A DNA stretch of 64,000 bases, taken from assembly GCA_947492585.1 (NCBI GenBank), contig CANLND010000004.1, positions 62,001 to 126,000 of the forward strand, given 5' to 3'. Positions within the stretch are counted from its first letter, which is position 1. Each line of letters begins with the position of its first letter. Source of the DNA: an uncultured Paracoccaceae bacterium (GTDB lineage Bacteria > Pseudomonadota > Alphaproteobacteria > Rhodobacterales > Rhodobacteraceae). Positions 1 through 64,000 of this stretch are shown here, one piece after another. Made by a program: the position numbers and the translations under genes. The notes below the pieces were generated by a model. The model was given only the letters and a program-made list of their open reading frames with translations. It was not told the DNA's origin and did not search any database.

Positions 1-2
1 AT

Positions 3-863
3 CTGGAATTCAATTCAGATGGGTTTCCGACATCTGGCGATATCGAAGCAATCGTATTCATGAATGTTCATGAACAAGTCCTGGTTGGGGCAATTGACCT
101 TGAAGGAGTGTCCGCAGCTGACTTCTACGCAGCATGGAGCAGCAACACTTTGAGCGACGATACCACCTTTCTCAACTCCATCTTTGATTCCGACGACCCA
201 AATGGCGACTTGATCACAGGTACTACTGGCGACGATGTGATCAACGGAACAACCGCAGATAACATGATCGAAGCGGGCACTGGAAACGACTCAGTTGACG
301 GCGGCGCGGGAAACGACACCATTTCTGGCGCCGGAGGTCGTGACCTTCTTCGTGGAGAGGAGGGCAACGACAAGCTCTTTGGCAACAGTGGCAGCGACAA
401 ATTGGTCGGTGGGACTGGCGGAGACGTGCTGAAGGGCGGTGGCGGGCGCGACAAGCTCTTTGGCAACAGTGGCAGCGACAAATTGGTCGGTGGAACTGGC
501 GGAGACATGCTGAAGGGCGGTAGCGGGCGCGACAAACTCTTGGGGGGAAGTGGTACAGATTACCTAAAAGGCGGCAGAGGTAACGATAAATTAGACGGAG
601 GTGCTGGCAACGACAGACTCGTCGGAAATGCTGGCGCAGATGACTTTATATTTTCATCTGGGTTGGACCTCGTGCAAGATTTCGGGAGCCGCGATCAAGT
701 GGACTTGCGAAAAGCCGATGGCATCGACGATTATGACGACCTCATCGCAAACCATATCCAGCAAGGCGGCGACGGAGTTATTATTGTAGATAACGACGGA
801 GACGAGATGACTTTGTACGGAATCGATATCGCCGATCTGGATCAAGGCGATTTCATTTTCTAA
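3..863 (+). CDS. RTX-type calcium-binding repeat protein, C-terminal part (truncated by window edge)
   Basis: The reading frame is open from the first complete codon at position 3, so the ATG at 60 is probably internal and the gene begins outside the window. The visible part reads as about 75 residues of non-repeat sequence, then GGxGxDxLxG-type nonapeptides from about 230 to 640, then an acidic C-terminal tail of about 75 residues ending in a short hydrophobic-aromatic stretch (DFIF). In this family the repeats bind calcium in a beta-roll outside the cell, and the C-terminal tail is the uncleaved signal for type I secretion. The ABC/HlyD pair at 38.9-42.0 kb is a candidate exporter, but it is 38 kb away and the link is inference. 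The upstream part that would tell the function (protease, lipase, adhesin) is not visible. Confidence 0.88.
   Translation: MEFNSDGFPTSGDIEAIVFMNVHEQVLVGAIDLEGVSAADFYAAWSSNTLSDDTTFLNSIFDSDDPNGDLITGTTGDDVINGTTADNMIEAGTGNDSVDGGAGNDTISGAGGRDLLRGEEGNDKLFGNSGSDKLVGGTGGDVLKGGGGRDKLFGNSGSDKLVGGTGGDMLKGGSGRDKLLGGSGTDYLKGGRGNDKLDGGAGNDRLVGNAGADDFIFSSGLDLVQDFGSRDQVDLRKADGIDDYDDLIANHIQQGGDGVIIVDNDGDEMTLYGIDIADLDQGDFIF
371..532 (+). repeat. 81-bp tandem duplication inside the RTX repeats
   Basis: Positions 371-451 and 452-532 are nearly identical at DNA level, differing at only about three bases (for example GGGACT/GGAACT and GACGTGC/GACATGC). The unit is 27 codons, exactly three RTX nonapeptides. A degenerate third copy begins at 533. 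Identity at silent positions points to a recent in-frame duplication. Confidence 0.9.
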
Positions 864-900
864 AGCAGCGTTCAGCCAGACCCATTCAAAACAACTTAGC

Positions 901-927
901 AAGCCTGCAACGAACAGTTGCGGGCTT
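901..927 (+). terminator. Hairpin after the RTX gene
   Basis: AAGCCTGCAAC and GTTGCGGGCTT form an 11-bp stem (one G-U pair) with a 5-base loop, 37 bases after the RTX stop codon. There is only a weak T-rich tail, so termination may be partly Rho-dependent. Confidence 0.6.
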
Positions 928-1592
928 CAACTTTCAGGTCGAAGCCTCGTTTTCTGCGCTTATATGGCAAAAAGGCATTCCAAAGGGCATACTAATGTAC
1001 GGGTAATCCCCCCATTTTTAATGGGGCTCAGCCGTAGAACTCACGCGGCTGTTTTTAGTTTCATAGCGGGTGTCATTCCACCGATGCCCATGTTGTTGGT
1101 GATCAAGGAAAACGCAAAATGTGAGGGACGAATGATCCCCCCAAAAGGAAACACCCCCCTTTGATCACGACCGGGGATGCGAAACTACAAAACTACAGAG
1201 ACTTACAAGGTGGGGTCTGTGACCAGGACGGACCTCCGCTACCACCAAATTCACCAGAAATCTTCATAACAGTTAAGGCCATCGGCCTCCCTCGTCGCGT
1301 ACTACCCCTGCATCGCTGCGAATGCCAAAATTTTAGGCTCCAACTGCTGTTAAAGTTCTGATCTCTCTGAAACGTAAACACCTCCGCGCCACGCAATCCG
1401 CTCCCTTTTACGCTCAGCGATACCGTAAACGGCGGCACCGGAGCCCAGAGATGGTGCATCAGGCACGCAGCCAACGGAAATAGCGTAACAAATTGCCCGC
1501 TTCGCCTCCGTCAAACCCCTTATTTTTCTGAACCTGCGCGATTTCATCCAGCAACATCGCTCCTAATCGTCGCTTTTGACGATTCCTCAGAA
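928..1592. other. Gene-poor region, possible decayed mobile DNA
   Basis: No open frame here has a good ribosome site, a recognisable motif, or the codon use of the neighbours. Two C-rich, loosely similar blocks occur: ACGGGTAATCCCCCC near 999-1013 and GGACGAATGATCCCCCC near 1125-1141. They could be worn ends of an insertion element, but I see no transposase remnant. The short frames on both strands end after 60-95 codons. Confidence 0.4.
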
Positions 1593-1625
1593 CTGGCCCT
1601 AATGCGCGCACAAAGCTGGCCCTAT
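1593..1625 (+). promoter_or_regulatory. Probable TauR binding site upstream of tpa
   Basis: Two direct repeats, CTGGCCCTAA (1593-1602) and CTGGCCCTAT (1616-1625), start 23 bp apart, about two helical turns. From memory, TauR of Rhodobacter capsulatus recognises direct repeats close to CTGGACyTAA. The same arrangement with the same 23-bp spacing recurs upstream of xsc, which strongly supports a shared operator. Confidence 0.75.
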
Positions 1626-1646
1626 CCTTAGATCTATTAATGCGTT

Positions 1647-1676
1647 TTGACAGTTTTATGAAGCGGTACGGCGTAG
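1647..1676 (+). promoter_or_regulatory. Candidate tpa promoter
   Basis: A perfect TTGACA lies at 1647-1652, about 21 bp downstream of the second TauR repeat. The sequence one spacer further (around 1669-1676) is a poor -10, as expected for a promoter that needs an activator. It would give a leader of about 40 bases before the ATG at 1721. Confidence 0.35.
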
Positions 1677-1720
1677 GCACGTCGGTAGCCCAAAGAATCT
1701 CTCTCGCGAAAGGACCTGTC

Positions 1721-3118
1721 ATGCAAGGCGCGTTCACAGAAAACGATCTCACCCACGTCGTCGAGGCCGATAAGGCCCACATGTGGCACCACCTGTTCCA
1801 GCACAAAGCGCTGGAAACCTCTGATCCCCGCATTATCGTTGAGGGCAAGGGGATGCGCGTTTGGGACCAAAACGGCAAGGAATACCTTGACGCTGTGTCC
1901 GGCGGCGTTTGGACCGTCAACGTTGGCTATGGCCGCGAAAGCATCGCCGAAGCCGTGCGCGATCAGCTGGTCAAGCTGTGCTACTTTGCCAACACTGCAG
2001 GCTCGATCCCCGGCGCGCTGTTTTCCGAGAAACTGATCTCGAAAATGCCCGGCATGAGCCGCGTTTATCACACCAACTCTGGCTCTGAAGCCAACGAGAA
2101 GGTGTTCAAGATGGTGCGCCAGATCTCGCACAAAAAATACGACGGCAAAAAGCACAAGATCCTGTTCCGCGACCGTGACTACCACGGCTCCACTCTGGCG
2201 GCGATGTCGGCCACCGGCCAAGAACAGCGTATCGCACAGTTCGGCCCCTTTGCGCCCGGCTTTGTCAAAGTTCCCCACTGCATGGAATACCGTAAGGACG
2301 AGCTGGGTCTGGGTCACCTGTCCGGCCGCGACTTTGGCATTGCTGCGGCGAACCAGATCGAAGAAGTCATCCTGCGCGAAGGTCCGGAAACTGTTGGACT
2401 GTTGTGCCTCGAGCCCATCACTGCGGGCGGTGGCGTGATCGAAGCTCCCGAAGGTTACTGGGAGCGCGTTCAGGAAATCTGCAAGCAATACAACATCCTG
2501 CTGCACATCGACGAAGTCGTCTGCGGTCTGGGCCGCACCGGCAAATGGTTTGGCTATCAGCACTTCGGCATCAAGCCTGACTTTGTGACCATGGCCAAAG
2601 GTGTGGCTTCGGGTTACGCGGCGATTGCCTGCGCTGTGACCACCGAAGAAATCTTTAACATGTTCAAAGAAGATCCGTCGGATCCGCTGAGCTACTTCCG
2701 CGACATCTCCACCTTTGGCGGCTGCACAGCTGGTCCTGCGGCCGCGCTGGAAAACATCCGCATCATCGAAGACGAAGAGCTGCTGAACAACACGCTGGCT
2801 ATGGGCGAGCGCATGAACGCGAACTTCACAGCGTTGATGGACAAGCATGCCGTCATCGGCGACGTACGCGGCAAAGGCCTGTTCCAAGGCGTTGAACTGG
2901 TCAAAGACCGCGAAACCCGCGAACCTGCGGATGAAGCCGACGCGCAAAAGGTTGTCGCGGAATGTGGCGCCATGGGCGTGATCATCGGTGTCACCAACCG
3001 GTCCATCCCAGGCTATAACAACACCCTGTGCTTCAGCCCCGCGCTGATTTCGAACGAAGCAGACATCGATCTGATTTGTGAGACCGTCGACAAAGCCCTG
3101 ACCAAAGTGTTTGGCTAA
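1721..3118 (+). CDS. tpa: Taurine:pyruvate aminotransferase
   Basis: Class III PLP-dependent aminotransferase of 465 residues. It transfers the amino group of taurine to pyruvate, giving sulfoacetaldehyde and alanine in the cytoplasm, the entry step of taurine dissimilation. The ATG at 1721 is chosen because AAAGGA lies just upstream and the protein then starts MQGAFTENDL at the family's usual length; a longer frame from 1640 would include the promoter. The PLP lysine is in VTMAKGVASGY (about Lys293), and the HIDEVVCGLGRTG block carries the cofactor-binding Asp. The identification rests on the neighbouring tauR, xsc and pta as much as on the protein itself, since class III aminotransferases are similar to one another. 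Confidence 0.93.
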   Translation: MQGAFTENDLTHVVEADKAHMWHHLFQHKALETSDPRIIVEGKGMRVWDQNGKEYLDAVSGGVWTVNVGYGRESIAEAVRDQLVKLCYFANTAGSIPGALFSEKLISKMPGMSRVYHTNSGSEANEKVFKMVRQISHKKYDGKKHKILFRDRDYHGSTLAAMSATGQEQRIAQFGPFAPGFVKVPHCMEYRKDELGLGHLSGRDFGIAAANQIEEVILREGPETVGLLCLEPITAGGGVIEAPEGYWERVQEICKQYNILLHIDEVVCGLGRTGKWFGYQHFGIKPDFVTMAKGVASGYAAIACAVTTEEIFNMFKEDPSDPLSYFRDISTFGGCTAGPAAALENIRIIEDEELLNNTLAMGERMNANFTALMDKHAVIGDVRGKGLFQGVELVKDRETREPADEADAQKVVAECGAMGVIIGVTNRSIPGYNNTLCFSPALISNEADIDLICETVDKALTKVFG

Positions 3119-3147
3119 GCCTCGCGCTCACCTACATCACAACATCA

Positions 3148-3176
3148 AAGCGCCCTGCACTGCGGGGCGCTTTTTT
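3148..3176 (+). terminator. Rho-independent terminator after tpa
   Basis: AAGCGCCC and GGGGCGCTT pair around a TGCACTGC loop and are followed by six T. It separates tpa transcription from tauR. Confidence 0.85.
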
Positions 3177-3302
3177 GATTCTATCGTAGGGGAGCACGCA
3201 CATGGGGGCGCAACGGGGCACCCGAAGACCGGCCACATCCCATGGACAAATTTGGAGCGCGAAAAAATAAATATAAAATCAGACCTCAAAACGTAATATT
3301 AT

Positions 3303-3334
3303 GTAAGTCCAGATTGCACTGGGGTTATGTCCAA
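3303..3334 (-). promoter_or_regulatory. Possible TauR site at the tauR start (reverse orientation)
   Basis: On the minus strand TTGGACATAA (3325-3334) and CTGGACTTAC (3303-3312) match the TauR-like repeat, 22 bp apart instead of 23. The pair lies just before the likely tauR start codons at 3338/3350, a position fit for autorepression. Confidence 0.5.
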
Positions 3335-3337
3335 ACT

Positions 3338-4816
3338 ATGGTGCAATCTATGGTAATATCCGTCGAAACCTTCTTTTTGAATTCTGACGCACAGGGCACC
3401 CTGCAAGCGCAAATCCAGGAAATGATTGCCGAAGGCATTCTGTCTGGCCGCTTTCGCATTGGTGAAAAACTGCCGTCGTCTCGCAAACTCGCCACGCATC
3501 TTGGCATCAGTCGCATCACGGTGACCCTGGCCTATACCGAACTCTTGGCCAGTGATTATCTGTCGTCCAAAGGGCGATCTGGCTATTTCGTCTCGGCCAA
3601 TGCCCCGGTGCCGCCAACCTATGCACCGCAGCAAAAATCCGATGATTCTGTCGACTGGTCACGCGCCCTTGCACGTACATTCACCGGCGGTGATACCCCG
3701 CGCAAACCACAAGACTGGCGCGACTACAAATATCCGTTCATCTACGGGCAGGCGGATGCCTCGCTGTTTGATCACGCAAACTGGCGTCTTTGCGCTTTGC
3801 GCGCCTTAGGACACAAAGATTTCTCGGCCCTGGCCAATGATCAATATGACAACGACGACCCCCTGCTGGTCGAATACATCGCACGCCATTCCCTGCCACG
3901 TCGGGGCGTGATCGCGCGTCCCGAAGAGATCCTGATCACTCTTGGCGCCCAGAATGCGCTGTGGCTCACCACTCAGATTCTACTGAATCGCGGTCGCAAA
4001 GCCGTGCTGGAAGATCCGGCCTATTACACCCTGCGCGACCAATTGGTGAACACCCGCTGCCAGTTCGAAGGCATCCCCGTCGACAAAGATGGCCTGCCTC
4101 CCGAAGCGATTTCCGACGACGCCGATGTCATCTTTACCTCGCCCAGCCATCAAAGCCCAACAACCGCCAATATGCCGATGGAGCGGCGCAAGGCTCTGCT
4201 GGCGCGCGCCCGCGAAATCAACGCGGTGATCGTCGAAGATGACTACGAATTTGAAATGTCCTTTCTGGACGCGCCCTCCCCCGCGCTGAAATCGCTCGAT
4301 CAAGAAGGCCGGGTGATCTACGTCGGCAGCTTCTCAAAATCGCTTTTTCCGGGGCTGCGCCTTGGCTATCTTGTTGGGTCCGAATCTTTTATCCGGCAGG
4401 CCCGTGCGTTGCGCGCAAGCGTGCTGCGCCATCCTCCCGGCCACATGCAGCGCACGGTCGCCTATTTTCTGTCGCTGGGCCACTACGACACACAGATTCG
4501 CCGCACCGCCAAAACATTGCACGGTAGACGGTTGGTCATCGAGGATGCGATCGCCCATCACGGGTTAAAAATTTCAGGCGCAGGCCAATTTGGCGGATCT
4601 TCGCTGTGGATGGAGGCTCCCGAGGGCACCGACATGGACGTGGTCTCACAAAATTTACGCAGCCAAAGCGTATTTCTCGAACCCGGCGCCCCCTTCTTTT
4701 CGCCCGCGACACGCAAACAAAACCACTATCGCCTCGGCTATACCTCTATTCCCCGTAGTAAAATTGACGCCGGCGTAGAACTGATTGCAAAAGCGATCTC
4801 CAAATGCAATAAATGA
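3338..4816 (+). CDS. tauR: MocR-type (GntR/aminotransferase) regulator of taurine genes
   Basis: Residues of about 1-75 form a GntR winged helix (LPSSRKLATHLGISRITV is the recognition region), followed by a linker and a fold-type I aminotransferase-like domain with EDDYEFEM and the PLP lysine motif GSFSKSLFPGLRLGY. MocR proteins bind PLP and use the aminotransferase domain as an effector sensor. TauR in Rhodobacter capsulatus activates tpa with taurine. ATG 3338 is chosen (492 aa); 3350 is an equally good start and neither has a clear Shine-Dalgarno. A longer frame from 3242 would run through the operator. It lies between tpa and xsc, its likely targets, with repeat pairs in front of each. 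Confidence 0.9.
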   Translation: MVQSMVISVETFFLNSDAQGTLQAQIQEMIAEGILSGRFRIGEKLPSSRKLATHLGISRITVTLAYTELLASDYLSSKGRSGYFVSANAPVPPTYAPQQKSDDSVDWSRALARTFTGGDTPRKPQDWRDYKYPFIYGQADASLFDHANWRLCALRALGHKDFSALANDQYDNDDPLLVEYIARHSLPRRGVIARPEEILITLGAQNALWLTTQILLNRGRKAVLEDPAYYTLRDQLVNTRCQFEGIPVDKDGLPPEAISDDADVIFTSPSHQSPTTANMPMERRKALLARAREINAVIVEDDYEFEMSFLDAPSPALKSLDQEGRVIYVGSFSKSLFPGLRLGYLVGSESFIRQARALRASVLRHPPGHMQRTVAYFLSLGHYDTQIRRTAKTLHGRRLVIEDAIAHHGLKISGAGQFGGSSLWMEAPEGTDMDVVSQNLRSQSVFLEPGAPFFSPATRKQNHYRLGYTSIPRSKIDAGVELIAKAISKCNK

Positions 4817-4833
4817 GACGATACGTCTCATTT
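4811..4833 (+). terminator. Hairpin overlapping the tauR stop codon
   Basis: AAATGAGACG and CGTCTCATTT form a perfect 10-bp inverted repeat around ATA; the TGA stop lies inside it. The T-rich right arm suits a terminator, though a small operator is also possible. Confidence 0.65.
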
Positions 4834-4854
4834 ATCTGTGAAAATCCAAAAAAT

Positions 4855-4887
4855 CTGGACCTATCTCGCCAAGGTAATTGGCCCTAA
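4855..4887 (+). promoter_or_regulatory. Probable TauR binding site upstream of xsc
   Basis: CTGGACCTAT (4855-4864) and TTGGCCCTAA (4878-4887) are direct repeats 23 bp apart, the same layout as before tpa. Two further TTGGCC half-motifs sit at 4925 and 4935. The site is 83-115 bp upstream of the xsc ATG. Confidence 0.75.
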
Positions 4888-4969
4888 CGAGGGACGCCAC
4901 CAAGGCCTAAACGGAACCAGTCAATTGGCCAATCTTGGCCCAAATATCGCTTTCTAGGGAGCCGCCACC

Positions 4970-6739
4970 ATGAAAATGACAACGGAAGAAGCCTTCGTCA
5001 AAGTGCTTCAGATGCACGGCATCGACAATGCATTTGGCATTATCGGTTCTGCCATGATGCCTATCTCGGACCTGTTCCCGGCCGCTGGCATCAAATTCTT
5101 TGACTGTGCGCACGAATGCAACGCCGGCATGATGGCCGACGGTTACACCCGCGCCACCGGCAAAATGTCGATGATGGTTGCACAAAACGGTCCCGGCATC
5201 ACCTCGTTGGTGACACCGATCAAAACCGCATATTGGAACCACACACCGCTGTTGATCGTGACGCCACAGGCTGCGAACAAAACCATCGGCCAAGGTGGCT
5301 TCCAAGAAGTTGAGCAAATGGCTCTGCTGGAAGACATGGTTGCTTACCAAGAAGAAGTTCGCGACCCCTCTCGTATGGCCGAAACGCTGAACCGCGTTAT
5401 CCTGCAAGCCAAGCGCGCGTCGGCGCCTGCCCAGATCAACATCCCGCGTGATTTCTGGACACAGGTCATCGACATCGAGCTGCCCGCGATCGTTGAATTC
5501 GAACGTCCCCAAGGTGGCGACGAAGCGGTTGCCAAAGCGGCTGAACTGCTGTCCTCGGCAAAATTCCCTGTTATCCTGAACGGCGCTGGCGTTGTTCTGG
5601 GCGGCGCGATCGGCGATTCTGCTGAACTGGCTGAGCGTCTGACCGCACCTGTTTGTGTTGGCTACCAGCACAACGACGCGTTCCCCGGCTCGCACCCGCT
5701 GTTTGCTGGTCCTCTGGGCTACAACGGCTCCAAAGCAGGCATGGAACTGATCGCCAAAGCAGACGTTGTTCTGGCTCTGGGCACCCGTCTGAACCCATTC
5801 TCGACTCTGCCCGGTTACGGCATCGACTACTGGCCCCGCGACGCGAAGATCATTCAGGTTGACATCAACCCTGATCGCATCGGTCTGACCAAGCCAGTAA
5901 CCGTTGGTATCGTTGGCGACGCCAAAAAAGTTGCCCAAGGCATCTTGGCCCGTCTGTCCGACACTGCCGGTGACGAAGGTCGCGAAGCACGTAAAAACAC
6001 CATCGCCGACGCGAAATCCACCTGGGCTCAGACTCTGACCTCGATGGACCACGAAGACGACGATCCGGGCACCACCTGGAACGAGCGCGCACGTGACCGT
6101 GAGCCTGGCAAAATGTCGCCTCGTATGGCTTGGCGCGCAATCCAAGCGGCCCTGCCCAAAGAAGCGATCATTTCTTCGGACATCGGCAACAACTGCGCCA
6201 TCGGTAACGCCTATCCTTCGTTCGAAGACGGCCGCAAATACCTGGCACCAGGCCTGTTCGGCCCCTGTGGTTACGGTTTCCCTGCGATCTGTGGTGCAAA
6301 AGTTGGCTGCCCAGACACTCCAGTAGTTGGCTTTGCTGGCGACGGCGCGTTCGGCATCTCGATGAACGAAATGGTTTCGGTAAACCGTGACGATTGGCCT
6401 CCAATCACCATGGTTATCTTCCGCAACTACCAGTGGGGTGCTGAAAAGCGGAACACCACTCTGTGGTTCAAAGACAACTTTGTTGGCACCGAGCTGTCCA
6501 CCGAAGTGTCTTATGCCGGTATCGCAAAAGCCTGTGGCGTTCACGGCGTTGCCGTCACCACCATGGACGAGCTGACCGACGAGCTGAACAAAGCGGTTAA
6601 GCGTCAGATGGAAGATAAAGAAACAACCTTTATCGAAATCCTGCTGAACCAAGAGCTTGGTGAACCCTTCCGTCGCGACGCGATGAAACCACCAGTGCAA
6701 GTTGCGGGCATCAACCGCGACGACATGCGCAGCCAATAA
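4970..6739 (+). CDS. xsc: Sulfoacetaldehyde acetyltransferase
   Basis: Thiamin diphosphate enzyme of 589 residues, the normal size. It converts sulfoacetaldehyde and phosphate to acetyl phosphate and sulfite in the cytoplasm. The N-terminal PYR domain has the activating Glu region and the GPGITSLVTPI block; the C-terminal PP domain has GDGAFGISMNE followed by NYQWG, the ThDP/Mg site (GDG at about residue 458). The ATG follows GGGAGCC. The gene starts a probable operon with pta, the YeiH-type carrier and soeABC: the gaps are 27, 73 and 24 bp. The TauR-type repeats in front indicate induction by taurine. Family members are hard to confuse with acetolactate synthase here because pta and tpa flank it. 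Confidence 0.96.
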   Translation: MKMTTEEAFVKVLQMHGIDNAFGIIGSAMMPISDLFPAAGIKFFDCAHECNAGMMADGYTRATGKMSMMVAQNGPGITSLVTPIKTAYWNHTPLLIVTPQAANKTIGQGGFQEVEQMALLEDMVAYQEEVRDPSRMAETLNRVILQAKRASAPAQINIPRDFWTQVIDIELPAIVEFERPQGGDEAVAKAAELLSSAKFPVILNGAGVVLGGAIGDSAELAERLTAPVCVGYQHNDAFPGSHPLFAGPLGYNGSKAGMELIAKADVVLALGTRLNPFSTLPGYGIDYWPRDAKIIQVDINPDRIGLTKPVTVGIVGDAKKVAQGILARLSDTAGDEGREARKNTIADAKSTWAQTLTSMDHEDDDPGTTWNERARDREPGKMSPRMAWRAIQAALPKEAIISSDIGNNCAIGNAYPSFEDGRKYLAPGLFGPCGYGFPAICGAKVGCPDTPVVGFAGDGAFGISMNEMVSVNRDDWPPITMVIFRNYQWGAEKRNTTLWFKDNFVGTELSTEVSYAGIAKACGVHGVAVTTMDELTDELNKAVKRQMEDKETTFIEILLNQELGEPFRRDAMKPPVQVAGINRDDMRSQ

Positions 6740-6766
6740 TAATCGATCCTGGGGAGGACGGAACAA

Positions 6767-7774
6767 ATGACTTTATCGCCACAAGAGGTGCTGAAAGCAT
6801 CCGCTCCGTCCACCCAACCGATTGTTTCTTTATGTGAAGGCAGTGATCCCCGCGTTGTCGCGGGGGCGCTGGCCGCTCAACAGGCCGGATTGGCCAACGT
6901 TATTCTAGTCGGAGACGCTCAGGCGATCCGTGACGAGCTTGCAAAACAAGGCGCATCCGAAAGCGATGGCGTAGCGGTCCATGACCCGCTGACCTCGGAT
7001 CTGACACCTGCCTTTGCGGCTGAATACCACGCCCTGCGCAAACATAAGGGTGTGGATGAAGAAAAGGCTCTGAAGGCCGTTCAAGCCCCCGTTGTGTATG
7101 CCGCTATGCTGGTCCGTCTGGGCCATGCCACCGGCACAGTGGGCGGCGCTGTACTGACCACCGGCGACATTGTCCGCTCCGCCATTCAAGTCATCGGCAT
7201 GGCGCCTGATGCTGCAATGGTGTCGAGCTTTTTCCTGATGTACCCGCCTGCCGACGCCCCCGAGAACGCGCGCGCGATGTTGTATTCTGATTGTGGTCTT
7301 GTAATTGATCCCAGCCCCAAAGAGCTGTGCGAGATCGCCAAAGCCTCAGCCAAATCCTGCAAGGCCTTGCTGCAAACTGATCCCAAAATTGCATTCCTGT
7401 CCTTTTCAACCATGGGCAGCGCCCGCCACGCGGCCGTGACCAAAGTGACCGACGGTTTGGCCCTGTTCAAAGACGCCGCGCCCGAAATCGAAGCCGACGG
7501 CGAACTGCAATTTGACGCCGCCTTTCTTCCATCGGTCGGCGAACGCAAAGCCCCGGAATCCTCCGTGGCCGGTAAGGCCAATGTGATGATTTTCCCCAAT
7601 CTTGACGCGGGCAATATCAGCTACAAAATCACCCAGCGCATTGGCGGCTATGCTGCCATTGGTCCGGTGATGCAAGGTTTGGCCAAGCCCGCAAACGATC
7701 TGTCGCGCGGATGCAGCGCCGACGACGTGACACAAATGATTGCCGTCACAGTCCTGCAAGCGCAAAACACCTAA
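6767..7774 (+). CDS. pta: Phosphate acetyltransferase
   Basis: A 335-residue short-form phosphotransacetylase (PTA/PTB fold) that turns the acetyl phosphate made by Xsc into acetyl-CoA and phosphate. Conserved blocks include TGDIVRSAIQVIG, SFFLMYP, FLSFSTMGSARH and the C-terminal SYKITQRIGG followed by GPVMQGLAKP. A GGGGAGG ribosome site precedes the ATG 27 bp after xsc. The short form without the DRTGG regulatory domain is the type found beside xsc in marine alphaproteobacteria. Confidence 0.95.
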   Translation: MTLSPQEVLKASAPSTQPIVSLCEGSDPRVVAGALAAQQAGLANVILVGDAQAIRDELAKQGASESDGVAVHDPLTSDLTPAFAAEYHALRKHKGVDEEKALKAVQAPVVYAAMLVRLGHATGTVGGAVLTTGDIVRSAIQVIGMAPDAAMVSSFFLMYPPADAPENARAMLYSDCGLVIDPSPKELCEIAKASAKSCKALLQTDPKIAFLSFSTMGSARHAAVTKVTDGLALFKDAAPEIEADGELQFDAAFLPSVGERKAPESSVAGKANVMIFPNLDAGNISYKITQRIGGYAAIGPVMQGLAKPANDLSRGCSADDVTQMIAVTVLQAQNT

Positions 7775-7847
7775 ACTAAACTCCTCCTCCCCCTTGACCG
7801 CAGGAACAGTCTCCCCTCTGATCCTGTGAAGCCAGAAGAATGTTCCA

Positions 7848-8885
7848 TTGACCCAATACGCCACCCCAACAATTTCCCACCGCATTACGGACTTCGTCGA
7901 ACATTGTCGCGCGTTGTTGCCGGGTGTGATGGTGGCCGTGATCGTCGCAATCACCGCCAAATTCCTTTCTGAACACTATGACACGCCAGCCATGTTGCTG
8001 GCGCTTTTGTTAGGAATTGCCGTCAGCTTCCTGGGCGAAGAAGGCAAGGCCAAGCTTGGTATCGGGTTTTCCGCCAAAACCCTGCTGCGCCTTGGCGTCG
8101 CCTTGCTGGGCGTGCGCATCTCCTTTGGTCTGATGCTGGGCCTGGGCTTTGACTTGATTGCCCTTGTGGTGGTCAGCGTGCTGTTGACCATTGGCTTTGG
8201 CCTGACCATTGCCCGTTTCTTGGGTCACAAATGGCGTTTTGCCTTTTTGACCGCCGGGTCGGTTGCCATCTGTGGTGCCTCTGCCGCCATGGCCATCAGC
8301 GCCATCCTGCCAAAAGACGAACGTTCAGAAGAACGCCTGATCTTCACCGTGATGGGTGTGACCGTTCTGTCGACCATCGCAATGATCGCTTATCCGATTC
8401 TCGTGAACTACATGGACATGAACGAATTGGCTGGCGGCGTGTTTATTGGCGGCACGATCCATGACGTCGCACAGGTTGTTGGTGCGGGCTTCTCCATCTC
8501 GGAAGAGACCGGCGACACCGCAACCTTGGTGAAACTGTTCCGCGTCGCCATGCTGGCCCCAATCGTGCTGTTTGCCTCACTGATCATCCGTCGTTTCCAT
8601 GACGCGGCAGATGAAGACGGCAAACGCCCGCCACTGTTGCCAAGCTTTGTGCTTGGCTTCCTGGTCTTGGCCGCTCTCAACTCCTTTGGACTGATCCCTG
8701 CGTTTGTGGCGGAAATGCTCAGCGGTTGGTCCCGTTGGTTCCTGCTAATCGCCATCGCTGCGGTGGGTATGAAGTCCAACCTGAAACAAGTTCTTTCCGT
8801 CGGGGGCGCCGCAATTGCCCTCATCATTCTTGAAACCCTGTTTATCGGTGGGATCATCCTCATAGGGATACTCTGCCTAACCTAG
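7848..8885 (+). CDS. YeiH-family (UPF0324) membrane protein, putative sulfite/sulfate exporter
   Basis: Integral membrane protein of 345 residues with about ten hydrophobic segments. It has the family blocks SAKTLLRLGVALLG, AGSVAICGASAA and GGTIHDVAQVVGAG. The family has been proposed to export sulfate or sulfite, without firm biochemical proof. The start is read as TTG 7848 with a weak AGAAGAA before it; a nearby ATG at 7840 runs straight into a stop. Its place between pta, which follows sulfite release, and soeA, which makes sulfate, fits removal of the sulfur oxyanion from the cell. It is a different family from TauE/TauZ exporters seen in other taurine clusters. Confidence 0.8.
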   Translation: MTQYATPTISHRITDFVEHCRALLPGVMVAVIVAITAKFLSEHYDTPAMLLALLLGIAVSFLGEEGKAKLGIGFSAKTLLRLGVALLGVRISFGLMLGLGFDLIALVVVSVLLTIGFGLTIARFLGHKWRFAFLTAGSVAICGASAAMAISAILPKDERSEERLIFTVMGVTVLSTIAMIAYPILVNYMDMNELAGGVFIGGTIHDVAQVVGAGFSISEETGDTATLVKLFRVAMLAPIVLFASLIIRRFHDAADEDGKRPPLLPSFVLGFLVLAALNSFGLIPAFVAEMLSGWSRWFLLIAIAAVGMKSNLKQVLSVGGAAIALIILETLFIGGIILIGILCLT

Positions 8886-8909
8886 ACAACATTACCCAAA
8901 GGGAGCCAG

Positions 8910-11747
8910 ATGACATTCCAGCAACCAGAGCTCGATACATCGCCTAAGGTCTCAGACGAGATCCGTAAAACAACCTGTTATATGTGCGCGTGCCGTTGTG
9001 GCATCAACGTGCACATGAAAACCGATGAAAACGGTGAAAAACAGGTGGCCTATATCGAAGGCAACCGAGATCACCCTGTGAACAAGGGCGTTCTCTGCGC
9101 CAAAGGTTCTGCTGGGATCATGCAGGTTAACGCGCCCTCTCGATTACGGGCGCCTTTGAAACGGGTCGGGCCACGTGGGTCTGGTGAGTTTGAAGAAATC
9201 TCTTGGGATGAAGCACTGGATATCGCGGTCGGTTGGCTAAAGCCGATCCGCGAAACCAACCCTGAAAAACTGGCGTTCTTTACCGGTCGCGACCAATCAC
9301 AGTCGTTCACCGGGTTCTGGGCGCAGAATTTTGGCACCCCCAACTTTGCAGCCCACGGTGGGTTCTGTTCCGTCAATATGGCAGCCGGTGGCATCTACAC
9401 CATGGGCGGCGCGTTCTGGGAATTTGGCCAGCCCGACTGGGACCACACAAAACTGTTCATGTTGTTTGGTGTCGCCGAAGACCACGACAGCAACCCCATC
9501 AAAATGGGCATCGGCAAGATCAAGGCGCGCGGCGCCCGGGTGATCGGCGTCAACCCGATCCGTTCCGGCTATAATGCGGTTGCGGATGATTGGGTTGGCA
9601 TCACGCCCGGTACCGATGGCCTGTTCATCTTGGCGCTGGTCCATGTGCTGATGAAGGCGGGCAAAATCGATCTGGACTACCTCAGCCGTTACACCAACGC
9701 GCCAGTTCTGGTGGATGCGTCGGACGGACCAAACAAAGGTCTGTTCCTGCGCGACGCTGACGGCAAACCGCTGGTCAAAGATCGCAATACAGGCGAGCTG
9801 ACCGCCTTTGACAAACCCGGTGTGCGCCCGGATCTGTCGGCCACCCATGAGGTGGATGGCGTAACCCACCGTCCAGTCTTTCACATGATGGCAGACCGCT
9901 ATCTGGCAGATGAATACGCCCCCGAAGCCGTTGCGGATCGCTGCGGCATTTCCGCCAAACGCATTCGCACCATTGCCGCTGAAATTGCCCGCGTCGCCTT
10001 TGACGAAGCGTTTGAGCTGGATCAGGAATGGACCGACTTCCGCGGCGAAAAGCACGCCAAGATGATTGGCCGTCCGGTGTCCTTCCACTCGATGCGCGGT
10101 GTTTCGGCCCATGCCAACGGTTTCCAGACCTGCCGGGCGCTGCATGTGCTGCAAATCCTGTTGGGCACGGTCGAAGTCCCCGGTGGCTTCCGCTTTAAAC
10201 CGCCCTACCCCAAGCCGCCTGAAGCGCATCCAAAACCCCACGGCAAAGTCACCTGCAATGGCCCGCTGGATGGTCCGCACCTCGGGTTTGTGCACGGTCC
10301 AGAAGACCTGATGCTAAAAGACGATGGATCGCCCATCCGCATCGACAAGGCGTTCACGTGGGAAAATCCAATGTCCAGCCACGGGCTGATGCATATGGTG
10401 ATCTCAAACGCCCATGCAGGGAACCCGTACAAGATCGACACGCTGTTCATGTATATGGCCAACATGTCGTGGAACTCGTCGATGAACACCCGTGGCGTGA
10501 TCGACATGCTGACCGACAAGGATGAGAGCGGTGAATACAAAATCCCCAAGATCATTTATTCTGATGCCTATTCGTCGGAAATGGTCGCCTATGCGGATCT
10601 GATCCTGCCCGACACCACATATCTGGAACGCCACGACTGTATCTCACTGCTGGATCGTCCGATTTGTGAGGCAGACGCGGCGGCGGACGCCATCCGCTGG
10701 CCGGTGATTGAGCCCGACCGCGACGTGCGCGGGTTCCAGTCCACACTGGTGCATCTGGCCAATCGTCTGGGCATGCCCGGATTTGTCAATGAAGACGGCA
10801 GCGCCAAATATCAGGACTACGCCGACTATATCGTCAACCACGAGCGTAAGCCCGGCGTTGGCCCCTTGGCCGGTTTCCGCGGCACCGATGGCAGCAAGGC
10901 CGGTCGTGGCGAAGTGAACCCAGATCAGCTGGATCGCTATATCGAAAACGGCGGCTTCTTTGTCAGCCACATCCCGGATGAGGCGTCGTATTATAAGCCA
11001 TGGAACATGGCCTATCAAAACTGGGCCGTAGAAATGGGCCTGTGTGATGCGCCTACACCCTATCTGTTTCAACTGTATTCCGAACCTTTGCGTAAATTCC
11101 AGCTGGCCGCCGAAGGCCACGGCGAACGGCAACCCCCGGAACACCTGCGCGCGCGGATCAAGGAAACACTGGATCCGATGCCAATCTGGTACGATACGGA
11201 TCAAACCGGCAACGAAGGCTTCACCGTCAACGCGCTGACGCAGCGCCCGATGGCGATGTACCATTCGTGGGGCACTCAAAACGCGTGGCTGCGCCAGTTG
11301 CATGGGCGCAACCCATTGTATGTGCCTACAAAATTGATGCGCGAAAAAGGGTTGAGCGATGGCGATTGGGCCAAAGTATCGTCCCCTCATGGCAGCATCA
11401 CGGTGCCGGTGATGGAGATGGCGGCGCTCAATGAAAACACCGTCTGGACCTGGAATGCGATCGGCAAACGCAAAGGCGCGTGGGCGCTGGAACATGACGC
11501 GCCAGAAGCAACCAAAGGTTTCCTACTGAACCATCTGATCCACGAGTTATTGCCCCCAAAAGGCGACGGACTCAGATGGGCGAATTCCGATCCAGTAACC
11601 GGACAGGCGGCGTGGTTTGATCTGAAAGTGAAGATCGAAAAAGCCGCAGCGCCCGCAGATCTGGCCGAAAGCCAGCCAGAATTGCCGCCGATTAAATCCC
11701 CCGTTGGCACGGGCCCAAAAGACCTGACATGGAAGGTGGGCAAATGA
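8910..11747 (+). CDS. soeA: Sulfite dehydrogenase SoeABC, molybdopterin catalytic subunit
   Basis: Molybdopterin oxidoreductase of the DMSO reductase family, 945 residues. The N-terminal 4Fe4S ligands are CYMCACRC plus the Cys in GVLCAKG; the bis-MGD domains follow, and the C-terminal molydopterin dinucleotide-binding domain begins around residue 750. There is no twin-arginine signal (N-terminus MTFQQPELDT), so the enzyme should face the cytoplasm, as established for SoeABC of Allochromatium vinosum. It oxidises sulfite from Xsc to sulfate and passes electrons to SoeB and SoeC. GGGAGCC precedes the ATG. Homologues include tetrathionate, thiosulfate and polysulfide reductases; the taurine context decides the call. 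Confidence 0.9.
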   Translation: MTFQQPELDTSPKVSDEIRKTTCYMCACRCGINVHMKTDENGEKQVAYIEGNRDHPVNKGVLCAKGSAGIMQVNAPSRLRAPLKRVGPRGSGEFEEISWDEALDIAVGWLKPIRETNPEKLAFFTGRDQSQSFTGFWAQNFGTPNFAAHGGFCSVNMAAGGIYTMGGAFWEFGQPDWDHTKLFMLFGVAEDHDSNPIKMGIGKIKARGARVIGVNPIRSGYNAVADDWVGITPGTDGLFILALVHVLMKAGKIDLDYLSRYTNAPVLVDASDGPNKGLFLRDADGKPLVKDRNTGELTAFDKPGVRPDLSATHEVDGVTHRPVFHMMADRYLADEYAPEAVADRCGISAKRIRTIAAEIARVAFDEAFELDQEWTDFRGEKHAKMIGRPVSFHSMRGVSAHANGFQTCRALHVLQILLGTVEVPGGFRFKPPYPKPPEAHPKPHGKVTCNGPLDGPHLGFVHGPEDLMLKDDGSPIRIDKAFTWENPMSSHGLMHMVISNAHAGNPYKIDTLFMYMANMSWNSSMNTRGVIDMLTDKDESGEYKIPKIIYSDAYSSEMVAYADLILPDTTYLERHDCISLLDRPICEADAAADAIRWPVIEPDRDVRGFQSTLVHLANRLGMPGFVNEDGSAKYQDYADYIVNHERKPGVGPLAGFRGTDGSKAGRGEVNPDQLDRYIENGGFFVSHIPDEASYYKPWNMAYQNWAVEMGLCDAPTPYLFQLYSEPLRKFQLAAEGHGERQPPEHLRARIKETLDPMPIWYDTDQTGNEGFTVNALTQRPMAMYHSWGTQNAWLRQLHGRNPLYVPTKLMREKGLSDGDWAKVSSPHGSITVPVMEMAALNENTVWTWNAIGKRKGAWALEHDAPEATKGFLLNHLIHELLPPKGDGLRWANSDPVTGQAAWFDLKVKIEKAAAPADLAESQPELPPIKSPVGTGPKDLTWKVGK

Positions 11748-12508
11748 CCGAACTCCCGCAATTGACTGATCGCAAATTGGGTCTGGTCATTGACCTCGAC
11801 ACCTGCGTCGGATGCCATGCTTGCGTCATTTCCTGCAAAGGCTGGAACACCGAAAATTATGGCGCGCCCCTGTCAGATCAGGACGCTTACGGCGCGAATC
11901 CATCGGGCACCTTCCTTAACCGGGTACATTCGTTTGAAGTGCAACCCGATGCGGGCGCAGCCCAGCTGATCCACTTCCCGAAATCCTGCCTGCACTGCGA
12001 AGACGCGCCTTGTGTCACCGTGTGCCCCACCGGTGCCAGCTATAAACGCGCCGAAGACGGCATTGTTCTGGTCAACGAAGACGCCTGCATCGGCTGTGGC
12101 CTATGCGCCTGGGCCTGCCCTTACGGTGCACGCGAATTGGATCAGGCCGCGGGTGTAATGAAAAAATGCACCCTCTGCGTGGATCGCATCTACAACGAAA
12201 ACCTGCCCGAAGAAGATCGCGTTCCGTCTTGCGTGCGCACCTGCCCGGCAGGCGCGCGCCACTTTGGCGATCTTGGCGACGACACCAGCGAGGTCTCCAA
12301 ATTAGTGGCCGAACGGGGCGGCATGGATTTGATGCCCGAAATGGGCACCAAACCTGTCAACAAATACCTGCCGCCGCGTCCCAAAGACGAACTGGCCAGC
12401 GACATCGACGTATTGGCGCCATTCCTGAAACCGGTCGCAGAAGAGCCCAAGGGCTTTATGGGCTGGCTCGATAAGGCGCTTGATAAACTTCCAGGAGGGG
12501 CAAAATAA
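11744..12508 (+). CDS. soeB: Sulfite dehydrogenase iron-sulfur subunit
   Basis: DmsB/NrfC-type electron-transfer protein of 254 residues with four 4Fe4S clusters: CVGCHACVISC, CLHCEDAPCVTVC, CIGCGLCAWAC and CTLC plus the late Cys pair in SCVRTCPAGA. It carries electrons from SoeA to the membrane subunit. The start at 11744 overlaps the soeA stop as ATGA and has AAGGTGGG before it; the upstream in-frame ATG at 11729 would remove that ribosome site. The C-terminal 60 residues are a proline- and lysine-rich extension. Confidence 0.92.
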   Translation: MTELPQLTDRKLGLVIDLDTCVGCHACVISCKGWNTENYGAPLSDQDAYGANPSGTFLNRVHSFEVQPDAGAAQLIHFPKSCLHCEDAPCVTVCPTGASYKRAEDGIVLVNEDACIGCGLCAWACPYGARELDQAAGVMKKCTLCVDRIYNENLPEEDRVPSCVRTCPAGARHFGDLGDDTSEVSKLVAERGGMDLMPEMGTKPVNKYLPPRPKDELASDIDVLAPFLKPVAEEPKGFMGWLDKALDKLPGGAK

Positions 12509-13395
12509 TGCATCCGGCACCATCTGTAATTGCGTTCACCACCCTCTCGGGTATGGGGTTTGGCCTGTTGGTTTTTCTGGGTCTCGGCATGCCCGCAGTG
12601 ACCGGCCTGACGGCCTTTGTGTTTTATGTGCTGGCCTATGGCATGGCGGTTGGCGGGCTTTTGGCCTCTACCTTTCACCTCGGGCACCCTGAGCGGGCGA
12701 TAAAAGCCTTCAGCCAATGGCGCTCCAGCTGGCTCAGCCGCGAAGGCTGCTGCGCGGTGGCTGCCCTTGTCATCATGGGATTGTTTGCCTTTGGTGCGGT
12801 GTTTCTAGGGGCGCAGTGGCGCTTTTTGGGCATCATCGGTGCGGGCCTGTCGCTGATGACAGTCTTCACCACGTCGATGATTTATGCTCAGCTCAAGACC
12901 ATCCCCCGGTGGAATTCAGCCTGGACACCGGTGATGTTCCTCAGCTTTTGCTTGGCAGGTGGCGCGTTGATTGCGGGGCAGATTTCATTGGCGCAACCGC
13001 TGTTGCTGGGGGCCGCTGTGATCCAACTGCTGACCTGGCATGTCGGTGATCGCGCCTTTGCCGAAGCTGGCACGACCATTGGCAGTGCCACGGGTCTGGG
13101 GGATCGTGGTGATGTCCGCGCCTTTGAGCCCCCCCACACGGGCAGCAACTATCTGCTGCGCGAATTTGTCCATGAGGTCGGCCGAAAACACGCGCTGAAA
13201 CTGCGAGTGATTGGGTTTGGGCTGGCCTTTGCGCTGCCGCTTTTGCTGCTGCTGGCACAGCCTGACTCCGTTGGCGTCAAACACCTCTTGGCGGCCCTTG
13301 CGGTGCTCAGCCATCTGGCAGGTGTTGTCTGTTCACGTTGGCTGTTCTTTGCAGAAGCGGAACATGTAGTTGGGTTGTATTACGGCAAACGTTAA
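12508..13395 (+). CDS. soeC: Sulfite dehydrogenase membrane anchor
   Basis: DmsC-like membrane subunit of 295 residues with eight hydrophobic segments; it should hand electrons to the quinone pool. The ATG shares one base with the soeB stop (TAATG) and follows CAGGAGGGG. Conserved family features are an N-terminal TLSGMGFGLL segment and STFHLGHPERAIKAF. It is the last gene of the taurine/sulfite unit and faces a terminator. Confidence 0.9.
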   Translation: MHPAPSVIAFTTLSGMGFGLLVFLGLGMPAVTGLTAFVFYVLAYGMAVGGLLASTFHLGHPERAIKAFSQWRSSWLSREGCCAVAALVIMGLFAFGAVFLGAQWRFLGIIGAGLSLMTVFTTSMIYAQLKTIPRWNSAWTPVMFLSFCLAGGALIAGQISLAQPLLLGAAVIQLLTWHVGDRAFAEAGTTIGSATGLGDRGDVRAFEPPHTGSNYLLREFVHEVGRKHALKLRVIGFGLAFALPLLLLLAQPDSVGVKHLLAALAVLSHLAGVVCSRWLFFAEAEHVVGLYYGKR

Positions 13396-13406
13396 CCCGG
13401 TCTGTT

Positions 13407-13482
13407 GGAGGGGCGCTGCCCCTCTTGGTCCCAAGAAATTTGGGACCAATTCACCCCGGGGTATTTCACGCCAAAAAGAGAA
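13407..13482 (+). repeat. Dispersed two-hairpin repeat, copy A
   Basis: Layout: hairpin 1 GAGGGGCGCTGCCCCTC (13408-13424); hairpin 2 TGGTCCCAA/TTGGGACCA (13426-13449); conserved tail ATTCACCCCGGGGTATTT then GCCAAAAAGAG. Related copies lie at 32841-32888 and 47861-47926. It sits between the convergent genes soeC and dapA. Confidence 0.8.
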
Positions 13483-13515
13483 AGGGCGGCACTCGAAGTT
13501 CGAGGCCGCCCTTTT
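13481..13515. terminator. Bidirectional terminator between soeC and dapA
   Basis: AAAGGGCGGC and GCCGCCCTTTT pair, with an inner CTCGAA/TTCGAG extension. T runs leave the stem in both directions, serving soeC (+) and dapA (-). Confidence 0.85.
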
Positions 13516-13536
13516 GTCATTTATCTGAAAGCGCTG

Positions 13537-14409
13537 TTACAGCAGGTCAGCGTGCTTCAGCGCCGCATCCAGCGCCGCTTTGGTGCTGTCTTCGAGACCG
13601 GTCAGCGGCAAGCGCACCTCGTCAGAGCACAGGCCCAGTTTCGACAGGGCATATTTTGCACCGGCCACGCCGGGTTCGGTAAAGATCGCTTCGTGCAGGG
13701 GCATCAGGCGATCCTGATAGTCCAGTGCCTTGGCGTAATCCCCGGCCAATGTGGCCGCCTGGAATTCAGCACATAGGCGGGGGGCCACGTTTGCGGTGAC
13801 AGAAATGCAGCCAACGCCACCGTGGGCATTAAAGCCCAAAGCAGAGGCATCTTCGCCGGACAGCTGCATGAAATCAGGGCCGCAGGTCGCGCGCTGTTGG
13901 CTGACGCGAGCGATGTCTCCTGTGGCGTCTTTGACCCCAATGATGCGCGGCAGTTTCGACAGTTCACCCATAGTGGCGGGGGACATATCGACAATCGACC
14001 GGCCAGGAATATTGTAGATGACAATCGGCAGGTCTGCACAATCGTGCAGCGCTTTATAATGCGCCAACATGCCGCGCTGCGTTGGCTTGTTGTAGTAGGG
14101 CGTGACAACCAAAGCCGCATCTGCGCCTGCTTTGGCGGCAAATTCAACCAAACGAATGGCATCAACCGTGTTGTTAGATCCTGCGCCCGCAATCACCGGG
14201 ACCCGGCCAGCGGCTGCCTTAACGACCGCTTCGACGACCAGTTCGTGCTCTTCCAGCGACAGGGTGGGGCTTTCACCGGTGGTGCCCACGGGCACCAATG
14301 CGGACGAACCTTCACCGATGTGCCATTCGACCAAGTGTTTGAGCGCGTCAAGATCCAGCTCACCGTTGCGAAACGGGGTGACGAGGGCTGGCATAGAGCC
14401 TTTGAACAT
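13537..14409 (-). CDS. dapA: 4-hydroxy-tetrahydrodipicolinate synthase
   Basis: Class I aldolase of 290 residues. It condenses pyruvate and aspartate semialdehyde on the way to lysine and meso-diaminopimelate. Visible signature: GTTGESPTL (the Thr pair of the active site), YNIPGR (Tyr), and [10 protein letters not shown] with the Schiff-base lysine. The start at 14409 has AGGAGCG before it and gives [13 protein letters not shown], the normal length; a frame from 14496 would add 29 unrelated residues. It is divergent from slt, an order common in Rhodobacteraceae that links peptidoglycan precursor supply and turnover. Confidence 0.95.
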
Positions 14410-14535
14410 GATGCGCGCTCCTATCATGAGACTGGCGAGAATTCGCCGTTTGGGGAATGGACATACCGGAGAATTGAATTGATACCGGGCCGTCACAAGT
14501 TATCGTCACAGGCTCTAGCCCCGAGTCACTGGAAA

Positions 14536-16503
14536 ATGCAAGTGAAGAGACACGTCCTGCCGCTGATTGCCCTCATTTTGGCAATCTTTATCTCTCCCAC
14601 AGCCTTTGCGCGGGGGCTTTCGGATGCGATGAAACAGGTCCATGCTGAAAACTGGACGGCGGGATTGCGCGCCGCTGGACCGCGCAACAGTGTGACACGC
14701 GATGTGGTGGAATGGCACCGCCTGCGAACAGGGAACGGCAGCGCAGATGACGCATTGGACTTTTTGTCCCGACGCCCGGATTGGCCGGGTCTGGGCCTGT
14801 TGCGAAGACGTAGCGAACAAAAGTTGGAACAGGCCCGCCCCGAGGTGGTCCTCCGTTTCTTTGCACAGGATCCGCCCCAGACAGCCCTAGGTGCCTTGGC
14901 CTATGCGCGTGCGCTTAACGCTACCGGACATCCCAATGACGCCAAGGCCCAGATCATCCGGGCCTGGCGTCAATTTGCCATGCACAGCACGTTACACGAC
15001 CGGTTTATGGCCGAACACAGCCGTCTGTTGGCACCCATACACGGCGAACGCCTGAACAGCCTGTTGTGGCAAAACCATTTGGTCAGCGCCAAACGCATGT
15101 TGCCGCTGGTCTCCGCCTCGGATCGTGCCCTGGGCGAGGCCCGGATCGGACTGCAAGAGAAATCCAAATCCGTAGATACGCTCATCGCCGCCGTGCCAGA
15201 GCGCTTACACCGTTCAGCAGGTCTGGCCTATGATCGCTTTGCCTGGCGCGACGGCAAACGGCGACAAGAGGATGCGATCGTGTTGATGCTGGACCACAGC
15301 ACCAGCAAAGAGGCCTTGGGGCAGCCCGCAAAATGGCTGCGACGGCGGCGTGATTTTGCCCGTCAGGACATGCGGGACGGCAACAATGAACGCGCCTATC
15401 AGCTCGCAGCCTTTCATTTCAGCACGCCCGATGACGGCTATGGCTTTGCGGACAGTGAATGGCTGGCAGGGTATATCGCACTGCGCAAACTGAATGATCC
15501 CGAATTGGCAGCCTATCACTTGGAACGTTTTCTGACGGCCGTGAAATCCCCGATTTCCATTGGCCGGGGCGGCTATTGGCTGGGTCAGGCTTATGCCGCT
15601 GTTGGCGATGCGGAACGCGCTCATGCCGCCTATGCCACGGCTGCCGCCTATCAGACCTCCTTTTATGGCCTACTCGCGGCTGAGGCGCTGGGGCGCCCGT
15701 TTGATCCTGCACTGCAAACGCCGGAGATATCGACAAACTGGCGACAGGCCCCGTTTATGAACAGTTCGGTGACGCAGGCCGCGCTTGAACTTTTGGCCGC
15801 AGGCGAAGTGTCACTGGCCGAACGCTTCCTGACCCATTTAGTGGAAACCCTGCCCGTAGATCAGGCCCATCAGCTGGGGCATATGGTTCTGGAAATGAAA
15901 CAGCCGCATTTGGCCGTGATGATCTCAAAACGGGCCGCATCGCGGGGGCTCGAATTAAAAGGGGTTTATTACCCGCTGCACCCCGTTGCCGATCGCAAAC
16001 TGGCTATGGCCAAAGAAATGACTCTGGCCATTTCCCGCCGCGAAAGCGAATTTGACCCGGTTGTCGTCAGCCATGTGGGCGCGCGCGGGTTGATGCAGCT
16101 GATGCCCGGAACGGCCACACTGGTCGCCGATGAACTGGGCCTGTCTGCGCAGCACGAAACGGCGCGACTGACACAAGACTGGCCCTACAACGCCAAACTG
16201 GGCGCGCAGTATCTTGCGGGTCTGGCCAAGACCTTTGACGGCAATGTGGTGATGATGGCGGCCGGCTACAACGCAGGCCCGCACAGGCTGCCCAATTGGA
16301 TCGAACGCTATGGCGATCCACGCACGGGCCAGCCCAATATCGTCGACTGGATTGAACACATCCCGTTCAATGAAACCCGCAACTATGTGATGCGCGTCAC
16401 CGAAAGCCTGCCGGTCTATCGCGCCCGGTTGGGCAAAGATCCCCTGCCCCTGCCGTTTTCTCAGGAACTGGCAGGATCAACCCTGAAGGCGTTCGCGCCA
16501 TAA
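14536..16503 (+). CDS. slt: Soluble lytic murein transglycosylase
   Basis: Periplasmic enzyme of 655 residues that cleaves the MurNAc-GlcNAc bond of peptidoglycan, making 1,6-anhydromuropeptides. A signal peptide (LPLIALILAIFISPTAFA) is followed by a long alpha-helical superhelix region to about residue 490 and a C-terminal goose-lysozyme-like domain: RRESEF (catalytic Glu about 503), GARGLMQLMPGTA and AGYNAGPHR. The ATG at 14536 is chosen because it starts the signal peptide; the same frame is open 240 codons further up but lies in dapA. The end overlaps the convergent permease gene by 27 bp. Confidence 0.92.
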   Translation: MQVKRHVLPLIALILAIFISPTAFARGLSDAMKQVHAENWTAGLRAAGPRNSVTRDVVEWHRLRTGNGSADDALDFLSRRPDWPGLGLLRRRSEQKLEQARPEVVLRFFAQDPPQTALGALAYARALNATGHPNDAKAQIIRAWRQFAMHSTLHDRFMAEHSRLLAPIHGERLNSLLWQNHLVSAKRMLPLVSASDRALGEARIGLQEKSKSVDTLIAAVPERLHRSAGLAYDRFAWRDGKRRQEDAIVLMLDHSTSKEALGQPAKWLRRRRDFARQDMRDGNNERAYQLAAFHFSTPDDGYGFADSEWLAGYIALRKLNDPELAAYHLERFLTAVKSPISIGRGGYWLGQAYAAVGDAERAHAAYATAAAYQTSFYGLLAAEALGRPFDPALQTPEISTNWRQAPFMNSSVTQAALELLAAGEVSLAERFLTHLVETLPVDQAHQLGHMVLEMKQPHLAVMISKRAASRGLELKGVYYPLHPVADRKLAMAKEMTLAISRRESEFDPVVVSHVGARGLMQLMPGTATLVADELGLSAQHETARLTQDWPYNAKLGAQYLAGLAKTFDGNVVMMAAGYNAGPHRLPNWIERYGDPRTGQPNIVDWIEHIPFNETRNYVMRVTESLPVYRARLGKDPLPLPFSQELAGSTLKAFAP

Positions 16504-17343
16504 CGTGAACAGTCCCGCTCCAACGACAATTCCTGCACCGATGATCACATTGGTGGGCAGGCTTTCGCCAAAAATTGTTACCCCTAAAACTGCGACGAAC
16601 GGCAGATGCAGATAGGCAAATGGCTGCACCGCGCTGGCTTCGGCCGCCTCATAGCATTTGATCAGCACCCAATGCCCCAACGCGCTGACAACTGCCAGTA
16701 GAGCCATCCATCCCCAATCCCCCACAGCCATGGGTTCCCAGTACCACAGCCCCAGCGGCGTCAGCATGACGCATCCAACACTCCCCATATAAAAGAACGA
16801 CGTCTCTGAGCTGTCCTTGCGCGACACATATCGTGTCAGCAGGCCATAAACCGCAAACATCAGCGCAGCCCCCAGCGGCACCAAGGCGGCAATCTTGAAC
16901 ACACCGCTGCCGGGTTGCAAAATGACCAGCACTCCAAGGAAACCAACGGCAATCGCGCACCAACGGCGCCACCCTACGGTTTCGCCCAGAATTGGGCCGG
17001 ACAGCGCCGCAATCAGCAAGGGATTGCACACAAACACCGCATGGCTTTGCACCAGTCCAAATAAGGTAAAGGCCACAACCATGACGCAGATCTCAGCCGC
17101 GAGGATAAACCCGCGAAAGATCTGTATTAACCGCTGTTGACTGCCAGCAACGCGCCGTATTCCGCCCGGTTTTGAGGCCGCCAAGACCAGAACAAAGGCC
17201 ACCAAAAACCAATAGCGGATCATCACCACCATAAAGACGTTGTAATGCGCAGCCAGATGCCGCGACAACGCATCCATCACAGCGACAAGCAGCGTAAAGA
17301 CGATCATCAACGCAATGCCACGCCGCGTGTTGGTCTCGCTCAT
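16477..17343 (-). CDS. EamA-family (DMT) transporter
   Basis: Inner-membrane protein of 288 residues with ten predicted helices in two EamA halves; VMDALSRHLAAHYN and RYWF mark the first half, GESLPTNVIIGAGIVVGAGL the last. Substrates of such carriers vary from amino acids to S-adenosylmethionine and cannot be read from the sequence. The ATG at 17343 overlaps the mnmD stop by four bases (ATGA), so the two genes are translationally coupled. It overlaps the 3' end of slt by 27 bp. Confidence 0.85.
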   Translation of the reverse strand: MSETNTRRGIALMIVFTLLVAVMDALSRHLAAHYNVFMVVMIRYWFLVAFVLVLAASKPGGIRRVAGSQQRLIQIFRGFILAAEICVMVVAFTLFGLVQSHAVFVCNPLLIAALSGPILGETVGWRRWCAIAVGFLGVLVILQPGSGVFKIAALVPLGAALMFAVYGLLTRYVSRKDSSETSFFYMGSVGCVMLTPLGLWYWEPMAVGDWGWMALLAVVSALGHWVLIKCYEAAEASAVQPFAYLHLPFVAVLGVTIFGESLPTNVIIGAGIVVGAGLFTLWRERLQG

Positions 17344-18014
17344 GTCGTGGTTTTGGTGGCGCGGGTCATATGGCGTTTGCGGCCATATCCGGGGGTCCGG
17401 GCAACAGTAAATCCTGCATCCTCCAACCCGCGCCGCACAAATCCTGCCGCTGTGTAGGTCGCCGCAGTGCCATCCGATTTGGTGTGATCCGCAACCGCCT
17501 GCATCAGATCGGCCCCCCAAAGTTCGGGATTTTTCGCGGGTGAAAACCCATCTAGAAACCACGCATCCACCGATTGATCCCATCCGGGCAGAGATTGCCG
17601 CGCATCGGCGATGATCACCTCAAGATGCAGTGTCTCCAGTTTCAGTTCACCACCTCCGCTCCAAACCGCAAGAAACCGATCCGCCCAAGGTTTGATCTCA
17701 GGAAAGGCTTCAAGCGCGCGCGCCATATCGGCAGGGTCCATCGGAAAGGCTTCGAAACTGGTGAATCGTAGCGGAGTGGTCTGGCCTGACTGCTCCCACG
17801 CGCGCCAGACGGTCAGCATGTTCAAACCGGTGCCAAACCCCAGTTCGGCAACGTGAAACCCAGCCCCAAACCGCGCGGGCAGATCATTACCCGCCAGAAA
17901 CACGTGCTCCGTCTCGGCCAGCCCGTTGTGAATCGAAAAATACGGGTCATCAAATTGTTCAGACACCGGAATTCGTTCATCACGCCAGCTAAGACATGCC
18001 GTCTGGTCGGCCAT
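17340..18014 (-). CDS. mnmD: tRNA wobble-uridine methyltransferase MnmD (MnmC N-terminal domain alone)
   Basis: SAM-dependent methyltransferase of 224 residues corresponding to the first half of E. coli MnmC. It converts aminomethyl- to methylaminomethyl-(2-thio)uridine at tRNA position 34. Motifs: SIHNGLAETEHVFLAGN, VAELGFGTGLN (SAM site) and WFLDGFSPAKNPELW. It stands alone, with the second-half enzyme on the opposite strand 60 bp away. A four-base overlap couples it to the EamA gene downstream. Confidence 0.9.
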   Translation of the reverse strand: MADQTACLSWRDERIPVSEQFDDPYFSIHNGLAETEHVFLAGNDLPARFGAGFHVAELGFGTGLNMLTVWRAWEQSGQTTPLRFTSFEAFPMDPADMARALEAFPEIKPWADRFLAVWSGGGELKLETLHLEVIIADARQSLPGWDQSVDAWFLDGFSPAKNPELWGADLMQAVADHTKSDGTAATYTAAGFVRRGLEDAGFTVARTPGYGRKRHMTRATKTTT

Positions 18015-18074
18015 GGATTATTCCCCTAAATGACTGTGAGTGGACCGGGCGTACACTGGCGAAAGGGCGCAGAA

Positions 18075-19115
18075 ATGACAATGGCAGATGTAACCATACG
18101 TGGGGCTGGTGTCTTTGGCCTGTCTATTGCGTGGCGCTGCGTTCAATTGGGCGCGCGGGTTCAGCTGGTGGATCCGTTTGGCGCAGGGGCTGGCAGCAGC
18201 GGCGGCGTGGTGGGTGCGTTGGCTCCGCATGTGCCGGAAAACTGGAACACAAAAAAGGCCTTTCAATTCGAAAGCCTGATGATGGCCGAAGGATTTTGGA
18301 CAGAAGTCGAAGCGGCCGGGGGGCAGCCGACGGGCTATGGTCGCACCGGTCGGTTGCAACCCATTAATGACGCGGCCGCACTGACGCTGGCGCATGCCCG
18401 CTCTGAAAACGCCAAAACCCTCTGGCAGGGCAAAGCGCATTGGACTGTAATCCCCGCCGACGGCCTTGGCCCCTGGGCTCCGCCCAGCGCCAGCGGATTT
18501 GTGATCCACGACACGTTGTCCGGCCGGATGCACCCCCGGTGCACATGTGGTGCACTGATAGCAGCCCTCAGATCCAAAGGGGTGACGCTGGTCCCAGAGG
18601 GCCCAGATCACGGCGCGGTGGTCCACGCCAAAGGATATGCCGGATTGATAGAGCTGAACCAAGGGCGCAGCCGGATCATGGGGGCCGGAGTCAAAGGACA
18701 GGGCGCGGTTTTGCGCTATGATGCCCCCGACGCCCCCCAGCTGTTTGCCGATGCTCTGCACATCATTCCCCACGCCAATGGCACGGTTGCGATTGGATCT
18801 ACCACCGAGCGTGAATTTGACAGCCCCAACACCACAGACGCCCAGCTTGAAGACGTAATCACCCGCGCCCGCGCGGCCTTTCCCGTGTTACAGGAGGCGC
18901 CCGTCATCGAACGCTGGGCTGGCGTGCGGCCGAGGTCGCGTTCACGGGCGCCGATGCTGGGAGCGATCCCCGATAAGCCGGGCCATTACATCGCCAATGG
19001 CGGCTTCAAAATCGGCTTTGGCATGGCCCCCAAGGTCGCGCATGTGATGGCGGATCTGATCCTGAACACGCGCGATCAGATCCCCGAGGGCTTCCGCTTT
19101 GAAGACAATCTGTAA
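18075..19115 (+). CDS. FAD-dependent oxidoreductase, MnmC C-terminal-domain-like
   Basis: DAO-family flavoprotein of 346 residues with an N-terminal FAD-binding motif (IRGAGVFGLSIAW) and a C-terminal GGFKIGFGMAPKVA block. In fused MnmC the equivalent domain removes the carboxymethyl group from cmnm5U34. Its position, divergent from mnmD with a 60-bp shared promoter region, supports that role, but glycine-oxidase-like functions of DAO proteins remain possible. ATG 18075 follows AAGGGCG; an earlier ATG at 18030 lies in the promoter gap. Confidence 0.75.
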   Translation: MTMADVTIRGAGVFGLSIAWRCVQLGARVQLVDPFGAGAGSSGGVVGALAPHVPENWNTKKAFQFESLMMAEGFWTEVEAAGGQPTGYGRTGRLQPINDAAALTLAHARSENAKTLWQGKAHWTVIPADGLGPWAPPSASGFVIHDTLSGRMHPRCTCGALIAALRSKGVTLVPEGPDHGAVVHAKGYAGLIELNQGRSRIMGAGVKGQGAVLRYDAPDAPQLFADALHIIPHANGTVAIGSTTEREFDSPNTTDAQLEDVITRARAAFPVLQEAPVIERWAGVRPRSRSRAPMLGAIPDKPGHYIANGGFKIGFGMAPKVAHVMADLILNTRDQIPEGFRFEDNL

Positions 19116-19118
19116 CGC

Positions 19119-19661
19119 TTAGCGTGCGATTTCGGCGCGCAGCGCATCCATCAACGATTGCAGCGTCGCGGTGTAGTGTTCACTGGTCAGACGGTCTTGA
19201 TCGTCAAATTCTTTATAGGACGCAGCCAGATGCACCGAAGGTCCGGCCAGCACACGCGGTTGAAACGGTTGCAAATATCCTCGCAATGCGGCCTGCGCCA
19301 CCTCTCCACCTGACCGACCCGCCGCAGCTGACATCACCGCCACGGGCTTGTCTGCCCAAGGGTTCCCTTCAGTCCGGCTGACCCAATCCAGCGCGTTTTT
19401 CAGAACACCTGACGGGGCCTTGTTGTACTCAGGCGTCGAAATCAGAACCGCATCCGCTGCAGTGATTTGATCTGCCAGCGTTTGAACATTGCCCGGTACG
19501 CCGTCCCGCTCTTCAAGGTCCCCATCATAAAGTGGCAAGTTTAGATCCGCCTGTTGTACGGTGGCATCCCCAAACAAACGGGCCGCTTCGCGCAGCAATT
19601 TGGTGTTGGTGGCCGCCTTGCGCAGAGACCCCGAAATCAGCAGAATTTTCAGCGACGACAT
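19119..19661 (-). CDS. NADPH-dependent FMN reductase
   Basis: Flavodoxin-like protein of 180 residues with the LLISGSLRKAATNTKLL phosphate-binding loop and STPEYNKAPSGVLKNALDW flavin-contact block. Such enzymes (ChrR/YieF/AzoR-like) reduce quinones, chromate or azo compounds with NAD(P)H and help in oxidative stress. AAAGGAG precedes the ATG. It converges tightly with the mnmC2-like gene, only 3 bp between stops. Confidence 0.85.
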   Translation of the reverse strand: MSSLKILLISGSLRKAATNTKLLREAARLFGDATVQQADLNLPLYDGDLEERDGVPGNVQTLADQITAADAVLISTPEYNKAPSGVLKNALDWVSRTEGNPWADKPVAVMSAAAGRSGGEVAQAALRGYLQPFQPRVLAGPSVHLAASYKEFDDQDRLTSEHYTATLQSLMDALRAEIAR

Positions 19662-19762
19662 AACATGCTCCTTTGGCTGATCTGTGTATTACCCTGACTA
19701 TAAACTATATAAAAATGCACAAAACATGTAATACTGCGCATCGACATACGCATAGATGCACA

Positions 19763-19793
19763 AAAGGCCGGTCTTTATTCAAGACCGGCCTTT
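19763..19793 (-). terminator. Rho-independent terminator of the OmpA-type lipoprotein gene
   Basis: AAAGGCCGGTCTT and AAGACCGGCCTTT form a perfect 13-bp stem with a 5-base loop, 20 bp after the stop codon of the minus-strand gene. Confidence 0.9.
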
Positions 19794-19813
19794 CACAAAA
19801 ATACTGACTGCTA

Positions 19814-20473
19814 TCAGCCGCGTGGAATGACCACGATCTCAACCCGGCGATTGCGGGCTTTACCATCTGGCGTCAGGTTGCTGGCCACAGGTGCGTCTTC
19901 ACCGCGCCCCAGTGTCACGATCCGGCTGAACGGCACGCCGCCGGCCTGAATCAGGTCTGCGACAGAATTGGCCCGACGGACCGAAAGGTCCTGATTGTAC
20001 TGCGCTTCGCCGTCGCTGTCGGTGTGACCGATGACCTGAACGGTGCTGTCAGGATACCGCACAAGACTGTCCGCCACTTTCAACAGATCGCCACGCACCG
20101 CTTGGGCAACAACTGCGCTGTTGGTGTCAAAGGTCAGATCGTTGGGCAGGGACACGGTCAGCCGATCACCGGTGTTGACGATCGAGATCGAGTCATTGGC
20201 CAGTGTCTGGCGCAGCTCTGCCTCTTGTTTGTCCAGCTGATTGCCGATCAAACCACCAACAACAGCGCCCGCCGCTGCGGTGCCGATGACGGTTTCCGCT
20301 TTGTCGTCATCCGAGGTCAGCGCCCCAATACCCGCCCCAATCAGACCGCCAATAAGCGCGCCGTTTTTGGTTTTGGGTTTGTCCGACAGGTCCCACTGGG
20401 CCGGATCGGTACAGGCCGACAGGCCTACAACACCCGTCAGGGCTGCTATGGCGGTGATCTTGGAAATGCTCAT
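19814..20473 (-). CDS. OmpA-family peptidoglycan-binding lipoprotein
   Basis: Lipoprotein of 219 residues: signal peptide with lipobox LSAC (Cys21), a glycine-zipper segment (GALIGGLIGAGIGAL, then AAGAVVGGLIGNQ), and an OmpA C-terminal domain (FDTNSAVV, VIGHTDSDG, RRANSVADLI, RNRRVEIVV) that binds diaminopimelate in peptidoglycan. It resembles YiaD/Pal-type outer-membrane lipoproteins. The start at 20473 is set by the signal peptide and AAGGACATAGG; the longer frame to 20626 has no signal. It is monocistronic with its own terminator. Confidence 0.9.
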   Translation of the reverse strand: MSISKITAIAALTGVVGLSACTDPAQWDLSDKPKTKNGALIGGLIGAGIGALTSDDDKAETVIGTAAAGAVVGGLIGNQLDKQEAELRQTLANDSISIVNTGDRLTVSLPNDLTFDTNSAVVAQAVRGDLLKVADSLVRYPDSTVQVIGHTDSDGEAQYNQDLSVRRANSVADLIQAGGVPFSRIVTLGRGEDAPVASNLTPDGKARNRRVEIVVIPRG

Positions 20474-20634
20474 CCTATGTCCTTTTATTTTGTGGCACGC
20501 GTCTACCGGCGCTGCTCTTTCGGACAATATATCATGATGAACCCCGAAAGGCTCAAGAGAACGTGGGGAAATCTCGGCAAAATGCCGCCCATCTGAACAA
20601 AAGCGGCCACGGTTGTGACGGATCACGCCAGCAG

Positions 20635-21483
20635 TTAGGGCGTGCCCTCCTGCAACTGGGCCGTTTCATAGGCCAGCATGGCGCGTTTCACCGGCAGGCC
20701 CCAATGATAGCCGCCAAGCGCCCCGGATTTGCGCAACGCACGATGGCAGGGAATGATCCAACTGATTGGATTGCGGCCCACGGCGGTGCCCACGGCCCGC
20801 ACAGCCTTGGGCGCGCCCACAGCGCGGGCCAATTCGGAATACGTCGTGACATGCCCGGACGGGATCCGCAGCAACGCCTCCCAGACCTTGATCTGCAAAG
20901 GTGCCCCAATCAAATGCAGGGCTGCTTCACCGTTTTGGCGAAAACAAGCCGCGGCCCAGCCCTGCAACCGGTCTGTCTGTTCGGTGAACTCTGCCTGCGG
21001 CCATCGGCTGCGCATATCGGCCTCGGCCACCTCACGACCGGTTTCCGCGCCAAAGGCCATGCCACAGATCCCCTTCCCCGTTGCCATAACAAGAGCGTCT
21101 CCAAAGGGGCTGTCAAACCACCCCCAATAGATCGTCAGCCCCGCGCCTTTTTGTGCGTATTCACCGGGACTCATAGCCTCCCAGCGCAGAAACAGATCAT
21201 GCAACCGCCCAGACCCCGACAGCCCAACCGCGTGAGCGGTGTCCAACGTGCTGAAGCGATCACGCAACAGATGTTTGGCATGATCCAGCCGCAGAAACTG
21301 CTGGTATCGTTTGGGCGACACACCAACCCAGGCCGAAAACAAGCGCTGAAAATGGGCGGTGCTCATGCCCATCTGGGCGGCCAGCTGATCCAGCGACAGA
21401 TCCTGTCCCTGGGCATCAATCAATTCAATGGCGCGCCGTATGACGCCATAATGATACGATGTGTCTGATGTGTCCGGGGTCAT
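20635..21483 (-). CDS. AraC-domain / methylated-DNA-protein cysteine methyltransferase (Ada-like)
   Basis: Fusion of 282 residues: an AraC-type helix-turn-helix (about 10-105; MGMSTAHFQRLFSAWVGVSPK) and a C-terminal O6-alkylguanine transferase with the suicide-cysteine motif PCHRAL and the preceding PSGHVTTYSELA. It lacks the N-terminal phosphotriester domain with its zinc cysteines, so it is shorter than E. coli Ada. The ATG at 21483 is preferred because GGAG stands 6 bp before it; a TTG start at 21495 would use that site as coding sequence. Repairs alkylated DNA and may regulate its own expression. Confidence 0.87.
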   Translation of the reverse strand: MTPDTSDTSYHYGVIRRAIELIDAQGQDLSLDQLAAQMGMSTAHFQRLFSAWVGVSPKRYQQFLRLDHAKHLLRDRFSTLDTAHAVGLSGSGRLHDLFLRWEAMSPGEYAQKGAGLTIYWGWFDSPFGDALVMATGKGICGMAFGAETGREVAEADMRSRWPQAEFTEQTDRLQGWAAACFRQNGEAALHLIGAPLQIKVWEALLRIPSGHVTTYSELARAVGAPKAVRAVGTAVGRNPISWIIPCHRALRKSGALGGYHWGLPVKRAMLAYETAQLQEGTP

Positions 21484-21661
21484 CTGCGTCTCCAATCCGT
21501 GCCGTGAGATCCTAATAACGGGATCAGCGCCAACGCGACCCGAAAGCTGCGCAATTGTGTCGCGTCTTATAGAGATTTCCCGCTATATTTCAAAAATCTG
21601 GGCCGGTGAGCCCGCGATTTTCAATTGCCCTTCATAATTTCCACTGTAGATAAGGCGCGCG

Positions 21662-22306
21662 ATGGCCAAACAACTTGATTATCATACCCTGCGCGAGATC
21701 TTTACCCGGTTTCGTGACCGTGAGCCCGAGCCCAAGGGCGAATTGGAACACGTCAACGTCTACACGTTGGTCGTGGCCGTTGCACTGTCTGCTCAGGCCA
21801 CAGATGTTGGGGTAAACAAAGCCACCCGCGCGCTGTTTCAGATCGCCGACACGCCGCAAAAAATGCTGGATCTGGGCGAAGATGGCCTGATCGAGCATAT
21901 CAAAACGATTGGCCTGTATCGGCAAAAGGCCAAGAACGTCATCAAGATGAGCCGCATTCTGGTCGACGACTACAATGGCGAGGTGCCCAATTCCCGCGCC
22001 GCGCTGCAATCGCTGCCGGGCGTGGGCCGCAAAACTGCCAATGTGGTTTTGAACATGTGGTGGCAGCAGCCTGCACAGGCCGTGGACACCCATATCTTTC
22101 GCGTTGGCAATCGTTCTGGCATTGCGCCGGGCAAGGATGTTGACGCTGTTGAACGGTCCGTGGAAGACCACGTGCCGGCGGATTTCCAACTTCACGCACA
22201 CCACTGGCTGATCTTGCATGGGCGTTACCATTGTAAGGCACGCAAACCACTGTGCGGCACCTGTCTCATCCGGGACCTGTGTCTATTCGAGGACAAGAAC
22301 CTATGA
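21662..22306 (+). CDS. nth: Endonuclease III
   Basis: DNA glycosylase/AP lyase of 214 residues for oxidised pyrimidines. It has the helix-hairpin-helix LPGVGRKTANVV with the catalytic lysine, the VDTHIFRV aspartate block, and the 4Fe4S ligands Cys-x6-Cys-x2-Cys-x5-Cys (CKARKPLCGTCLIRDLC). AAGG precedes the ATG. It overlaps the next gene by four bases. Confidence 0.95.
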   Translation: MAKQLDYHTLREIFTRFRDREPEPKGELEHVNVYTLVVAVALSAQATDVGVNKATRALFQIADTPQKMLDLGEDGLIEHIKTIGLYRQKAKNVIKMSRILVDDYNGEVPNSRAALQSLPGVGRKTANVVLNMWWQQPAQAVDTHIFRVGNRSGIAPGKDVDAVERSVEDHVPADFQLHAHHWLILHGRYHCKARKPLCGTCLIRDLCLFEDKNL

Positions 22307-23292
22307 AAACCTACCAACTTGTTGGCATCGGCAATGCCGTTGGCGACGTTATCACCCAATGTGATGATGCGTTTCTGACAGAAAAAAACATCGACAAGGG
22401 CATCATGCAGCTGATCGAACAAGATCGCAGTCAAGACCTGTATGACGCCATGGGCGACCGCGTCCAGACGCCTGGCGGTTCAGTGGCCAACACAATTGCG
22501 GGTGCTGGCGCATTGGGGCTGGATGCCGCGTTTATCGGCCGCGTTTGTGATGACGATTTGGGCCAGTTTTATGCCAAAGCGATGCAGGATGATGGCATCG
22601 ATTTTGTGAACCCACCGGTACAGGACGGCGATCTGCCCACCTCGCGTTGTATGATCTTTGTAACGCCGGATGCGGAACGCTCGCTGAATACTTATTTGGG
22701 CATTTCCTCCGAGCTGAGCAGCGACGACGTCCCGGTTGAGGTCGCAGGCAATGCCCAGATCATGTTCCTGGAAGGCTATCTGTTTGACAAAGACAAAGGC
22801 AAAACCGCCTTTATGGAAGCGGCCCGTTCGGCACGTGCCGGTGGCGGTAAGGCCGGTATCTCAATCTCCGACCCCTTCTGCGTTGAACGCCACCGCGATG
22901 ATTTCTTGTCCTTGATCAAAAACGACTTGGACTTTGTTATCGGAAATGAGGCCGAGCTGACGTCGCTGTTCCAAACCAAAGATCTGGACGAGGCACTGAC
23001 GAAGACGGCTGAGATTTGTGATTTGGTGGTCTGCACACGCTCGGCAGAGGGTGTGAGCGTGGTCGAAAACGGCACACGTATCGATGTCCCAACCGAAAAA
23101 ATTCAAGCCGTCGACACCACTGGCGCTGGGGATCAGTTTGCGGCCGGCTTCCTGTTTGGCATGGCCACAGGCCGCGATGTTGAGGTTTGCGCGAAAATGG
23201 GCTGTGTCGCTGCGGGCGAAGTGATCAGCCATATTGGCCCACGCCCTGCCGTCAGCGTGCGAGATCTGCTGAACGCTGCTGGCCTGCTGTAA
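22303..23292 (+). CDS. PfkB-family carbohydrate/nucleoside kinase (adenosine kinase-like)
   Basis: Ribokinase-fold kinase of 329 residues with the N-terminal GGSVANTIAGAGALG sugar-binding block and the C-terminal signature DTTGAGDQFAAGFLFG (catalytic Asp). Alphaproteobacterial members in this position are usually annotated adenosine kinase; ribose or another sugar cannot be excluded. The ATG at 22303 overlaps the nth stop (ATGA). Translation is therefore coupled to nth, a pairing with no obvious biochemical reason. Confidence 0.82.
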   Translation: MKTYQLVGIGNAVGDVITQCDDAFLTEKNIDKGIMQLIEQDRSQDLYDAMGDRVQTPGGSVANTIAGAGALGLDAAFIGRVCDDDLGQFYAKAMQDDGIDFVNPPVQDGDLPTSRCMIFVTPDAERSLNTYLGISSELSSDDVPVEVAGNAQIMFLEGYLFDKDKGKTAFMEAARSARAGGGKAGISISDPFCVERHRDDFLSLIKNDLDFVIGNEAELTSLFQTKDLDEALTKTAEICDLVVCTRSAEGVSVVENGTRIDVPTEKIQAVDTTGAGDQFAAGFLFGMATGRDVEVCAKMGCVAAGEVISHIGPRPAVSVRDLLNAAGLL

Positions 23293-23330
23293 ACGCGGTC
23301 TGCACTAAACCTAGGCACCCTCACCCGCAG

Positions 23331-23368
23331 GGCCAGCCTCCCCTTTTTATTTTTGGGGGGCTGGCTCT
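23331..23368. terminator. Terminator between the PfkB kinase and rppH
   Basis: GGCCAGCCTCCCC and GGGGGGCTGGCTC pair around a T/A-rich loop; a short T run follows. It can serve the two convergent genes. Confidence 0.7.
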
Positions 23369-23396
23369 TTCGAGGACACCATGCGGATCCTCGGGG

Positions 23397-26026
<2,630 letters not shown>

Positions 26027-26226
26027 CGCATGCCGCCTACCGAATGCCCTAAAGACCTTACGCGGACCGTGGCGATGCAAGTCACAAAACCACCCACGTG
26101 GCATGACGACGTGAGTGCGACGTTGAAACAGCCGCACGACGCCACAGCACAACGGATTGCAACAATTATCGCAAAGAATTTCATGGCTTTTCCACCGCCA
26201 CTCCGCTTTGCTAAGGCATAAGGGTC

Positions 26227-26790
26227 ATGTCACGCCTATACAGCATGACCCAAGGGGAGAGGGCCATCCAACTGTTTCGCACATCCAAAGCCGAGCGTGA
26301 GATCCGCACTGCGCTGCCTGTGCTATATCCCCGGCTGTGGCGCTATGCGATCGCGCTGACGGGGCGACGCGACTGGGGCGAAGAGCTGGCACAGGCCACC
26401 TCTATTCGGGCGCTGGAACAGGCCAAACACTTCAAACCCGGCACTCATGTGGACCGCTGGTGTTTTCGTCTGGCCAAAAATATCTGGCTGAACGAACTGC
26501 GCGCGCGCCGCGTACGCACTGGCAATGGGCTGGTCGCTGTCGAAGACATGGATCTGGCCAGCACGGCCCCCGAAACAGAAACGAATATTTTTGCACGTCA
26601 GGTGTTGTCCTCAGTATACACCTTGCCCGAAGCCCAGCGTGTCACGGTATTGCTGACATACGTGGAAGGGCACAGCTATAAGGAAACCGCTGAGATTCTT
26701 GAGATCCCTATCGGCACCGTCATGAGCCGCCTAGCTGCGGCCCGCAAATCGCTGGCAGTGCTGGGCGCAGACAGGCTGGAACGCACATGA
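26227..26790 (+). CDS. ECF-type RNA polymerase sigma factor
   Basis: Sigma-70 family protein of 187 residues with region 2 (PRLWRYAIALTGRR...RWCFRLAKNIWLNELR) and region 4 (LPEAQRVTVLLTYVEGHSYKETAEIL then GTVMSRLAAARK). ATG 26227 follows AAGGGTC; 26245 is a possible second start. The gene overlaps the next, membrane-spanning gene by four bases, the usual sigma/anti-sigma arrangement. I do not recognise a conserved ECF promoter in the 200 bp upstream. Confidence 0.88.
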   Translation: MSRLYSMTQGERAIQLFRTSKAEREIRTALPVLYPRLWRYAIALTGRRDWGEELAQATSIRALEQAKHFKPGTHVDRWCFRLAKNIWLNELRARRVRTGNGLVAVEDMDLASTAPETETNIFARQVLSSVYTLPEAQRVTVLLTYVEGHSYKETAEILEIPIGTVMSRLAAARKSLAVLGADRLERT

Positions 26791-27542
26791 CTTTGTCAAC
26801 ACAGGCCGGACCAACATTTTCGGATGAAGAGCTGACCGCCTATCTGGATGGAGAGGCGGATCATGCGCTTGTGCAACGGATCGAGACGGCGCTTGAAACC
26901 TCCCAGCCCCTGCGTGATCGTCTGCAGTCGCTGACTGTGCCGCTGGCGCAGATTCGTAATCTTTGGGATGACGCGTTGCAAAACGCCCCTTCAATGCCCC
27001 CCTTGCCCGCCCCGACCCCACGCGGGATCACCGCATTGCCATTTGGGGCGGGATTGGCTGCAGGTATCGTCATAGCACTGGCCGTTCAGTGGGGCACTGC
27101 GCCCTCCACCACGCCTGCGAAGTGGTCAAAATGGCAGCGTTATGCAGCAGCCTATCAGGCGCTATATGTTACTGAAACGCTTGCCTCTGTTGATCCGTCT
27201 CCAACTGAAACCAAATCGCAGCTGCAGGCGCTTGGGGCGCTATTTGAGCTAGATTTCACGCCTGTCGACGCCGTCACAGGCGCTGATTTCCGCCGGGGTC
27301 AGGTGCTCGGATTTCAAGATAAGCCTTTGGTGCAGATCTCCTTTTTAACGGATGATGGCACGCCTCTGGCCTTTTGCATCCTGAAACGGCCCAGCAAACC
27401 CGATGCGCCCATGCGGGTTGGCGCCATCGAAGGGCTGGCCGCCGCGGAATGGAGCCGGGGTGAATATGGGTTCTTGCTGGTGGGCGGACAGGATCAGGAC
27501 GTGATCAAAGCCTTGGCCGCGCAGCTGTCTGAAACAATCTAG
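26787..27542 (+). CDS. Putative membrane anti-sigma factor
   Basis: Protein of 251 residues: an N-terminal cytoplasmic segment (SDEELTAYLDGEAD, typical of anti-sigma factors), one membrane helix (ALPFGAGLAAGIVIALAVQ, about 89-107) and a periplasmic C-terminal domain of about 140 residues. There is no HxxxCxxC zinc motif. The ATGA overlap with the sigma gene gives coupled translation. It should hold the sigma factor until an envelope signal is sensed; the signal is unknown. Confidence 0.8.
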   Translation: MTLSTQAGPTFSDEELTAYLDGEADHALVQRIETALETSQPLRDRLQSLTVPLAQIRNLWDDALQNAPSMPPLPAPTPRGITALPFGAGLAAGIVIALAVQWGTAPSTTPAKWSKWQRYAAAYQALYVTETLASVDPSPTETKSQLQALGALFELDFTPVDAVTGADFRRGQVLGFQDKPLVQISFLTDDGTPLAFCILKRPSKPDAPMRVGAIEGLAAAEWSRGEYGFLLVGGQDQDVIKALAAQLSETI

Positions 27543-27671
27543 GCCACTGTTTCGCTGTTTCGCAGACAAAGACGGTTCGATCAAAACCCCCGAATTATCC
27601 CACGCCCGCCCTTATCCTGCCCCATTTCGATACCATTCAGATCCATGTGAAAGATGAATTGGAGACGATGA

Positions 27672-28577
27672 ATGGACCGGCTGACCGAAATGGAAGCCTT
27701 TGCCAATGTGGTTGACCAGGGTGGTTTTACTGACGCGGCAAAGAAAATGGGGATTTCTAAATCCGCAGTGTCGAAACATGTTTCGAGCCTTGAAGCCCGT
27801 CTGGGCGCGCGGCTGTTGAACCGGACCACACGCCGTGTCTCTCCAACTGAAATCGGATTGGCCTATTATGATCGTGCGCGCCGTGTTTTGAACGACGCCG
27901 GTGAAGCCGATGCGCTGGTCACCTCGATGCAATCTGCCCCATCGGGTCTTTTGCGCATTTCAGTTGCCACCGATTTCGGCGTCAACCATTTGTCCCCTGT
28001 ACTGTCCGATTTCTTACAGGATTTCCCCGACATCACCGTCAATATGGTACTGAACAACCGCTATGTTGAACTGATCTCCGAAGGCTTTGATATGGCGTTG
28101 CGCATTGGGGAGCTGGAAGACAGCTCGTTGCGCGCCCGCAAGCTAGCGGAAACCAGCAAACGCATGATTGCCTCGCCAGAATATCTGGAAAAATACGGTC
28201 GCCCGCAAAAAATCGACGATCTGAACAATCACAAACTGCTGCATTATTCGAACCAGTCCAGCGGCAGTGTCTGGAAGATCACCGCGCCATCCGGTGAAAA
28301 ACGCCAAGTCCGCACCAGCGGCTGGTTGTCCGTGAACGATGGCCAATCCCTGCTGACAGCTGCGGTCTCAGGCCTCGGCATCGCGTACCTGCCAAACTAC
28401 CTCTATTCGCAAGCCATGGCAGAAGGTCTGGTCGAAGACGTCATGCCTAGCCTGCCAATGGAAACCCAAGGCATCTATGCGGTCTACCCACCCGGAAAAT
28501 TCACCCAGCCCAAAGTGCGCGCCTTTATCGATTTTCTGGTGCATGCCTTTGCAGAAAAAGGCGCCAACGACTGGTAA
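27672..28577 (+). CDS. LysR-family transcriptional regulator
   Basis: Regulator of 301 residues with an N-terminal winged helix (FANVVDQGGFTDAAKKMGIS then KSAVSKHVSSLE) and a C-terminal substrate-binding domain from about 90. It starts at 27672 with GGAGACGATG before it. It is of the subgroup close to E. coli YafC/DmlR. No divergent target gene lies next to it, so its regulon cannot be inferred. Confidence 0.9.
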   Translation: MDRLTEMEAFANVVDQGGFTDAAKKMGISKSAVSKHVSSLEARLGARLLNRTTRRVSPTEIGLAYYDRARRVLNDAGEADALVTSMQSAPSGLLRISVATDFGVNHLSPVLSDFLQDFPDITVNMVLNNRYVELISEGFDMALRIGELEDSSLRARKLAETSKRMIASPEYLEKYGRPQKIDDLNNHKLLHYSNQSSGSVWKITAPSGEKRQVRTSGWLSVNDGQSLLTAAVSGLGIAYLPNYLYSQAMAEGLVEDVMPSLPMETQGIYAVYPPGKFTQPKVRAFIDFLVHAFAEKGANDW

Positions 28578-28608
28578 CATCGCCACAACCGACTTTCACA
28601 CCAAATGC

Positions 28609-28636
28609 GGCCCTGGACCTCCCTTCAGGGTCGTTT
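28609..28636 (+). terminator. Terminator after the LysR gene
   Basis: GGCCCTG and CAGGGTC pair around GACCTCCCTT and are followed by GTTTTTG. The convergent OmpA-domain gene ends 9 bp beyond. Confidence 0.65.
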
Positions 28637-28644
28637 TTGTTGGA

Positions 28645-29610
28645 TCAGTCGTCCAGCAACACAACCTCGACGCGCCGGTTGGTTTCACGCCCCTCGGGAC
28701 TGGCGTTTGTGGTCAACGGTGCCATGTAGCCTGCGCCTGCGGCCTCAAGCCGTGCCGCATCAATATTATAGGTCTGAACCAACAGCGCCAGCACCGCATT
28801 TGCGCGCTTGAACGACAGATCAACATTGTCGGTAAGGGAGCCAACGTTATCTGTATGTCCCACCAGGAGAACCCGCGCAGTTGGGGTGGCCGTCAAGAAT
28901 GCCGCGACCTGATCCAGACTGTCATACTGCGCCTGCGCCAACCGCGTGGAGCCTGATCGAAAATCGACGCCCTCTAACAGCATATGACCGCTGCTTTGCA
29001 ACGTATTCACCAGAGATGTTGGCCCAAAATCAGGCCGATGCAATGGAGGTCGTGTTGTGGGGGTATCAGGGGCGGAGACCGTCACCGACGGCACAACCTC
29101 GGCTGCGCGCACCGTGACCGCAGGGGCATCTGAATGCGACACGGTCACAAGTTGCAAAAATACAGAATTTCCGGATCGCGACACAAGCAGGCTACCCACG
29201 GATCCGTCCGCGTGACTGGCAGAAACAAAGTGAAAATCACCAATGTTGACCGTCATGTCGGGCGCGGGCACCACATCAATGCCAAAGCGAAAATCAAACC
29301 CGCCACAGAGATGAGATTCGCATTCAAACCGGATGGCATAGTCCTGATCAATCAATTGTTGGCGCAACGGCGCCAGAATTTGCAGCACTGTATGGCTTCC
29401 GTCAATACGCCATGTCTGGCGCAGGATACGCCCTTCGTGCGCCTCGGTCGGGACCGTATCATTTTGAACCGCCCCCAAAGGTAGTTCATAACGCCCCAAT
29501 GGCATATCACGCACCGCAAGGCTTTGCGCCCCGTCTGGCAATAGTAACTCCGCTGCCAGCGCCGTGCAGGGCAGAGACAACGCAAAAACAGCTGCAAGTC
29601 CCGCGCGCAT
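28645..29610 (-). CDS. Secreted OmpA-domain protein
   Basis: Protein of 321 residues with a signal peptide (LAAVFALSLPCTALA), an unrecognised domain of about 170 residues, a threonine/proline linker, and a C-terminal OmpA-like domain (VDFRSGSTRLAQ, VLLVGHTDNVG, FKRANAVLALL, ETNRRVEVVLLDD) for peptidoglycan binding. No lipobox, unlike the other OmpA-domain protein here. The ATG at 29610 is preferred over a TTG one codon earlier; neither has a good ribosome site. Confidence 0.82.
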   Translation of the reverse strand: MRAGLAAVFALSLPCTALAAELLLPDGAQSLAVRDMPLGRYELPLGAVQNDTVPTEAHEGRILRQTWRIDGSHTVLQILAPLRQQLIDQDYAIRFECESHLCGGFDFRFGIDVVPAPDMTVNIGDFHFVSASHADGSVGSLLVSRSGNSVFLQLVTVSHSDAPAVTVRAAEVVPSVTVSAPDTPTTRPPLHRPDFGPTSLVNTLQSSGHMLLEGVDFRSGSTRLAQAQYDSLDQVAAFLTATPTARVLLVGHTDNVGSLTDNVDLSFKRANAVLALLVQTYNIDAARLEAAGAGYMAPLTTNASPEGRETNRRVEVVLLDD

Positions 29611-29665
29611 CAAAAAACAAGCGCAATCAATGATGCAGTGGCTGTTCCAGAACGCGTGGCCATGG

Positions 29666-30391
29666 TCAGGTCTCTTGGTCCAGAATACGATAGTGATAGC
29701 GCCCGACCACTTCCATGCCGAGCCCAGTGTACAGCCCGTTGGCGGCTTCGTTTGCCTCGGTCACGGCAACGGCCAGTTCATCCGCGCCATTGCGCAGCGC
29801 CCATTGTGCCGCCTGACGCATCATCCAAGCGGCCAGCCCCTTGCGACGGTGTTCTGCCGCAATTTCAAGCGCGTGCACCACCGCCACACCTTCGTGTACC
29901 GCTACAAAGGCCGTACCGGCGGGCTGATCGTCAATCCGCCCCATGATCGATGTTTTTGCGCCGGTGGCCCGCTCCATGATCGCCAGCCGTCTGGCGTCAA
30001 TTCCACCCTCGGCCCAGATCTCTTTTTGGATCGCCAGCGGCGACCAAATGCAAAACGTCATCACGCGCGGGATGGTCACATCCGCAAGGCTTTGCACCGG
30101 CGCGCGATAGATCACTACCGGATCTTTGAGCACATACCCTTTTTCACCCAAGGCACGATCCAGCAGTTTGTTGCCATCGCGGATCATGAACAAAGGCTTT
30201 TGCCCCATACGGCGCATCTCATCCTCTGCTTCGGTCAGGGTTTTTTCCGGAGGCAAACGATCGGTGGTCGCACAAGAAACCCGGCTCCCGCCCCCACGCC
30301 CTTCACGCAGCGTGACCGATTTGAACTGCACCTGTGATACAGGTGGCCAGGTTGCCTCAACTGCATCATAGTATTTTGGGTCCGTGCTCAC
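29666..30391 (-). CDS. GNAT-family acetyltransferase
   Basis: Protein of 241 residues; the C-terminal half has the acetyl-CoA loop AAEHRRKGLAAWMMRQAAQW and the following EANEAANGLYTGLGM. The start is a GTG at 30391 that overlaps the stop of the CinA-type gene as GTGA and follows AAAGGAG; the frame continues upstream without a ribosome site. Substrate unknown. The N-terminal 110 residues may be a second, degenerate GNAT fold. Confidence 0.82.
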   Translation of the reverse strand: MSTDPKYYDAVEATWPPVSQVQFKSVTLREGRGGGSRVSCATTDRLPPEKTLTEAEDEMRRMGQKPLFMIRDGNKLLDRALGEKGYVLKDPVVIYRAPVQSLADVTIPRVMTFCIWSPLAIQKEIWAEGGIDARRLAIMERATGAKTSIMGRIDDQPAGTAFVAVHEGVAVVHALEIAAEHRRKGLAAWMMRQAAQWALRNGADELAVAVTEANEAANGLYTGLGMEVVGRYHYRILDQET

Positions 30392-31110
30392 AGCTGCAAC
30401 TCCTTTGCCAGTTCGGTCAGGGCGTGTTCTATCCTGCCGCCGTCGGTGCCCCGCACCACAACGTTTGCACCATAGACGCCATTGTGCTGGAAGGGATAAC
30501 ACCCAATCGACAGATCTTCATATTTTTTTGCAAGCGCCGACAAAGGTGCCGCAATATCGCCTTCACCGCGCAACACCCGCAAGGTCTGCGACAGCAAAGG
30601 CTGCCCTCCCTGCAAATTGGACAGCACGCTGGCCACCATAGCCTGAAACACCGACGGCACACCGGCCATCACATGCACATTGTTCAGGGTAAATCCGGGC
30701 GCGATCGAAACCGGATTGTCAATCAGCGCGGCACCATCGGGAATCCGCGCCATGCGCAAACGGGCCTCGTTCAATTCCTTGCCGGTGCTTTCGTAATGAG
30801 CCTCTAACAGAGCGCGTGCATCATCGCGCACGTCGACATGCACACCAAAGGCGCGCGCGATGCAATCCGCTGTGATGTCATCATGGGTAGGACCGATGCC
30901 GCCGCTGGTGAAAACATGATCATGGGCTTGCGACAGGGCCAGAACAGCTGTCTCAATTGCAGTGGCATCATCACTGACAATCCGCACTTCTTGCAGATCG
31001 ATCCCCCGGTTGGTCAGCTCTCCGGCCAGAAAATACATATTTGCATCGCGCGTGCGTCCTGACAGGATTTCATCGCCAATGACCAGCATCGCAGCCGTGG
31101 GATTCGCCAT
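30388..31110 (-). CDS. CinA N-terminal (molybdopterin-binding-like) domain protein
   Basis: Protein of 240 residues with the MoCF/CinA motif VIGDEILSGRTRDAN and TSGGIGPTHDDIT. It corresponds to the COG1058 domain of CinA without the C-terminal nicotinamide-nucleotide amidase domain. Related proteins have ADP-ribose pyrophosphatase activity. The gene is divergent from sfsA and coupled to the GNAT gene by a four-base overlap. Confidence 0.87.
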   Translation of the reverse strand: MANPTAAMLVIGDEILSGRTRDANMYFLAGELTNRGIDLQEVRIVSDDATAIETAVLALSQAHDHVFTSGGIGPTHDDITADCIARAFGVHVDVRDDARALLEAHYESTGKELNEARLRMARIPDGAALIDNPVSIAPGFTLNNVHVMAGVPSVFQAMVASVLSNLQGGQPLLSQTLRVLRGEGDIAAPLSALAKKYEDLSIGCYPFQHNGVYGANVVVRGTDGGRIEHALTELAKELQL

Positions 31111-31225
31111 CTGTTGTCTCCTTTATGTTAATGCGAAAGATACGCCTCCCACCCGCCGGGACAAGTCAGCATTTGCACGCAGGTCAGATCCGTTGACATT
31201 AGCGATGTCTTTGTTAGGCACAGGC

Positions 31226-31921
31226 ATGCAGTTTCCCACGCCCCTTCTCCCCGCCACGCTGATACGTCGCTACAAACGTTTTCTGGCAGATTGCCAACTG
31301 GAAGATGGCCGTGAGATCACCGCGCACTGCGCCAACCCCGGATCGATGATGGGATTGGCGACGCCCGGAACAAAGATTTGGCTCGAACCCAATGATGATC
31401 CCAAGAAAAAACTGAAATACGGCTGGCGCCTGGTGGATCATGGTGATGGGCATTTTACCGGTGTAGACACATCCGTGCCCAATCGTGCGCTAAAGACCGC
31501 GCTTGAGGCGGGAAACATCCCGGAGCTGGCCGCCTATGGCACGGTGCGCCCTGAGGTGAAATACGGTGAAAAGAGCCGAATTGATTTCCTATTGTCAGAG
31601 CCCGGCTTGCCGGACTGTTACGTCGAGGTCAAAAGCGTGACGCTGTCGCGCCAGCCTGGTCTGGCGGAATTCCCGGACAGCGTGACTGCGCGCGGCACCA
31701 AACATCTGGGCGAGTTGGCGCAGATGATACAGGACGGGCACCGTGCGGTGATGTTGTATCTTGTGCAGCGTACGGATTGTGATCGCTTTGCGCTGGCTGC
31801 GGATATTGATCCCACCTATGCCGCCGCCTTTGACGCGGCGCATGCGCAAGGTGTTGAACGGCTGGTCTATGGAACCCATATTTGCCCCACCGCTGTGACG
31901 TTGGGCGCACGGATCGCCTAA
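31226..31921 (+). CDS. sfsA: SfsA family DNA-binding protein / putative nuclease
   Basis: Protein of 231 residues with the family blocks RYKRFLADCQLEDG, AHCANPGSMMGL, SRIDFLLSE and CYVEVKSVTL; the last has the D...EVK pattern of PD-(D/E)XK nucleases. First described as a sugar-fermentation stimulation protein in E. coli. The ATG at 31226 is chosen by homology and length; upstream in-frame starts lie in the divergent gene. It is followed 88 bp later by map, its common neighbour. Confidence 0.92.
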   Translation: MQFPTPLLPATLIRRYKRFLADCQLEDGREITAHCANPGSMMGLATPGTKIWLEPNDDPKKKLKYGWRLVDHGDGHFTGVDTSVPNRALKTALEAGNIPELAAYGTVRPEVKYGEKSRIDFLLSEPGLPDCYVEVKSVTLSRQPGLAEFPDSVTARGTKHLGELAQMIQDGHRAVMLYLVQRTDCDRFALAADIDPTYAAAFDAAHAQGVERLVYGTHICPTAVTLGARIA

Positions 31922-32009
31922 GGGGACGATGGCGTCTTTCTGGCTCTAGCTCTTTCTTCACAAACGTCCTACATAAACGGCCTGACAGGCATCAACGGGA
32001 GCCCTAGAG

Positions 32010-32819
32010 ATGAGATCGAAAGACGGCCGCACCACCAAGGACGGTATCCGGATTTATCAGGACAGCGACTTTGCAGGCATGCATGCCGCAGGCGCGCTGG
32101 CGGCTCGTATTCTGGATGACATCGCGCCCCATGTGTTTCCCGGCCAGACCACCGGTGAGATCGATCGCTTGATCACCGAGATGGTTGCCGCGTCTGGCTC
32201 GACCTCGGCCACCATCGGGTACAAAGGCTATCAGCACGCGAGCTGCATTTCAGTGAACCATGTGGTGTGTCACGGCATTCCCGGCAACAAAACACTAAAA
32301 GACGGAGACATCATGAACATTGATGTCACCGTTATTCTGGAGGGTTGGTTTGGCGATACATCACGCATGTATGTGGCGGGCAAACTGCCGCGCAAAGCCG
32401 AACGTCTGATTCAGGTCACTCATGACTCTCTGATGAAGGGGATCGAGGCGGTAAAACCTGGCAATACCTTTGGCGATATCGGCCACGCCATTCAGTCATA
32501 CGTCGAAAGCCAGCGGATGAGCGTTGTACGTGATTTCTGTGGTCACGGGCTGGGTCAAGTGTTCCATGCGCCGCCAAATGTGCTGCACTATGGTCGCCCG
32601 GGCACCGGCCCGGTGCTGGAAGAAGGCATGTTCTTTACCATCGAGCCCATGGTCAATCTGGGCCGTCCAGAGACCAAGGTTCTGGCTGATGAATGGACCG
32701 CTGTAACGCGCGACAAATCGTTGTCTGCACAGTTTGAACATTCGATTGGCGTGACCGCAGATGGTGCGGATATCTTTACACTGTCACCAGCAGGCCGGTT
32801 TCACCCCACCTACGACTGA
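32010..32819 (+). CDS. map: Methionine aminopeptidase
   Basis: Type I enzyme of 269 residues that removes the N-terminal methionine of nascent proteins. Metal ligands are visible in NIDVTVILEGWFGDTSRM (two Asp), GHGLGQVFHAPP (His), and IEPMVNLG and FEHSIGVT (two Glu); SCISVNHVVCHGIP holds the substrate His. GGGAGCC stands before the ATG. Confidence 0.96.
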   Translation: MRSKDGRTTKDGIRIYQDSDFAGMHAAGALAARILDDIAPHVFPGQTTGEIDRLITEMVAASGSTSATIGYKGYQHASCISVNHVVCHGIPGNKTLKDGDIMNIDVTVILEGWFGDTSRMYVAGKLPRKAERLIQVTHDSLMKGIEAVKPGNTFGDIGHAIQSYVESQRMSVVRDFCGHGLGQVFHAPPNVLHYGRPGTGPVLEEGMFFTIEPMVNLGRPETKVLADEWTAVTRDKSLSAQFEHSIGVTADGADIFTLSPAGRFHPTYD

Positions 32820-32840
32820 TGCGCCCTATGGGACGGTTGG

Positions 32841-32888
32841 ACCGGGGCGCTGCCCCGGACCCCGGGGTATTTTAGGCCAAAAAGAAGC
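32841..32888 (+). repeat. Dispersed repeat, copy B (one-hairpin form)
   Basis: Hairpin CCGGGGCGCTGCCCCGG (32842-32858) followed directly by ACCCCGGGGTATTTTAGG and CCAAAAAGAAGC. It matches copies A and C but lacks their second hairpin. It lies between the convergent genes map and the HAD phosphatase. Confidence 0.8.
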
Positions 32889-32911
32889 CTGAGCCTGTCG
32901 GGGGGCCTAAA

Positions 32912-33577
32912 TTAGGTGAGGCCAATACGCCGCGGCACGTCTGCCATATCCGTAAAGATTTCGGCGCCATGCTTTTGCAAGCGAACACCAGTGCCATGCG
33001 GCGCAAACCCCAAGCAACGCATACCAGCACGGGCAGCGGCAAGTGCGCCGCTTTCGCTGTCTTCGATCACCAGACAGTCGCGCGCCTGAACGCCAAAATG
33101 GCTGGCCGCGGCCAAAAACAGATCGGGATCAGGTTTGGCAACACCAAGACTGTGAGCGGAGAACATCGCATGCGGGTGGAACTGCTCCCACAGCTTGTTT
33201 TGCCCCAAAGTTATGCGCATTTTGTCTTCGCTGCCGTTTGAGGCGACGCAATAGGTGATGTTTTGGGAAGTTAAGGTCGCGAGCAACGCCGGGATACCGG
33301 GCACCAGACCCACCCCGTATTGCAGGCGCGTGTATGTCTCGGCGTAGACCTCTTCGACCCAATTGGCAGGCAGGTTTGCCCCCATGCTGCGCGCCTGTTT
33401 TGCAACCCCGCCCATGGTGCCGCCCACGAACAGTTCCATACTGCGCGCGAGACTAAGATGTAGCCCATAACGTGCCAAGTTATCGACCAACACTTGGTTC
33501 GAGACAGTTTCGCTATCGACCAACACCCCATCGCAATCAAAGATGACAAGACGCGGAGTGGGATGTGTTAGTGGCAT
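32912..33577 (-). CDS. HAD-superfamily hydrolase
   Basis: Phosphatase of 221 residues, subfamily IA, with motif I FDCDGVLVDSE, motif II CVASNGSEDK, and motif III/IV KPDPDLF and IEDSESG. Closest in look to beta-phosphoglucomutase/phosphoglycolate phosphatase relatives; the substrate is not clear. Start 33577 follows AGGACA. It is 10 bp after rsmD and co-transcribed with it. Confidence 0.88.
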   Translation of the reverse strand: MPLTHPTPRLVIFDCDGVLVDSETVSNQVLVDNLARYGLHLSLARSMELFVGGTMGGVAKQARSMGANLPANWVEEVYAETYTRLQYGVGLVPGIPALLATLTSQNITYCVASNGSEDKMRITLGQNKLWEQFHPHAMFSAHSLGVAKPDPDLFLAAASHFGVQARDCLVIEDSESGALAAARAGMRCLGFAPHGTGVRLQKHGAEIFTDMADVPRRIGLT

Positions 33578-33587
33578 CGGATGTGTC

Positions 33588-34169
33588 CTATTGGTCGCTT
33601 GCAGCCGTCGCGTCATTGGCGAGTCGCCACATCAAGGTGATATGGGTGTCGCCATATTTGCGGCTGCTTTCCAGCTCAAATCCTGCTGGCACAGGCATGG
33701 GGGTGTTTTCCTCCCAGACGATCAACGCATCATCGGCAATCCAGCCGCCGTCCAGCGCCACCTGCAACGCTTTTTGACCTAGGTTTTTACCATATGGTGG
33801 ATCCAGAAACACCAGATCATAAGCCGCATCAGCGTTGACAGGCAGTTTCAGCGCGTCGCGACGTACCAGAGTGCAGCGATCTGCCGCGCGGCACAGCTCG
33901 ATGTTTTTGCGGATCAATCCAGTTGAAACGCGGCCATCATCTACAAATGTCACCTGCTGCCCGCCACGCGACAGAGCTTCGAGGCCCAGCGCCCCGGTGC
34001 CCGCAAAAAGATCCAGAATGCGGGCATCACGCAGCGCGCCGGTATGATGCAAGACATTGAACAGGCTTTCGCGCACCCGATCGGTGGTCGGGCGCAAATG
34101 CGCGCCTGCGTCGCCCTTGCCCACCGATGTTAGGGTGCGGCCACGGAACTCACCAGCGATAATCCTCAT
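33588..34169 (-). CDS. rsmD: 16S rRNA (guanine-966-N2) methyltransferase
   Basis: SAM methyltransferase of 193 residues: IIAGEFRGRTL at the start, ILDLFAGTGALGLEALSRGG as SAM-binding motif and LVFLDPPYGKN as the catalytic DPPY motif. It modifies 16S rRNA during 30S assembly. Its ATG overlaps the stop of the upstream flavoprotein gene by four bases. Confidence 0.94.
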   Translation of the reverse strand: MRIIAGEFRGRTLTSVGKGDAGAHLRPTTDRVRESLFNVLHHTGALRDARILDLFAGTGALGLEALSRGGQQVTFVDDGRVSTGLIRKNIELCRAADRCTLVRRDALKLPVNADAAYDLVFLDPPYGKNLGQKALQVALDGGWIADDALIVWEENTPMPVPAGFELESSRKYGDTHITLMWRLANDATAASDQ

Positions 34170-35377
34170 GCTTTTAACAACGGTTTGAGGTCCAATTCGG
34201 GGTTGGAGACCACCGATTTATCCGCCGTTTTTCCTGCGTCGATCAGGCGTTTGGCCACCATATACGCGCGGGGGTCATTCATCGCATCAACCGCCAACAG
34301 CTGATCCCTTCGATAGTACCAAAACGAGGTGCTGCGCCCGGAACCTGGCCGCGTTATGACCGTGTCAAATCCGGTATTCAGCCCTGCGATTTGCAGTTTT
34401 ACGTCGTATTGATCCGACCAGAACCAAGGCTTTGCAACATAAGCGATGCCAGCACCCATCATATTGGCAGCCACGACTTCGGCCTGATCGATTGCGTTGG
34501 GCACGCTTTCCAGACGGATACGATTGCCGTGATAGGGGAAAGAGGCGCAATCCCCGGCCGCCCAGATCGCCGGGTCAGAGGTGCGTCCCTGTACGTCCAC
34601 CTGAATACCATTGTCCAAGCTCACACCGGCCCGTTCCGCCAGCTGGGTTGTCGGCGCGATACCAACACCCGCAATCACAAAATCCGCCTTAATCTGGCTG
34701 CCATCGCTGAGCACAGCCCCCGTCACGCGCCCGTCAGTGCCAAGAAGCCGGTCCAGCCCCACAGCTTCACGAATTTCGACGCCATGTTCCCGGTGAAGAG
34801 CGCGGAAATAGTCGGATGTTTCTATTGAGGCGACTCGTTGCAGGATGCGGTCTGCCATTTCCACCAGCGTGACCTTTACACCCAGTTTGGCGCAGACCGC
34901 GGCGGCTTCCAGTCCGATATAGCCGCCCCCCACAATCAACGCCCGCGCGTCCTGCTGCACAGCAGGCGCCAACGCATCAATATCCGCCAGACCACGCACC
35001 ACATGCACGCCGTCCAGATCACCGCCGATGGCCCCCGGCAAGCGACGTGGATCCGATCCGGTGGTGAGAGCCAATTGGTCATACGACAGGATCTCATCGC
35101 CGATGCTGACGGTTTTGGCAGCCGCATCAATCGCCGTCACGCCCTGTCCAAGACGCAGAGTGATGTTGTTGTCGGCATAAAAAGAAGCCGGCCGCAGGAA
35201 CAGGCGCTCTTTTTCCATCTCACCTAGCAGATAGGCTTTGGACAGCGGCGGACGTTGATACGGCAGGCTGTCTTCGGCGCCGATCAGGGTGATAGCCCCC
35301 TCAAATCCGTCTTTGCGCAGCTTTGCCACCAAGGAGGCGCCAGCTTGTCCAGCTCCGATAACAATAAAATGGCTCAT
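34166..35377 (-). CDS. Ferredoxin/rubredoxin reductase-type FAD oxidoreductase
   Basis: NAD(P)H-dependent flavoprotein of 403 residues with two Rossmann motifs, IGAGQAGASLVAKLR (FAD) and IVGGGYIGLEAAAV (NADH), and a C-terminal reductase domain (WSDQYDVKLQIAG). It belongs with putidaredoxin/rhodocoxin reductases that feed cytochrome P450 or ring hydroxylases; no partner gene is in the window. AGGAGG stands before ATG 35377. It is coupled to rsmD and divergent from the peroxiredoxin. Confidence 0.88.
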   Translation of the reverse strand: MSHFIVIGAGQAGASLVAKLRKDGFEGAITLIGAEDSLPYQRPPLSKAYLLGEMEKERLFLRPASFYADNNITLRLGQGVTAIDAAAKTVSIGDEILSYDQLALTTGSDPRRLPGAIGGDLDGVHVVRGLADIDALAPAVQQDARALIVGGGYIGLEAAAVCAKLGVKVTLVEMADRILQRVASIETSDYFRALHREHGVEIREAVGLDRLLGTDGRVTGAVLSDGSQIKADFVIAGVGIAPTTQLAERAGVSLDNGIQVDVQGRTSDPAIWAAGDCASFPYHGNRIRLESVPNAIDQAEVVAANMMGAGIAYVAKPWFWSDQYDVKLQIAGLNTGFDTVITRPGSGRSTSFWYYRRDQLLAVDAMNDPRAYMVAKRLIDAGKTADKSVVSNPELDLKPLLKA

Positions 35378-35471
35378 TCGCGGCTTGCCTCCTGGCGAAC
35401 TTCTGGTCACGGTTCATCCGGACCCTATATGCGGGCTGACGCGAAACGCAATTGCAAGAAAGGAATGCGCG

Positions 35472-35960
35472 ATGATTTCTGTAGGAGACACGCTGCCTCA
35501 AGCGACCCTGACCCGATTGGGCGCTGACGGCCCAGAAAGCGTTGAGCTGTCGACGCTGACCAACGGACGCAAAGTGGCTATTTTTGCGGTGCCGGGCGCC
35601 TTTACGCCCACCTGCCATTCCGCACATGTGCCCAGCTTTATCCGCACCAAAGATCAGCTGGCAGCCAAAGGTGTGGACGAGATCATCTGCATCTCGGTCA
35701 ACGACCCCTTTGTAATGAAGGCATGGGGAGAGGCCACCGGTGCGGCAGATGCAGGCCTGACGCTGTTGGGCGATGCGGAATGTGGTTTCACCGATGCCAT
35801 CGGCATGCGCTTTGATGCGCCACCTGCGGGCCTGATTGCACGTTCCAAACGCTATGCGATGGTTGCGGAAAACGGCGTTGTTCAGGTCTTGAACCTAGAA
35901 GAAAACCCCGGCCAATGTGAACTGTCGGCAGGGGAAAGCCTGCTGGACGCGCTGGCGTAA
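35472..35960 (+). CDS. Peroxiredoxin (Prx5 type)
   Basis: Thiol peroxidase of 162 residues. The peroxidatic Cys48 is in PGAFTPTCHSAHVPSF; two more cysteines (about 104 and 149) could resolve the sulfenic acid. It reduces hydrogen peroxide and alkyl peroxides in the cytoplasm. Start 35472 follows AAAGGA. The divergent ferredoxin-reductase-like gene, 94 bp away, may share regulation. Confidence 0.93.
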   Translation: MISVGDTLPQATLTRLGADGPESVELSTLTNGRKVAIFAVPGAFTPTCHSAHVPSFIRTKDQLAAKGVDEIICISVNDPFVMKAWGEATGAADAGLTLLGDAECGFTDAIGMRFDAPPAGLIARSKRYAMVAENGVVQVLNLEENPGQCELSAGESLLDALA

Positions 35961-35972
35961 ACACCACCTGTT

Positions 35973-36003
35973 GCCCGTGCGGCCCCTTTGGGTGGCACGG
36001 GTG
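35973..36003. terminator. Hairpin between the peroxiredoxin gene and phhB
   Basis: GCCCGTGC and GCACGGGT pair around a 14-base loop between convergent genes. There is no T tail, so termination is only probable. Confidence 0.5.
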
Positions 36004-36009
36004 ACGGCA

Positions 36010-36309
36010 TTATGAAGACGCAAGCGCCTCCATTTTGCGGGCCAGCTTGGCGTCCAACGCGCTGAGCCCATCCACATCATGGGTGGTCAGCACCACCTCT
36101 ACCCGATTGTAGACATTTTCCCATTCCGGGTGATGATTCCATTTTTCCGCCCATATGGCGACGCGGGTCATCCAGCCAAAAGCTTCGACGAAATTGTCAA
36201 ATTTATACGTTTTGACGATCGCGTCGCGCCCCTCAACCATGGACCACCCCGCTTCAAACAACGGATCCAGAAGTGGCCTCCGGGTGGTGTCTGACAGTTT
36301 CTCGGTCAT
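36010..36309 (-). CDS. phhB: 4a-hydroxytetrahydrobiopterin dehydratase (pterin carbinolamine dehydratase)
   Basis: Small enzyme of 99 residues with the family signature [22 protein letters not shown], whose histidines bind the pterin. It dehydrates the pterin carbinolamine left by aromatic amino acid hydroxylases. No hydroxylase gene is near. It overlaps the FemAB-like gene start by four bases. Confidence 0.93.
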
Positions 36310-37493
36310 TCCTGCTCCTCCACTTGTGCCTTACGAAACGGACCATAGTCCGTCAGTACTTCGATCTCTTCGGCCACCGCATCGCGTTCGGCCGTCAAAT
36401 AACGTGCAACCGCGTCTGAAAATCCAGCATCAGCGATCCAGTGTAAACTGTGGGTCTGCGTGGGCAGATACCCACGCGCCAGTTTGTGTTCCCCTTGTGC
36501 GCCGGCCTCGACCCGCGACAGGCCCAATGCGATGGCCAGATCAATCGCCTGATAGTAGCACAGTTCGAAATGCAGACATGGGTGATGTTCGATGCACCCC
36601 CAATACCGGCCATAAAGCGTGTCACGGCCGATGAAATTCAACGCGCCCGCCACATATTGCCCGTCCCGCATCGCCAGAAACAGCGCCATGTCATTGGCCA
36701 TTGTGTGGTGTGCCTGATCAAAAAAGGCCCGCGTCAGATAGGGTGAGCCCCATTTTCGGGCGCCGGTGTCTTGATAAAAATTCCAGAACGCCTCCCAATG
36801 TTCAGGCTGTATCTCCGCACCTCGAAAGACGTGAATAGTGCCGCCAAACCCCTGTGCCTGGGCCCGTTCCTTGCGAATGTTCTTACGTTTACGCGAGGAA
36901 AGGTTGGCCAGAAAATCGTCAAAACTCTGATAGCCGTGGTTCAGCCAATGAAACTGCTGTGCGCTGCGCGCCAACAGTCCCATTTCGACACCCATATCGC
37001 ATTCCGACTCAGTGCAGAACGTGATGTGCAAAGAAGACAGCTCATTCTTTGCGCCCAGCTGCACCGCCCCTTGTATCAGTGCAGAAACGCCAACGCCTTC
37101 GTATCCCGGACGCACCAGAAACCGGCGACCTGTTGCAGGGGTAAAGGGCACCGCCATCTGCAGTTTCGGATAATACCGCCCGCCCGCATTTTCATACGCC
37201 TGCGCCCAGTTGTGATCAAAAACATATTCGCCCTGAGAGTGGCCCTTTGCATAAAGCGGCGCACAGGCGATCAACATCCCACCCTGATACGCTGTCAGAT
37301 ACTGCGGCTGCCAGCCGGTGCCCGGCCCGACGGATCCACTGCGTTCCAGTGCCAAAAGAAACCGGTGGGTGGTAAATGGATCACGCGGGCGATCGCCATC
37401 TTGCGTTTCGGGGCAGGCACAACTGTCCCAGTCATCGGCCTCGATCTGATCCAGGCTGGGCAGGATACGAAGTTCAATTTGTGTGCCGTCCAT
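36306..37493 (-). CDS. FemAB-like / GNAT-fold protein (COG3146, DUF482 type)
   Basis: Protein of 395 residues in the family once called peptidogalycan biosynthesis protein. Family blocks are [12 protein letters not shown] and [20 protein letters not shown]. The fold is a tandem acyltransferase like FemX; the acceptor is unknown. Its stop overlaps the phhB ATG. Confidence 0.8.
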
Positions 37494-37538
37494 AGATGCC
37501 CCCTGCCCGGTTCATATTTGGTGCGGCGCCCGACCCGT

Positions 37539-38312
37539 TCAAGCCTTCAGTGGCGCAAGATACTGCTCAAAAGTCACATTGTCGGCACAGGTGCGCGCCT
37601 CTGCCTCCTGCTGTGGCGAGGTGATAGTCCAGCACAACACCGGTATGCCGGACGCCCGTAGCGCCTGCACCCGTGGCCGAGACAGATCAGACGCTTCATG
37701 GCTTATGAAACAGGCGCCGCTGCGGTCAAAATCAGGGATATCACGCAGAGTATCACAAGTTGCGGCGTCCAAATCGGTCCACGCCTTGGGATCATATGCG
37801 CTGGTAACAATGCCACAGGGCACATCCGGCAACAGCTGCGCCAAAAGCGTTGTGCTGTGCGGATTAAAAGACATGAACGCCACATCACCGGCATAGCCCT
37901 GCACCGCTGCAACAGCCGCCCGCTCCAGCCTGCCAACGTTGGGCCCCATTTGGCCATCTTGATCTTTCAGCTCAACCAACAGCGGCACCGTGCCGTTCAC
38001 CAAGTGCAAAATATCTGCAAAAGTCGGGATCCCCGCGCCGCTGGCATCTCGCAGGGCGATCCCCTGTAGTTCCGCCGCAGTCCGTTCGACGACCGGGCCG
38101 GTTTCATGGGTCAGACGCTCCAACGTGTCATCATGAAAGACCATCGCCTGCCCGTCAGCCGACAACTGTAGGTCCAATTCGATACCATATCCCGCATCGC
38201 GGGCTGCCAGAAAGGCCGCAACACTGTTTTCAGGCCGCAAAGCAGCCCGATCATGCAGACCGCGATGCGCGAGGGGCCGGGTCAGAAACCCGGCTGGTAG
38301 CGTGGCTGTCAT
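37539..38312 (-). CDS. Glycerophosphodiester phosphodiesterase
   Basis: TIM-barrel phosphodiesterase of 257 residues with LAHRGLHD, PENSVAAFLAARDAGYGIE, LDLQLSADGQAMVFHDDTL (the His/Glu/Asp metal site) and PLLVELKDQ. No signal peptide, so it acts in the cytoplasm on glycerophosphodiesters from phospholipid turnover. It is coupled to the RidA-family gene by a four-base overlap. Confidence 0.92.
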   Translation of the reverse strand: MTATLPAGFLTRPLAHRGLHDRAALRPENSVAAFLAARDAGYGIELDLQLSADGQAMVFHDDTLERLTHETGPVVERTAAELQGIALRDASGAGIPTFADILHLVNGTVPLLVELKDQDGQMGPNVGRLERAAVAAVQGYAGDVAFMSFNPHSTTLLAQLLPDVPCGIVTSAYDPKAWTDLDAATCDTLRDIPDFDRSGACFISHEASDLSRPRVQALRASGIPVLCWTITSPQQEAEARTCADNVTFEQYLAPLKA

Positions 38313-38767
38313 TTGATTTCAAACACGCCGTCGATTTCAACCGCAACGCCCATTGGCAGTGACGGTGAGCTGACCGCCGAACGCGCATGACGCCCCGCAT
38401 CACCCAGCACTTTGCCCAATAGATCAGAGGCGCCGTTCACCACTTGTGGCTGCTGAGTGAAATCCGCGGTGGAATTCACAAAAGCGCCCAGCTTTACAAC
38501 GCGCACCAAACGGCCAAGATCGCCACCGCAGGCCTCTTTGACCTGAGCCAGCAAAGACAGCGCACAGCGTTGTGCCGCAGCTTGGCCGGCCTCGACCACC
38601 ATGTCGTCTCCTAATGTGCCAGTGATCAAACCGTTTTCATCCGAGGAAATCTGCCCCGAAACATAAACGGTGTTGCCTGAGACAACAAACGGCACATAGT
38701 TTGCCGCCGGTGCGGGGGCGGCTGGCAATTCCAGACCCAGTTCGGCCAATTTGGCTTCAACGCTCAT
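38309..38767 (-). CDS. RidA (YjgF/YER057c/UK114) family protein
   Basis: Protein of 152 residues with the signature VYVSGQIS and the C-terminal RHARSAVSSPSLPMGVAVEID; the Arg matches the position that binds the substrate carboxylate in RidA. Length and wording place it in the longer branch of the family rather than canonical RidA, so imine deaminase activity is probable but not certain. Confidence 0.87.
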   Translation of the reverse strand: MSVEAKLAELGLELPAAPAPAANYVPFVVSGNTVYVSGQISSDENGLITGTLGDDMVVEAGQAAAQRCALSLLAQVKEACGGDLGRLVRVVKLGAFVNSTADFTQQPQVVNGASDLLGKVLGDAGRHARSAVSSPSLPMGVAVEIDGVFEIK

Positions 38768-38850
38768 GGCTGTAATCCTTGTTCAGCTTCATTTTGCGCA
38801 GGCTAATCCCCCAGTTCAAAAGCGAAAAGCCCAAATGCGAACCCAAAACA

Positions 38851-38876
38851 AAAACGCGCGCCCTCAGGCGCGCATT
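38851..38876 (-). terminator. Terminator of the type I secretion operon
   Basis: On the minus strand GCGCGCC, TGA, GGGCGCGC and then GTTTTTG, 15 bp after the HlyD-type stop codon. Confidence 0.8.
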
Positions 38877-38890
38877 TTATTGTGTTTGGA

Positions 38891-40195
38891 TCAGGTTTCA
38901 CGGAACGCTTTGACAAAGTAATCCGCCAGCGGTTTCACCAGATATGCAATCGGTGATCGCTCTTCGGTGCGAATGTAGCTTTCCACTGGCATGCCGGGGA
39001 TCAGCACGACGTTTTCCGGCAGTCGCTCCATTTCCCCGTCGTTCAGTTGAATTTCAGCGCGGTAATAGGTCAGCCGTGTGCCCTCATCTTCGAAGGCATC
39101 CGCCGAGACCTGCGCAACGGTGCCAAACAATTCTGGTGTCTGACGTTGATCCAGCGCGGAAAAGCGCAGCGTCACAACCTGGCCGACATAGATCTGATCA
39201 ATGTCAGTTGTCTGGACCTGCGTTGCGATGACCAAGGGACGGTCCTGCGGCACCAGATACAGCACCGGTTCTGCCGGACGCACCACCGAGCGCGGGGTGT
39301 GCACCTCCATACCGTAGACGATGCCTGACACGGGCGCCGAAATGTCCAAACGCGCCAGACGTTGTTTTAGGTTGCGGCGGTTTTCTGTCAGTTCAACCTC
39401 TTGGAACCGCAGATCCCGCAGCCGCGAAATCGCTTCTTCGCGCTGTTGGGTGCCCAGCTTTAGAACTTCGATGTCGATTTCGGTGATGCGCCCCCGTGCC
39501 TGCGCTTCAGAGGCGATCAGCTCGCCCAAGCTGCCTTCCAGATCAGCCTCGGTCCGACGCAGGCTCAACACAGTCCCCGCCTGTGCAAGACCCCGGTCCA
39601 ACAGCGATTGTTGGTTCACCCGTTCTTCACTGATCAACTCCAATTGCAGGCGCAAAGACTTCTGCTGCGCCTGAATGCCGATGATTTGTTCATCAATTTG
39701 GCTGCGGCGTTTTCCCATCTGTTCGACTTCGCGCGCAACCGAGTCCTGGCGCGCTTCGAACAATCGCGTTTGGCCCGCGACGAAATCCGCAACATCCGGC
39801 TGCGTCTTTGAAAGATCCATCAAGATCGGGTCAAATTCAATCGCCTCCGCGCTATCGCGTTCAGCCTCAAGCCGCCCACGGCGCGCGAGAACCTCAAACA
39901 ATTGTCCTTCGGTCACGGCCAGTTGCGACTGTAGCTCGGAGGCATCCAGACGGATCAGCATTTCGCCCTGTTCAACAGTGTCGCCTTCATCCACCAGGAT
40001 TTCTGAAACGATACCGCCATCCAAATGTTGGACGATCTGCCGGTTGCGATCCACTTCGATACGCCCCGTGGCAATAACCGCCCCGGCGATTGACGAGCGG
40101 ACCGACCAGGTCCCAAACCCGCCGACCAGAACGGCCAAGCCAATGAACCCGATAATCAGCGGTCGGGCGGCCGACCATGTTTGTGGCTTACTCAT
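38891..40195 (-). CDS. HlyD-family type I secretion adaptor
   Basis: Membrane-fusion protein of 434 residues: one N-terminal membrane helix (PLIIGFIGLAVLVGGFGTW), lipoyl-like half-motifs (VQHLDGGIVSEILVDEGD and DISAPVSGIVYGMEVH) and a long coiled coil between about 95 and 280. It bridges the inner-membrane ABC transporter to an outer-membrane TolC-type channel. Its ATG overlaps the stop of the ABC gene by four bases. PrtE/AprE-type by size. Confidence 0.92.
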   Translation of the reverse strand: MSKPQTWSAARPLIIGFIGLAVLVGGFGTWSVRSSIAGAVIATGRIEVDRNRQIVQHLDGGIVSEILVDEGDTVEQGEMLIRLDASELQSQLAVTEGQLFEVLARRGRLEAERDSAEAIEFDPILMDLSKTQPDVADFVAGQTRLFEARQDSVAREVEQMGKRRSQIDEQIIGIQAQQKSLRLQLELISEERVNQQSLLDRGLAQAGTVLSLRRTEADLEGSLGELIASEAQARGRITEIDIEVLKLGTQQREEAISRLRDLRFQEVELTENRRNLKQRLARLDISAPVSGIVYGMEVHTPRSVVRPAEPVLYLVPQDRPLVIATQVQTTDIDQIYVGQVVTLRFSALDQRQTPELFGTVAQVSADAFEDEGTRLTYYRAEIQLNDGEMERLPENVVLIPGMPVESYIRTEERSPIAYLVKPLADYFVKAFRET

Positions 40196-41955
40196 GCGAC
40201 GCTCCCGGTTTTGGCGACAACTTTGGGCTCGGATTGAGCGGCTTTTTGAATGTTTTGATGATTGGAAACCATTTCGCGCAACACTGTGTCCTTGGGACCA
40301 AACGCCACCTGTGTACCGCCTTCGATAACCAAAAGCATATCACATTCCTGAATAGCAGCCGGACGGTGGGCCATAATCAAGACCGAGCGCCCCTCTTCTT
40401 TCATTGTTTTGATGGCCTTGTTCAGCGCCAAAGAGCCTTCGTTGTCGAGATTGGAATTGGGTTCATCCAAGATGACAATTGCGGGATCCGCATACAAGGC
40501 ACGCGCCAATCCAACACGCTGCATCTGCCCCCCTGACAGACGACCACCGCCACCGGCGATTGGGGTGTCGTAGCCATAGGGCAGTTTCAGGATCATCTCA
40601 TGCGCGGCCGCTTTATTTGCGGCGGCAACAACCAGTTCTGAGCTGGGCGATTGCGCCAAACGCGCAATATTCTGGGCAACACTGCCTTCAAACAGCTGCA
40701 CGCGCTGCGGCAAATATCCGATGTGCTGGCCCAATACATCCGGCGCGAATTGATCCAACGATGCACCATCCAGACGCACGGTTCCCGCCGCAGGACGCCA
40801 CGCCCCGGTGAGCGCACGTGCCAAGGTCGACTTTCCAGATCCCGACGGACCAATAACCCCAATGGCCTGTCCCGGTTGAACCCGAAAGTTCACGTTGCGC
40901 AGCTGCGGGCGCGTTTCCCCCGGAGCCACAACCGCCAGGCCCTTCACCTCAAGCATAGCTTTGGGTTTGGGCAGTTCAGTCCGAGGCTGTTCTACGGGAA
41001 CTTTGGTCAGCAGTTCGCCCAAGCTGTTCCAGCCTTTGATGGCGCGCTGTACCATGGCCCATTGTCCCAGACCCTGCTCAATCGGTGCCAAAGCACGCCC
41101 CATCAGAATAGAGCCAGCAATCATCGCACCCGGTGTCACATCGCCCTGCAACACCAAATAGGCCCCAAGGCCCAGCATGGCAGACTGAAGGAACAAACGC
41201 AGCGTTTTGGTCAGCGTAGAAAACCCGCCGCCCATGTCGCTTGCGGTCACCGTATCTGACAGCGCAGAATCACGCGCAGTTTTCCAGCGTTCAAATGCCG
41301 CCCCGCGCATACCCATCGATTGGATCATTTCGGCTTCGTTGCGGATCTCTTCCGACAAGAGAGACGCCTTATGGGACGACACATTTGCCTCTTGTTGTGG
41401 TTTGCGCGTTGTCAGCTGGTTGATCAATGCGATCACCACAAGAACTGACCCACCAGCAACTGCGAGCATTCCGAGCCACGGGTGAAACAGCGCGATCCCC
41501 GCAAGGAAGATTGGCGTCCATGGCAGATCATATGCTGACGTCAAAACTGGAGAGGCCATAAGGCGCTGCACCGACTCAAGGTCGGCAAGCCCGGTTTGTG
41601 CCGCAGGGTCGTTGGCCACGGCAGATCGGCGAATCATCGCGTCAAAGACACGTTTATCCATTCTGGCCTGGAAGCGCGCGCCCACCCGAGACATCACCCG
41701 GCCGCGCACGTAATCCAAGATTCCCATCATTCCATAAAGGAACACAACAAGAATGGAGAGCGCCAGCAAGGTCGCCTCAGAACGGCTCCCAAGCACCCGA
41801 TCATAGACCTGCATCATATAGAGCGGTCCGGTAAGCATCAGAAGGTTAACGAAAAAGCTGAAAAGGCCCACGGCCCAATACAGACGGCGGCTTTCACGGC
41901 GCGCATCGCGTAATTCGTTCAAACCGACTTGATATTCATGTTTTGACATAGACAA
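40192..41955 (-). CDS. Type I secretion ABC transporter (PrtD/AprD type)
   Basis: Permease/ATPase of 587 residues: six membrane helices (about 25-300), then an ATP-binding domain with Walker A GPSGSGKSTLARAL, signature LSGGQMQRVGLARAL and Walker B IVILDEPNSNLD. There is no N-terminal C39 peptidase domain, which fits export of RTX proteins with an uncleaved C-terminal signal. No substrate gene and no TolC gene are adjacent. Confidence 0.93.
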   Translation of the reverse strand: MSMSKHEYQVGLNELRDARRESRRLYWAVGLFSFFVNLLMLTGPLYMMQVYDRVLGSRSEATLLALSILVVFLYGMMGILDYVRGRVMSRVGARFQARMDKRVFDAMIRRSAVANDPAAQTGLADLESVQRLMASPVLTSAYDLPWTPIFLAGIALFHPWLGMLAVAGGSVLVVIALINQLTTRKPQQEANVSSHKASLLSEEIRNEAEMIQSMGMRGAAFERWKTARDSALSDTVTASDMGGGFSTLTKTLRLFLQSAMLGLGAYLVLQGDVTPGAMIAGSILMGRALAPIEQGLGQWAMVQRAIKGWNSLGELLTKVPVEQPRTELPKPKAMLEVKGLAVVAPGETRPQLRNVNFRVQPGQAIGVIGPSGSGKSTLARALTGAWRPAAGTVRLDGASLDQFAPDVLGQHIGYLPQRVQLFEGSVAQNIARLAQSPSSELVVAAANKAAAHEMILKLPYGYDTPIAGGGGRLSGGQMQRVGLARALYADPAIVILDEPNSNLDNEGSLALNKAIKTMKEEGRSVLIMAHRPAAIQECDMLLVIEGGTQVAFGPKDTVLREMVSNHQNIQKAAQSEPKVVAKTGSVA

Positions 41956-42162
41956 ACTGCTGTTTTGCTTCGGCTGATATATAGGTCATTGGACCTCTAA
42001 CCGACATTGTTTTTTAATGGGGATGTTTCAAATGTGCCACAAACCGCCAAACTAAGGGAATTTGCCCCTGTGAACAGGAAAAAATACTCTTATGTCTGGC
42101 AAAAGTTTTTCGGCGCCACATATCACATATGGCTGCCCGGCCCGAACATGAGATGAACACAG

Positions 42163-42924
42163 ATGACACTGACGAAACGCTCGCTTTTCACAGCAGCTGC
42201 CTTGGCCCTTGCGGTCCTGACAACCGGTTGCGCGACCCAAAGCCCCGAAGCGCTGGCTGCGGGCGAAATTCGTGACCCACACGAAAAGCGCAACCGCACC
42301 GTTCACGCGTTCAACCGCGGCGTCGATCGCTATGCGTTCCGCCCGGCCTCCAAGGGCTATGTCTCTGTGGTCCCGCCAGACATGGTGACCAGCTTTGGCT
42401 ACTTTGCCGAGAATCTCTCGATGCCAGGCCAAGCCGTGAACTCTCTGTTGCAGGGGAATGTCAAACAAGCGGGCATTGCCTTGTCCCGGTTTGCCATCAA
42501 CACGGTTCTGGGCATTGGTGGCTTGGGGGATCCAGCGTCCGACTTCAACGTGCCCGCTGTCGACACCGATTTCGGCGAGACCCTGCATGTCTGGGGAGTC
42601 GGTGAGGGCTCTTATGTTGAATTGCCTGTCTTGGGCCCCTCCACGGCGCGGGATGCGACCGGTTTTGTCGTCGACCTGTTCACCAACCCGCTTGGTTACG
42701 CTCGGAACAATCCCGCCGAAAACATCGACATTTACGCCGAAGTGGTGCGCCGCCTCGGGGATCGTGGCACATATTCAGACACAGTGGATTCAATCTTGTA
42801 TGAAAGCGCCGACAGCTACGCGCAGGCGCGCCTCATCTATTTGCAAAACCGCCGGTTTGAACTGGGCCAAACCTCGGAAACCTCCGAAATTGATCCGTTT
42901 GAACTGGATACAGAAGGGTTCTAA
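42163..42924 (+). CDS. mlaA: MlaA (VacJ) outer-membrane lipoprotein
   Basis: Lipoprotein of 253 residues with lipobox LTTGC (Cys23) and family blocks RTVHAFNRGVDRYAF, LSMPGQAVNSLLQGNVKQ and GIGGLGDPASDF. It takes misplaced phospholipids from the outer leaflet and passes them to MlaC for return to the inner membrane. The mlaFED transporter is not nearby. Confidence 0.93.
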   Translation: MTLTKRSLFTAAALALAVLTTGCATQSPEALAAGEIRDPHEKRNRTVHAFNRGVDRYAFRPASKGYVSVVPPDMVTSFGYFAENLSMPGQAVNSLLQGNVKQAGIALSRFAINTVLGIGGLGDPASDFNVPAVDTDFGETLHVWGVGEGSYVELPVLGPSTARDATGFVVDLFTNPLGYARNNPAENIDIYAEVVRRLGDRGTYSDTVDSILYESADSYAQARLIYLQNRRFELGQTSETSEIDPFELDTEGF

Positions 42925-43514
42925 TGATGTATCGCCGTACATTTCTGGCTGGCCTTGGCGCCACACTCACCTTTGCCCCGCACGCCGCTTTGGCGCTCAA
43001 CAACGATGAAGCGCGCGCGCTGATCAATCAGCTTGTCGGCGATATCAATGGTGTTATCGATGCGGGCAAGGGCGAAAAAGCCATGTTCCGCGAATTTGAG
43101 CGCATCTTTTCCAGCTACAGCGACACGTCTTATATTTCAGCTTATGCACTGGGCGTCGAAGCCCGTCGCGCCTCCAAAAGCCAGAAAAAGGCGTTTTCCA
43201 AGGCCTTCCAAAGCTACATTGCCCGTAAATATGGCCGCCGCTTCCGCGAATTCATTGGAGGTCGTTTGGAAGTGACCAACGTCAAAAAGGTCAAAAAGTG
43301 GTACGAAGTGCAGACCGTGGCATACCTCAAAGGGCAATCCCCGTTTGAGGTCACCTTTCAGGTCTCCAACCGCTCGGGCAAGAACCGCTTCTTTAATATG
43401 TACATCGAGGGCGTAAATCTGCTGCTCACGGAGCGTACAGAAATCGGCGCGATCATCGATCGCAACAAGGGTGATCTGGACAAGACCATCCGGCAGCTGA
43501 AATCACTGGGCTAA
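42924..43514 (+). CDS. mlaC: MlaC-family periplasmic phospholipid-binding protein
   Basis: Protein of 196 residues with a signal peptide (LAGLGATLTFAPHAALA) and the Tgt2/MlaC domain (FRREFIGGRLEV-like block, VTFQVSNRSGKNRFFNMYIEG). It shuttles phospholipids between MlaA and the MlaFEDB transporter. Its ATG shares one base with the mlaA stop (TAATG). Confidence 0.9.
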   Translation: MMYRRTFLAGLGATLTFAPHAALALNNDEARALINQLVGDINGVIDAGKGEKAMFREFERIFSSYSDTSYISAYALGVEARRASKSQKKAFSKAFQSYIARKYGRRFREFIGGRLEVTNVKKVKKWYEVQTVAYLKGQSPFEVTFQVSNRSGKNRFFNMYIEGVNLLLTERTEIGAIIDRNKGDLDKTIRQLKSLG

Positions 43515-43537
43515 TCTGCGCCCAATCGCTCTTATGC

Positions 43538-43565
43538 AAAAGGCCCCATACTGGGGCCTTTTTTG
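43538..43565 (+). terminator. Rho-independent terminator after mlaC
   Basis: AAAGGCCCC and GGGGCCTTTTTT pair around ATACT, with a T run. Confidence 0.9.
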
Positions 43566-43600
43566 TGTTTAACCCGAAGGCATGATCGCAACGGCACGCT

Positions 43601-45850
43601 TTAGCCTCCAAAAATACCGCGCAGCACATTGTCGATTGCACCGCCCAACCCCTGGCCGTTTTGCCGACGACGTTCCCGTTGCGGGGTGGGTTGTGGAGCA
43701 GGTTGCGGAGTGGTGGGCTGGATTTCTCGGGCGATGGGCTGTGGTTCAGCCATGGGCAACGGACGGGCAGGAAGGCCCTCATGCACGCGCAGCATGGTTT
43801 CCCGCCAGATTTCAGCCGGAAGCCCGCCGCCCGTAACCCCTGTGAGCGGGGTGTTGTCATCATAGCCCATCCAGACCCCCGCCACGTAATCAGCCGTAAA
43901 GCCAATGAACCAGGCATCACGCGCAGCTTGGGTGGTGCCAGATTTTCCCGCGGCCTGCCGCCCTGGCAATTGCGCCCGCGTCCCGGTGCCACCTGCAATG
44001 ACTTTCTCCATCATCCAGGTGAGCTGCTGTGCTGCGTTACGCTGGATCACCCGCTCGCCAATACCGGTTTCGTTGCGGATCAAGGCCTCGCGGTCCTCAA
44101 GCAATTTCAGCTCAACCAGACCGTAAGGCGCAACCGAAGAGCCACCGTTCAGAATGCCCGCATAAGCGCCAGTCATCTCCAACAGGCTGCTTTCCGATGC
44201 GCCAAGCGCAAGCGCAGGTCCATCGGCCAGATCGCTGGCAATACCAAAATCTCCGGCAACCTTGCGTACCAGATCCCGGCCCACAGCCTCGGACAGTTTA
44301 ACAGCCGGAACGTTTAATGAATCGCGCAACGACCGCGTCAGCGTCACATCGCCATAATATTTATGGGTATAGTTCTTGGGGCACCATTGGCCCGAACCCG
44401 GAATATTCAAACAATATTCCGCATCGCGCACCAGATCAAACGGGGAATACCCAAGCTCAAGCGCGGTGGCATAGACAAAGGGTTTAAACGATGACCCAGT
44501 CTGACGTTTCGCCTGCGTGGCACGGTTAAACACACCGGACACCCGTGTTTGCCGCCCTCCTACCATGGCCCGCACTGCACCATCGGCGCTCATCACCACA
44601 ATCGCGGCCTGCGCTTTAGAACCTTTGCGAACCTTGGTCTCAAAGATATGGTCCATTGCCTCTTCGGTGGCGCGTTGCAACCGCTGATCAAGTGTCGTCT
44701 TGATCACCACGTCCTCTGTCGTGTCCTGACCAAAGAAATCGGGAATGGTATCCATCACCCAATCGGCAAAATAGCCCCCCGCGCGCGCCTGCGCCGCCTT
44801 GGAAAGGGTCGCGGGGTTGGTCTGACTTGCACGCATTTCAGCCACGCTCAGATAGCCTTGCTCTTGCATCAGGCGCAAAATGGTGGCCGCGCGGTCTTGG
44901 GAGCGTTTCAGATTGTTGGTCGGGGACAAAGTCGATGGCGCCATCAGCAAGCCCGCCAGCATCGCGCTTTCGGCAGCATTCACCTGATCCGCTGATTTCC
45001 CGAAATAGCGCTGCGTTGCCGCCTCAACACCATAAGCCCCGCCGCCCAGATACGCGCGGTTCATATAAATCGAAAGGATTTCATCCTTGGTGTACTTTGC
45101 CTCAAGCGCCAGCGCATAAATCGCTTCTTTGATTTTGCGCCCCAAAGATCCCCGGCGGCAATCGCGCTCATAAGCGGCCTCATTCTTCCACTTGGTAGGA
45201 TCAAACTCGACCCCCAGACAGATCAGTTTTGCGGTCTGTTGCGTAAGAGTAGACCCGCCATGACCTGACAATGGTCCACGCCCTTCCCGCAGGTTGATGC
45301 GCACGGCAGATGCGACCCCGCGCGGGCTAAGACCAAAATGGGAATAAAACCGTTTGTCTTCGGTGGCGACAAAAGCGTTCTTCAAATGCGGTGATACCGT
45401 TTCAGTTGTCACCACGCCGCCGAACTGGTCGCCGCGCCACGCGTATACTTCGCCCGTGTGATCCAACAGCGTCACAGAGCCGCGCGCGCGTCCATCCACC
45501 AGCGCACGGGCCTCGGGCAATCCGATATAGACGTTGGCCACCGCGACGGCGATCACCACCGCAACAATGGCCCCCGCCCGCCAGCTGATCCGCCAGGCCA
45601 AGGCAAATACCCAACTACACAGACGCAGGACCATCCCAAGCACTCCGCGCCGCGCGGGGCGTTTCGCCGGTCGCGCCGGGGCGCGCCTGGGCGCCGCCTT
45701 CCCCCGGGTTTTCTGCGTTTTGGATTTCGCGAACAGACCCAACAGACCGTTTTTCTTGGCCTTCGGCTTGCGTGCCGGTTTGCGCTTGGGCGCCGTCTTT
45801 CCATACCGCTTATCTGCCACAAGCGGCGTACGCCCTGATTTTTGTGCCAT
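43601..45850 (-). CDS. Class A penicillin-binding protein (PBP1-type)
   Basis: Bifunctional peptidoglycan synthase of 749 residues. A basic, low-complexity cytoplasmic tail of about 75 residues precedes one membrane helix (about 80-110). The GT51 glycosyltransferase domain has ATEDKRFYSHFG and GGSTLTQQTAKL; the transpeptidase has the Ser motif TGSSFKPF, then SLN in DSLNVPAVK, and KSGTTQAARDAWF. The very Lys/Arg/Pro-rich N-terminus is longer than in E. coli PBP1A, and there is a proline/glutamine-rich C-terminal tail. Confidence 0.93.
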   Translation of the reverse strand: MAQKSGRTPLVADKRYGKTAPKRKPARKPKAKKNGLLGLFAKSKTQKTRGKAAPRRAPARPAKRPARRGVLGMVLRLCSWVFALAWRISWRAGAIVAVVIAVAVANVYIGLPEARALVDGRARGSVTLLDHTGEVYAWRGDQFGGVVTTETVSPHLKNAFVATEDKRFYSHFGLSPRGVASAVRINLREGRGPLSGHGGSTLTQQTAKLICLGVEFDPTKWKNEAAYERDCRRGSLGRKIKEAIYALALEAKYTKDEILSIYMNRAYLGGGAYGVEAATQRYFGKSADQVNAAESAMLAGLLMAPSTLSPTNNLKRSQDRAATILRLMQEQGYLSVAEMRASQTNPATLSKAAQARAGGYFADWVMDTIPDFFGQDTTEDVVIKTTLDQRLQRATEEAMDHIFETKVRKGSKAQAAIVVMSADGAVRAMVGGRQTRVSGVFNRATQAKRQTGSSFKPFVYATALELGYSPFDLVRDAEYCLNIPGSGQWCPKNYTHKYYGDVTLTRSLRDSLNVPAVKLSEAVGRDLVRKVAGDFGIASDLADGPALALGASESSLLEMTGAYAGILNGGSSVAPYGLVELKLLEDREALIRNETGIGERVIQRNAAQQLTWMMEKVIAGGTGTRAQLPGRQAAGKSGTTQAARDAWFIGFTADYVAGVWMGYDDNTPLTGVTGGGLPAEIWRETMLRVHEGLPARPLPMAEPQPIAREIQPTTPQPAPQPTPQRERRRQNGQGLGGAIDNVLRGIFGG

Positions 45851-46104
45851 GCCTAGTTCCTGCCCGGTTTGCCCGTTTTCCCAACATTACACCCCTGAAT
45901 AAACAATGTAGAGGGGCCGAATGAGCGGATTTCCCCTTCGCTCAGCGCCCTAAATTTAATCATTGCGCAGAATTTGAGCAATTTTTTTAATCCCTGCCCT
46001 CTGTAGAGCACCCAAAAACCACCACGAACATTCCCCCGACTCGGTCCCCCCGCTTTTCTGCAGTCGCGAAATGAACGGGCGCAGGCCCAAACGAGGGTGT
46101 TGAG

Positions 46105-46443
46105 ATGAAAATGATCATAGCAGCCATCAAGCCCTTCAAGCTGGAAGAGGTCCGCGAAGCGCTGACCCAGATCGGCGTGTCGGGACTGATGGTGACAGAA
46201 ATCAAAGGCTTTGGTGCACAAGCCGGCCATACGGAAATCTATCGTGGCGCAGAGTACGAAGTGAACTTTGTCCCCAAGATTAAATTGGAAATCGTCGTGG
46301 CTGCCGATCAGGCCGATCAGGTTGTTGACACGATCACCCAGACCGCCCGCACCGGCAAGATTGGCGACGGCAAAATCTTTGTACTGGATGTGGCCCAGGC
46401 GGTTCGCGTGCGCACCGGCGAAACCAACCTAGAGGCGCTCTAA
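46105..46443 (+). CDS. glnK: Nitrogen regulatory PII protein
   Basis: Signal protein of 112 residues, trimer in the family. It has the T-loop RGAEYEVNF with the uridylylated Tyr51, and the C-terminal TGKIGDGKIFV ATP-binding block. Paired with amtB it acts as GlnK, blocking the ammonium channel when nitrogen is plentiful. The 254-bp upstream gap has no clear sigma-54 or NtrC site that I can see. Confidence 0.94.
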   Translation: MKMIIAAIKPFKLEEVREALTQIGVSGLMVTEIKGFGAQAGHTEIYRGAEYEVNFVPKIKLEIVVAADQADQVVDTITQTARTGKIGDGKIFVLDVAQAVRVRTGETNLEAL

Positions 46444-46468
46444 AGCGCCCTATTCGGAAGGAAATGAC

Positions 46469-47791
46469 ATGAAAAAATTCACCCTCCCCCTTGCCGCAGC
46501 CGCGCTGACCGCGCTGCCCGGCTTGGCGCTGGCGCAGGAGGCCGAGACGGGCCTGACCGCGCAGCACACGCAATACATTCTGACCTCGCTGCTGTTTCTG
46601 GTGGGTGGCTTTCTGGTGTTCTGGATGGCTGCTGGCTTTGCCATGCTCGAAGCTGGCCTCGTGCGGTCCAAAAACGTGACAATGCAGCTGACCAAAAACG
46701 TGGCGCTCTTTTCTCTCGCCGCCATCATGTACTGGCTGGTCGGCTTTAACCTGATGTACCCCGGCGACGCCTGGATCATCCCCGGCATCTTGGGCACATT
46801 CTCCCCCACCTCGCTGGAACCAGTTGGCCTCGCCGACACCCAAACTGCGCTGGATTACGCCTCAGTTGGGTCTGATTTCTTTTTCCAGCTGATGTTTTGT
46901 GCCACCACCGCGTCCATCGTCTCTGGCACCATGGCAGAGCGTGTGAAACTGTGGCCCTTCCTGTTGTTTGTCGTCGTTCTGACCGGCATCATCTACCCGA
47001 TCGAGGCCTCCTGGCAGTGGGGCGGCGGTTGGTTGTCTGAACTGGGCTTTTCTGACTTTGCTGGCTCAACCCTCGTGCACGCAGCTGGTGGTTTTGCCGC
47101 CCTCGCAGGTGCGATTGTTCTGGGCCCACGGATTGGCAAGTACAAAGACGGCCGCACCATCCCAATGCCCGGTTCCAACCTGGCGCTGGCCACTTTGGGT
47201 ACATTCATCCTGTGGCTTGGCTGGTTTGGCTTCAATGGCGGCTCACAGCTGGCAATGGGCACCATCGGTGACATGGCTGATATCTCCCGCATCTTTGCAA
47301 ACACCAATATGGCCGCTGCAGCCGGTGCTGTCACTGCGCTGATCCTGACCCAGGTGATGTTCAAAAAGCCTGACCTCACCATGATCCTAAACGGCGCGTT
47401 GGCCGGTCTGGTGTCGATCACTGCTGAACCTCTGGCACCCTCCCTATTCCAGTCGCTGATCATCGGCGCTGTGGGCGGTGGTATCGTAGTCTTTGCGGTT
47501 CCGTTCCTGGACAAGCTGAAAATTGACGACGTGGTCGGTGCTATTCCGGTTCACCTGATCGCAGGTTTCTGGGGAACCGTCGTCGTAGCTTGGACCAACT
47601 CAGACGCCAACGTTGTGACCCAGATCATCGGGTTTGCAGCCATCGGCGCCTTTGTCTTCGTGGTTAGCTTCATCGGCTTTGGCATCCTCAAAGCTGTGGT
47701 CGGCATCCGCGTCGACGAAGAAGACGAAGTCAACGGTCTCGACATGGCGGAACTGGGCATGGAAGCCTACCCTGAGTTCTCGACCACCTAA
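46469..47791 (+). CDS. amtB: Ammonium transporter
   Basis: Membrane channel of 440 residues with an N-terminal signal sequence (LPLAAAALTALPGLALAQ), eleven further helices and the Amt blocks MTKNVALF-like LTKNVALFSLAAIMYW, FAGSTLVHAAGGFAALAGA and HLIAGFWGT (pore histidines). It is 25 bp behind glnK in one operon, followed by a strong terminator. Confidence 0.96.
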   Translation: MKKFTLPLAAAALTALPGLALAQEAETGLTAQHTQYILTSLLFLVGGFLVFWMAAGFAMLEAGLVRSKNVTMQLTKNVALFSLAAIMYWLVGFNLMYPGDAWIIPGILGTFSPTSLEPVGLADTQTALDYASVGSDFFFQLMFCATTASIVSGTMAERVKLWPFLLFVVVLTGIIYPIEASWQWGGGWLSELGFSDFAGSTLVHAAGGFAALAGAIVLGPRIGKYKDGRTIPMPGSNLALATLGTFILWLGWFGFNGGSQLAMGTIGDMADISRIFANTNMAAAAGAVTALILTQVMFKKPDLTMILNGALAGLVSITAEPLAPSLFQSLIIGAVGGGIVVFAVPFLDKLKIDDVVGAIPVHLIAGFWGTVVVAWTNSDANVVTQIIGFAAIGAFVFVVSFIGFGILKAVVGIRVDEEDEVNGLDMAELGMEAYPEFSTT

Positions 47792-47811
47792 GTTCTAAAT
47801 CAAAAAAACCG

Positions 47812-47837
47812 AAAAGCCCGGCCAGCGCCGGGCTTTT
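47812..47837 (+). terminator. Rho-independent terminator after amtB
   Basis: AAAAGCCCGGC and GCCGGGCTTTTT pair around CAGC. Confidence 0.92.
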
Positions 47838-47860
47838 TCGCTTTCTCGACATCGGATCGG

Positions 47861-47926
47861 GCTTCTTTTTGGCCACAATACCCCGGGGTGAATGGCGCGT
47901 TTACGCGCCAGAGGGGCAGAGCCCCG
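47861..47926 (-). repeat. Dispersed two-hairpin repeat, copy C
   Basis: Read on the minus strand: GGGGCTCTGCCCC, then hairpin TGGCGCG/CGCGCCA with loop TAAA (47893-47910), then TTCACCCCGGGGTATT and GGCCAAAAAGAAGC. The order is the same as copy A, with a different but still paired second stem. It lies between the convergent genes amtB and the VOC protein. Confidence 0.8.
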
Positions 47927-47937
47927 CACTTGCCGCC

Positions 47938-48339
47938 TCACGGGCGTCCATCGGTGAATTCCAGCAGATCCCAGCGGTTGCCATACAGATCTTCAAACAC
48001 TGCCACGATACCGTACTCCGCCTCGTTTGGCGGCCGCACAAACCGCACGCCGCGCGCTTTGTATGCGTGATAATCTCGCCAAAAATCATCGGTACGCAAA
48101 AACAGAAACACCCGCCCACCCGCCTGATCTCCGATGTAACGCGTCTGATGTTCATCCGACGCCCGCGCCAACACCAGCGAACAGCCGCCCCCCTTGGGCG
48201 CAACCACAACCCAGCGTTTATCCTGCTCCGGTTGATAACTGTCCTCGATCAGATCAAACTCTAATACCTGTGTATAATAGGCAATCGCCTCATCATACTC
48301 ACGCACCACCAACGCGATATGGGCCAGTCTCTGCTGCAT
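47938..48339 (-). CDS. VOC-family (glyoxalase/bleomycin-resistance-like) protein
   Basis: Protein of 133 residues with two beta-alpha-beta-beta-beta units: LAHIALVVREYDEAIAYYTQ at the start and FEDLYGNRWDLLEF at the end, placing the metal ligands His and Glu. Function (lyase, dioxygenase or resistance) cannot be told. It is 10 bp downstream of the AraC-type gene on the same strand and likely co-transcribed. Confidence 0.85.
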   Translation of the reverse strand: MQQRLAHIALVVREYDEAIAYYTQVLEFDLIEDSYQPEQDKRWVVVAPKGGGCSLVLARASDEHQTRYIGDQAGGRVFLFLRTDDFWRDYHAYKARGVRFVRPPNEAEYGIVAVFEDLYGNRWDLLEFTDGRP

Positions 48340-48349
48340 CGATTTCTCC

Positions 48350-49363
48350 TCAACCTCGTTGCTGCACCGCTTCAGCCACTGTTGGACTTACCTGCCATTT
48401 CGACGGCGGACAGCCTTTCAGCCGCAAGAACTCACGATTGAAATTGGATTTTGTATTGAAACCGCTGGTCAGCATGGCTTCAGTCACCGAGGCCCCGGCC
48501 TGCAACAGATCAGTCGCGTGATCAATGCGGTATGCATTCACAAACCTTGAGACATTTTCACCAGTGGCCCGGTTGATCGCAATTGACAGGGTCTTGGCTG
48601 GCACCCGCAGGGCACGGGCCAAGCGGTTCAAGGTCAGGTCTGGATCCAAAAACGCTTTCTTTTCCTGCATATGTACCTGCACGCGCGCCCATAGCTCGGG
48701 TTCTGGCAGAGGATCATCTGGCGTCAGCACATCATCGGGTTCTTCTTCAGGGCTTTCCAACCCCTGAGACAGCGCCAAACTCCCCAGCGACAGCAAGGCA
48801 CCCGTGTGCAACACACTAATCAAAATGCCGACTTGCTGCCCCTTCCACAAGATGTAGCTCAGGCTGATCAAAGCCTCAGCCAGGCCAGACACAATCAACG
48901 CCCCCGCCAACAACCACCAGATCCGCAGCGACTGTTCGCCCATGCTCAACCCGCTGCGCACCAGCCGGTCCGCACCGCCGCACAAGACCAGACCAATAGC
49001 CACGCCATACCCAATCGGCACCACCACAAGCAGCGCATCTAATAAGGCCGGTTCAAACATCCAAATGGCCCATGTTCCAACGGGAACAACCAAATGCCAC
49101 AGATCACTGGAACGCGGCCTGCGCAACGCCGTGAACTGGAACGCATACCACACCAACATTGGCAAGACGCTGGCCCCTATAGGCATCCACCGCCGCAACA
49201 TCGAGATCTCATAGTGCAGCCCCCCGGCAAGCGCCCCGCTTTGCACAGCGCAAACCAGCACCAGCGCGGACAGCCAAGTGAGCCGCTGTTCTCGCCGAAG
49301 GTTCAGCAAAAACAAATAAGTCAGCGTCACCGCAGTGAACACAGGGATCGGAAAAGACGGCAT
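48350..49363 (-). CDS. Membrane-associated AraC-family regulator
   Basis: Protein of about 337 residues: six to seven hydrophobic helices in the N-terminal 200 residues, an acidic linker (EEEPDDVLTPDDPLPEPE), then an AraC helix-turn-helix pair (LTLNRLARALRVPAKTLSI and GFNTKSNFNREFLRLKGCPPSKW). Such proteins sense at the membrane and act on nearby promoters. The ATG at 49363 is used; a GTG lies one codon up. It is divergent from the hydrolase gene, with a palindrome between them. Confidence 0.85.
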   Translation of the reverse strand: MPSFPIPVFTAVTLTYLFLLNLRREQRLTWLSALVLVCAVQSGALAGGLHYEISMLRRWMPIGASVLPMLVWYAFQFTALRRPRSSDLWHLVVPVGTWAIWMFEPALLDALLVVVPIGYGVAIGLVLCGGADRLVRSGLSMGEQSLRIWWLLAGALIVSGLAEALISLSYILWKGQQVGILISVLHTGALLSLGSLALSQGLESPEEEPDDVLTPDDPLPEPELWARVQVHMQEKKAFLDPDLTLNRLARALRVPAKTLSIAINRATGENVSRFVNAYRIDHATDLLQAGASVTEAMLTSGFNTKSNFNREFLRLKGCPPSKWQVSPTVAEAVQQRG

Positions 49364-49421
49364 CACAACGCTCTACTGGCTTCAATCGTGCAAACATCGG
49401 TTCTGAAACGCGAAATGCGAC

Positions 49422-49443
49422 GTCCTAAAACCGGTTCTAGGAC
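49422..49443. promoter_or_regulatory. Palindromic operator between the AraC gene and the hydrolase gene
   Basis: GTCCTA, AACCGGTT and TAGGAC form a 22-bp dyad with one mismatched pair. A second partial copy (CGGTTCTGAAACG) lies about 20 bp upstream. It lies 55 bp before the hydrolase ATG and about 59 bp from the AraC start, as expected for an operator of the neighbouring regulator. Confidence 0.65.
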
Positions 49444-49497
49444 GATCTTAGCGCCCCAAGCGGCCAGAACAAGGCAACAGACTTCCTGAAAGGACAT

Positions 49498-50589
49498 ATG
49501 ATGCTGCGCTTTCTTACCACCTGCACCACGCTGGCCGTCTTTGCCGTGTCGGCCTACGCCACTCCGCAAGCCACCCCGCACCCCGCGCGCACTCCGCATG
49601 TTGGAGTGATCGAACGAACCATCCCCTCGGCACAACATGGACGCGCCATGGCCATGACGGTCTGGTATCCGGCAACCCGTGACAGCGGTAGCATTCAAGT
49701 CTTTGCAGAAAATCCCGTATTTCACGGGCAGGAACTCGAGGTCAACGCAGAGCTGGCACCGGGATCTTTTCCCGTCGTTCTGATGTCTCACGGCATGGGA
49801 GGGCTTGCCCGTTCGCTCAGCTGGCTGGCAACAGGTCTGGCGGAACGCGGCGCGGTGGTGATCTCGGTGGATCACCCCAACGGCTCTTTTGGCGACGTGC
49901 AAGCAACCGCATTGATGAAGCACTGGACCCGTCCGGTTGACTTAATAGAAGCGCTGGAAGCCACCTTAAAGGCCCCAGAGTTCTCGGGCCAGCTGGATCA
50001 GGAGCGGCTTTATGCGACCGGGTTTTCCTATGGCGGATTAACCGCCCTGTCGCTGGGGGGCTTGCGGGCAGATCACACTGGCGCAGCCCTTTATTGCGCG
50101 GCAGGTGCTGCCGTCTCACAATTTTGCCAGATCCTAAAGGCGCGCGGCATCGATCTGCGCGATCTTGATGCCGACAAATGGCAGGCCTCTTACAAAGACC
50201 CCCGCATTCAAGCTGTCGCCGCCATTGACCCAGGTTTGACCTTTGGCATCTCCCAAAAATTTGCAGATGCGCTCACCGCGGACACCCTGCTCATCGGCTT
50301 GGGAGAGGGAACAGACCGCCTACCCGTTGTAGACTTTGGCCCAAACGGGAGCAATCTGCTGGCGCGGCTACCACAGGCCAAGGTTCTGGATCTGGCGCCC
50401 GCCACCCATTTTTCCGCCATGCCACTGTGCAAACCTCTTGGCGCGACCTTGCTCGCGCAGGAACAGGATGATCCCGTCTGCACTGATCCCGCTCAGGCAA
50501 ACCGCGCCCTGTTGCATCAGGTCATGATCGGCGCAATTGCGCATCACTTTGGCCTCTCGTCCCACAAAGATCCAGCCGCAGATATGTAG
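49498..50589 (+). CDS. Secreted alpha/beta hydrolase (dienelactone hydrolase/PAF-acetylhydrolase type)
   Basis: Protein of 363 residues with a signal peptide (LTTCTTLAVFAVSAYA). The nucleophile elbow is ATGFSYGG, an HGMGG oxyanion-hole block stands earlier, and the catalytic His is probably in LAPATHFSAM. Four cysteines could form periplasmic disulfides. AAAGGACAT precedes the ATG. Likely controlled by the divergent AraC-type regulator; its ester substrate is unknown. Confidence 0.83.
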   Translation: MMLRFLTTCTTLAVFAVSAYATPQATPHPARTPHVGVIERTIPSAQHGRAMAMTVWYPATRDSGSIQVFAENPVFHGQELEVNAELAPGSFPVVLMSHGMGGLARSLSWLATGLAERGAVVISVDHPNGSFGDVQATALMKHWTRPVDLIEALEATLKAPEFSGQLDQERLYATGFSYGGLTALSLGGLRADHTGAALYCAAGAAVSQFCQILKARGIDLRDLDADKWQASYKDPRIQAVAAIDPGLTFGISQKFADALTADTLLIGLGEGTDRLPVVDFGPNGSNLLARLPQAKVLDLAPATHFSAMPLCKPLGATLLAQEQDDPVCTDPAQANRALLHQVMIGAIAHHFGLSSHKDPAADM

Positions 50590-50701
50590 CACGTGTTTTG
50601 CAGCACCACGCAACCGCGCCGGGCCATAGGTCCGGCGCTTGGCCCAAGGCTTTGACAGGCATCTTTGATGCATAAAAAGGCGCGGGAGTGTTTCGAAATG
50701 A

Positions 50702-50734
50702 AAAACGCGCGCCCGGACATCAGGACGCGCATTC
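50702..50734 (-). terminator. Hairpin after the aminotransferase gene
   Basis: On the minus strand GCGCGTCC and GGGCGCGC pair around a short loop and are followed by GTTTTTC. Confidence 0.65.
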
Positions 50735-50759
50735 ACATTTCAAAGGATTGGCCTCTGGC

Positions 50760-51944
50760 TTAGACCCCGGCATCCACAATCGCTTGTGCCAAGATCGGCA
50801 CCGATTGCGTGTTCAGACCAGCGATGTTCATGCGGCTGTCGCCCACCATGTAAATGCCGTTATCTGCGCGCATCTTTTCAACCAGATCCGGCGTGGTCCC
50901 CAACAACGAAAACATGCCCCGGTGCTGCGCCAAAAAGCAAAAGCGATCCGACCCGGTCCGACGCTGCAGCTCGTCGGCCAACTGCTGACGCAGGCCCAAC
51001 ATGCCCAGACGGGTGTCTTCCAACTCCGCCGCCCAATCTGCACGCAGCACCTCATCATTCATGATGGTCGAAACAATCCGTGCCCCATGATCCGGGGGGA
51101 AAGAAAAGTTCTGACGGTTCAGGAAGTTCAGGTTGCCCTGATGCAACGCCTGCGCCTTTGCGTCTTGCGACACCGCCATCAGCAAACCGGTGCGCTCGCG
51201 ATAAATGCCAAAGTTCTTTGAGCAGCTGGCTGCGATCAGAACCTCAGGGCAGCTCGACGCCACCATGCGCACACCGCGCGCGTCTTCTTCCAGACCATCG
51301 CCAAAGCCCTGATAGGCAATATCAACCATCGGGATCAGACCTTGAGCGTTGATCAGAGCGATCACTTCACGCCATTGCACCTCGTTCAGGTTGGCGCCGG
51401 TGGGGTTGTGGCAGCAGCCGTGCAGCAACACCACATCGCCTTTTTTAGCGGTCTTCAGGTCTTCGATCATACCATCAAAATTCACGCCACGGGTTTCGCG
51501 GTCGAAATACCGATAGGCGATGGTTTCGATGTTCAGATACTTCAAGATCGACACATGGTTCGGCCAGGTCGGATCCGACACAAACACGCGCGCATCTGGA
51601 TTGGTGTTCCGGATCAGTTCAAACGCCTGACGCACCGCACCGGTGCCACCGGGCGTGGCCGCCGCCGCCACGTTTTCACGCGCAACGCTGTCGGCAAGGA
51701 TGAGCTGAATCATCGCCGTTGAATAGGCTGGATCCCCTGCCAGACCCACATAAGATTTTGAAGCCTGCTCTTCCCAGATCTTCTGTTCGGCTGCTTTGAC
51801 CGCACGCATGACAGGCGTCACACCTTCCGCGTTTTTATAAACACCCACACCCAGATCAATCTTGGTGTCGCGCGGATCGTCACGGAACAATTGCATCAGT
51901 GCCAGAATCTTATCCGCTGGCGGGGCTTTCAGGTTTTCGAACAT
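50760..51944 (-). CDS. Aspartate/aromatic aminotransferase (class I, TyrB/AspC type)
   Basis: PLP enzyme of 394 residues: GVGVYKNAEGVTPVM at the start, HGCCHNPTGANL as the cofactor-contact block, and AASCSKNFGIYRERTG with the PLP lysine. It transaminates aspartate or aromatic amino acids. The start codon shares a base pair with the sseA stop (TGATG), after CGGAGAGAAC. This tight pairing with a mercaptopyruvate sulfurtransferase suggests that cysteine may be one of its substrates. The frame extends upstream without a ribosome site. Confidence 0.9.
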   Translation of the reverse strand: MFENLKAPPADKILALMQLFRDDPRDTKIDLGVGVYKNAEGVTPVMRAVKAAEQKIWEEQASKSYVGLAGDPAYSTAMIQLILADSVARENVAAAATPGGTGAVRQAFELIRNTNPDARVFVSDPTWPNHVSILKYLNIETIAYRYFDRETRGVNFDGMIEDLKTAKKGDVVLLHGCCHNPTGANLNEVQWREVIALINAQGLIPMVDIAYQGFGDGLEEDARGVRMVASSCPEVLIAASCSKNFGIYRERTGLLMAVSQDAKAQALHQGNLNFLNRQNFSFPPDHGARIVSTIMNDEVLRADWAAELEDTRLGMLGLRQQLADELQRRTGSDRFCFLAQHRGMFSLLGTTPDLVEKMRADNGIYMVGDSRMNIAGLNTQSVPILAQAIVDAGV

Positions 51945-52810
51945 CAGTTCTCTCCGGTTGCAACGGGCAGGGTCGGGAAGGCCCCCCATTCGACCCAGGA
52001 CCCGTCATAAAGCGCGTGATCGGTCTTGCCGATGCGCTCCATCGCGAGGCTGAGAATGGCGGCAGTCACGCCGGACCCACAGGTTGTGATAGCAGGTTTG
52101 GACAGATCCACCTTGGCAGCCTCAAAGGCAGCTGTGATGCCTGCGGCATCTTTCAAGGTCTGATCTTTGTTCAACAAAGTAGTGAACGGAACATTTTTTG
52201 AGCCGGGAATATGGCCCGAACGCAGCCCTTTGCGCGGTTCGGGCACGTCCCCTTTAAACCGGTTGGCGCCGCGCGCATCAATGATTTCATGGTCGCGCAG
52301 CTTCGCGGCCGAAGACACTTGTGTGGCATCGCGCACCAGGTGATTTTGCACGCGCACAGTCATGTGGCGATCGCGGATCACCGGTGGCAGATCATCAATC
52401 GCATGGCCGTCCGCCTGCCATTTAGGAAGACCACCATCCAGAACCGCAATGTTGGTCTGTCCCATCAGGCGAAACAACCACCAGACGCGGGCCGCAGAAA
52501 ACAAGCCCATATTGTCATAGACCACCACCTGATGACCGTCACCAACACCCAACGCACGCAGGCGCGACATGAACTTTTCAACCGGGGGCGCCATATGCGG
52601 CAGGTCTGACCGATGGTCCGAGATGTCATCGATATCAAAGAATCGCGCGCCCGGAATATGCGCCGCGTCAAACGCACGTTTGGCGCTGTCGGCCATTTCT
52701 GGTCCGCTGCCAACGGGGGGAATAGACGCATCCAAAATCCGCAGATCCGGATCTTTCAAATGTGCCGCCAACCAGTCCGTGGAAACGAGCGTCTTTGGAT
52801 CGTCAAGCAT
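51944..52810 (-). CDS. sseA: 3-mercaptopyruvate sulfurtransferase
   Basis: Two-domain rhodanese of 288 residues. The C-terminal active-site loop is CGSGVTA (Cys244), the form found in mercaptopyruvate sulfurtransferases, not the CRKGVT of thiosulfate sulfurtransferases. It moves the sulfur of mercaptopyruvate to thiols or cyanide, or forms thiosulfate with sulfite. It is the first gene of a pair with the aminotransferase, which may make mercaptopyruvate from cysteine. Confidence 0.92.
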   Translation of the reverse strand: MLDDPKTLVSTDWLAAHLKDPDLRILDASIPPVGSGPEMADSAKRAFDAAHIPGARFFDIDDISDHRSDLPHMAPPVEKFMSRLRALGVGDGHQVVVYDNMGLFSAARVWWLFRLMGQTNIAVLDGGLPKWQADGHAIDDLPPVIRDRHMTVRVQNHLVRDATQVSSAAKLRDHEIIDARGANRFKGDVPEPRKGLRSGHIPGSKNVPFTTLLNKDQTLKDAAGITAAFEAAKVDLSKPAITTCGSGVTAAILSLAMERIGKTDHALYDGSWVEWGAFPTLPVATGEN

Positions 52811-52949
52811 CTAGGCCTCCCCGTCGCATGTCTTTGCGCATGGGTACATCCGGCACGAAAGAGTCGCAAGAGACGTCAACCGTTTCGCGCAGGAATGATG
52901 CGCTCTGAAACGGCGTTAACGCATAAAACGATACAAATACCTGATCAGA

Positions 52950-53426
52950 TCAGCTGTTGTCTTTCAACAGACGCTGTTTTTGACGGGACCAGTCGCGCTT
53001 GGCCTCGGTTTCCCGCTTGTCGTGGTTTTTCTTACCCTTGGCGATGCCCAGTTTGATTTTCGCGCGGCCCTTGTGATTGAAATACAGCACCAGCGGCACA
53101 AGGGTCATCCCTTTGCGTTGGGTGGCGTTCCACAAATCCGCCAGTTCCTTGCGCGAGACCAGCAATTTGCGGCGGCGGCGCTCTTCGTGCTTGAACAGCT
53201 TGGCCTGGGCATAAGGCGGAATATAGCAGTTCACCAACCACAACTCACCGTTTTCCACTGCTGCATAAGAATCGGCGACGTTGACGCCATTGCCACGCAG
53301 GGCTTTGACTTCTGAGCCTTCCAGCATAATGCCGCACTCGATGTCGTCATCAATTGCATAATCATACCGGGCACGCCGGTTTTCTGCGATGACTTTATAA
53401 TTGGGGTCTGTTTTCTGCTTGGCCAT
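52950..53426 (-). CDS. smpB: SsrA-binding protein SmpB
   Basis: tmRNA partner of 158 residues with [29 protein letters not shown] and the basic C-terminal tail ([14 protein letters not shown]) that enters the decoding site. It rescues ribosomes stalled on broken mRNA. The start at 53426 gives the normal MAKQK beginning. The ssrA gene is not in the window. Confidence 0.95.
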
Positions 53427-53472
53427 GGAAACAGGGTTTATGCCTGCACGCGATGAGGCGCAAGATGCCCCG

Positions 53473-54327
53473 TCATTTCCGCTGACTGCGCAGCAAGGTA
53501 AACACACCACTGGCCACAATCACCGCGCTGCCAATCAGTGTCATGGCGTCCGGTGTCTCTCCAAACACCAAAATGCCCAGCACCATGGCAAAGACCAGCC
53601 TTGTATAGCGAAACGGGGCCACAATCGAAATGTCACCCGATCTCATGGCTCCGGTCAGCGCATTATAGGCAATAACCCCGATCACAATTGCGCCACACAC
53701 CCCACCCCAGTCACGCGGTGTTGGCCATTGCACTCCACCGGTCCATGCCAGCGCCACAGCGCCCGCCAGCACCAACATCGCAAAGCCCAAAAACCCCAGC
53801 TGGGCGTTGGCCATGTTTTTGGGGGCGGCACGGGTCGCCAAATCGCGTCCCGCAAAACCCAGCGTGCCTAATACAGCAAAAACAGAGGCCGGTTCAAAGC
53901 CGCTCAATCCCGGACGCAGGATCAGCAGCACGCCGATAAACCCAACCGAAATCGCCAACCAACGCCGCCACCCGACCGTTTCGTTGAAAAACACCACTGC
54001 CCCAACAGCCACCACCAAAGGTGTCGCCTGCAAAATGGCCGAAGCTGAAGACAGCGGCGTCAGGGCAATCGCCAGTGTATAACACAGACGCCCGACCACC
54101 TCAGAAACCGAGCGCAACACCATGACGCGCGTGCCAAAGCCCGGGTGCCAGACAGAGCGACCTTGCGCACGCGCCATCGTTGCAAAAATCACCATCCCAC
54201 CGATGCCAAACAGGATCAAAATCTGTCCGACGGGCAAAGACTGGGCCACCGATTTGACGAACATATCTTCCAGGGCAAAGGCCAGCATGGCCACCACCAT
54301 CAACAGGCTACTGCGTAGCGTTTCCAT
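53473..54327 (-). CDS. EamA-family (DMT) transporter, second copy
   Basis: Ten-helix inner-membrane protein of 284 residues with paired EamA domains ([40 protein letters not shown]). It resembles the permease at 16.5-17.3 kb, including the segment around [22 protein letters not shown]. The substrate is unknown. Confidence 0.85.
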
Positions 54328-54424
54328 GGCTGCTGCCTTCTCTGTTCTGTGCCCGACTTACCCCCGCATCCATAGGCTCACGCCCGCGATGTCACAAGCG
54401 GCGCCTCAACTTTGAGTTTAAATG

Positions 54425-54991
54425 TCACAGGCCATCCACTGCGCGTTGCATGCGGGGGCGATAGTGATGCATGTTCAAAAAGGCGGCGCCGCCTGCCCCG
54501 GCCCGATATCCGTGAGGTTGATCCGCAGCAAACCGCACGCCCTGCCCAGCCATCAGTGTCACCCAATCCCCATCACGCAGCACCTCCAACGGCCCCTCCA
54601 ACACAAACACCTCTTCGGTCACGCCGGTATCATGAGGCTGGGACTGATGGCATTGATCCGGCTTCAGGCTCACATGGAATGTCTCCGCGCCCAGCTGGGG
54701 ATCAAAGGGAAACACAATCTTCACAGCGATACTGCCGGGGAACTGCACGGTCTTATACACGCCGTTTTGCATTCCCGCATCCTGACGCGCCTCATCCAAA
54801 AGGGCCGTCAACGGCAGGTGAAACCCTTTGGCGATCTTCCATAAGGTCGCAATAGTTGGGCTCGACTCACCGCGTTCAATCTGACCCAGCATAGCCTTGC
54901 TGACCCCCGTGACATCTGCCGCTTTGGCAAGGCTTAACCCAGCTTGCGTGCGTATCTCACGCAGGTTCAACGGGATGGTTTCAGCATTCAT
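54425..54991 (-). CDS. XRE-family regulator with C-terminal cupin
   Basis: Regulator of 188 residues: helix-turn-helix (LSLAKAADVTGVSKAMLGQI then ERGESSPTIATLWKIAKG) at 10-70 and a cupin barrel at about 110-180 (EEVFVLEGPLEVLRDGDWV, GVRFAADQPHGYRAG). Relatives such as PuuR repress transport or catabolic genes and sense a small ligand in the cupin. It is divergent from the BenE-type carrier; two palindromes in the gap are its probable sites. Confidence 0.9.
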   Translation of the reverse strand: MNAETIPLNLREIRTQAGLSLAKAADVTGVSKAMLGQIERGESSPTIATLWKIAKGFHLPLTALLDEARQDAGMQNGVYKTVQFPGSIAVKIVFPFDPQLGAETFHVSLKPDQCHQSQPHDTGVTEEVFVLEGPLEVLRDGDWVTLMAGQGVRFAADQPHGYRAGAGGAAFLNMHHYRPRMQRAVDGL

Positions 54992-55014
54992 TTGGCGTAT
55001 CCGGCAAAAAACTC

Positions 55015-55059
55015 TTGTGCGCTATAACGCACGACCCCTATTGTGCGCTATAACGCACG
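55015..55059. promoter_or_regulatory. Two identical palindromic operators between the XRE gene and benE-type gene
   Basis: TTGTGCGCTATAACGCACG occurs at 55015-55033 and again at 55041-55059, 26 bp apart. The core GTGCGYTATARCGCAC is a near-perfect palindrome. They lie 24-68 bp before the regulator start and 37-81 bp before the carrier start, placed to control both. Confidence 0.85.
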
Positions 55060-55095
55060 CAACCCTAACGACCCCACGAGGTCAGGGAAACCCCT

Positions 55096-56274
55096 ATGAT
55101 GACCGCATTCAAAACCACACATGTTTCTGCCGGCGCTGTTGCGGTTTTGGTGGGTTATACCGGCTCAATCGCGATCCTGTTTCAACTCTTCGCAGCGCTG
55201 GGATTGGATCAGGTGCAAATCAGCGGGTGGATGCTGGTTTTGGGTGTCGGCTCTGGCCTGTGTTCGATTGGATTGTCCCTTTGGGCACGACAACCGTTGC
55301 TGGCGGTCTGGTCCACCCCGGGCGCGGCTTTGTTGGCGACCTCGCTGCCGAACGTGCCACTTTCTGAAATCATCGGCGCCTTTCTGTTTTGCGCAGCACT
55401 ATTGGTGGCAACAGGCCTGTCCGGGCTGATGAACCGCCTCAGCGACGTCATTCCAAACAGCATCGCCAATGGTCTACTGGCAGGAGTGCTGTTTCCATTT
55501 GTGCTGGCGTGTTTTGCCGCGCTTCAAACAGATCCCGGTATGGTGCTGATCGTGATAGCCAGTTTTGTGATGGTCGCGCACCGGCGCCCGCAGTACGCGA
55601 TTTTCGCAGCATTAATCGTCGGCGCGCTCCTTGCCGTCGCCACAGATGCGGTGCATTGGCCCAAGAGCACCGTCTGGGCTATTCATCTACCGCAGTTCAT
55701 CCCGCCCAGTTTTTCGTTGCCCACCATGATCGGGCTTGGCCTGCCGTTGTACATTGTGACCATGTGTTCACAGAACATCCCCGGCATCGCAGTCCAACGG
55801 TCTTTTGGATACCGTCCTCCGGTCTCTGTGAGCCTCGCCATTACAGGGTTTATCAGCGCAATTTTGGCATCATTCGGTGGCTTTGCGTTCAATCTGGCGG
55901 CCATTTCCGCGTCCCTATGCGCTGGCCCCGATGCAGATCCAGACCCAAACAACCGGTATCGCGCCAGTGTCATAGCCGGTTTGTTTTATATTCTGGCCGG
56001 TCTGGGGGGGGGCAGCGTTGTTGCCCTGGCTCTGGCGGCCCCGCCGACCCTGATCGCCACCATTGCGGGTCTTGCGCTATTGGGCACCTTCAGCGGTAGT
56101 CTGGCACAAGGCCTGGCCACGCCACCCGAACGCATGCCTGTTCTGGTTACCTTTTTGACCACCGTATCAGGCATCAGTTTTTGGGGCATTGGGGCGGCCT
56201 TCTGGGGACTGCTGTTTGGACTGATTCTCTATCACGGCCTTCCCCGTCTGATCCCCAGCCCCAAAGAGGCCTAA
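55096..56274 (+). CDS. BenE-family benzoate/H+ symporter-like transporter
   Basis: Inner-membrane protein of 392 residues with about twelve helices and family blocks ATSLPNVPLSEIIGAFLF and YIVTMCSQNIPGIAVQRSFGY. BenE carries benzoate, but the family includes carriers whose substrates are not known, and no benzoate degradation genes are here. Control by the divergent XRE-cupin regulator is probable. Confidence 0.88.
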   Translation: MMTAFKTTHVSAGAVAVLVGYTGSIAILFQLFAALGLDQVQISGWMLVLGVGSGLCSIGLSLWARQPLLAVWSTPGAALLATSLPNVPLSEIIGAFLFCAALLVATGLSGLMNRLSDVIPNSIANGLLAGVLFPFVLACFAALQTDPGMVLIVIASFVMVAHRRPQYAIFAALIVGALLAVATDAVHWPKSTVWAIHLPQFIPPSFSLPTMIGLGLPLYIVTMCSQNIPGIAVQRSFGYRPPVSVSLAITGFISAILASFGGFAFNLAAISASLCAGPDADPDPNNRYRASVIAGLFYILAGLGGGSVVALALAAPPTLIATIAGLALLGTFSGSLAQGLATPPERMPVLVTFLTTVSGISFWGIGAAFWGLLFGLILYHGLPRLIPSPKEA

Positions 56275-56339
56275 CCCAAACGCCACATCATAAATGCGCT
56301 GAACCTCGCCCGGAACTGCGTTTCAATCGATCAAAAATA

Positions 56340-56384
56340 CCCCACAGATATTGCCTTTGTTGCGCGAATAGTGTCCCTGTGGGC
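56340..56384 (+). promoter_or_regulatory. Hairpin in the ilvD leader
   Basis: CCCCACAG and CTGTGGG pair over 29 bases, with a smaller inner pairing, starting 67 bp before the ilvD ATG. It could be an attenuator or only chance; no leader peptide is seen. Confidence 0.3.
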
Positions 56385-56407
56385 CAGAAATTAAGGGAAA
56401 CAGCATC

Positions 56408-58240
56408 ATGCCAATGTACCGATCCAGAACCTCTACCCACGGCCGCAACATGGCGGGTGCGCGCGGCCTGTGGCGCGCCACCGGCATGAAAGACGATGAT
56501 TTCGGAAAGCCGATCATCGCCATCGTCAACTCCTTCACCCAGTTTGTGCCCGGTCACGTGCACCTGAAGGATCTGGGCCAGATGGTCGCCCGCGAAGTTG
56601 AAGCCGCTGGTGGCGTCGCCAAGGAATTCAACACCATCGCCGTGGATGACGGTATCGCCATGGGCCATGATGGGATGCTGTACTCCTTGCCATCGCGCGA
56701 AATCATCGCCGACAGCGTTGAATATATGGTCAACGCCCATTGCGCCGATGCGATGGTCTGTATTTCCAACTGCGACAAGATCACCCCCGGCATGCTGATG
56801 GCCGCAATGCGCCTGAACATCCCAGTGATCTTTGTGTCTGGTGGCCCGATGGAAGCCGGTAAGATTGATCTGGCCGACCTGGAAATGGACAAAATCGATC
56901 TGGTCGATGCCATGGTGGCTGCGGCCAACGACAAGTTTACGGACGAACAAGTCCAGCACATCGAAGAAAACGCCTGCCCCACCTGTGGCTCTTGCTCGGG
57001 TATGTTTACGGCGAACTCTATGAACTGTCTCGCCGAAGCTCTGGGGCTGGCCTTGCCGGGCAACGGGTCGACATTGGCCACCCACTCTGACCGCAAGCAC
57101 CTGTTCTTGGAGGCAGGCCGCAAGATCGTCGACATCACCAAACGCCACTATGTAGGCGAAGAAAAAGGCCTGCTGCCGCGTGAAATCGCGACCTTTGAAG
57201 CCTTTGAAAACGCTATGTCGCTGGACATCGCCATGGGCGGTTCCACCAACACCGTGCTGCACCTGTTGGCGATTGCCCACGAAGGCGAAGTCAACTTCAC
57301 CATGACGGACATGGATCGTCTGAGCCGCGAAGTGCCTTGCCTGTGTAAAGTGGCGCCCAACACTGCCAACGTGCACATGGAAGACGTGCACCGCGCCGGT
57401 GGCATTTTCTCTATCTTGGGTGAATTGTCGCGTGCAGGCCTGCTGCACAACAGCTGCTCTACCGTGCACACGCCCACCATGGGCGAAGCGATTGCCAAAT
57501 GGGACATCGCGGTGGCTGACAATCCCGAAGCCGAAAGCCTCTTCAAAGCGGCGCCCGGCGGCGTGCGCACCACACAAGCATTCAGCCAGTCCAACCGTTA
57601 CAAAGAACTGGACAAAGACCGGGCCGGTGGAATCATCCGCTCCAAAGAACACGCGTTTAGCCAGGATGGCGGCTTGGCGGTTCTGTTCGGCAATATTGCA
57701 CTGGACGGCTGTATCGTGAAAACAGCAGGCGTGGACGCGGACAACCTGACCTTCACCGGGTCGGCCTATGTCTGTGAAAGTCAGGATCAGGCGGTCAATG
57801 ACATCCTGACGGGCAAGGTGACTGAGGGCGACGTGGTGGTGATCCGCTACGAAGGCCCACGTGGCGGCCCGGGCATGCAGGAAATGCTGTACCCAACCAG
57901 CTATCTGAAATCCAAAGGTCTGGGCAAGAAATGCGCTCTGCTGACCGATGGTCGTTTCTCTGGCGGGACCTCTGGTCTGTCCATCGGCCACGTCTCACCT
58001 GAAGCGGCAGAAGGCGGCATTATTGGTCTGGTGCAACAGGGCGATAAGATCGAGATCAACATCCCCGACCGATCGATCCATTTGGCCGTGTCCGACGAAG
58101 AACTGGCCACACGCCGTGCCGCTCAGGACGACGCAGGCTGGGAACCCGCAGCGCCCCGCAAGCGCAAAGTCTCAACGGCGCTGAAAGCCTACGCAAAGCT
58201 GACAACCTCAGCCGCCAAAGGCGCGGTGCGTCAGGTCTGA
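56408..58240 (+). CDS. ilvD: Dihydroxy-acid dehydratase
   Basis: Iron-sulfur enzyme of 610 residues, the normal size. It dehydrates dihydroxyisovalerate and dihydroxymethylvalerate, the penultimate step of valine and isoleucine synthesis. Blocks: [31 protein letters not shown] and [19 protein letters not shown] (cluster cysteines), and [20 protein letters not shown] near the end. The ATG at 56408 follows AAGGGAAACAG. Monocistronic. Confidence 0.97.
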
Positions 58241-58263
58241 CATCGACAACACGCCACGTTCCG

Positions 58264-58294
58264 AAAACGGCTCATCCTTTGATGGGCCGTTTTT
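58264..58294 (+). terminator. Rho-independent terminator after ilvD
   Basis: AACGGCTCATC and GATGGGCCGTTTTT pair with a T run, 24 bp after the stop. The remaining sequence to 58504 has no gene I can support. Confidence 0.85.
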
Positions 58295-58504
58295 ATGTTC
58301 AGATGGGCTCCCGCGCCTGATGTCAAAAGATCGGCTGCGCCGACCTGCTGATCAGCCTTGGGCCGAGCGCCGCTCTCGCGGCGCGGTTGCAACTGCGACC
58401 AATGTGGCATTGGAGCACCTCCCGCACCGCCGTCAGGCGGTGCCAAGCCCAACCAAAATAGGGTATTTCAATACCCGTATGATGGGCGGGAGCCCTTGCC
58501 TCAC

Positions 58505-59323
58505 TCAATCGCTCAGCTTCGCGTGCACTTCATCCAGATCAATCTCACCAACAGGCATCTTATTCGATGGGTCCTGCGCATCATATTTGAACAGCTCAAA
58601 ATCCCGTTTATAGATCTCATAAACCAGATGCATTGACAGATCGTCGAAGTAGTCCTCCACGGGATGCAACCGCTTGGGCCCGTGACCTTCGCTTTCGTTG
58701 AAACGTGGAATCGCGCTCAGATCGACCTTATGTCGTGTAGAGATTTCGTCCAGAACGCCCTGCATGCCGTCGTTGAACTTCTCTGTCCAAATAATCTTAT
58801 CATAACGACCGCCATTGCGCACAAAGGTCGACACATGCCCTGAGGTCGCAGACCAGTGAATGTCTGGATCCATCGGGCGACGAAACCGGATGGTATCGCG
58901 TGCAAACAGCAAGAACCGACGAAAAGCTTTGATCTGGTCAAAGGGCTCTTGGCCATCCGCCCCGCCCACTTCAACACCATATTCATAGGTCAGTTTCGGC
59001 ACCAGATTGCCGCGATAGCGTTTGCCGTTGCGCTGGATGCCGCAGATCTTGTCAAAAAACGAACTTAGAATCCGTGTGTAAGGATTGCGCACGCAGGTAA
59101 ACGCATAAGAACGGTGCCCCTGCACATTGCGGGTAATCGCCCCATGACTGTGGTCCTGGGCCCATTTATGCAGCCCCTCGGTTGCATCATGAATGTCCCC
59201 GTCAAAGAAACGCCCATGGTCGGAATAATACATGATCTGCCCAATGGTCGAACAGGCGCACTTGGGCACCACACGATATACGACACTTTCGCTTTCGGTC
59301 ATCCAGGTTCCCGGAAACCCCAT
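58505..59323 (-). CDS. Carbohydrate sulfotransferase (sulfotransferase family 2-like)
   Basis: Protein of 272 residues with the 5'-phosphosulfate loop VPKCACSTIGQIMYY near the N-terminus and the 3'-phosphate block CVRNPYTRILSSFFDKI at about 80. These are the PAPS-binding motifs of Golgi-type carbohydrate (HNK-1/chondroitin) sulfotransferases. It should transfer sulfate from PAPS to a sugar. It is divergent from the GT14 glycosyltransferase, 152 bp away. A later start at 59302 is possible. Confidence 0.83.
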   Translation of the reverse strand: MGFPGTWMTESESVVYRVVPKCACSTIGQIMYYSDHGRFFDGDIHDATEGLHKWAQDHSHGAITRNVQGHRSYAFTCVRNPYTRILSSFFDKICGIQRNGKRYRGNLVPKLTYEYGVEVGGADGQEPFDQIKAFRRFLLFARDTIRFRRPMDPDIHWSATSGHVSTFVRNGGRYDKIIWTEKFNDGMQGVLDEISTRHKVDLSAIPRFNESEGHGPKRLHPVEDYFDDLSMHLVYEIYKRDFELFKYDAQDPSNKMPVGEIDLDEVHAKLSD

Positions 59324-59475
59324 TTGCTCGCCCTCTTGTTCTGTCTTTGCAACCCTAATAGAGGATCAAACTGCGCAACAGTCTTTTGATTTATTTCACA
59401 ACAATCTGGTGTATTCACAACAAGAGCGCCCAATCCAGTAACCTCTCTTTTGACAGACGGCTGAAAATCGCACCC

Positions 59476-61053
59476 ATGGCAAAAATCGCATATATCCTGC
59501 TGTGTCACAAAGACCCCGACGCCATCATTTTGCAGGCACAGCAATTGACCGCCGCTGGCGATTTCATGGCGATCCATTTTGATGCGCGCGCCTCCGTCGA
59601 GGACTTTGCGACGATTTCTGCCGGGCTCGCCGACAACCCAAACGTTGCCCTAACCCGCAAGCGGGTAAAATGCGGGTGGGGCGAATGGTCTTTGGTCCAG
59701 GCCACGCTGAACACCTTAACCACGGCGATGCAGGCCTTTCCGCGCGCCACACATTTTTACATGCTGTCGGGAGACTGCATGGCCATCAAAACCGCACAAC
59801 ATGCCCATGATTTTTTGAACCGAAACGACACGGATTTCATCGAAAGCTTTGATTTCTTCGCCAGTGACTGGATCAAAACGGGCATGAAAGAAGACCGGCT
59901 GATCTACCGTCACTTTTTCAACGAACGCACACATAAATCCCTGTTTTACGCCAGTTGTGATCTGCAAAAAAAGCTCGGCCTCTCCCGCAAGATCCCCGAA
60001 GATCTGCAAATCCAAATCGGCAGCCAATGGTGGTGTCTTCGACGTCGCACAGTTGAAGGCATCATGGAATTTCTACGCCAGCGGCGTGACGTGATCCGCT
60101 TTTTCAAAACCACGTGGATTCCGGACGAAACCTTCTTTCAAACCTTGGTGCGTCATCTGGTTCCCTCTCCCGAAATTGACCCCCGCACCTTGACGTTTTT
60201 GATGTTCACTGACTACGGGATGCCAGTCAATTTTTACAACGACCACTACGATCTTCTTCTGGCGCAGGACTTTCTGTTTGCGCGCAAAATCTCACCGGGT
60301 GCGGTTGATCTGAAACTGCGGCTGGGGAAACTCTACGCCAGCGAAAACGTCCCCTTCAAAATCTCTGACGAAGGACGCAGCCTCCACGAATTTCTTACAA
60401 CCCGCGGCCGCACAGGGCGGCGCTTTGCCCCCCGGTTTTGGGAAACAGAAAGCACGCTGGGCCGTGAACGCCAATTGCTGATCATCACCTGCAAGAAATG
60501 GCACGTCGCCAAGCGCGTGCTGGCCCGGCTGCGGGACAAGAGTGGCCTGCCCGGTGTCGAGTTCCTGTTTAACGAAGAAAGCACTCAGCTGCCGGACCTT
60601 GGCGGGTTTGAAACCAGTTTGCACAAGCGCACCCGCCACCGCCGGGCGCTGACGCGGATGCTGTTTGAATATTTCGACAGCAACACCTTAATTGTCTGTA
60701 TTGATCCGGGGTCTCTTGAACTGATCCAGGATTTCTATTCCGATCGGTCACAGACCCGTCTTTTGCAAATCAACTGCACCGTCAATGACGATTTCCTGAC
60801 GGGGCATGCGCATCGCACCGGGCTGGCCGGCGCCCAGACAACGCAGACCACGCTGGAACGTCTGCTGCCCACCATCCGCAACGATATACAGGACGAGGCC
60901 GACCGCATCCGCGACGCAGAATTTGACCATCACTATATCCTAGATGAAGCGGCCCCGGATGCGGTCAAGATTCAGCAATTGCAGGCCTTTTTGCCGCTCT
61001 CGCCCGCTCAGGCCAAGGCCTTGGCCACAGCAGAGGATCTATTTGTGGACTGA
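59476..61053 (+). CDS. Core-2/I-branching-type (GT14) glycosyltransferase with C-terminal extra domain
   Basis: Protein of 525 residues. About 1-270 is a GT14 beta-1,6-N-acetylglucosaminyltransferase-like domain (AYILLCHKDPDAI, MAIHFDARAS, FYMLSGDCMAIK, QIGSQWWCLRR, WIPDETFFQTLV). The C-terminal 220 residues (from about RQLLIITCKKWHVAK) look like a separate nucleotide- or sulfate-binding domain of the DUF5927 type, seen mainly in Rhodobacteraceae. The ATG at 59476 gives MAKIAYILLC; the frame runs upstream to 59386 without a ribosome site. Paired with the sulfotransferase, it points to a sulfated glycan. Confidence 0.82.
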   Translation: MAKIAYILLCHKDPDAIILQAQQLTAAGDFMAIHFDARASVEDFATISAGLADNPNVALTRKRVKCGWGEWSLVQATLNTLTTAMQAFPRATHFYMLSGDCMAIKTAQHAHDFLNRNDTDFIESFDFFASDWIKTGMKEDRLIYRHFFNERTHKSLFYASCDLQKKLGLSRKIPEDLQIQIGSQWWCLRRRTVEGIMEFLRQRRDVIRFFKTTWIPDETFFQTLVRHLVPSPEIDPRTLTFLMFTDYGMPVNFYNDHYDLLLAQDFLFARKISPGAVDLKLRLGKLYASENVPFKISDEGRSLHEFLTTRGRTGRRFAPRFWETESTLGRERQLLIITCKKWHVAKRVLARLRDKSGLPGVEFLFNEESTQLPDLGGFETSLHKRTRHRRALTRMLFEYFDSNTLIVCIDPGSLELIQDFYSDRSQTRLLQINCTVNDDFLTGHAHRTGLAGAQTTQTTLERLLPTIRNDIQDEADRIRDAEFDHHYILDEAAPDAVKIQQLQAFLPLSPAQAKALATAEDLFVD

Positions 61054-61061
61054 TCGCCAGA

Positions 61062-61352
61062 TCAGCGAACAATGCTGATCTGGTAATGGGTGAAAGCCTG
61101 CTCGCGGATGTGGCGCAGCCCAGTATATTCCGCCCCATCAAATACACGATGCACCGCGTCCAAGTCCGGGTATTCAACCACGGTTACCGTCTGCGGCAAC
61201 ACCGCACCAACCACCGGCTTTTCGGTCTGATAGGTTTCGACAATACGTGCACCCACCTGCTCTAACAGCGGCGTGGTCACTCCGATATAAGTGTTCAACG
61301 CATCGATATTGTCTTCATTCACGGATGTTAACGCGACGACTTTTACGGTCAT
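61062..61352 (-). CDS. DUF1330-like small protein
   Basis: Protein of 96 residues with a ferredoxin-like (dimeric alpha-beta barrel) pattern: VKVVALTSVNEDNIDALNTY, VVGAVLPQTVTVVEYPDLDA. Function unknown. GGGGACC precedes the ATG. It ends 8 bp from the convergent GT14 gene. Confidence 0.75.
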   Translation of the reverse strand: MTVKVVALTSVNEDNIDALNTYIGVTTPLLEQVGARIVETYQTEKPVVGAVLPQTVTVVEYPDLDAVHRVFDGAEYTGLRHIREQAFTHYQISIVR

Positions 61353-61469
61353 GTGGTCCCCTTACATTCTGTGCAATTCTAAATCTACACAACGTTGATT
61401 TCTCACCTAATTTTCATAGCGGAAATCACCCCAAAAGGACCACAACTGATTTTCTGATTGCTTAACGCA

Positions 61470-62102
61470 TTAGCGTTTAAGCCACTTCCGAAGGCGATCT
61501 TTCCTATCCGAAATCGCATCACCGACCGCCCAAAGATCATCCTCGGCCTTTTCCAAAATTGGTTCAACACGACGGATGCGGAACCGACGCCAGCGCACAT
61601 AGATGGCCCAGGCAATCAGGCCAAACACCGCAAGGAAAACAATATTGAACCAGTTGTTTGGTTTGGCCTCGACAGTTTCAACCGGGCTTAGCGAAACCGC
61701 ATTGGGGAAGATCGACAACAATTGGCTACGCCAGCCATAATGGCGTACGGCCACCCATTCTGGTGCATCCTTAGTTGAAATCGCATCATTGGCTTCGGTG
61801 TACAGATTGGCTGTGTCAAACTTGAAATAAGGTGGCCAGCTCCAGCCCGTATCCTCGTTGCGGTAGACGATTGCGTCACCATTGGGGCGTACGGCCTGGA
61901 TGAACTGCACGTCCCGGTTCTGCAAATTGGTCGATTGCGCATCTGGCCTCGTCCAGAACGCCCGCGTCCAGTCTGTCAGCTCGATCCGCTCTTCGTAGGT
62001 GTTCACGATCCGCACGACATCATACTGCGGCAAGGTGTAATGCATCAGCGCAGCCAGCCCGCCCCAAAACGCCAGGACAATAAACCATCTCACGTATCCC
62101 AT
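61470..62102 (-). CDS. DUF1523-family membrane protein
   Basis: Protein of 210 residues: N-terminal membrane helix (WFIVLAFWGGLAALMHYTLP), a periplasmic domain with the family block YRNEDTGWSWPPYFKFDTAN and HYGWRSQLLSIFPNAVSL, a second helix (WFNIVFLAVFGLIAWAIYV) and a basic cytoplasmic tail. Function unknown. AGGAGAGAG precedes ATG 62102. A TTAACGC/GCGTTTAA stem at 61462-61480 overlaps its stop. Confidence 0.85.
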   Translation of the reverse strand: MGYVRWFIVLAFWGGLAALMHYTLPQYDVVRIVNTYEERIELTDWTRAFWTRPDAQSTNLQNRDVQFIQAVRPNGDAIVYRNEDTGWSWPPYFKFDTANLYTEANDAISTKDAPEWVAVRHYGWRSQLLSIFPNAVSLSPVETVEAKPNNWFNIVFLAVFGLIAWAIYVRWRRFRIRRVEPILEKAEDDLWAVGDAISDRKDRLRKWLKR

Positions 62103-62396
62103 CGGAAACTCTCTCCTGTTGTTCACTGTTGGGCAGTCCGCCCGCGCCCAGCGCATTGGTCACCTATGTGGTGGATGCAGAGAGAAAACCCAAGGGTCAA
62201 GTGCTTCCAGCCCAAGATAATGCACAAAGTCTTATCTGAACCCACAGCGCGCCGGGCTGGGCTGGGGCGCCTGTCAATTCGACCTACGTTTGTGTGATAG
62301 AAGAACATGGCGCAAATTCTGGACTTATCCAATCCACTCGACATACCGTTTGGCAACTGTTTTGGATGCTCCCAATACATCTTTGGAGGAACGCTC

Positions 62397-63869
62397 ATGT
62401 TGGATGCGACAACTGATCTGAAATCGCGGCTTAACGACCCAAGCCTGCTGGAAACCCGCGCCTATGTCGGCGGGACATTTGTGGCCTCAAAGACCACCTT
62501 TGATGTGACCAACCCGGCGCGCGGTGACGTGGTGGCACAGGTGACGGACCTGACCCGCGCAGACGTCGCGGCCGCTATTGCGCAGGCCGAAGCCGCGCAA
62601 AAAGACTGGGCCACCTGGACCGGTAAAGAACGCGGCGCGGTGTTGCGTACGTGGTTCAACCTGATCTTGGAAAACCAAGAAGACCTGGCGGTGATCCTGA
62701 CCGCCGAAATGGGCAAACCCTTGGCGGAGGCGCGTGGTGAAGTCACCTATGGCGCGTCGTTCATTGAATATTTCGCAGAAGAAGCCAAACGCATCTACGG
62801 CGAAACCATTCCCGGCCACCAGCGCGACAAACGCATCACCGTGCTGAAACAGCCTATCGGTGTTGCGGCTTCGATCACCCCGTGGAACTTTCCCAACGCG
62901 ATGATCACCCGCAAGGCCGCGCCTGCCTTGGCCGCAGGCTGTGCGTTTGTCGCCCGCCCTGCAGAACTGACGCCGCTGTCAGCCACGGCATTGGCCGTGC
63001 TCGCGGACCGCGCAGGCATCCCCGCGGGTGTGTTCAGCGTGGTCACAACATCTGACGCGTCGGAAACGGGCAAAGAGTTTTGCGAAAACCCCACCGTGCG
63101 CAAACTGACCTTTACAGGCTCCACCGCTGTGGGCCGCATCCTGTTGCGGCAGGCGGCAGATCAGGTCAAAAAATGTTCAATGGAGCTGGGGGGCAACGCG
63201 CCGTTCATTGTATTTGACGACGCAGATCTGGACGCTGCCGTCGAAGGCGCAATCATGTGCAAGTTCCGCAACAACGGCCAGACCTGTGTGTGCGCCAACC
63301 GGATCTATGTGCAGGCAGGCGTTTACGATGCCTTTGCCGAAAAACTAAAAGCCCGCGTGGACGGTATGAAAATAGGTGATGGCCTAGAGGACGACACCAT
63401 CTTTGGCCCTCTGATCACTGCCAAAGCAATGGAAAAGGTCCAATCCCATCTGGCCGACGCCACCGCCAAAGGCGCCAAGATCATCCTAGGCGGCAACCCG
63501 TCCGACCTGGGCGGCACGTTCTTTGAACCTACCATCGTCACCGGCGCAACGCCCGATATGGCCTTTTCCACCGAAGAAACCTTTGGCCCCCTCGCTCCGC
63601 TGTTCAAATTTGACGACGTGGACGAGGTAATCGCGCTGGCCAATGACACCGAATTTGGTCTGGCATCTTATTTCTACGCCAAGGATCTCAGCCGCGTTTA
63701 CAAGGTCGCCGAAGCGCTGGAATACGGCATAGTGGGTGTGAACACCGGCATCATCTCAACCGAGGTCGCGCCCTTTGGCGGCATCAAACAATCCGGCCTG
63801 GGCCGCGAGGGCAGCCATCACGGGATCGAGGAATTCCTAGAGATGAAATACATCTGCATGTCGGTGTAA
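62397..63869 (+). CDS. Succinate-semialdehyde dehydrogenase-type aldehyde dehydrogenase
   Basis: ALDH-superfamily enzyme of 490 residues with TPWNFPNAMITRKAAPALAA (cofactor), ELGGNAPFIVFDDADLD (catalytic Glu region), and NNGQTCVCANRIYVQAG with the catalytic Cys. The pattern is of the GabD group, which oxidises succinate semialdehyde to succinate with NADP+. TTGGAGGA stands before ATG 62397; the earlier frame from 62307 has no ribosome site. GabT is not near, so related aldehydes stay possible. Confidence 0.88.
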   Translation: MLDATTDLKSRLNDPSLLETRAYVGGTFVASKTTFDVTNPARGDVVAQVTDLTRADVAAAIAQAEAAQKDWATWTGKERGAVLRTWFNLILENQEDLAVILTAEMGKPLAEARGEVTYGASFIEYFAEEAKRIYGETIPGHQRDKRITVLKQPIGVAASITPWNFPNAMITRKAAPALAAGCAFVARPAELTPLSATALAVLADRAGIPAGVFSVVTTSDASETGKEFCENPTVRKLTFTGSTAVGRILLRQAADQVKKCSMELGGNAPFIVFDDADLDAAVEGAIMCKFRNNGQTCVCANRIYVQAGVYDAFAEKLKARVDGMKIGDGLEDDTIFGPLITAKAMEKVQSHLADATAKGAKIILGGNPSDLGGTFFEPTIVTGATPDMAFSTEETFGPLAPLFKFDDVDEVIALANDTEFGLASYFYAKDLSRVYKVAEALEYGIVGVNTGIISTEVAPFGGIKQSGLGREGSHHGIEEFLEMKYICMSV

Positions 63870-63874
63870 AGGAT

Positions 63875-64000
63875 TTGGCGCAGCTGCTTCCACATAGTGA
63901 GGTGGCTGCGCGTTGTCACTTGGTCCACGACGATATTTTCCTAACATTCGAAGTCGAAGGTCGCGACAATCTATTGGTGGACTGTTTGCAGGACGCGGTG
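63875..64000 (+). other. Open frame running off the window, possible gene start
   Basis: A frame reads LAQLLPHSEVAARCHLVHDD and on to the edge without a stop, from a TTG at 63875 or a GTG at about 63902. No ribosome site is clear and the protein is not recognised. It may be the beginning of the next gene or chance. Confidence 0.2.

Follow-up and report, generated by a model that had tools for sequence, protein, structure and literature searches.

Background

The described repeats closest to the element reported here are the BoxC, PIT and TM_ECO repeats, which are extragenic and GC-rich, show no strand bias, occur in inverted pairs, and carry on one strand three tracts laid out for purine-motif triplets, with loops less conserved than stems (PMC4666352). 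In the wording of that paper the purine motif is formed by G over a G-C pair and by A or T over an A-T pair, with the third strand antiparallel; the repeats it describes have stems of nine, and TM_ECO is assigned to class II and lies more often upstream of open reading frames. A second group, the REP sequences of the GTAG and CGTC families, consists of dispersed short palindromes that lie for the most part downstream of genes, where the gap is convergent or unidirectional, and in which GT pairing is frequent (PMC3733652). Intrinsic terminators are also comparable in form: they too stand at gene ends and combine a GC-rich hairpin with a T-rich stretch behind it.

The element was found in a window (the whole stretch of 64,000 nucleotides analysed here) and shares with the BoxC, PIT and TM_ECO repeats all of the common properties just listed, and its bottom-strand pairing rule agrees with the published wording, but it departs from them in several respects (PMC4666352). 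Its order of third strand, purine and pyrimidine is that of class I; it has four to six triplets in place of stems of nine; its hinge, often a hairpin, reaches about 32 bases, outside the loops of one to six bases covered by the published search; it carries a fixed TATT...CCAAAAAG module that those repeats lack; and it prefers gene 3' ends. The element likewise lies outside the ITxF limits (stems of 6–15 nt, loops of 1–6 nt), with short-hinge copies coming closer. Its placement is REP-like, with 195 of 203 copies in convergent or co-directional gaps, and the CGTC families are, like it, without a known transposase (PMC3733652); unlike REP sequences it is bipartite with a covarying tract, and top-strand G.T pairs number zero in 214 second stems. 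In the aligned copies, judged by eye, there is no common GTAG or CGTC tag, and two of its three window copies, A and C, differ from intrinsic terminators in having a separate terminator-like hairpin beside them. We class the element as REP-like and triplex-type, one more variant among repeats of a kind already described. Literature searches with exact sequence strings (title and abstract start) or with the keywords repeat, REP and triplex gave no description of it among the papers listed, and one may exist elsewhere in print; Rhodobacter, Roseobacter and Paracoccus are not named in the main text of PMC4666352, and a term search of PMC12306157 gave no Rhodobacter, Paracoccus, Roseobacter, Ruegeria or Sulfitobacter.

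Results

Three window copies of a dispersed family

An earlier note on this DNA had reported copies of a repeat at three junctions, and all three are real (Table 1); the window contains three occurrences of CCCCGGGGTATT with at most one mismatch, where 0.25 would be expected, and none of 100 shuffles reaches three. The claim of shared sequence needs correction for CACCCCGGGGTATT (CACCCC), which is common to copies A and C only, copy B reading GACCCCGGGGTATT, while the second stem pairs in A and C as claimed and is missing from B. Copy A starts 13 bases past the stop of a dmsC-like gene and faces dapA, copy B lies 23 bases past the map stop at the map/HAD hydrolase junction, and copy C begins 11 bases past the stop of a glyoxalase-like gene and faces an ammonium transporter gene. 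Pfam and NCBIfam confirmed these neighbours as real genes, and with them the position of every copy between convergent genes. A known RNA family is rejected, since an Rfam 15 search of the window gave no match at the gathering score and in eight loci only four matches, all far below threshold.

Table 1. Copies of the element in the window, their parts, and hairpins beside them
Feature	Positions	Strand	Evidence
Copy A, two-hairpin form	13409..13482	+	sequence; model match 77.3 bits
Copy A, hairpin 1: arms AGGGGC and GCCCCT around loop GCT, with C (13416) as middle loop base	13409..13423	+	sequence, covariation
Copy A, hairpin 2: hinge stem of variable sequence; arms 13425-13434 and 13440-13449	13425..13449	+	sequence, covariation
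Copy A, third-strand tract ACCCC and block GGGG; first G (13458) tracks hairpin-1 loop	13453..13461	+	sequence, covariation
Copy A, tail module: TATT, variable spacer, GCCAAAAAGA	13462..13479	+	sequence
Terminator-like hairpin beside copy A, outside the element: GGGCGGC...GCCGCCC then TTTT	13484..13515		counterpart kept in G310
Copy B, one-hairpin form, hinge GGA	32843..32888	+	sequence; model match 53 bits; orthologous sites
Copy B, third-strand tract CCCC and block GGGG	32860..32867	+	sequence
Terminator-like hairpin beside copy C, outside the element: A run, GCCCGGC...GCCGGGC, T run	47812..47838		counterpart kept in G310
Copy C, two-hairpin form	47861..47926	-	sequence; model match 71.4 bits
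Copy C, hairpin 2: TGGCGCG, loop TAAA, CGCGCCA	47893..47910	-	sequence

The window copies are members of a dispersed family, with dozens of copies lying just after gene ends in Rhodobacteraceae. A covariance model built from 17 copies of the window's own genome (G000), which match it by construction, gives 77 matches there at E <=0.1, and an exact and a looser sequence pattern give 32 and 34 places, so that the expectation of many genomic copies was borne out by pattern and model alike. Among the 77 matches 15 carry a different head, treated below as the second head, and three others (L410, L414 and L418) a further head type, leaving about 59 own-genome copies with hairpin 1. At least one model match occurs in 47 of 61 genomes of the family, the own genome included; at most 85 candidates were scored per genome, and the high copy counts are therefore lower bounds. 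Within the window's genus 12 of 13 genomes have matches at E <=0.001, with 0 to 67 per genome, G299 being the sole genome without one. A scan of named-species genomes yielded at least 118 stretches with the element, and among the 80 loci listed from it nearly all are, going by genus names, Rhodobacteraceae. One record titled Enemella evansiae, an actinomycete, also carries the element (L229) and is probably a contaminated or mislabelled contig. A viral collection contained 15 stretches with the element, and a weakly sensitive search of plasmids, whose hosts are mostly unrelated, found it in 29 of 72,556 records. Copies also occur as oppositely oriented pairs a few to a few dozen bases apart, tail to tail at L002, L113, L116, L130, L131, L133, L137, L159, L161 and L162 and head to head at L167.

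Anatomy and the second head

Read on the top strand, the element opens with hairpin 1 (arms GGGGC and GCCCC around a three-base loop). A hinge follows, which is either a few bases long or a second hairpin, and after it come a C-tract, a block (GGGG, GGAG and others), TATT, a spacer and an A-rich block. Among 45 own-genome copies mean pairwise identity is highest for the arms (98%) and the A-rich block (97%), followed by the tract (96%), TATT (95%) and the block (92%), and it drops to 73% for the loop and 50% for the spacer; these figures are for the 45 of 62 own matches that could be parsed by fixed patterns, the other 17 not fitting. The inner spacer positions are mixed in 33 own-genome copies. 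With the free spacer so varied and the fixed positions nearly identical, the copies look old and maintained. Exceptions occur in the fixed parts as well, TATT being absent from 12 of 224 copies and the outermost arm pair unpaired in 8 of 62 own copies. The first-head block has dialects, with GGG in 43 of 43 copies in G000, GAG in 13 of 18 in G031 and 7 of 10 in G027, GGA in 9 of 12 in G016, and a mixture in G039 (4 and 3 of 7).

Across the fetched DNA the second head, GCCTCCGGC, precedes the same block, TATT and A-rich module at 39 distinct places, of which the own genome has 15 (L104, L108, L109, L406–L409, L411–L413, L415–L417, L419 and L420) and the window none. Its distribution at gene ends is similar to that of the first head, with one divergent gap among the 38 places that have two called neighbours. 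In the own genome the tail is common to both heads; in G027 the A-rich part differs between them. The second head has no evident triplex, which counts against the triplex reading given below, and one reader shared by the tails of both heads is an inference.

Position relative to genes

After leaving out 11 copies that overlap a called gene and 10 without a neighbour, 203 of 224 copies have two called neighbours (three second-head own matches included, L104 at 3490, L108 and L109). They lie in 94 convergent, 101 co-directional and 8 divergent gaps, compared with 15%, 56% and 29% among 543 element-free gaps of at least 40 bases in the window and in loci with numbers from L090 onwards; the predicted bias towards convergent 3' ends is thus present. 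In the window alone 10 of 46 such gaps are convergent, against 29 of 56 own-genome copies. In co-directional gaps the element is sense in 55 cases and antisense in 46 (p = 0.43), which shows no strand preference. Distances to the stop in sense contexts have medians of 13 and 15.5 bases with quartiles of 8–38 and 7–55. Gene calls for these counts came from a codon-bias script, the window neighbours being checked as above; in annotated plasmid records the element begins at most 18 bases past a same-strand annotated stop in three of four, and in the fourth, whose gene table is incomplete, it stands between divergent annotated genes.

Covariation of the second stem

The second stem varies in sequence and continues to pair. 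Over 62 own matches the structure score is 0.265, compared with 0.064 for shuffled and at most 0.069 for slid alignments, and all eight pairs of the stem show changes on both sides; the alignment was fitted to the model and so leans towards structure, and the number of further pair types, one of five covariation measures, is less telling, 37 of 500 shuffles reaching the observed value. Of 174 hinges 143 are 12 bases or longer, and 126 of these 143 distinct long hinges contain a perfect stem of at least five pairs, as do 5% of shuffled hinges. The covariation and the hinge stems together uphold the earlier note's reading of selection on structure, which it had left between RNA and DNA.

Mismatches in the stem favour one strand. 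Among 214 distinct second stems, single non-Watson-Crick pairs on the top strand are A.C in 13, T.C or C.T in 10, T.T in 2, C.C in 2, and A.G and G.G in one each, with no G.T. Top-strand A.C and T.C correspond on the bottom strand to G.T and G.A, which are better tolerated. The contrast of A.C with G.T is 13 to 0 (sign test, 2.4e-4) and becomes 23 to 1 (3e-6) with the G.A types included, T.C having been grouped with A.C after the data were seen; internal mismatches alone, small in number, are A.C 5, T.C 1, C.C 2 and G.T 0. The second-stem mismatches thus favour the bottom strand, 23 against 1. Copies bearing A.C are found in both gene orientations, including those in which the top strand is the transcript, which argues for DNA rather than the transcript. 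Of the two readings left open by the earlier note, a DNA strand is therefore favoured, together with the mirror evidence below, and a transcript disfavoured.

Hairpin 1 is coupled to the tract

The strongest links between hairpin and tail join the outer arm pair to the base that precedes the tract (mutual information 0.63 and 0.58 bits) and the middle loop base to the one that follows it (0.38 bits), the next hairpin-tail pair standing at 0.10 bits, in the 191 of 224 copies that have a three-base loop. Among 287 distinct GGGGC copies the third loop base is T in 270, and in these the combination of middle loop base with tract-end base is C/G in 240, T/A in 23, T/G in 4, and T/T, T/C and C/T in one each, the tract-end A being missing in 6 of the 29 with loop base T. 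When copies with loop base T were sought with the tract end left free, 38 rows were found in 16 of 71 genomes, ending in A in 28, G in 5, C in 4 and T in 1, so that A is missing in 10 of 38.

Arm and tract also agree in length and sequence. Arm runs of four to six occur in 284 of 287 copies, and the C-run of arm and tract is 4-4 in 77 of 82, 5-5 in 134 of 155 and 6-6 in 31 of 47; in the 72 cases with T next to a four-base run, A stands before the tract in 60, T in 11 and G in 1. Searches with the tract left free gave 53 rows with a GAGGC...GCCTC stem in 23 of 295 genomes, of which 45 carry an exact mirror of the 3' arm as tract, two more have A opposite an A-T pair and six misfit, the better of two block lengths being taken for each row; the same search with GGAGC...GCTCC gave three rows in three of 295 genomes, all three mirrored. 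Mirror symmetry is a requirement of triplexes, and Watson-Crick pairing does not give it. On this reading the three tracts of the strand are laid out for purine-motif triplets in 47 of 53 GAGG rows (26 of 32 distinct), in 3 of 3 GGAG rows and in 272 of 287 GGGG copies, the latter having a CCCC tract. The model and scan patterns were built on GGGG copies and may miss pyrimidine-containing stems, and the GAGG copies may descend from few events, yet they occur in at least three architectures.

Two other accounts of the coupling were tried and set aside. Worked out by hand, antiparallel Watson-Crick pairing between arm and tract does not hold for the combination of GAGG and CTCC. The GAGG and GGAG copies are compatible with a top-strand triplex of the pyrimidine motif, which would require stretches of protonated C. 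That motif has no place for A facing an A-T pair, whereas the purine motif allows it.

History at orthologous sites

Of 17 genomes of the genus, 7 have the element after map (one copy degenerate) and 10 lack it there, and one further genome gave no match. At junction A, dmsC and dapA stand side by side in G310, G293 and G303, each with a terminator-like hairpin and no intact element, though G310 has a short hairpin in its position. For junction C both neighbours are kept, among the loci read, in G310 only, which has the terminator-like hairpin and no element. The gap between iolC and iolD holds a copy in four of eight records, all Paracoccus, and none in two other Paracoccus, Thioclava and Ponticoccus. 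There P. yeei has arms and tract of six bases, and the three other species have four-base arms with tracts of three or four bases; the fit is poor for P. pantotrophus, whose tract is CCC, and for P. seriniphilus, whose loop is TTT and which has no A. In Aliiroseovarius crassostreae one copy is shared by all seven plasmids examined, of eight found; two of those seven (L427 and L429) also carry a MITE-like palindromic insertion of about 113 bases in the gap between a hydantoinase-like gene and putA.

Discussion

A purine-motif triplex on the bottom strand is, judged from sequence covariation, the best account of the coupling between hairpin and tract, and we propose how it might be built. The bottom strand, once single-stranded, would fold into an intrastrand triplex, in the order of T-rich flank and AATA, a base pairing with the hairpin loop, the G-tract, the hinge and hairpin 1; the G-tract would lie antiparallel along hairpin 1 in the triplets G.G-C, A.A-T and T.A-T, the hinge being either short or a second hairpin with no fixed sequence. 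A host factor, with a sequence preference that drifts from lineage to lineage, would recognise the folded strand next to the conserved TATT...CCAAAAAG module. The element would then have a local effect on the DNA at gene ends, as a REP-like structure that alters topology or blocks a polymerase, which is the least certain step. The copies, their placement, the covariation and the mismatch asymmetry are observed; we infer the fold from the covariation, and its presence in the cell and a protein reader are likewise proposals; the function is suggested by place and by analogy with REP and BoxC repeats, and a topology-related role, as the earlier note had put it, is possible. The number of triplets, four to six, counts against the reading, as it is low for a triplex that stands free. 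We give roughly even credence to the element being a Rhodobacteraceae-wide extragenic repeat whose bottom strand forms a purine-motif triplex, with a putative reader and a local role at gene ends. More tentative is the fuller proposal that selection keeps a family-wide triplex, as the reverse-Hoogsteen-code covariation would suggest, and that a lineage-specific reader sees the folded strand and the tail shared by the two heads.

The many dispersed copies, ranging so widely in number within one genus, their presence or absence at orthologous gaps, the strand-specific folding and the avoidance of divergent gaps as in published REPs (PMC3733652) would be expected of a non-autonomous, REP-type single-strand transposable element whose Y1/HUH-like transposase has become rare or been lost, gene ends being harmless places to insert. 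The PF01797 (Y1_Tnp) profile, which has matches in 5 of 14 control genomes, has none in the own genome (95.6% complete) despite the 77 element matches; the element-side search covered this genome only, and RAYT-driven mobility is weakened there only. The spacer varies widely while the fixed positions hardly differ, the A. crassostreae plasmids share a single copy, and the viral and plasmid counts also weigh against this account, which we consider unlikely. An RNA structure in the 3' UTR of the upstream gene, acting on stability or processing, would explain the closeness to stops and the sense orientation of all copies after map, but the antisense copies in co-directional gaps, the lack of top-strand G.T with A.C present where the top strand is the transcript, and the report that purine-motif triplexes do not form in RNA (PMC4666352) make it improbable.

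If the mirror and loop correlations were only marks of subfamilies, formed by ordinary descent without any triplex, tail dialects would differ between genomes, as they do, and descent structure of that kind exists; the loop and tract-end bases, though, stay linked while neighbouring positions mix, and several stem variants and lengths obey the mirror rule, which leaves this reading slightly less probable than an RNA structure. A lineage-specific transcription terminator, made of GC-rich hairpins followed by TATTT, agrees with the GC-rich stems before TATTT, with the enrichment in convergent gaps and with the second head, which has CCTCC-GGC-GGNGG directly before TATT. We give it the smallest chance: junctions A and C own separate terminator-like hairpins kept in relatives without an intact element, copies stand between co-directional iolC and iolD, and there is no strand preference. 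On the same grounds the intrinsic terminator role is rejected, and the transcription-end role suggested earlier is not supported.

Conclusions

Triplexes in bacterial DNA have so far been argued mainly from sequence potential and test-tube folding. If the triplex proposed here is true, hundreds of natural variants with joint changes in arm, third-strand tract and loop contact would make selection for a DNA triplex in the cell directly testable. The element would also offer a defined substrate for finding a protein reader and, for a large bacterial family, a candidate agent of local effects where convergent genes end.
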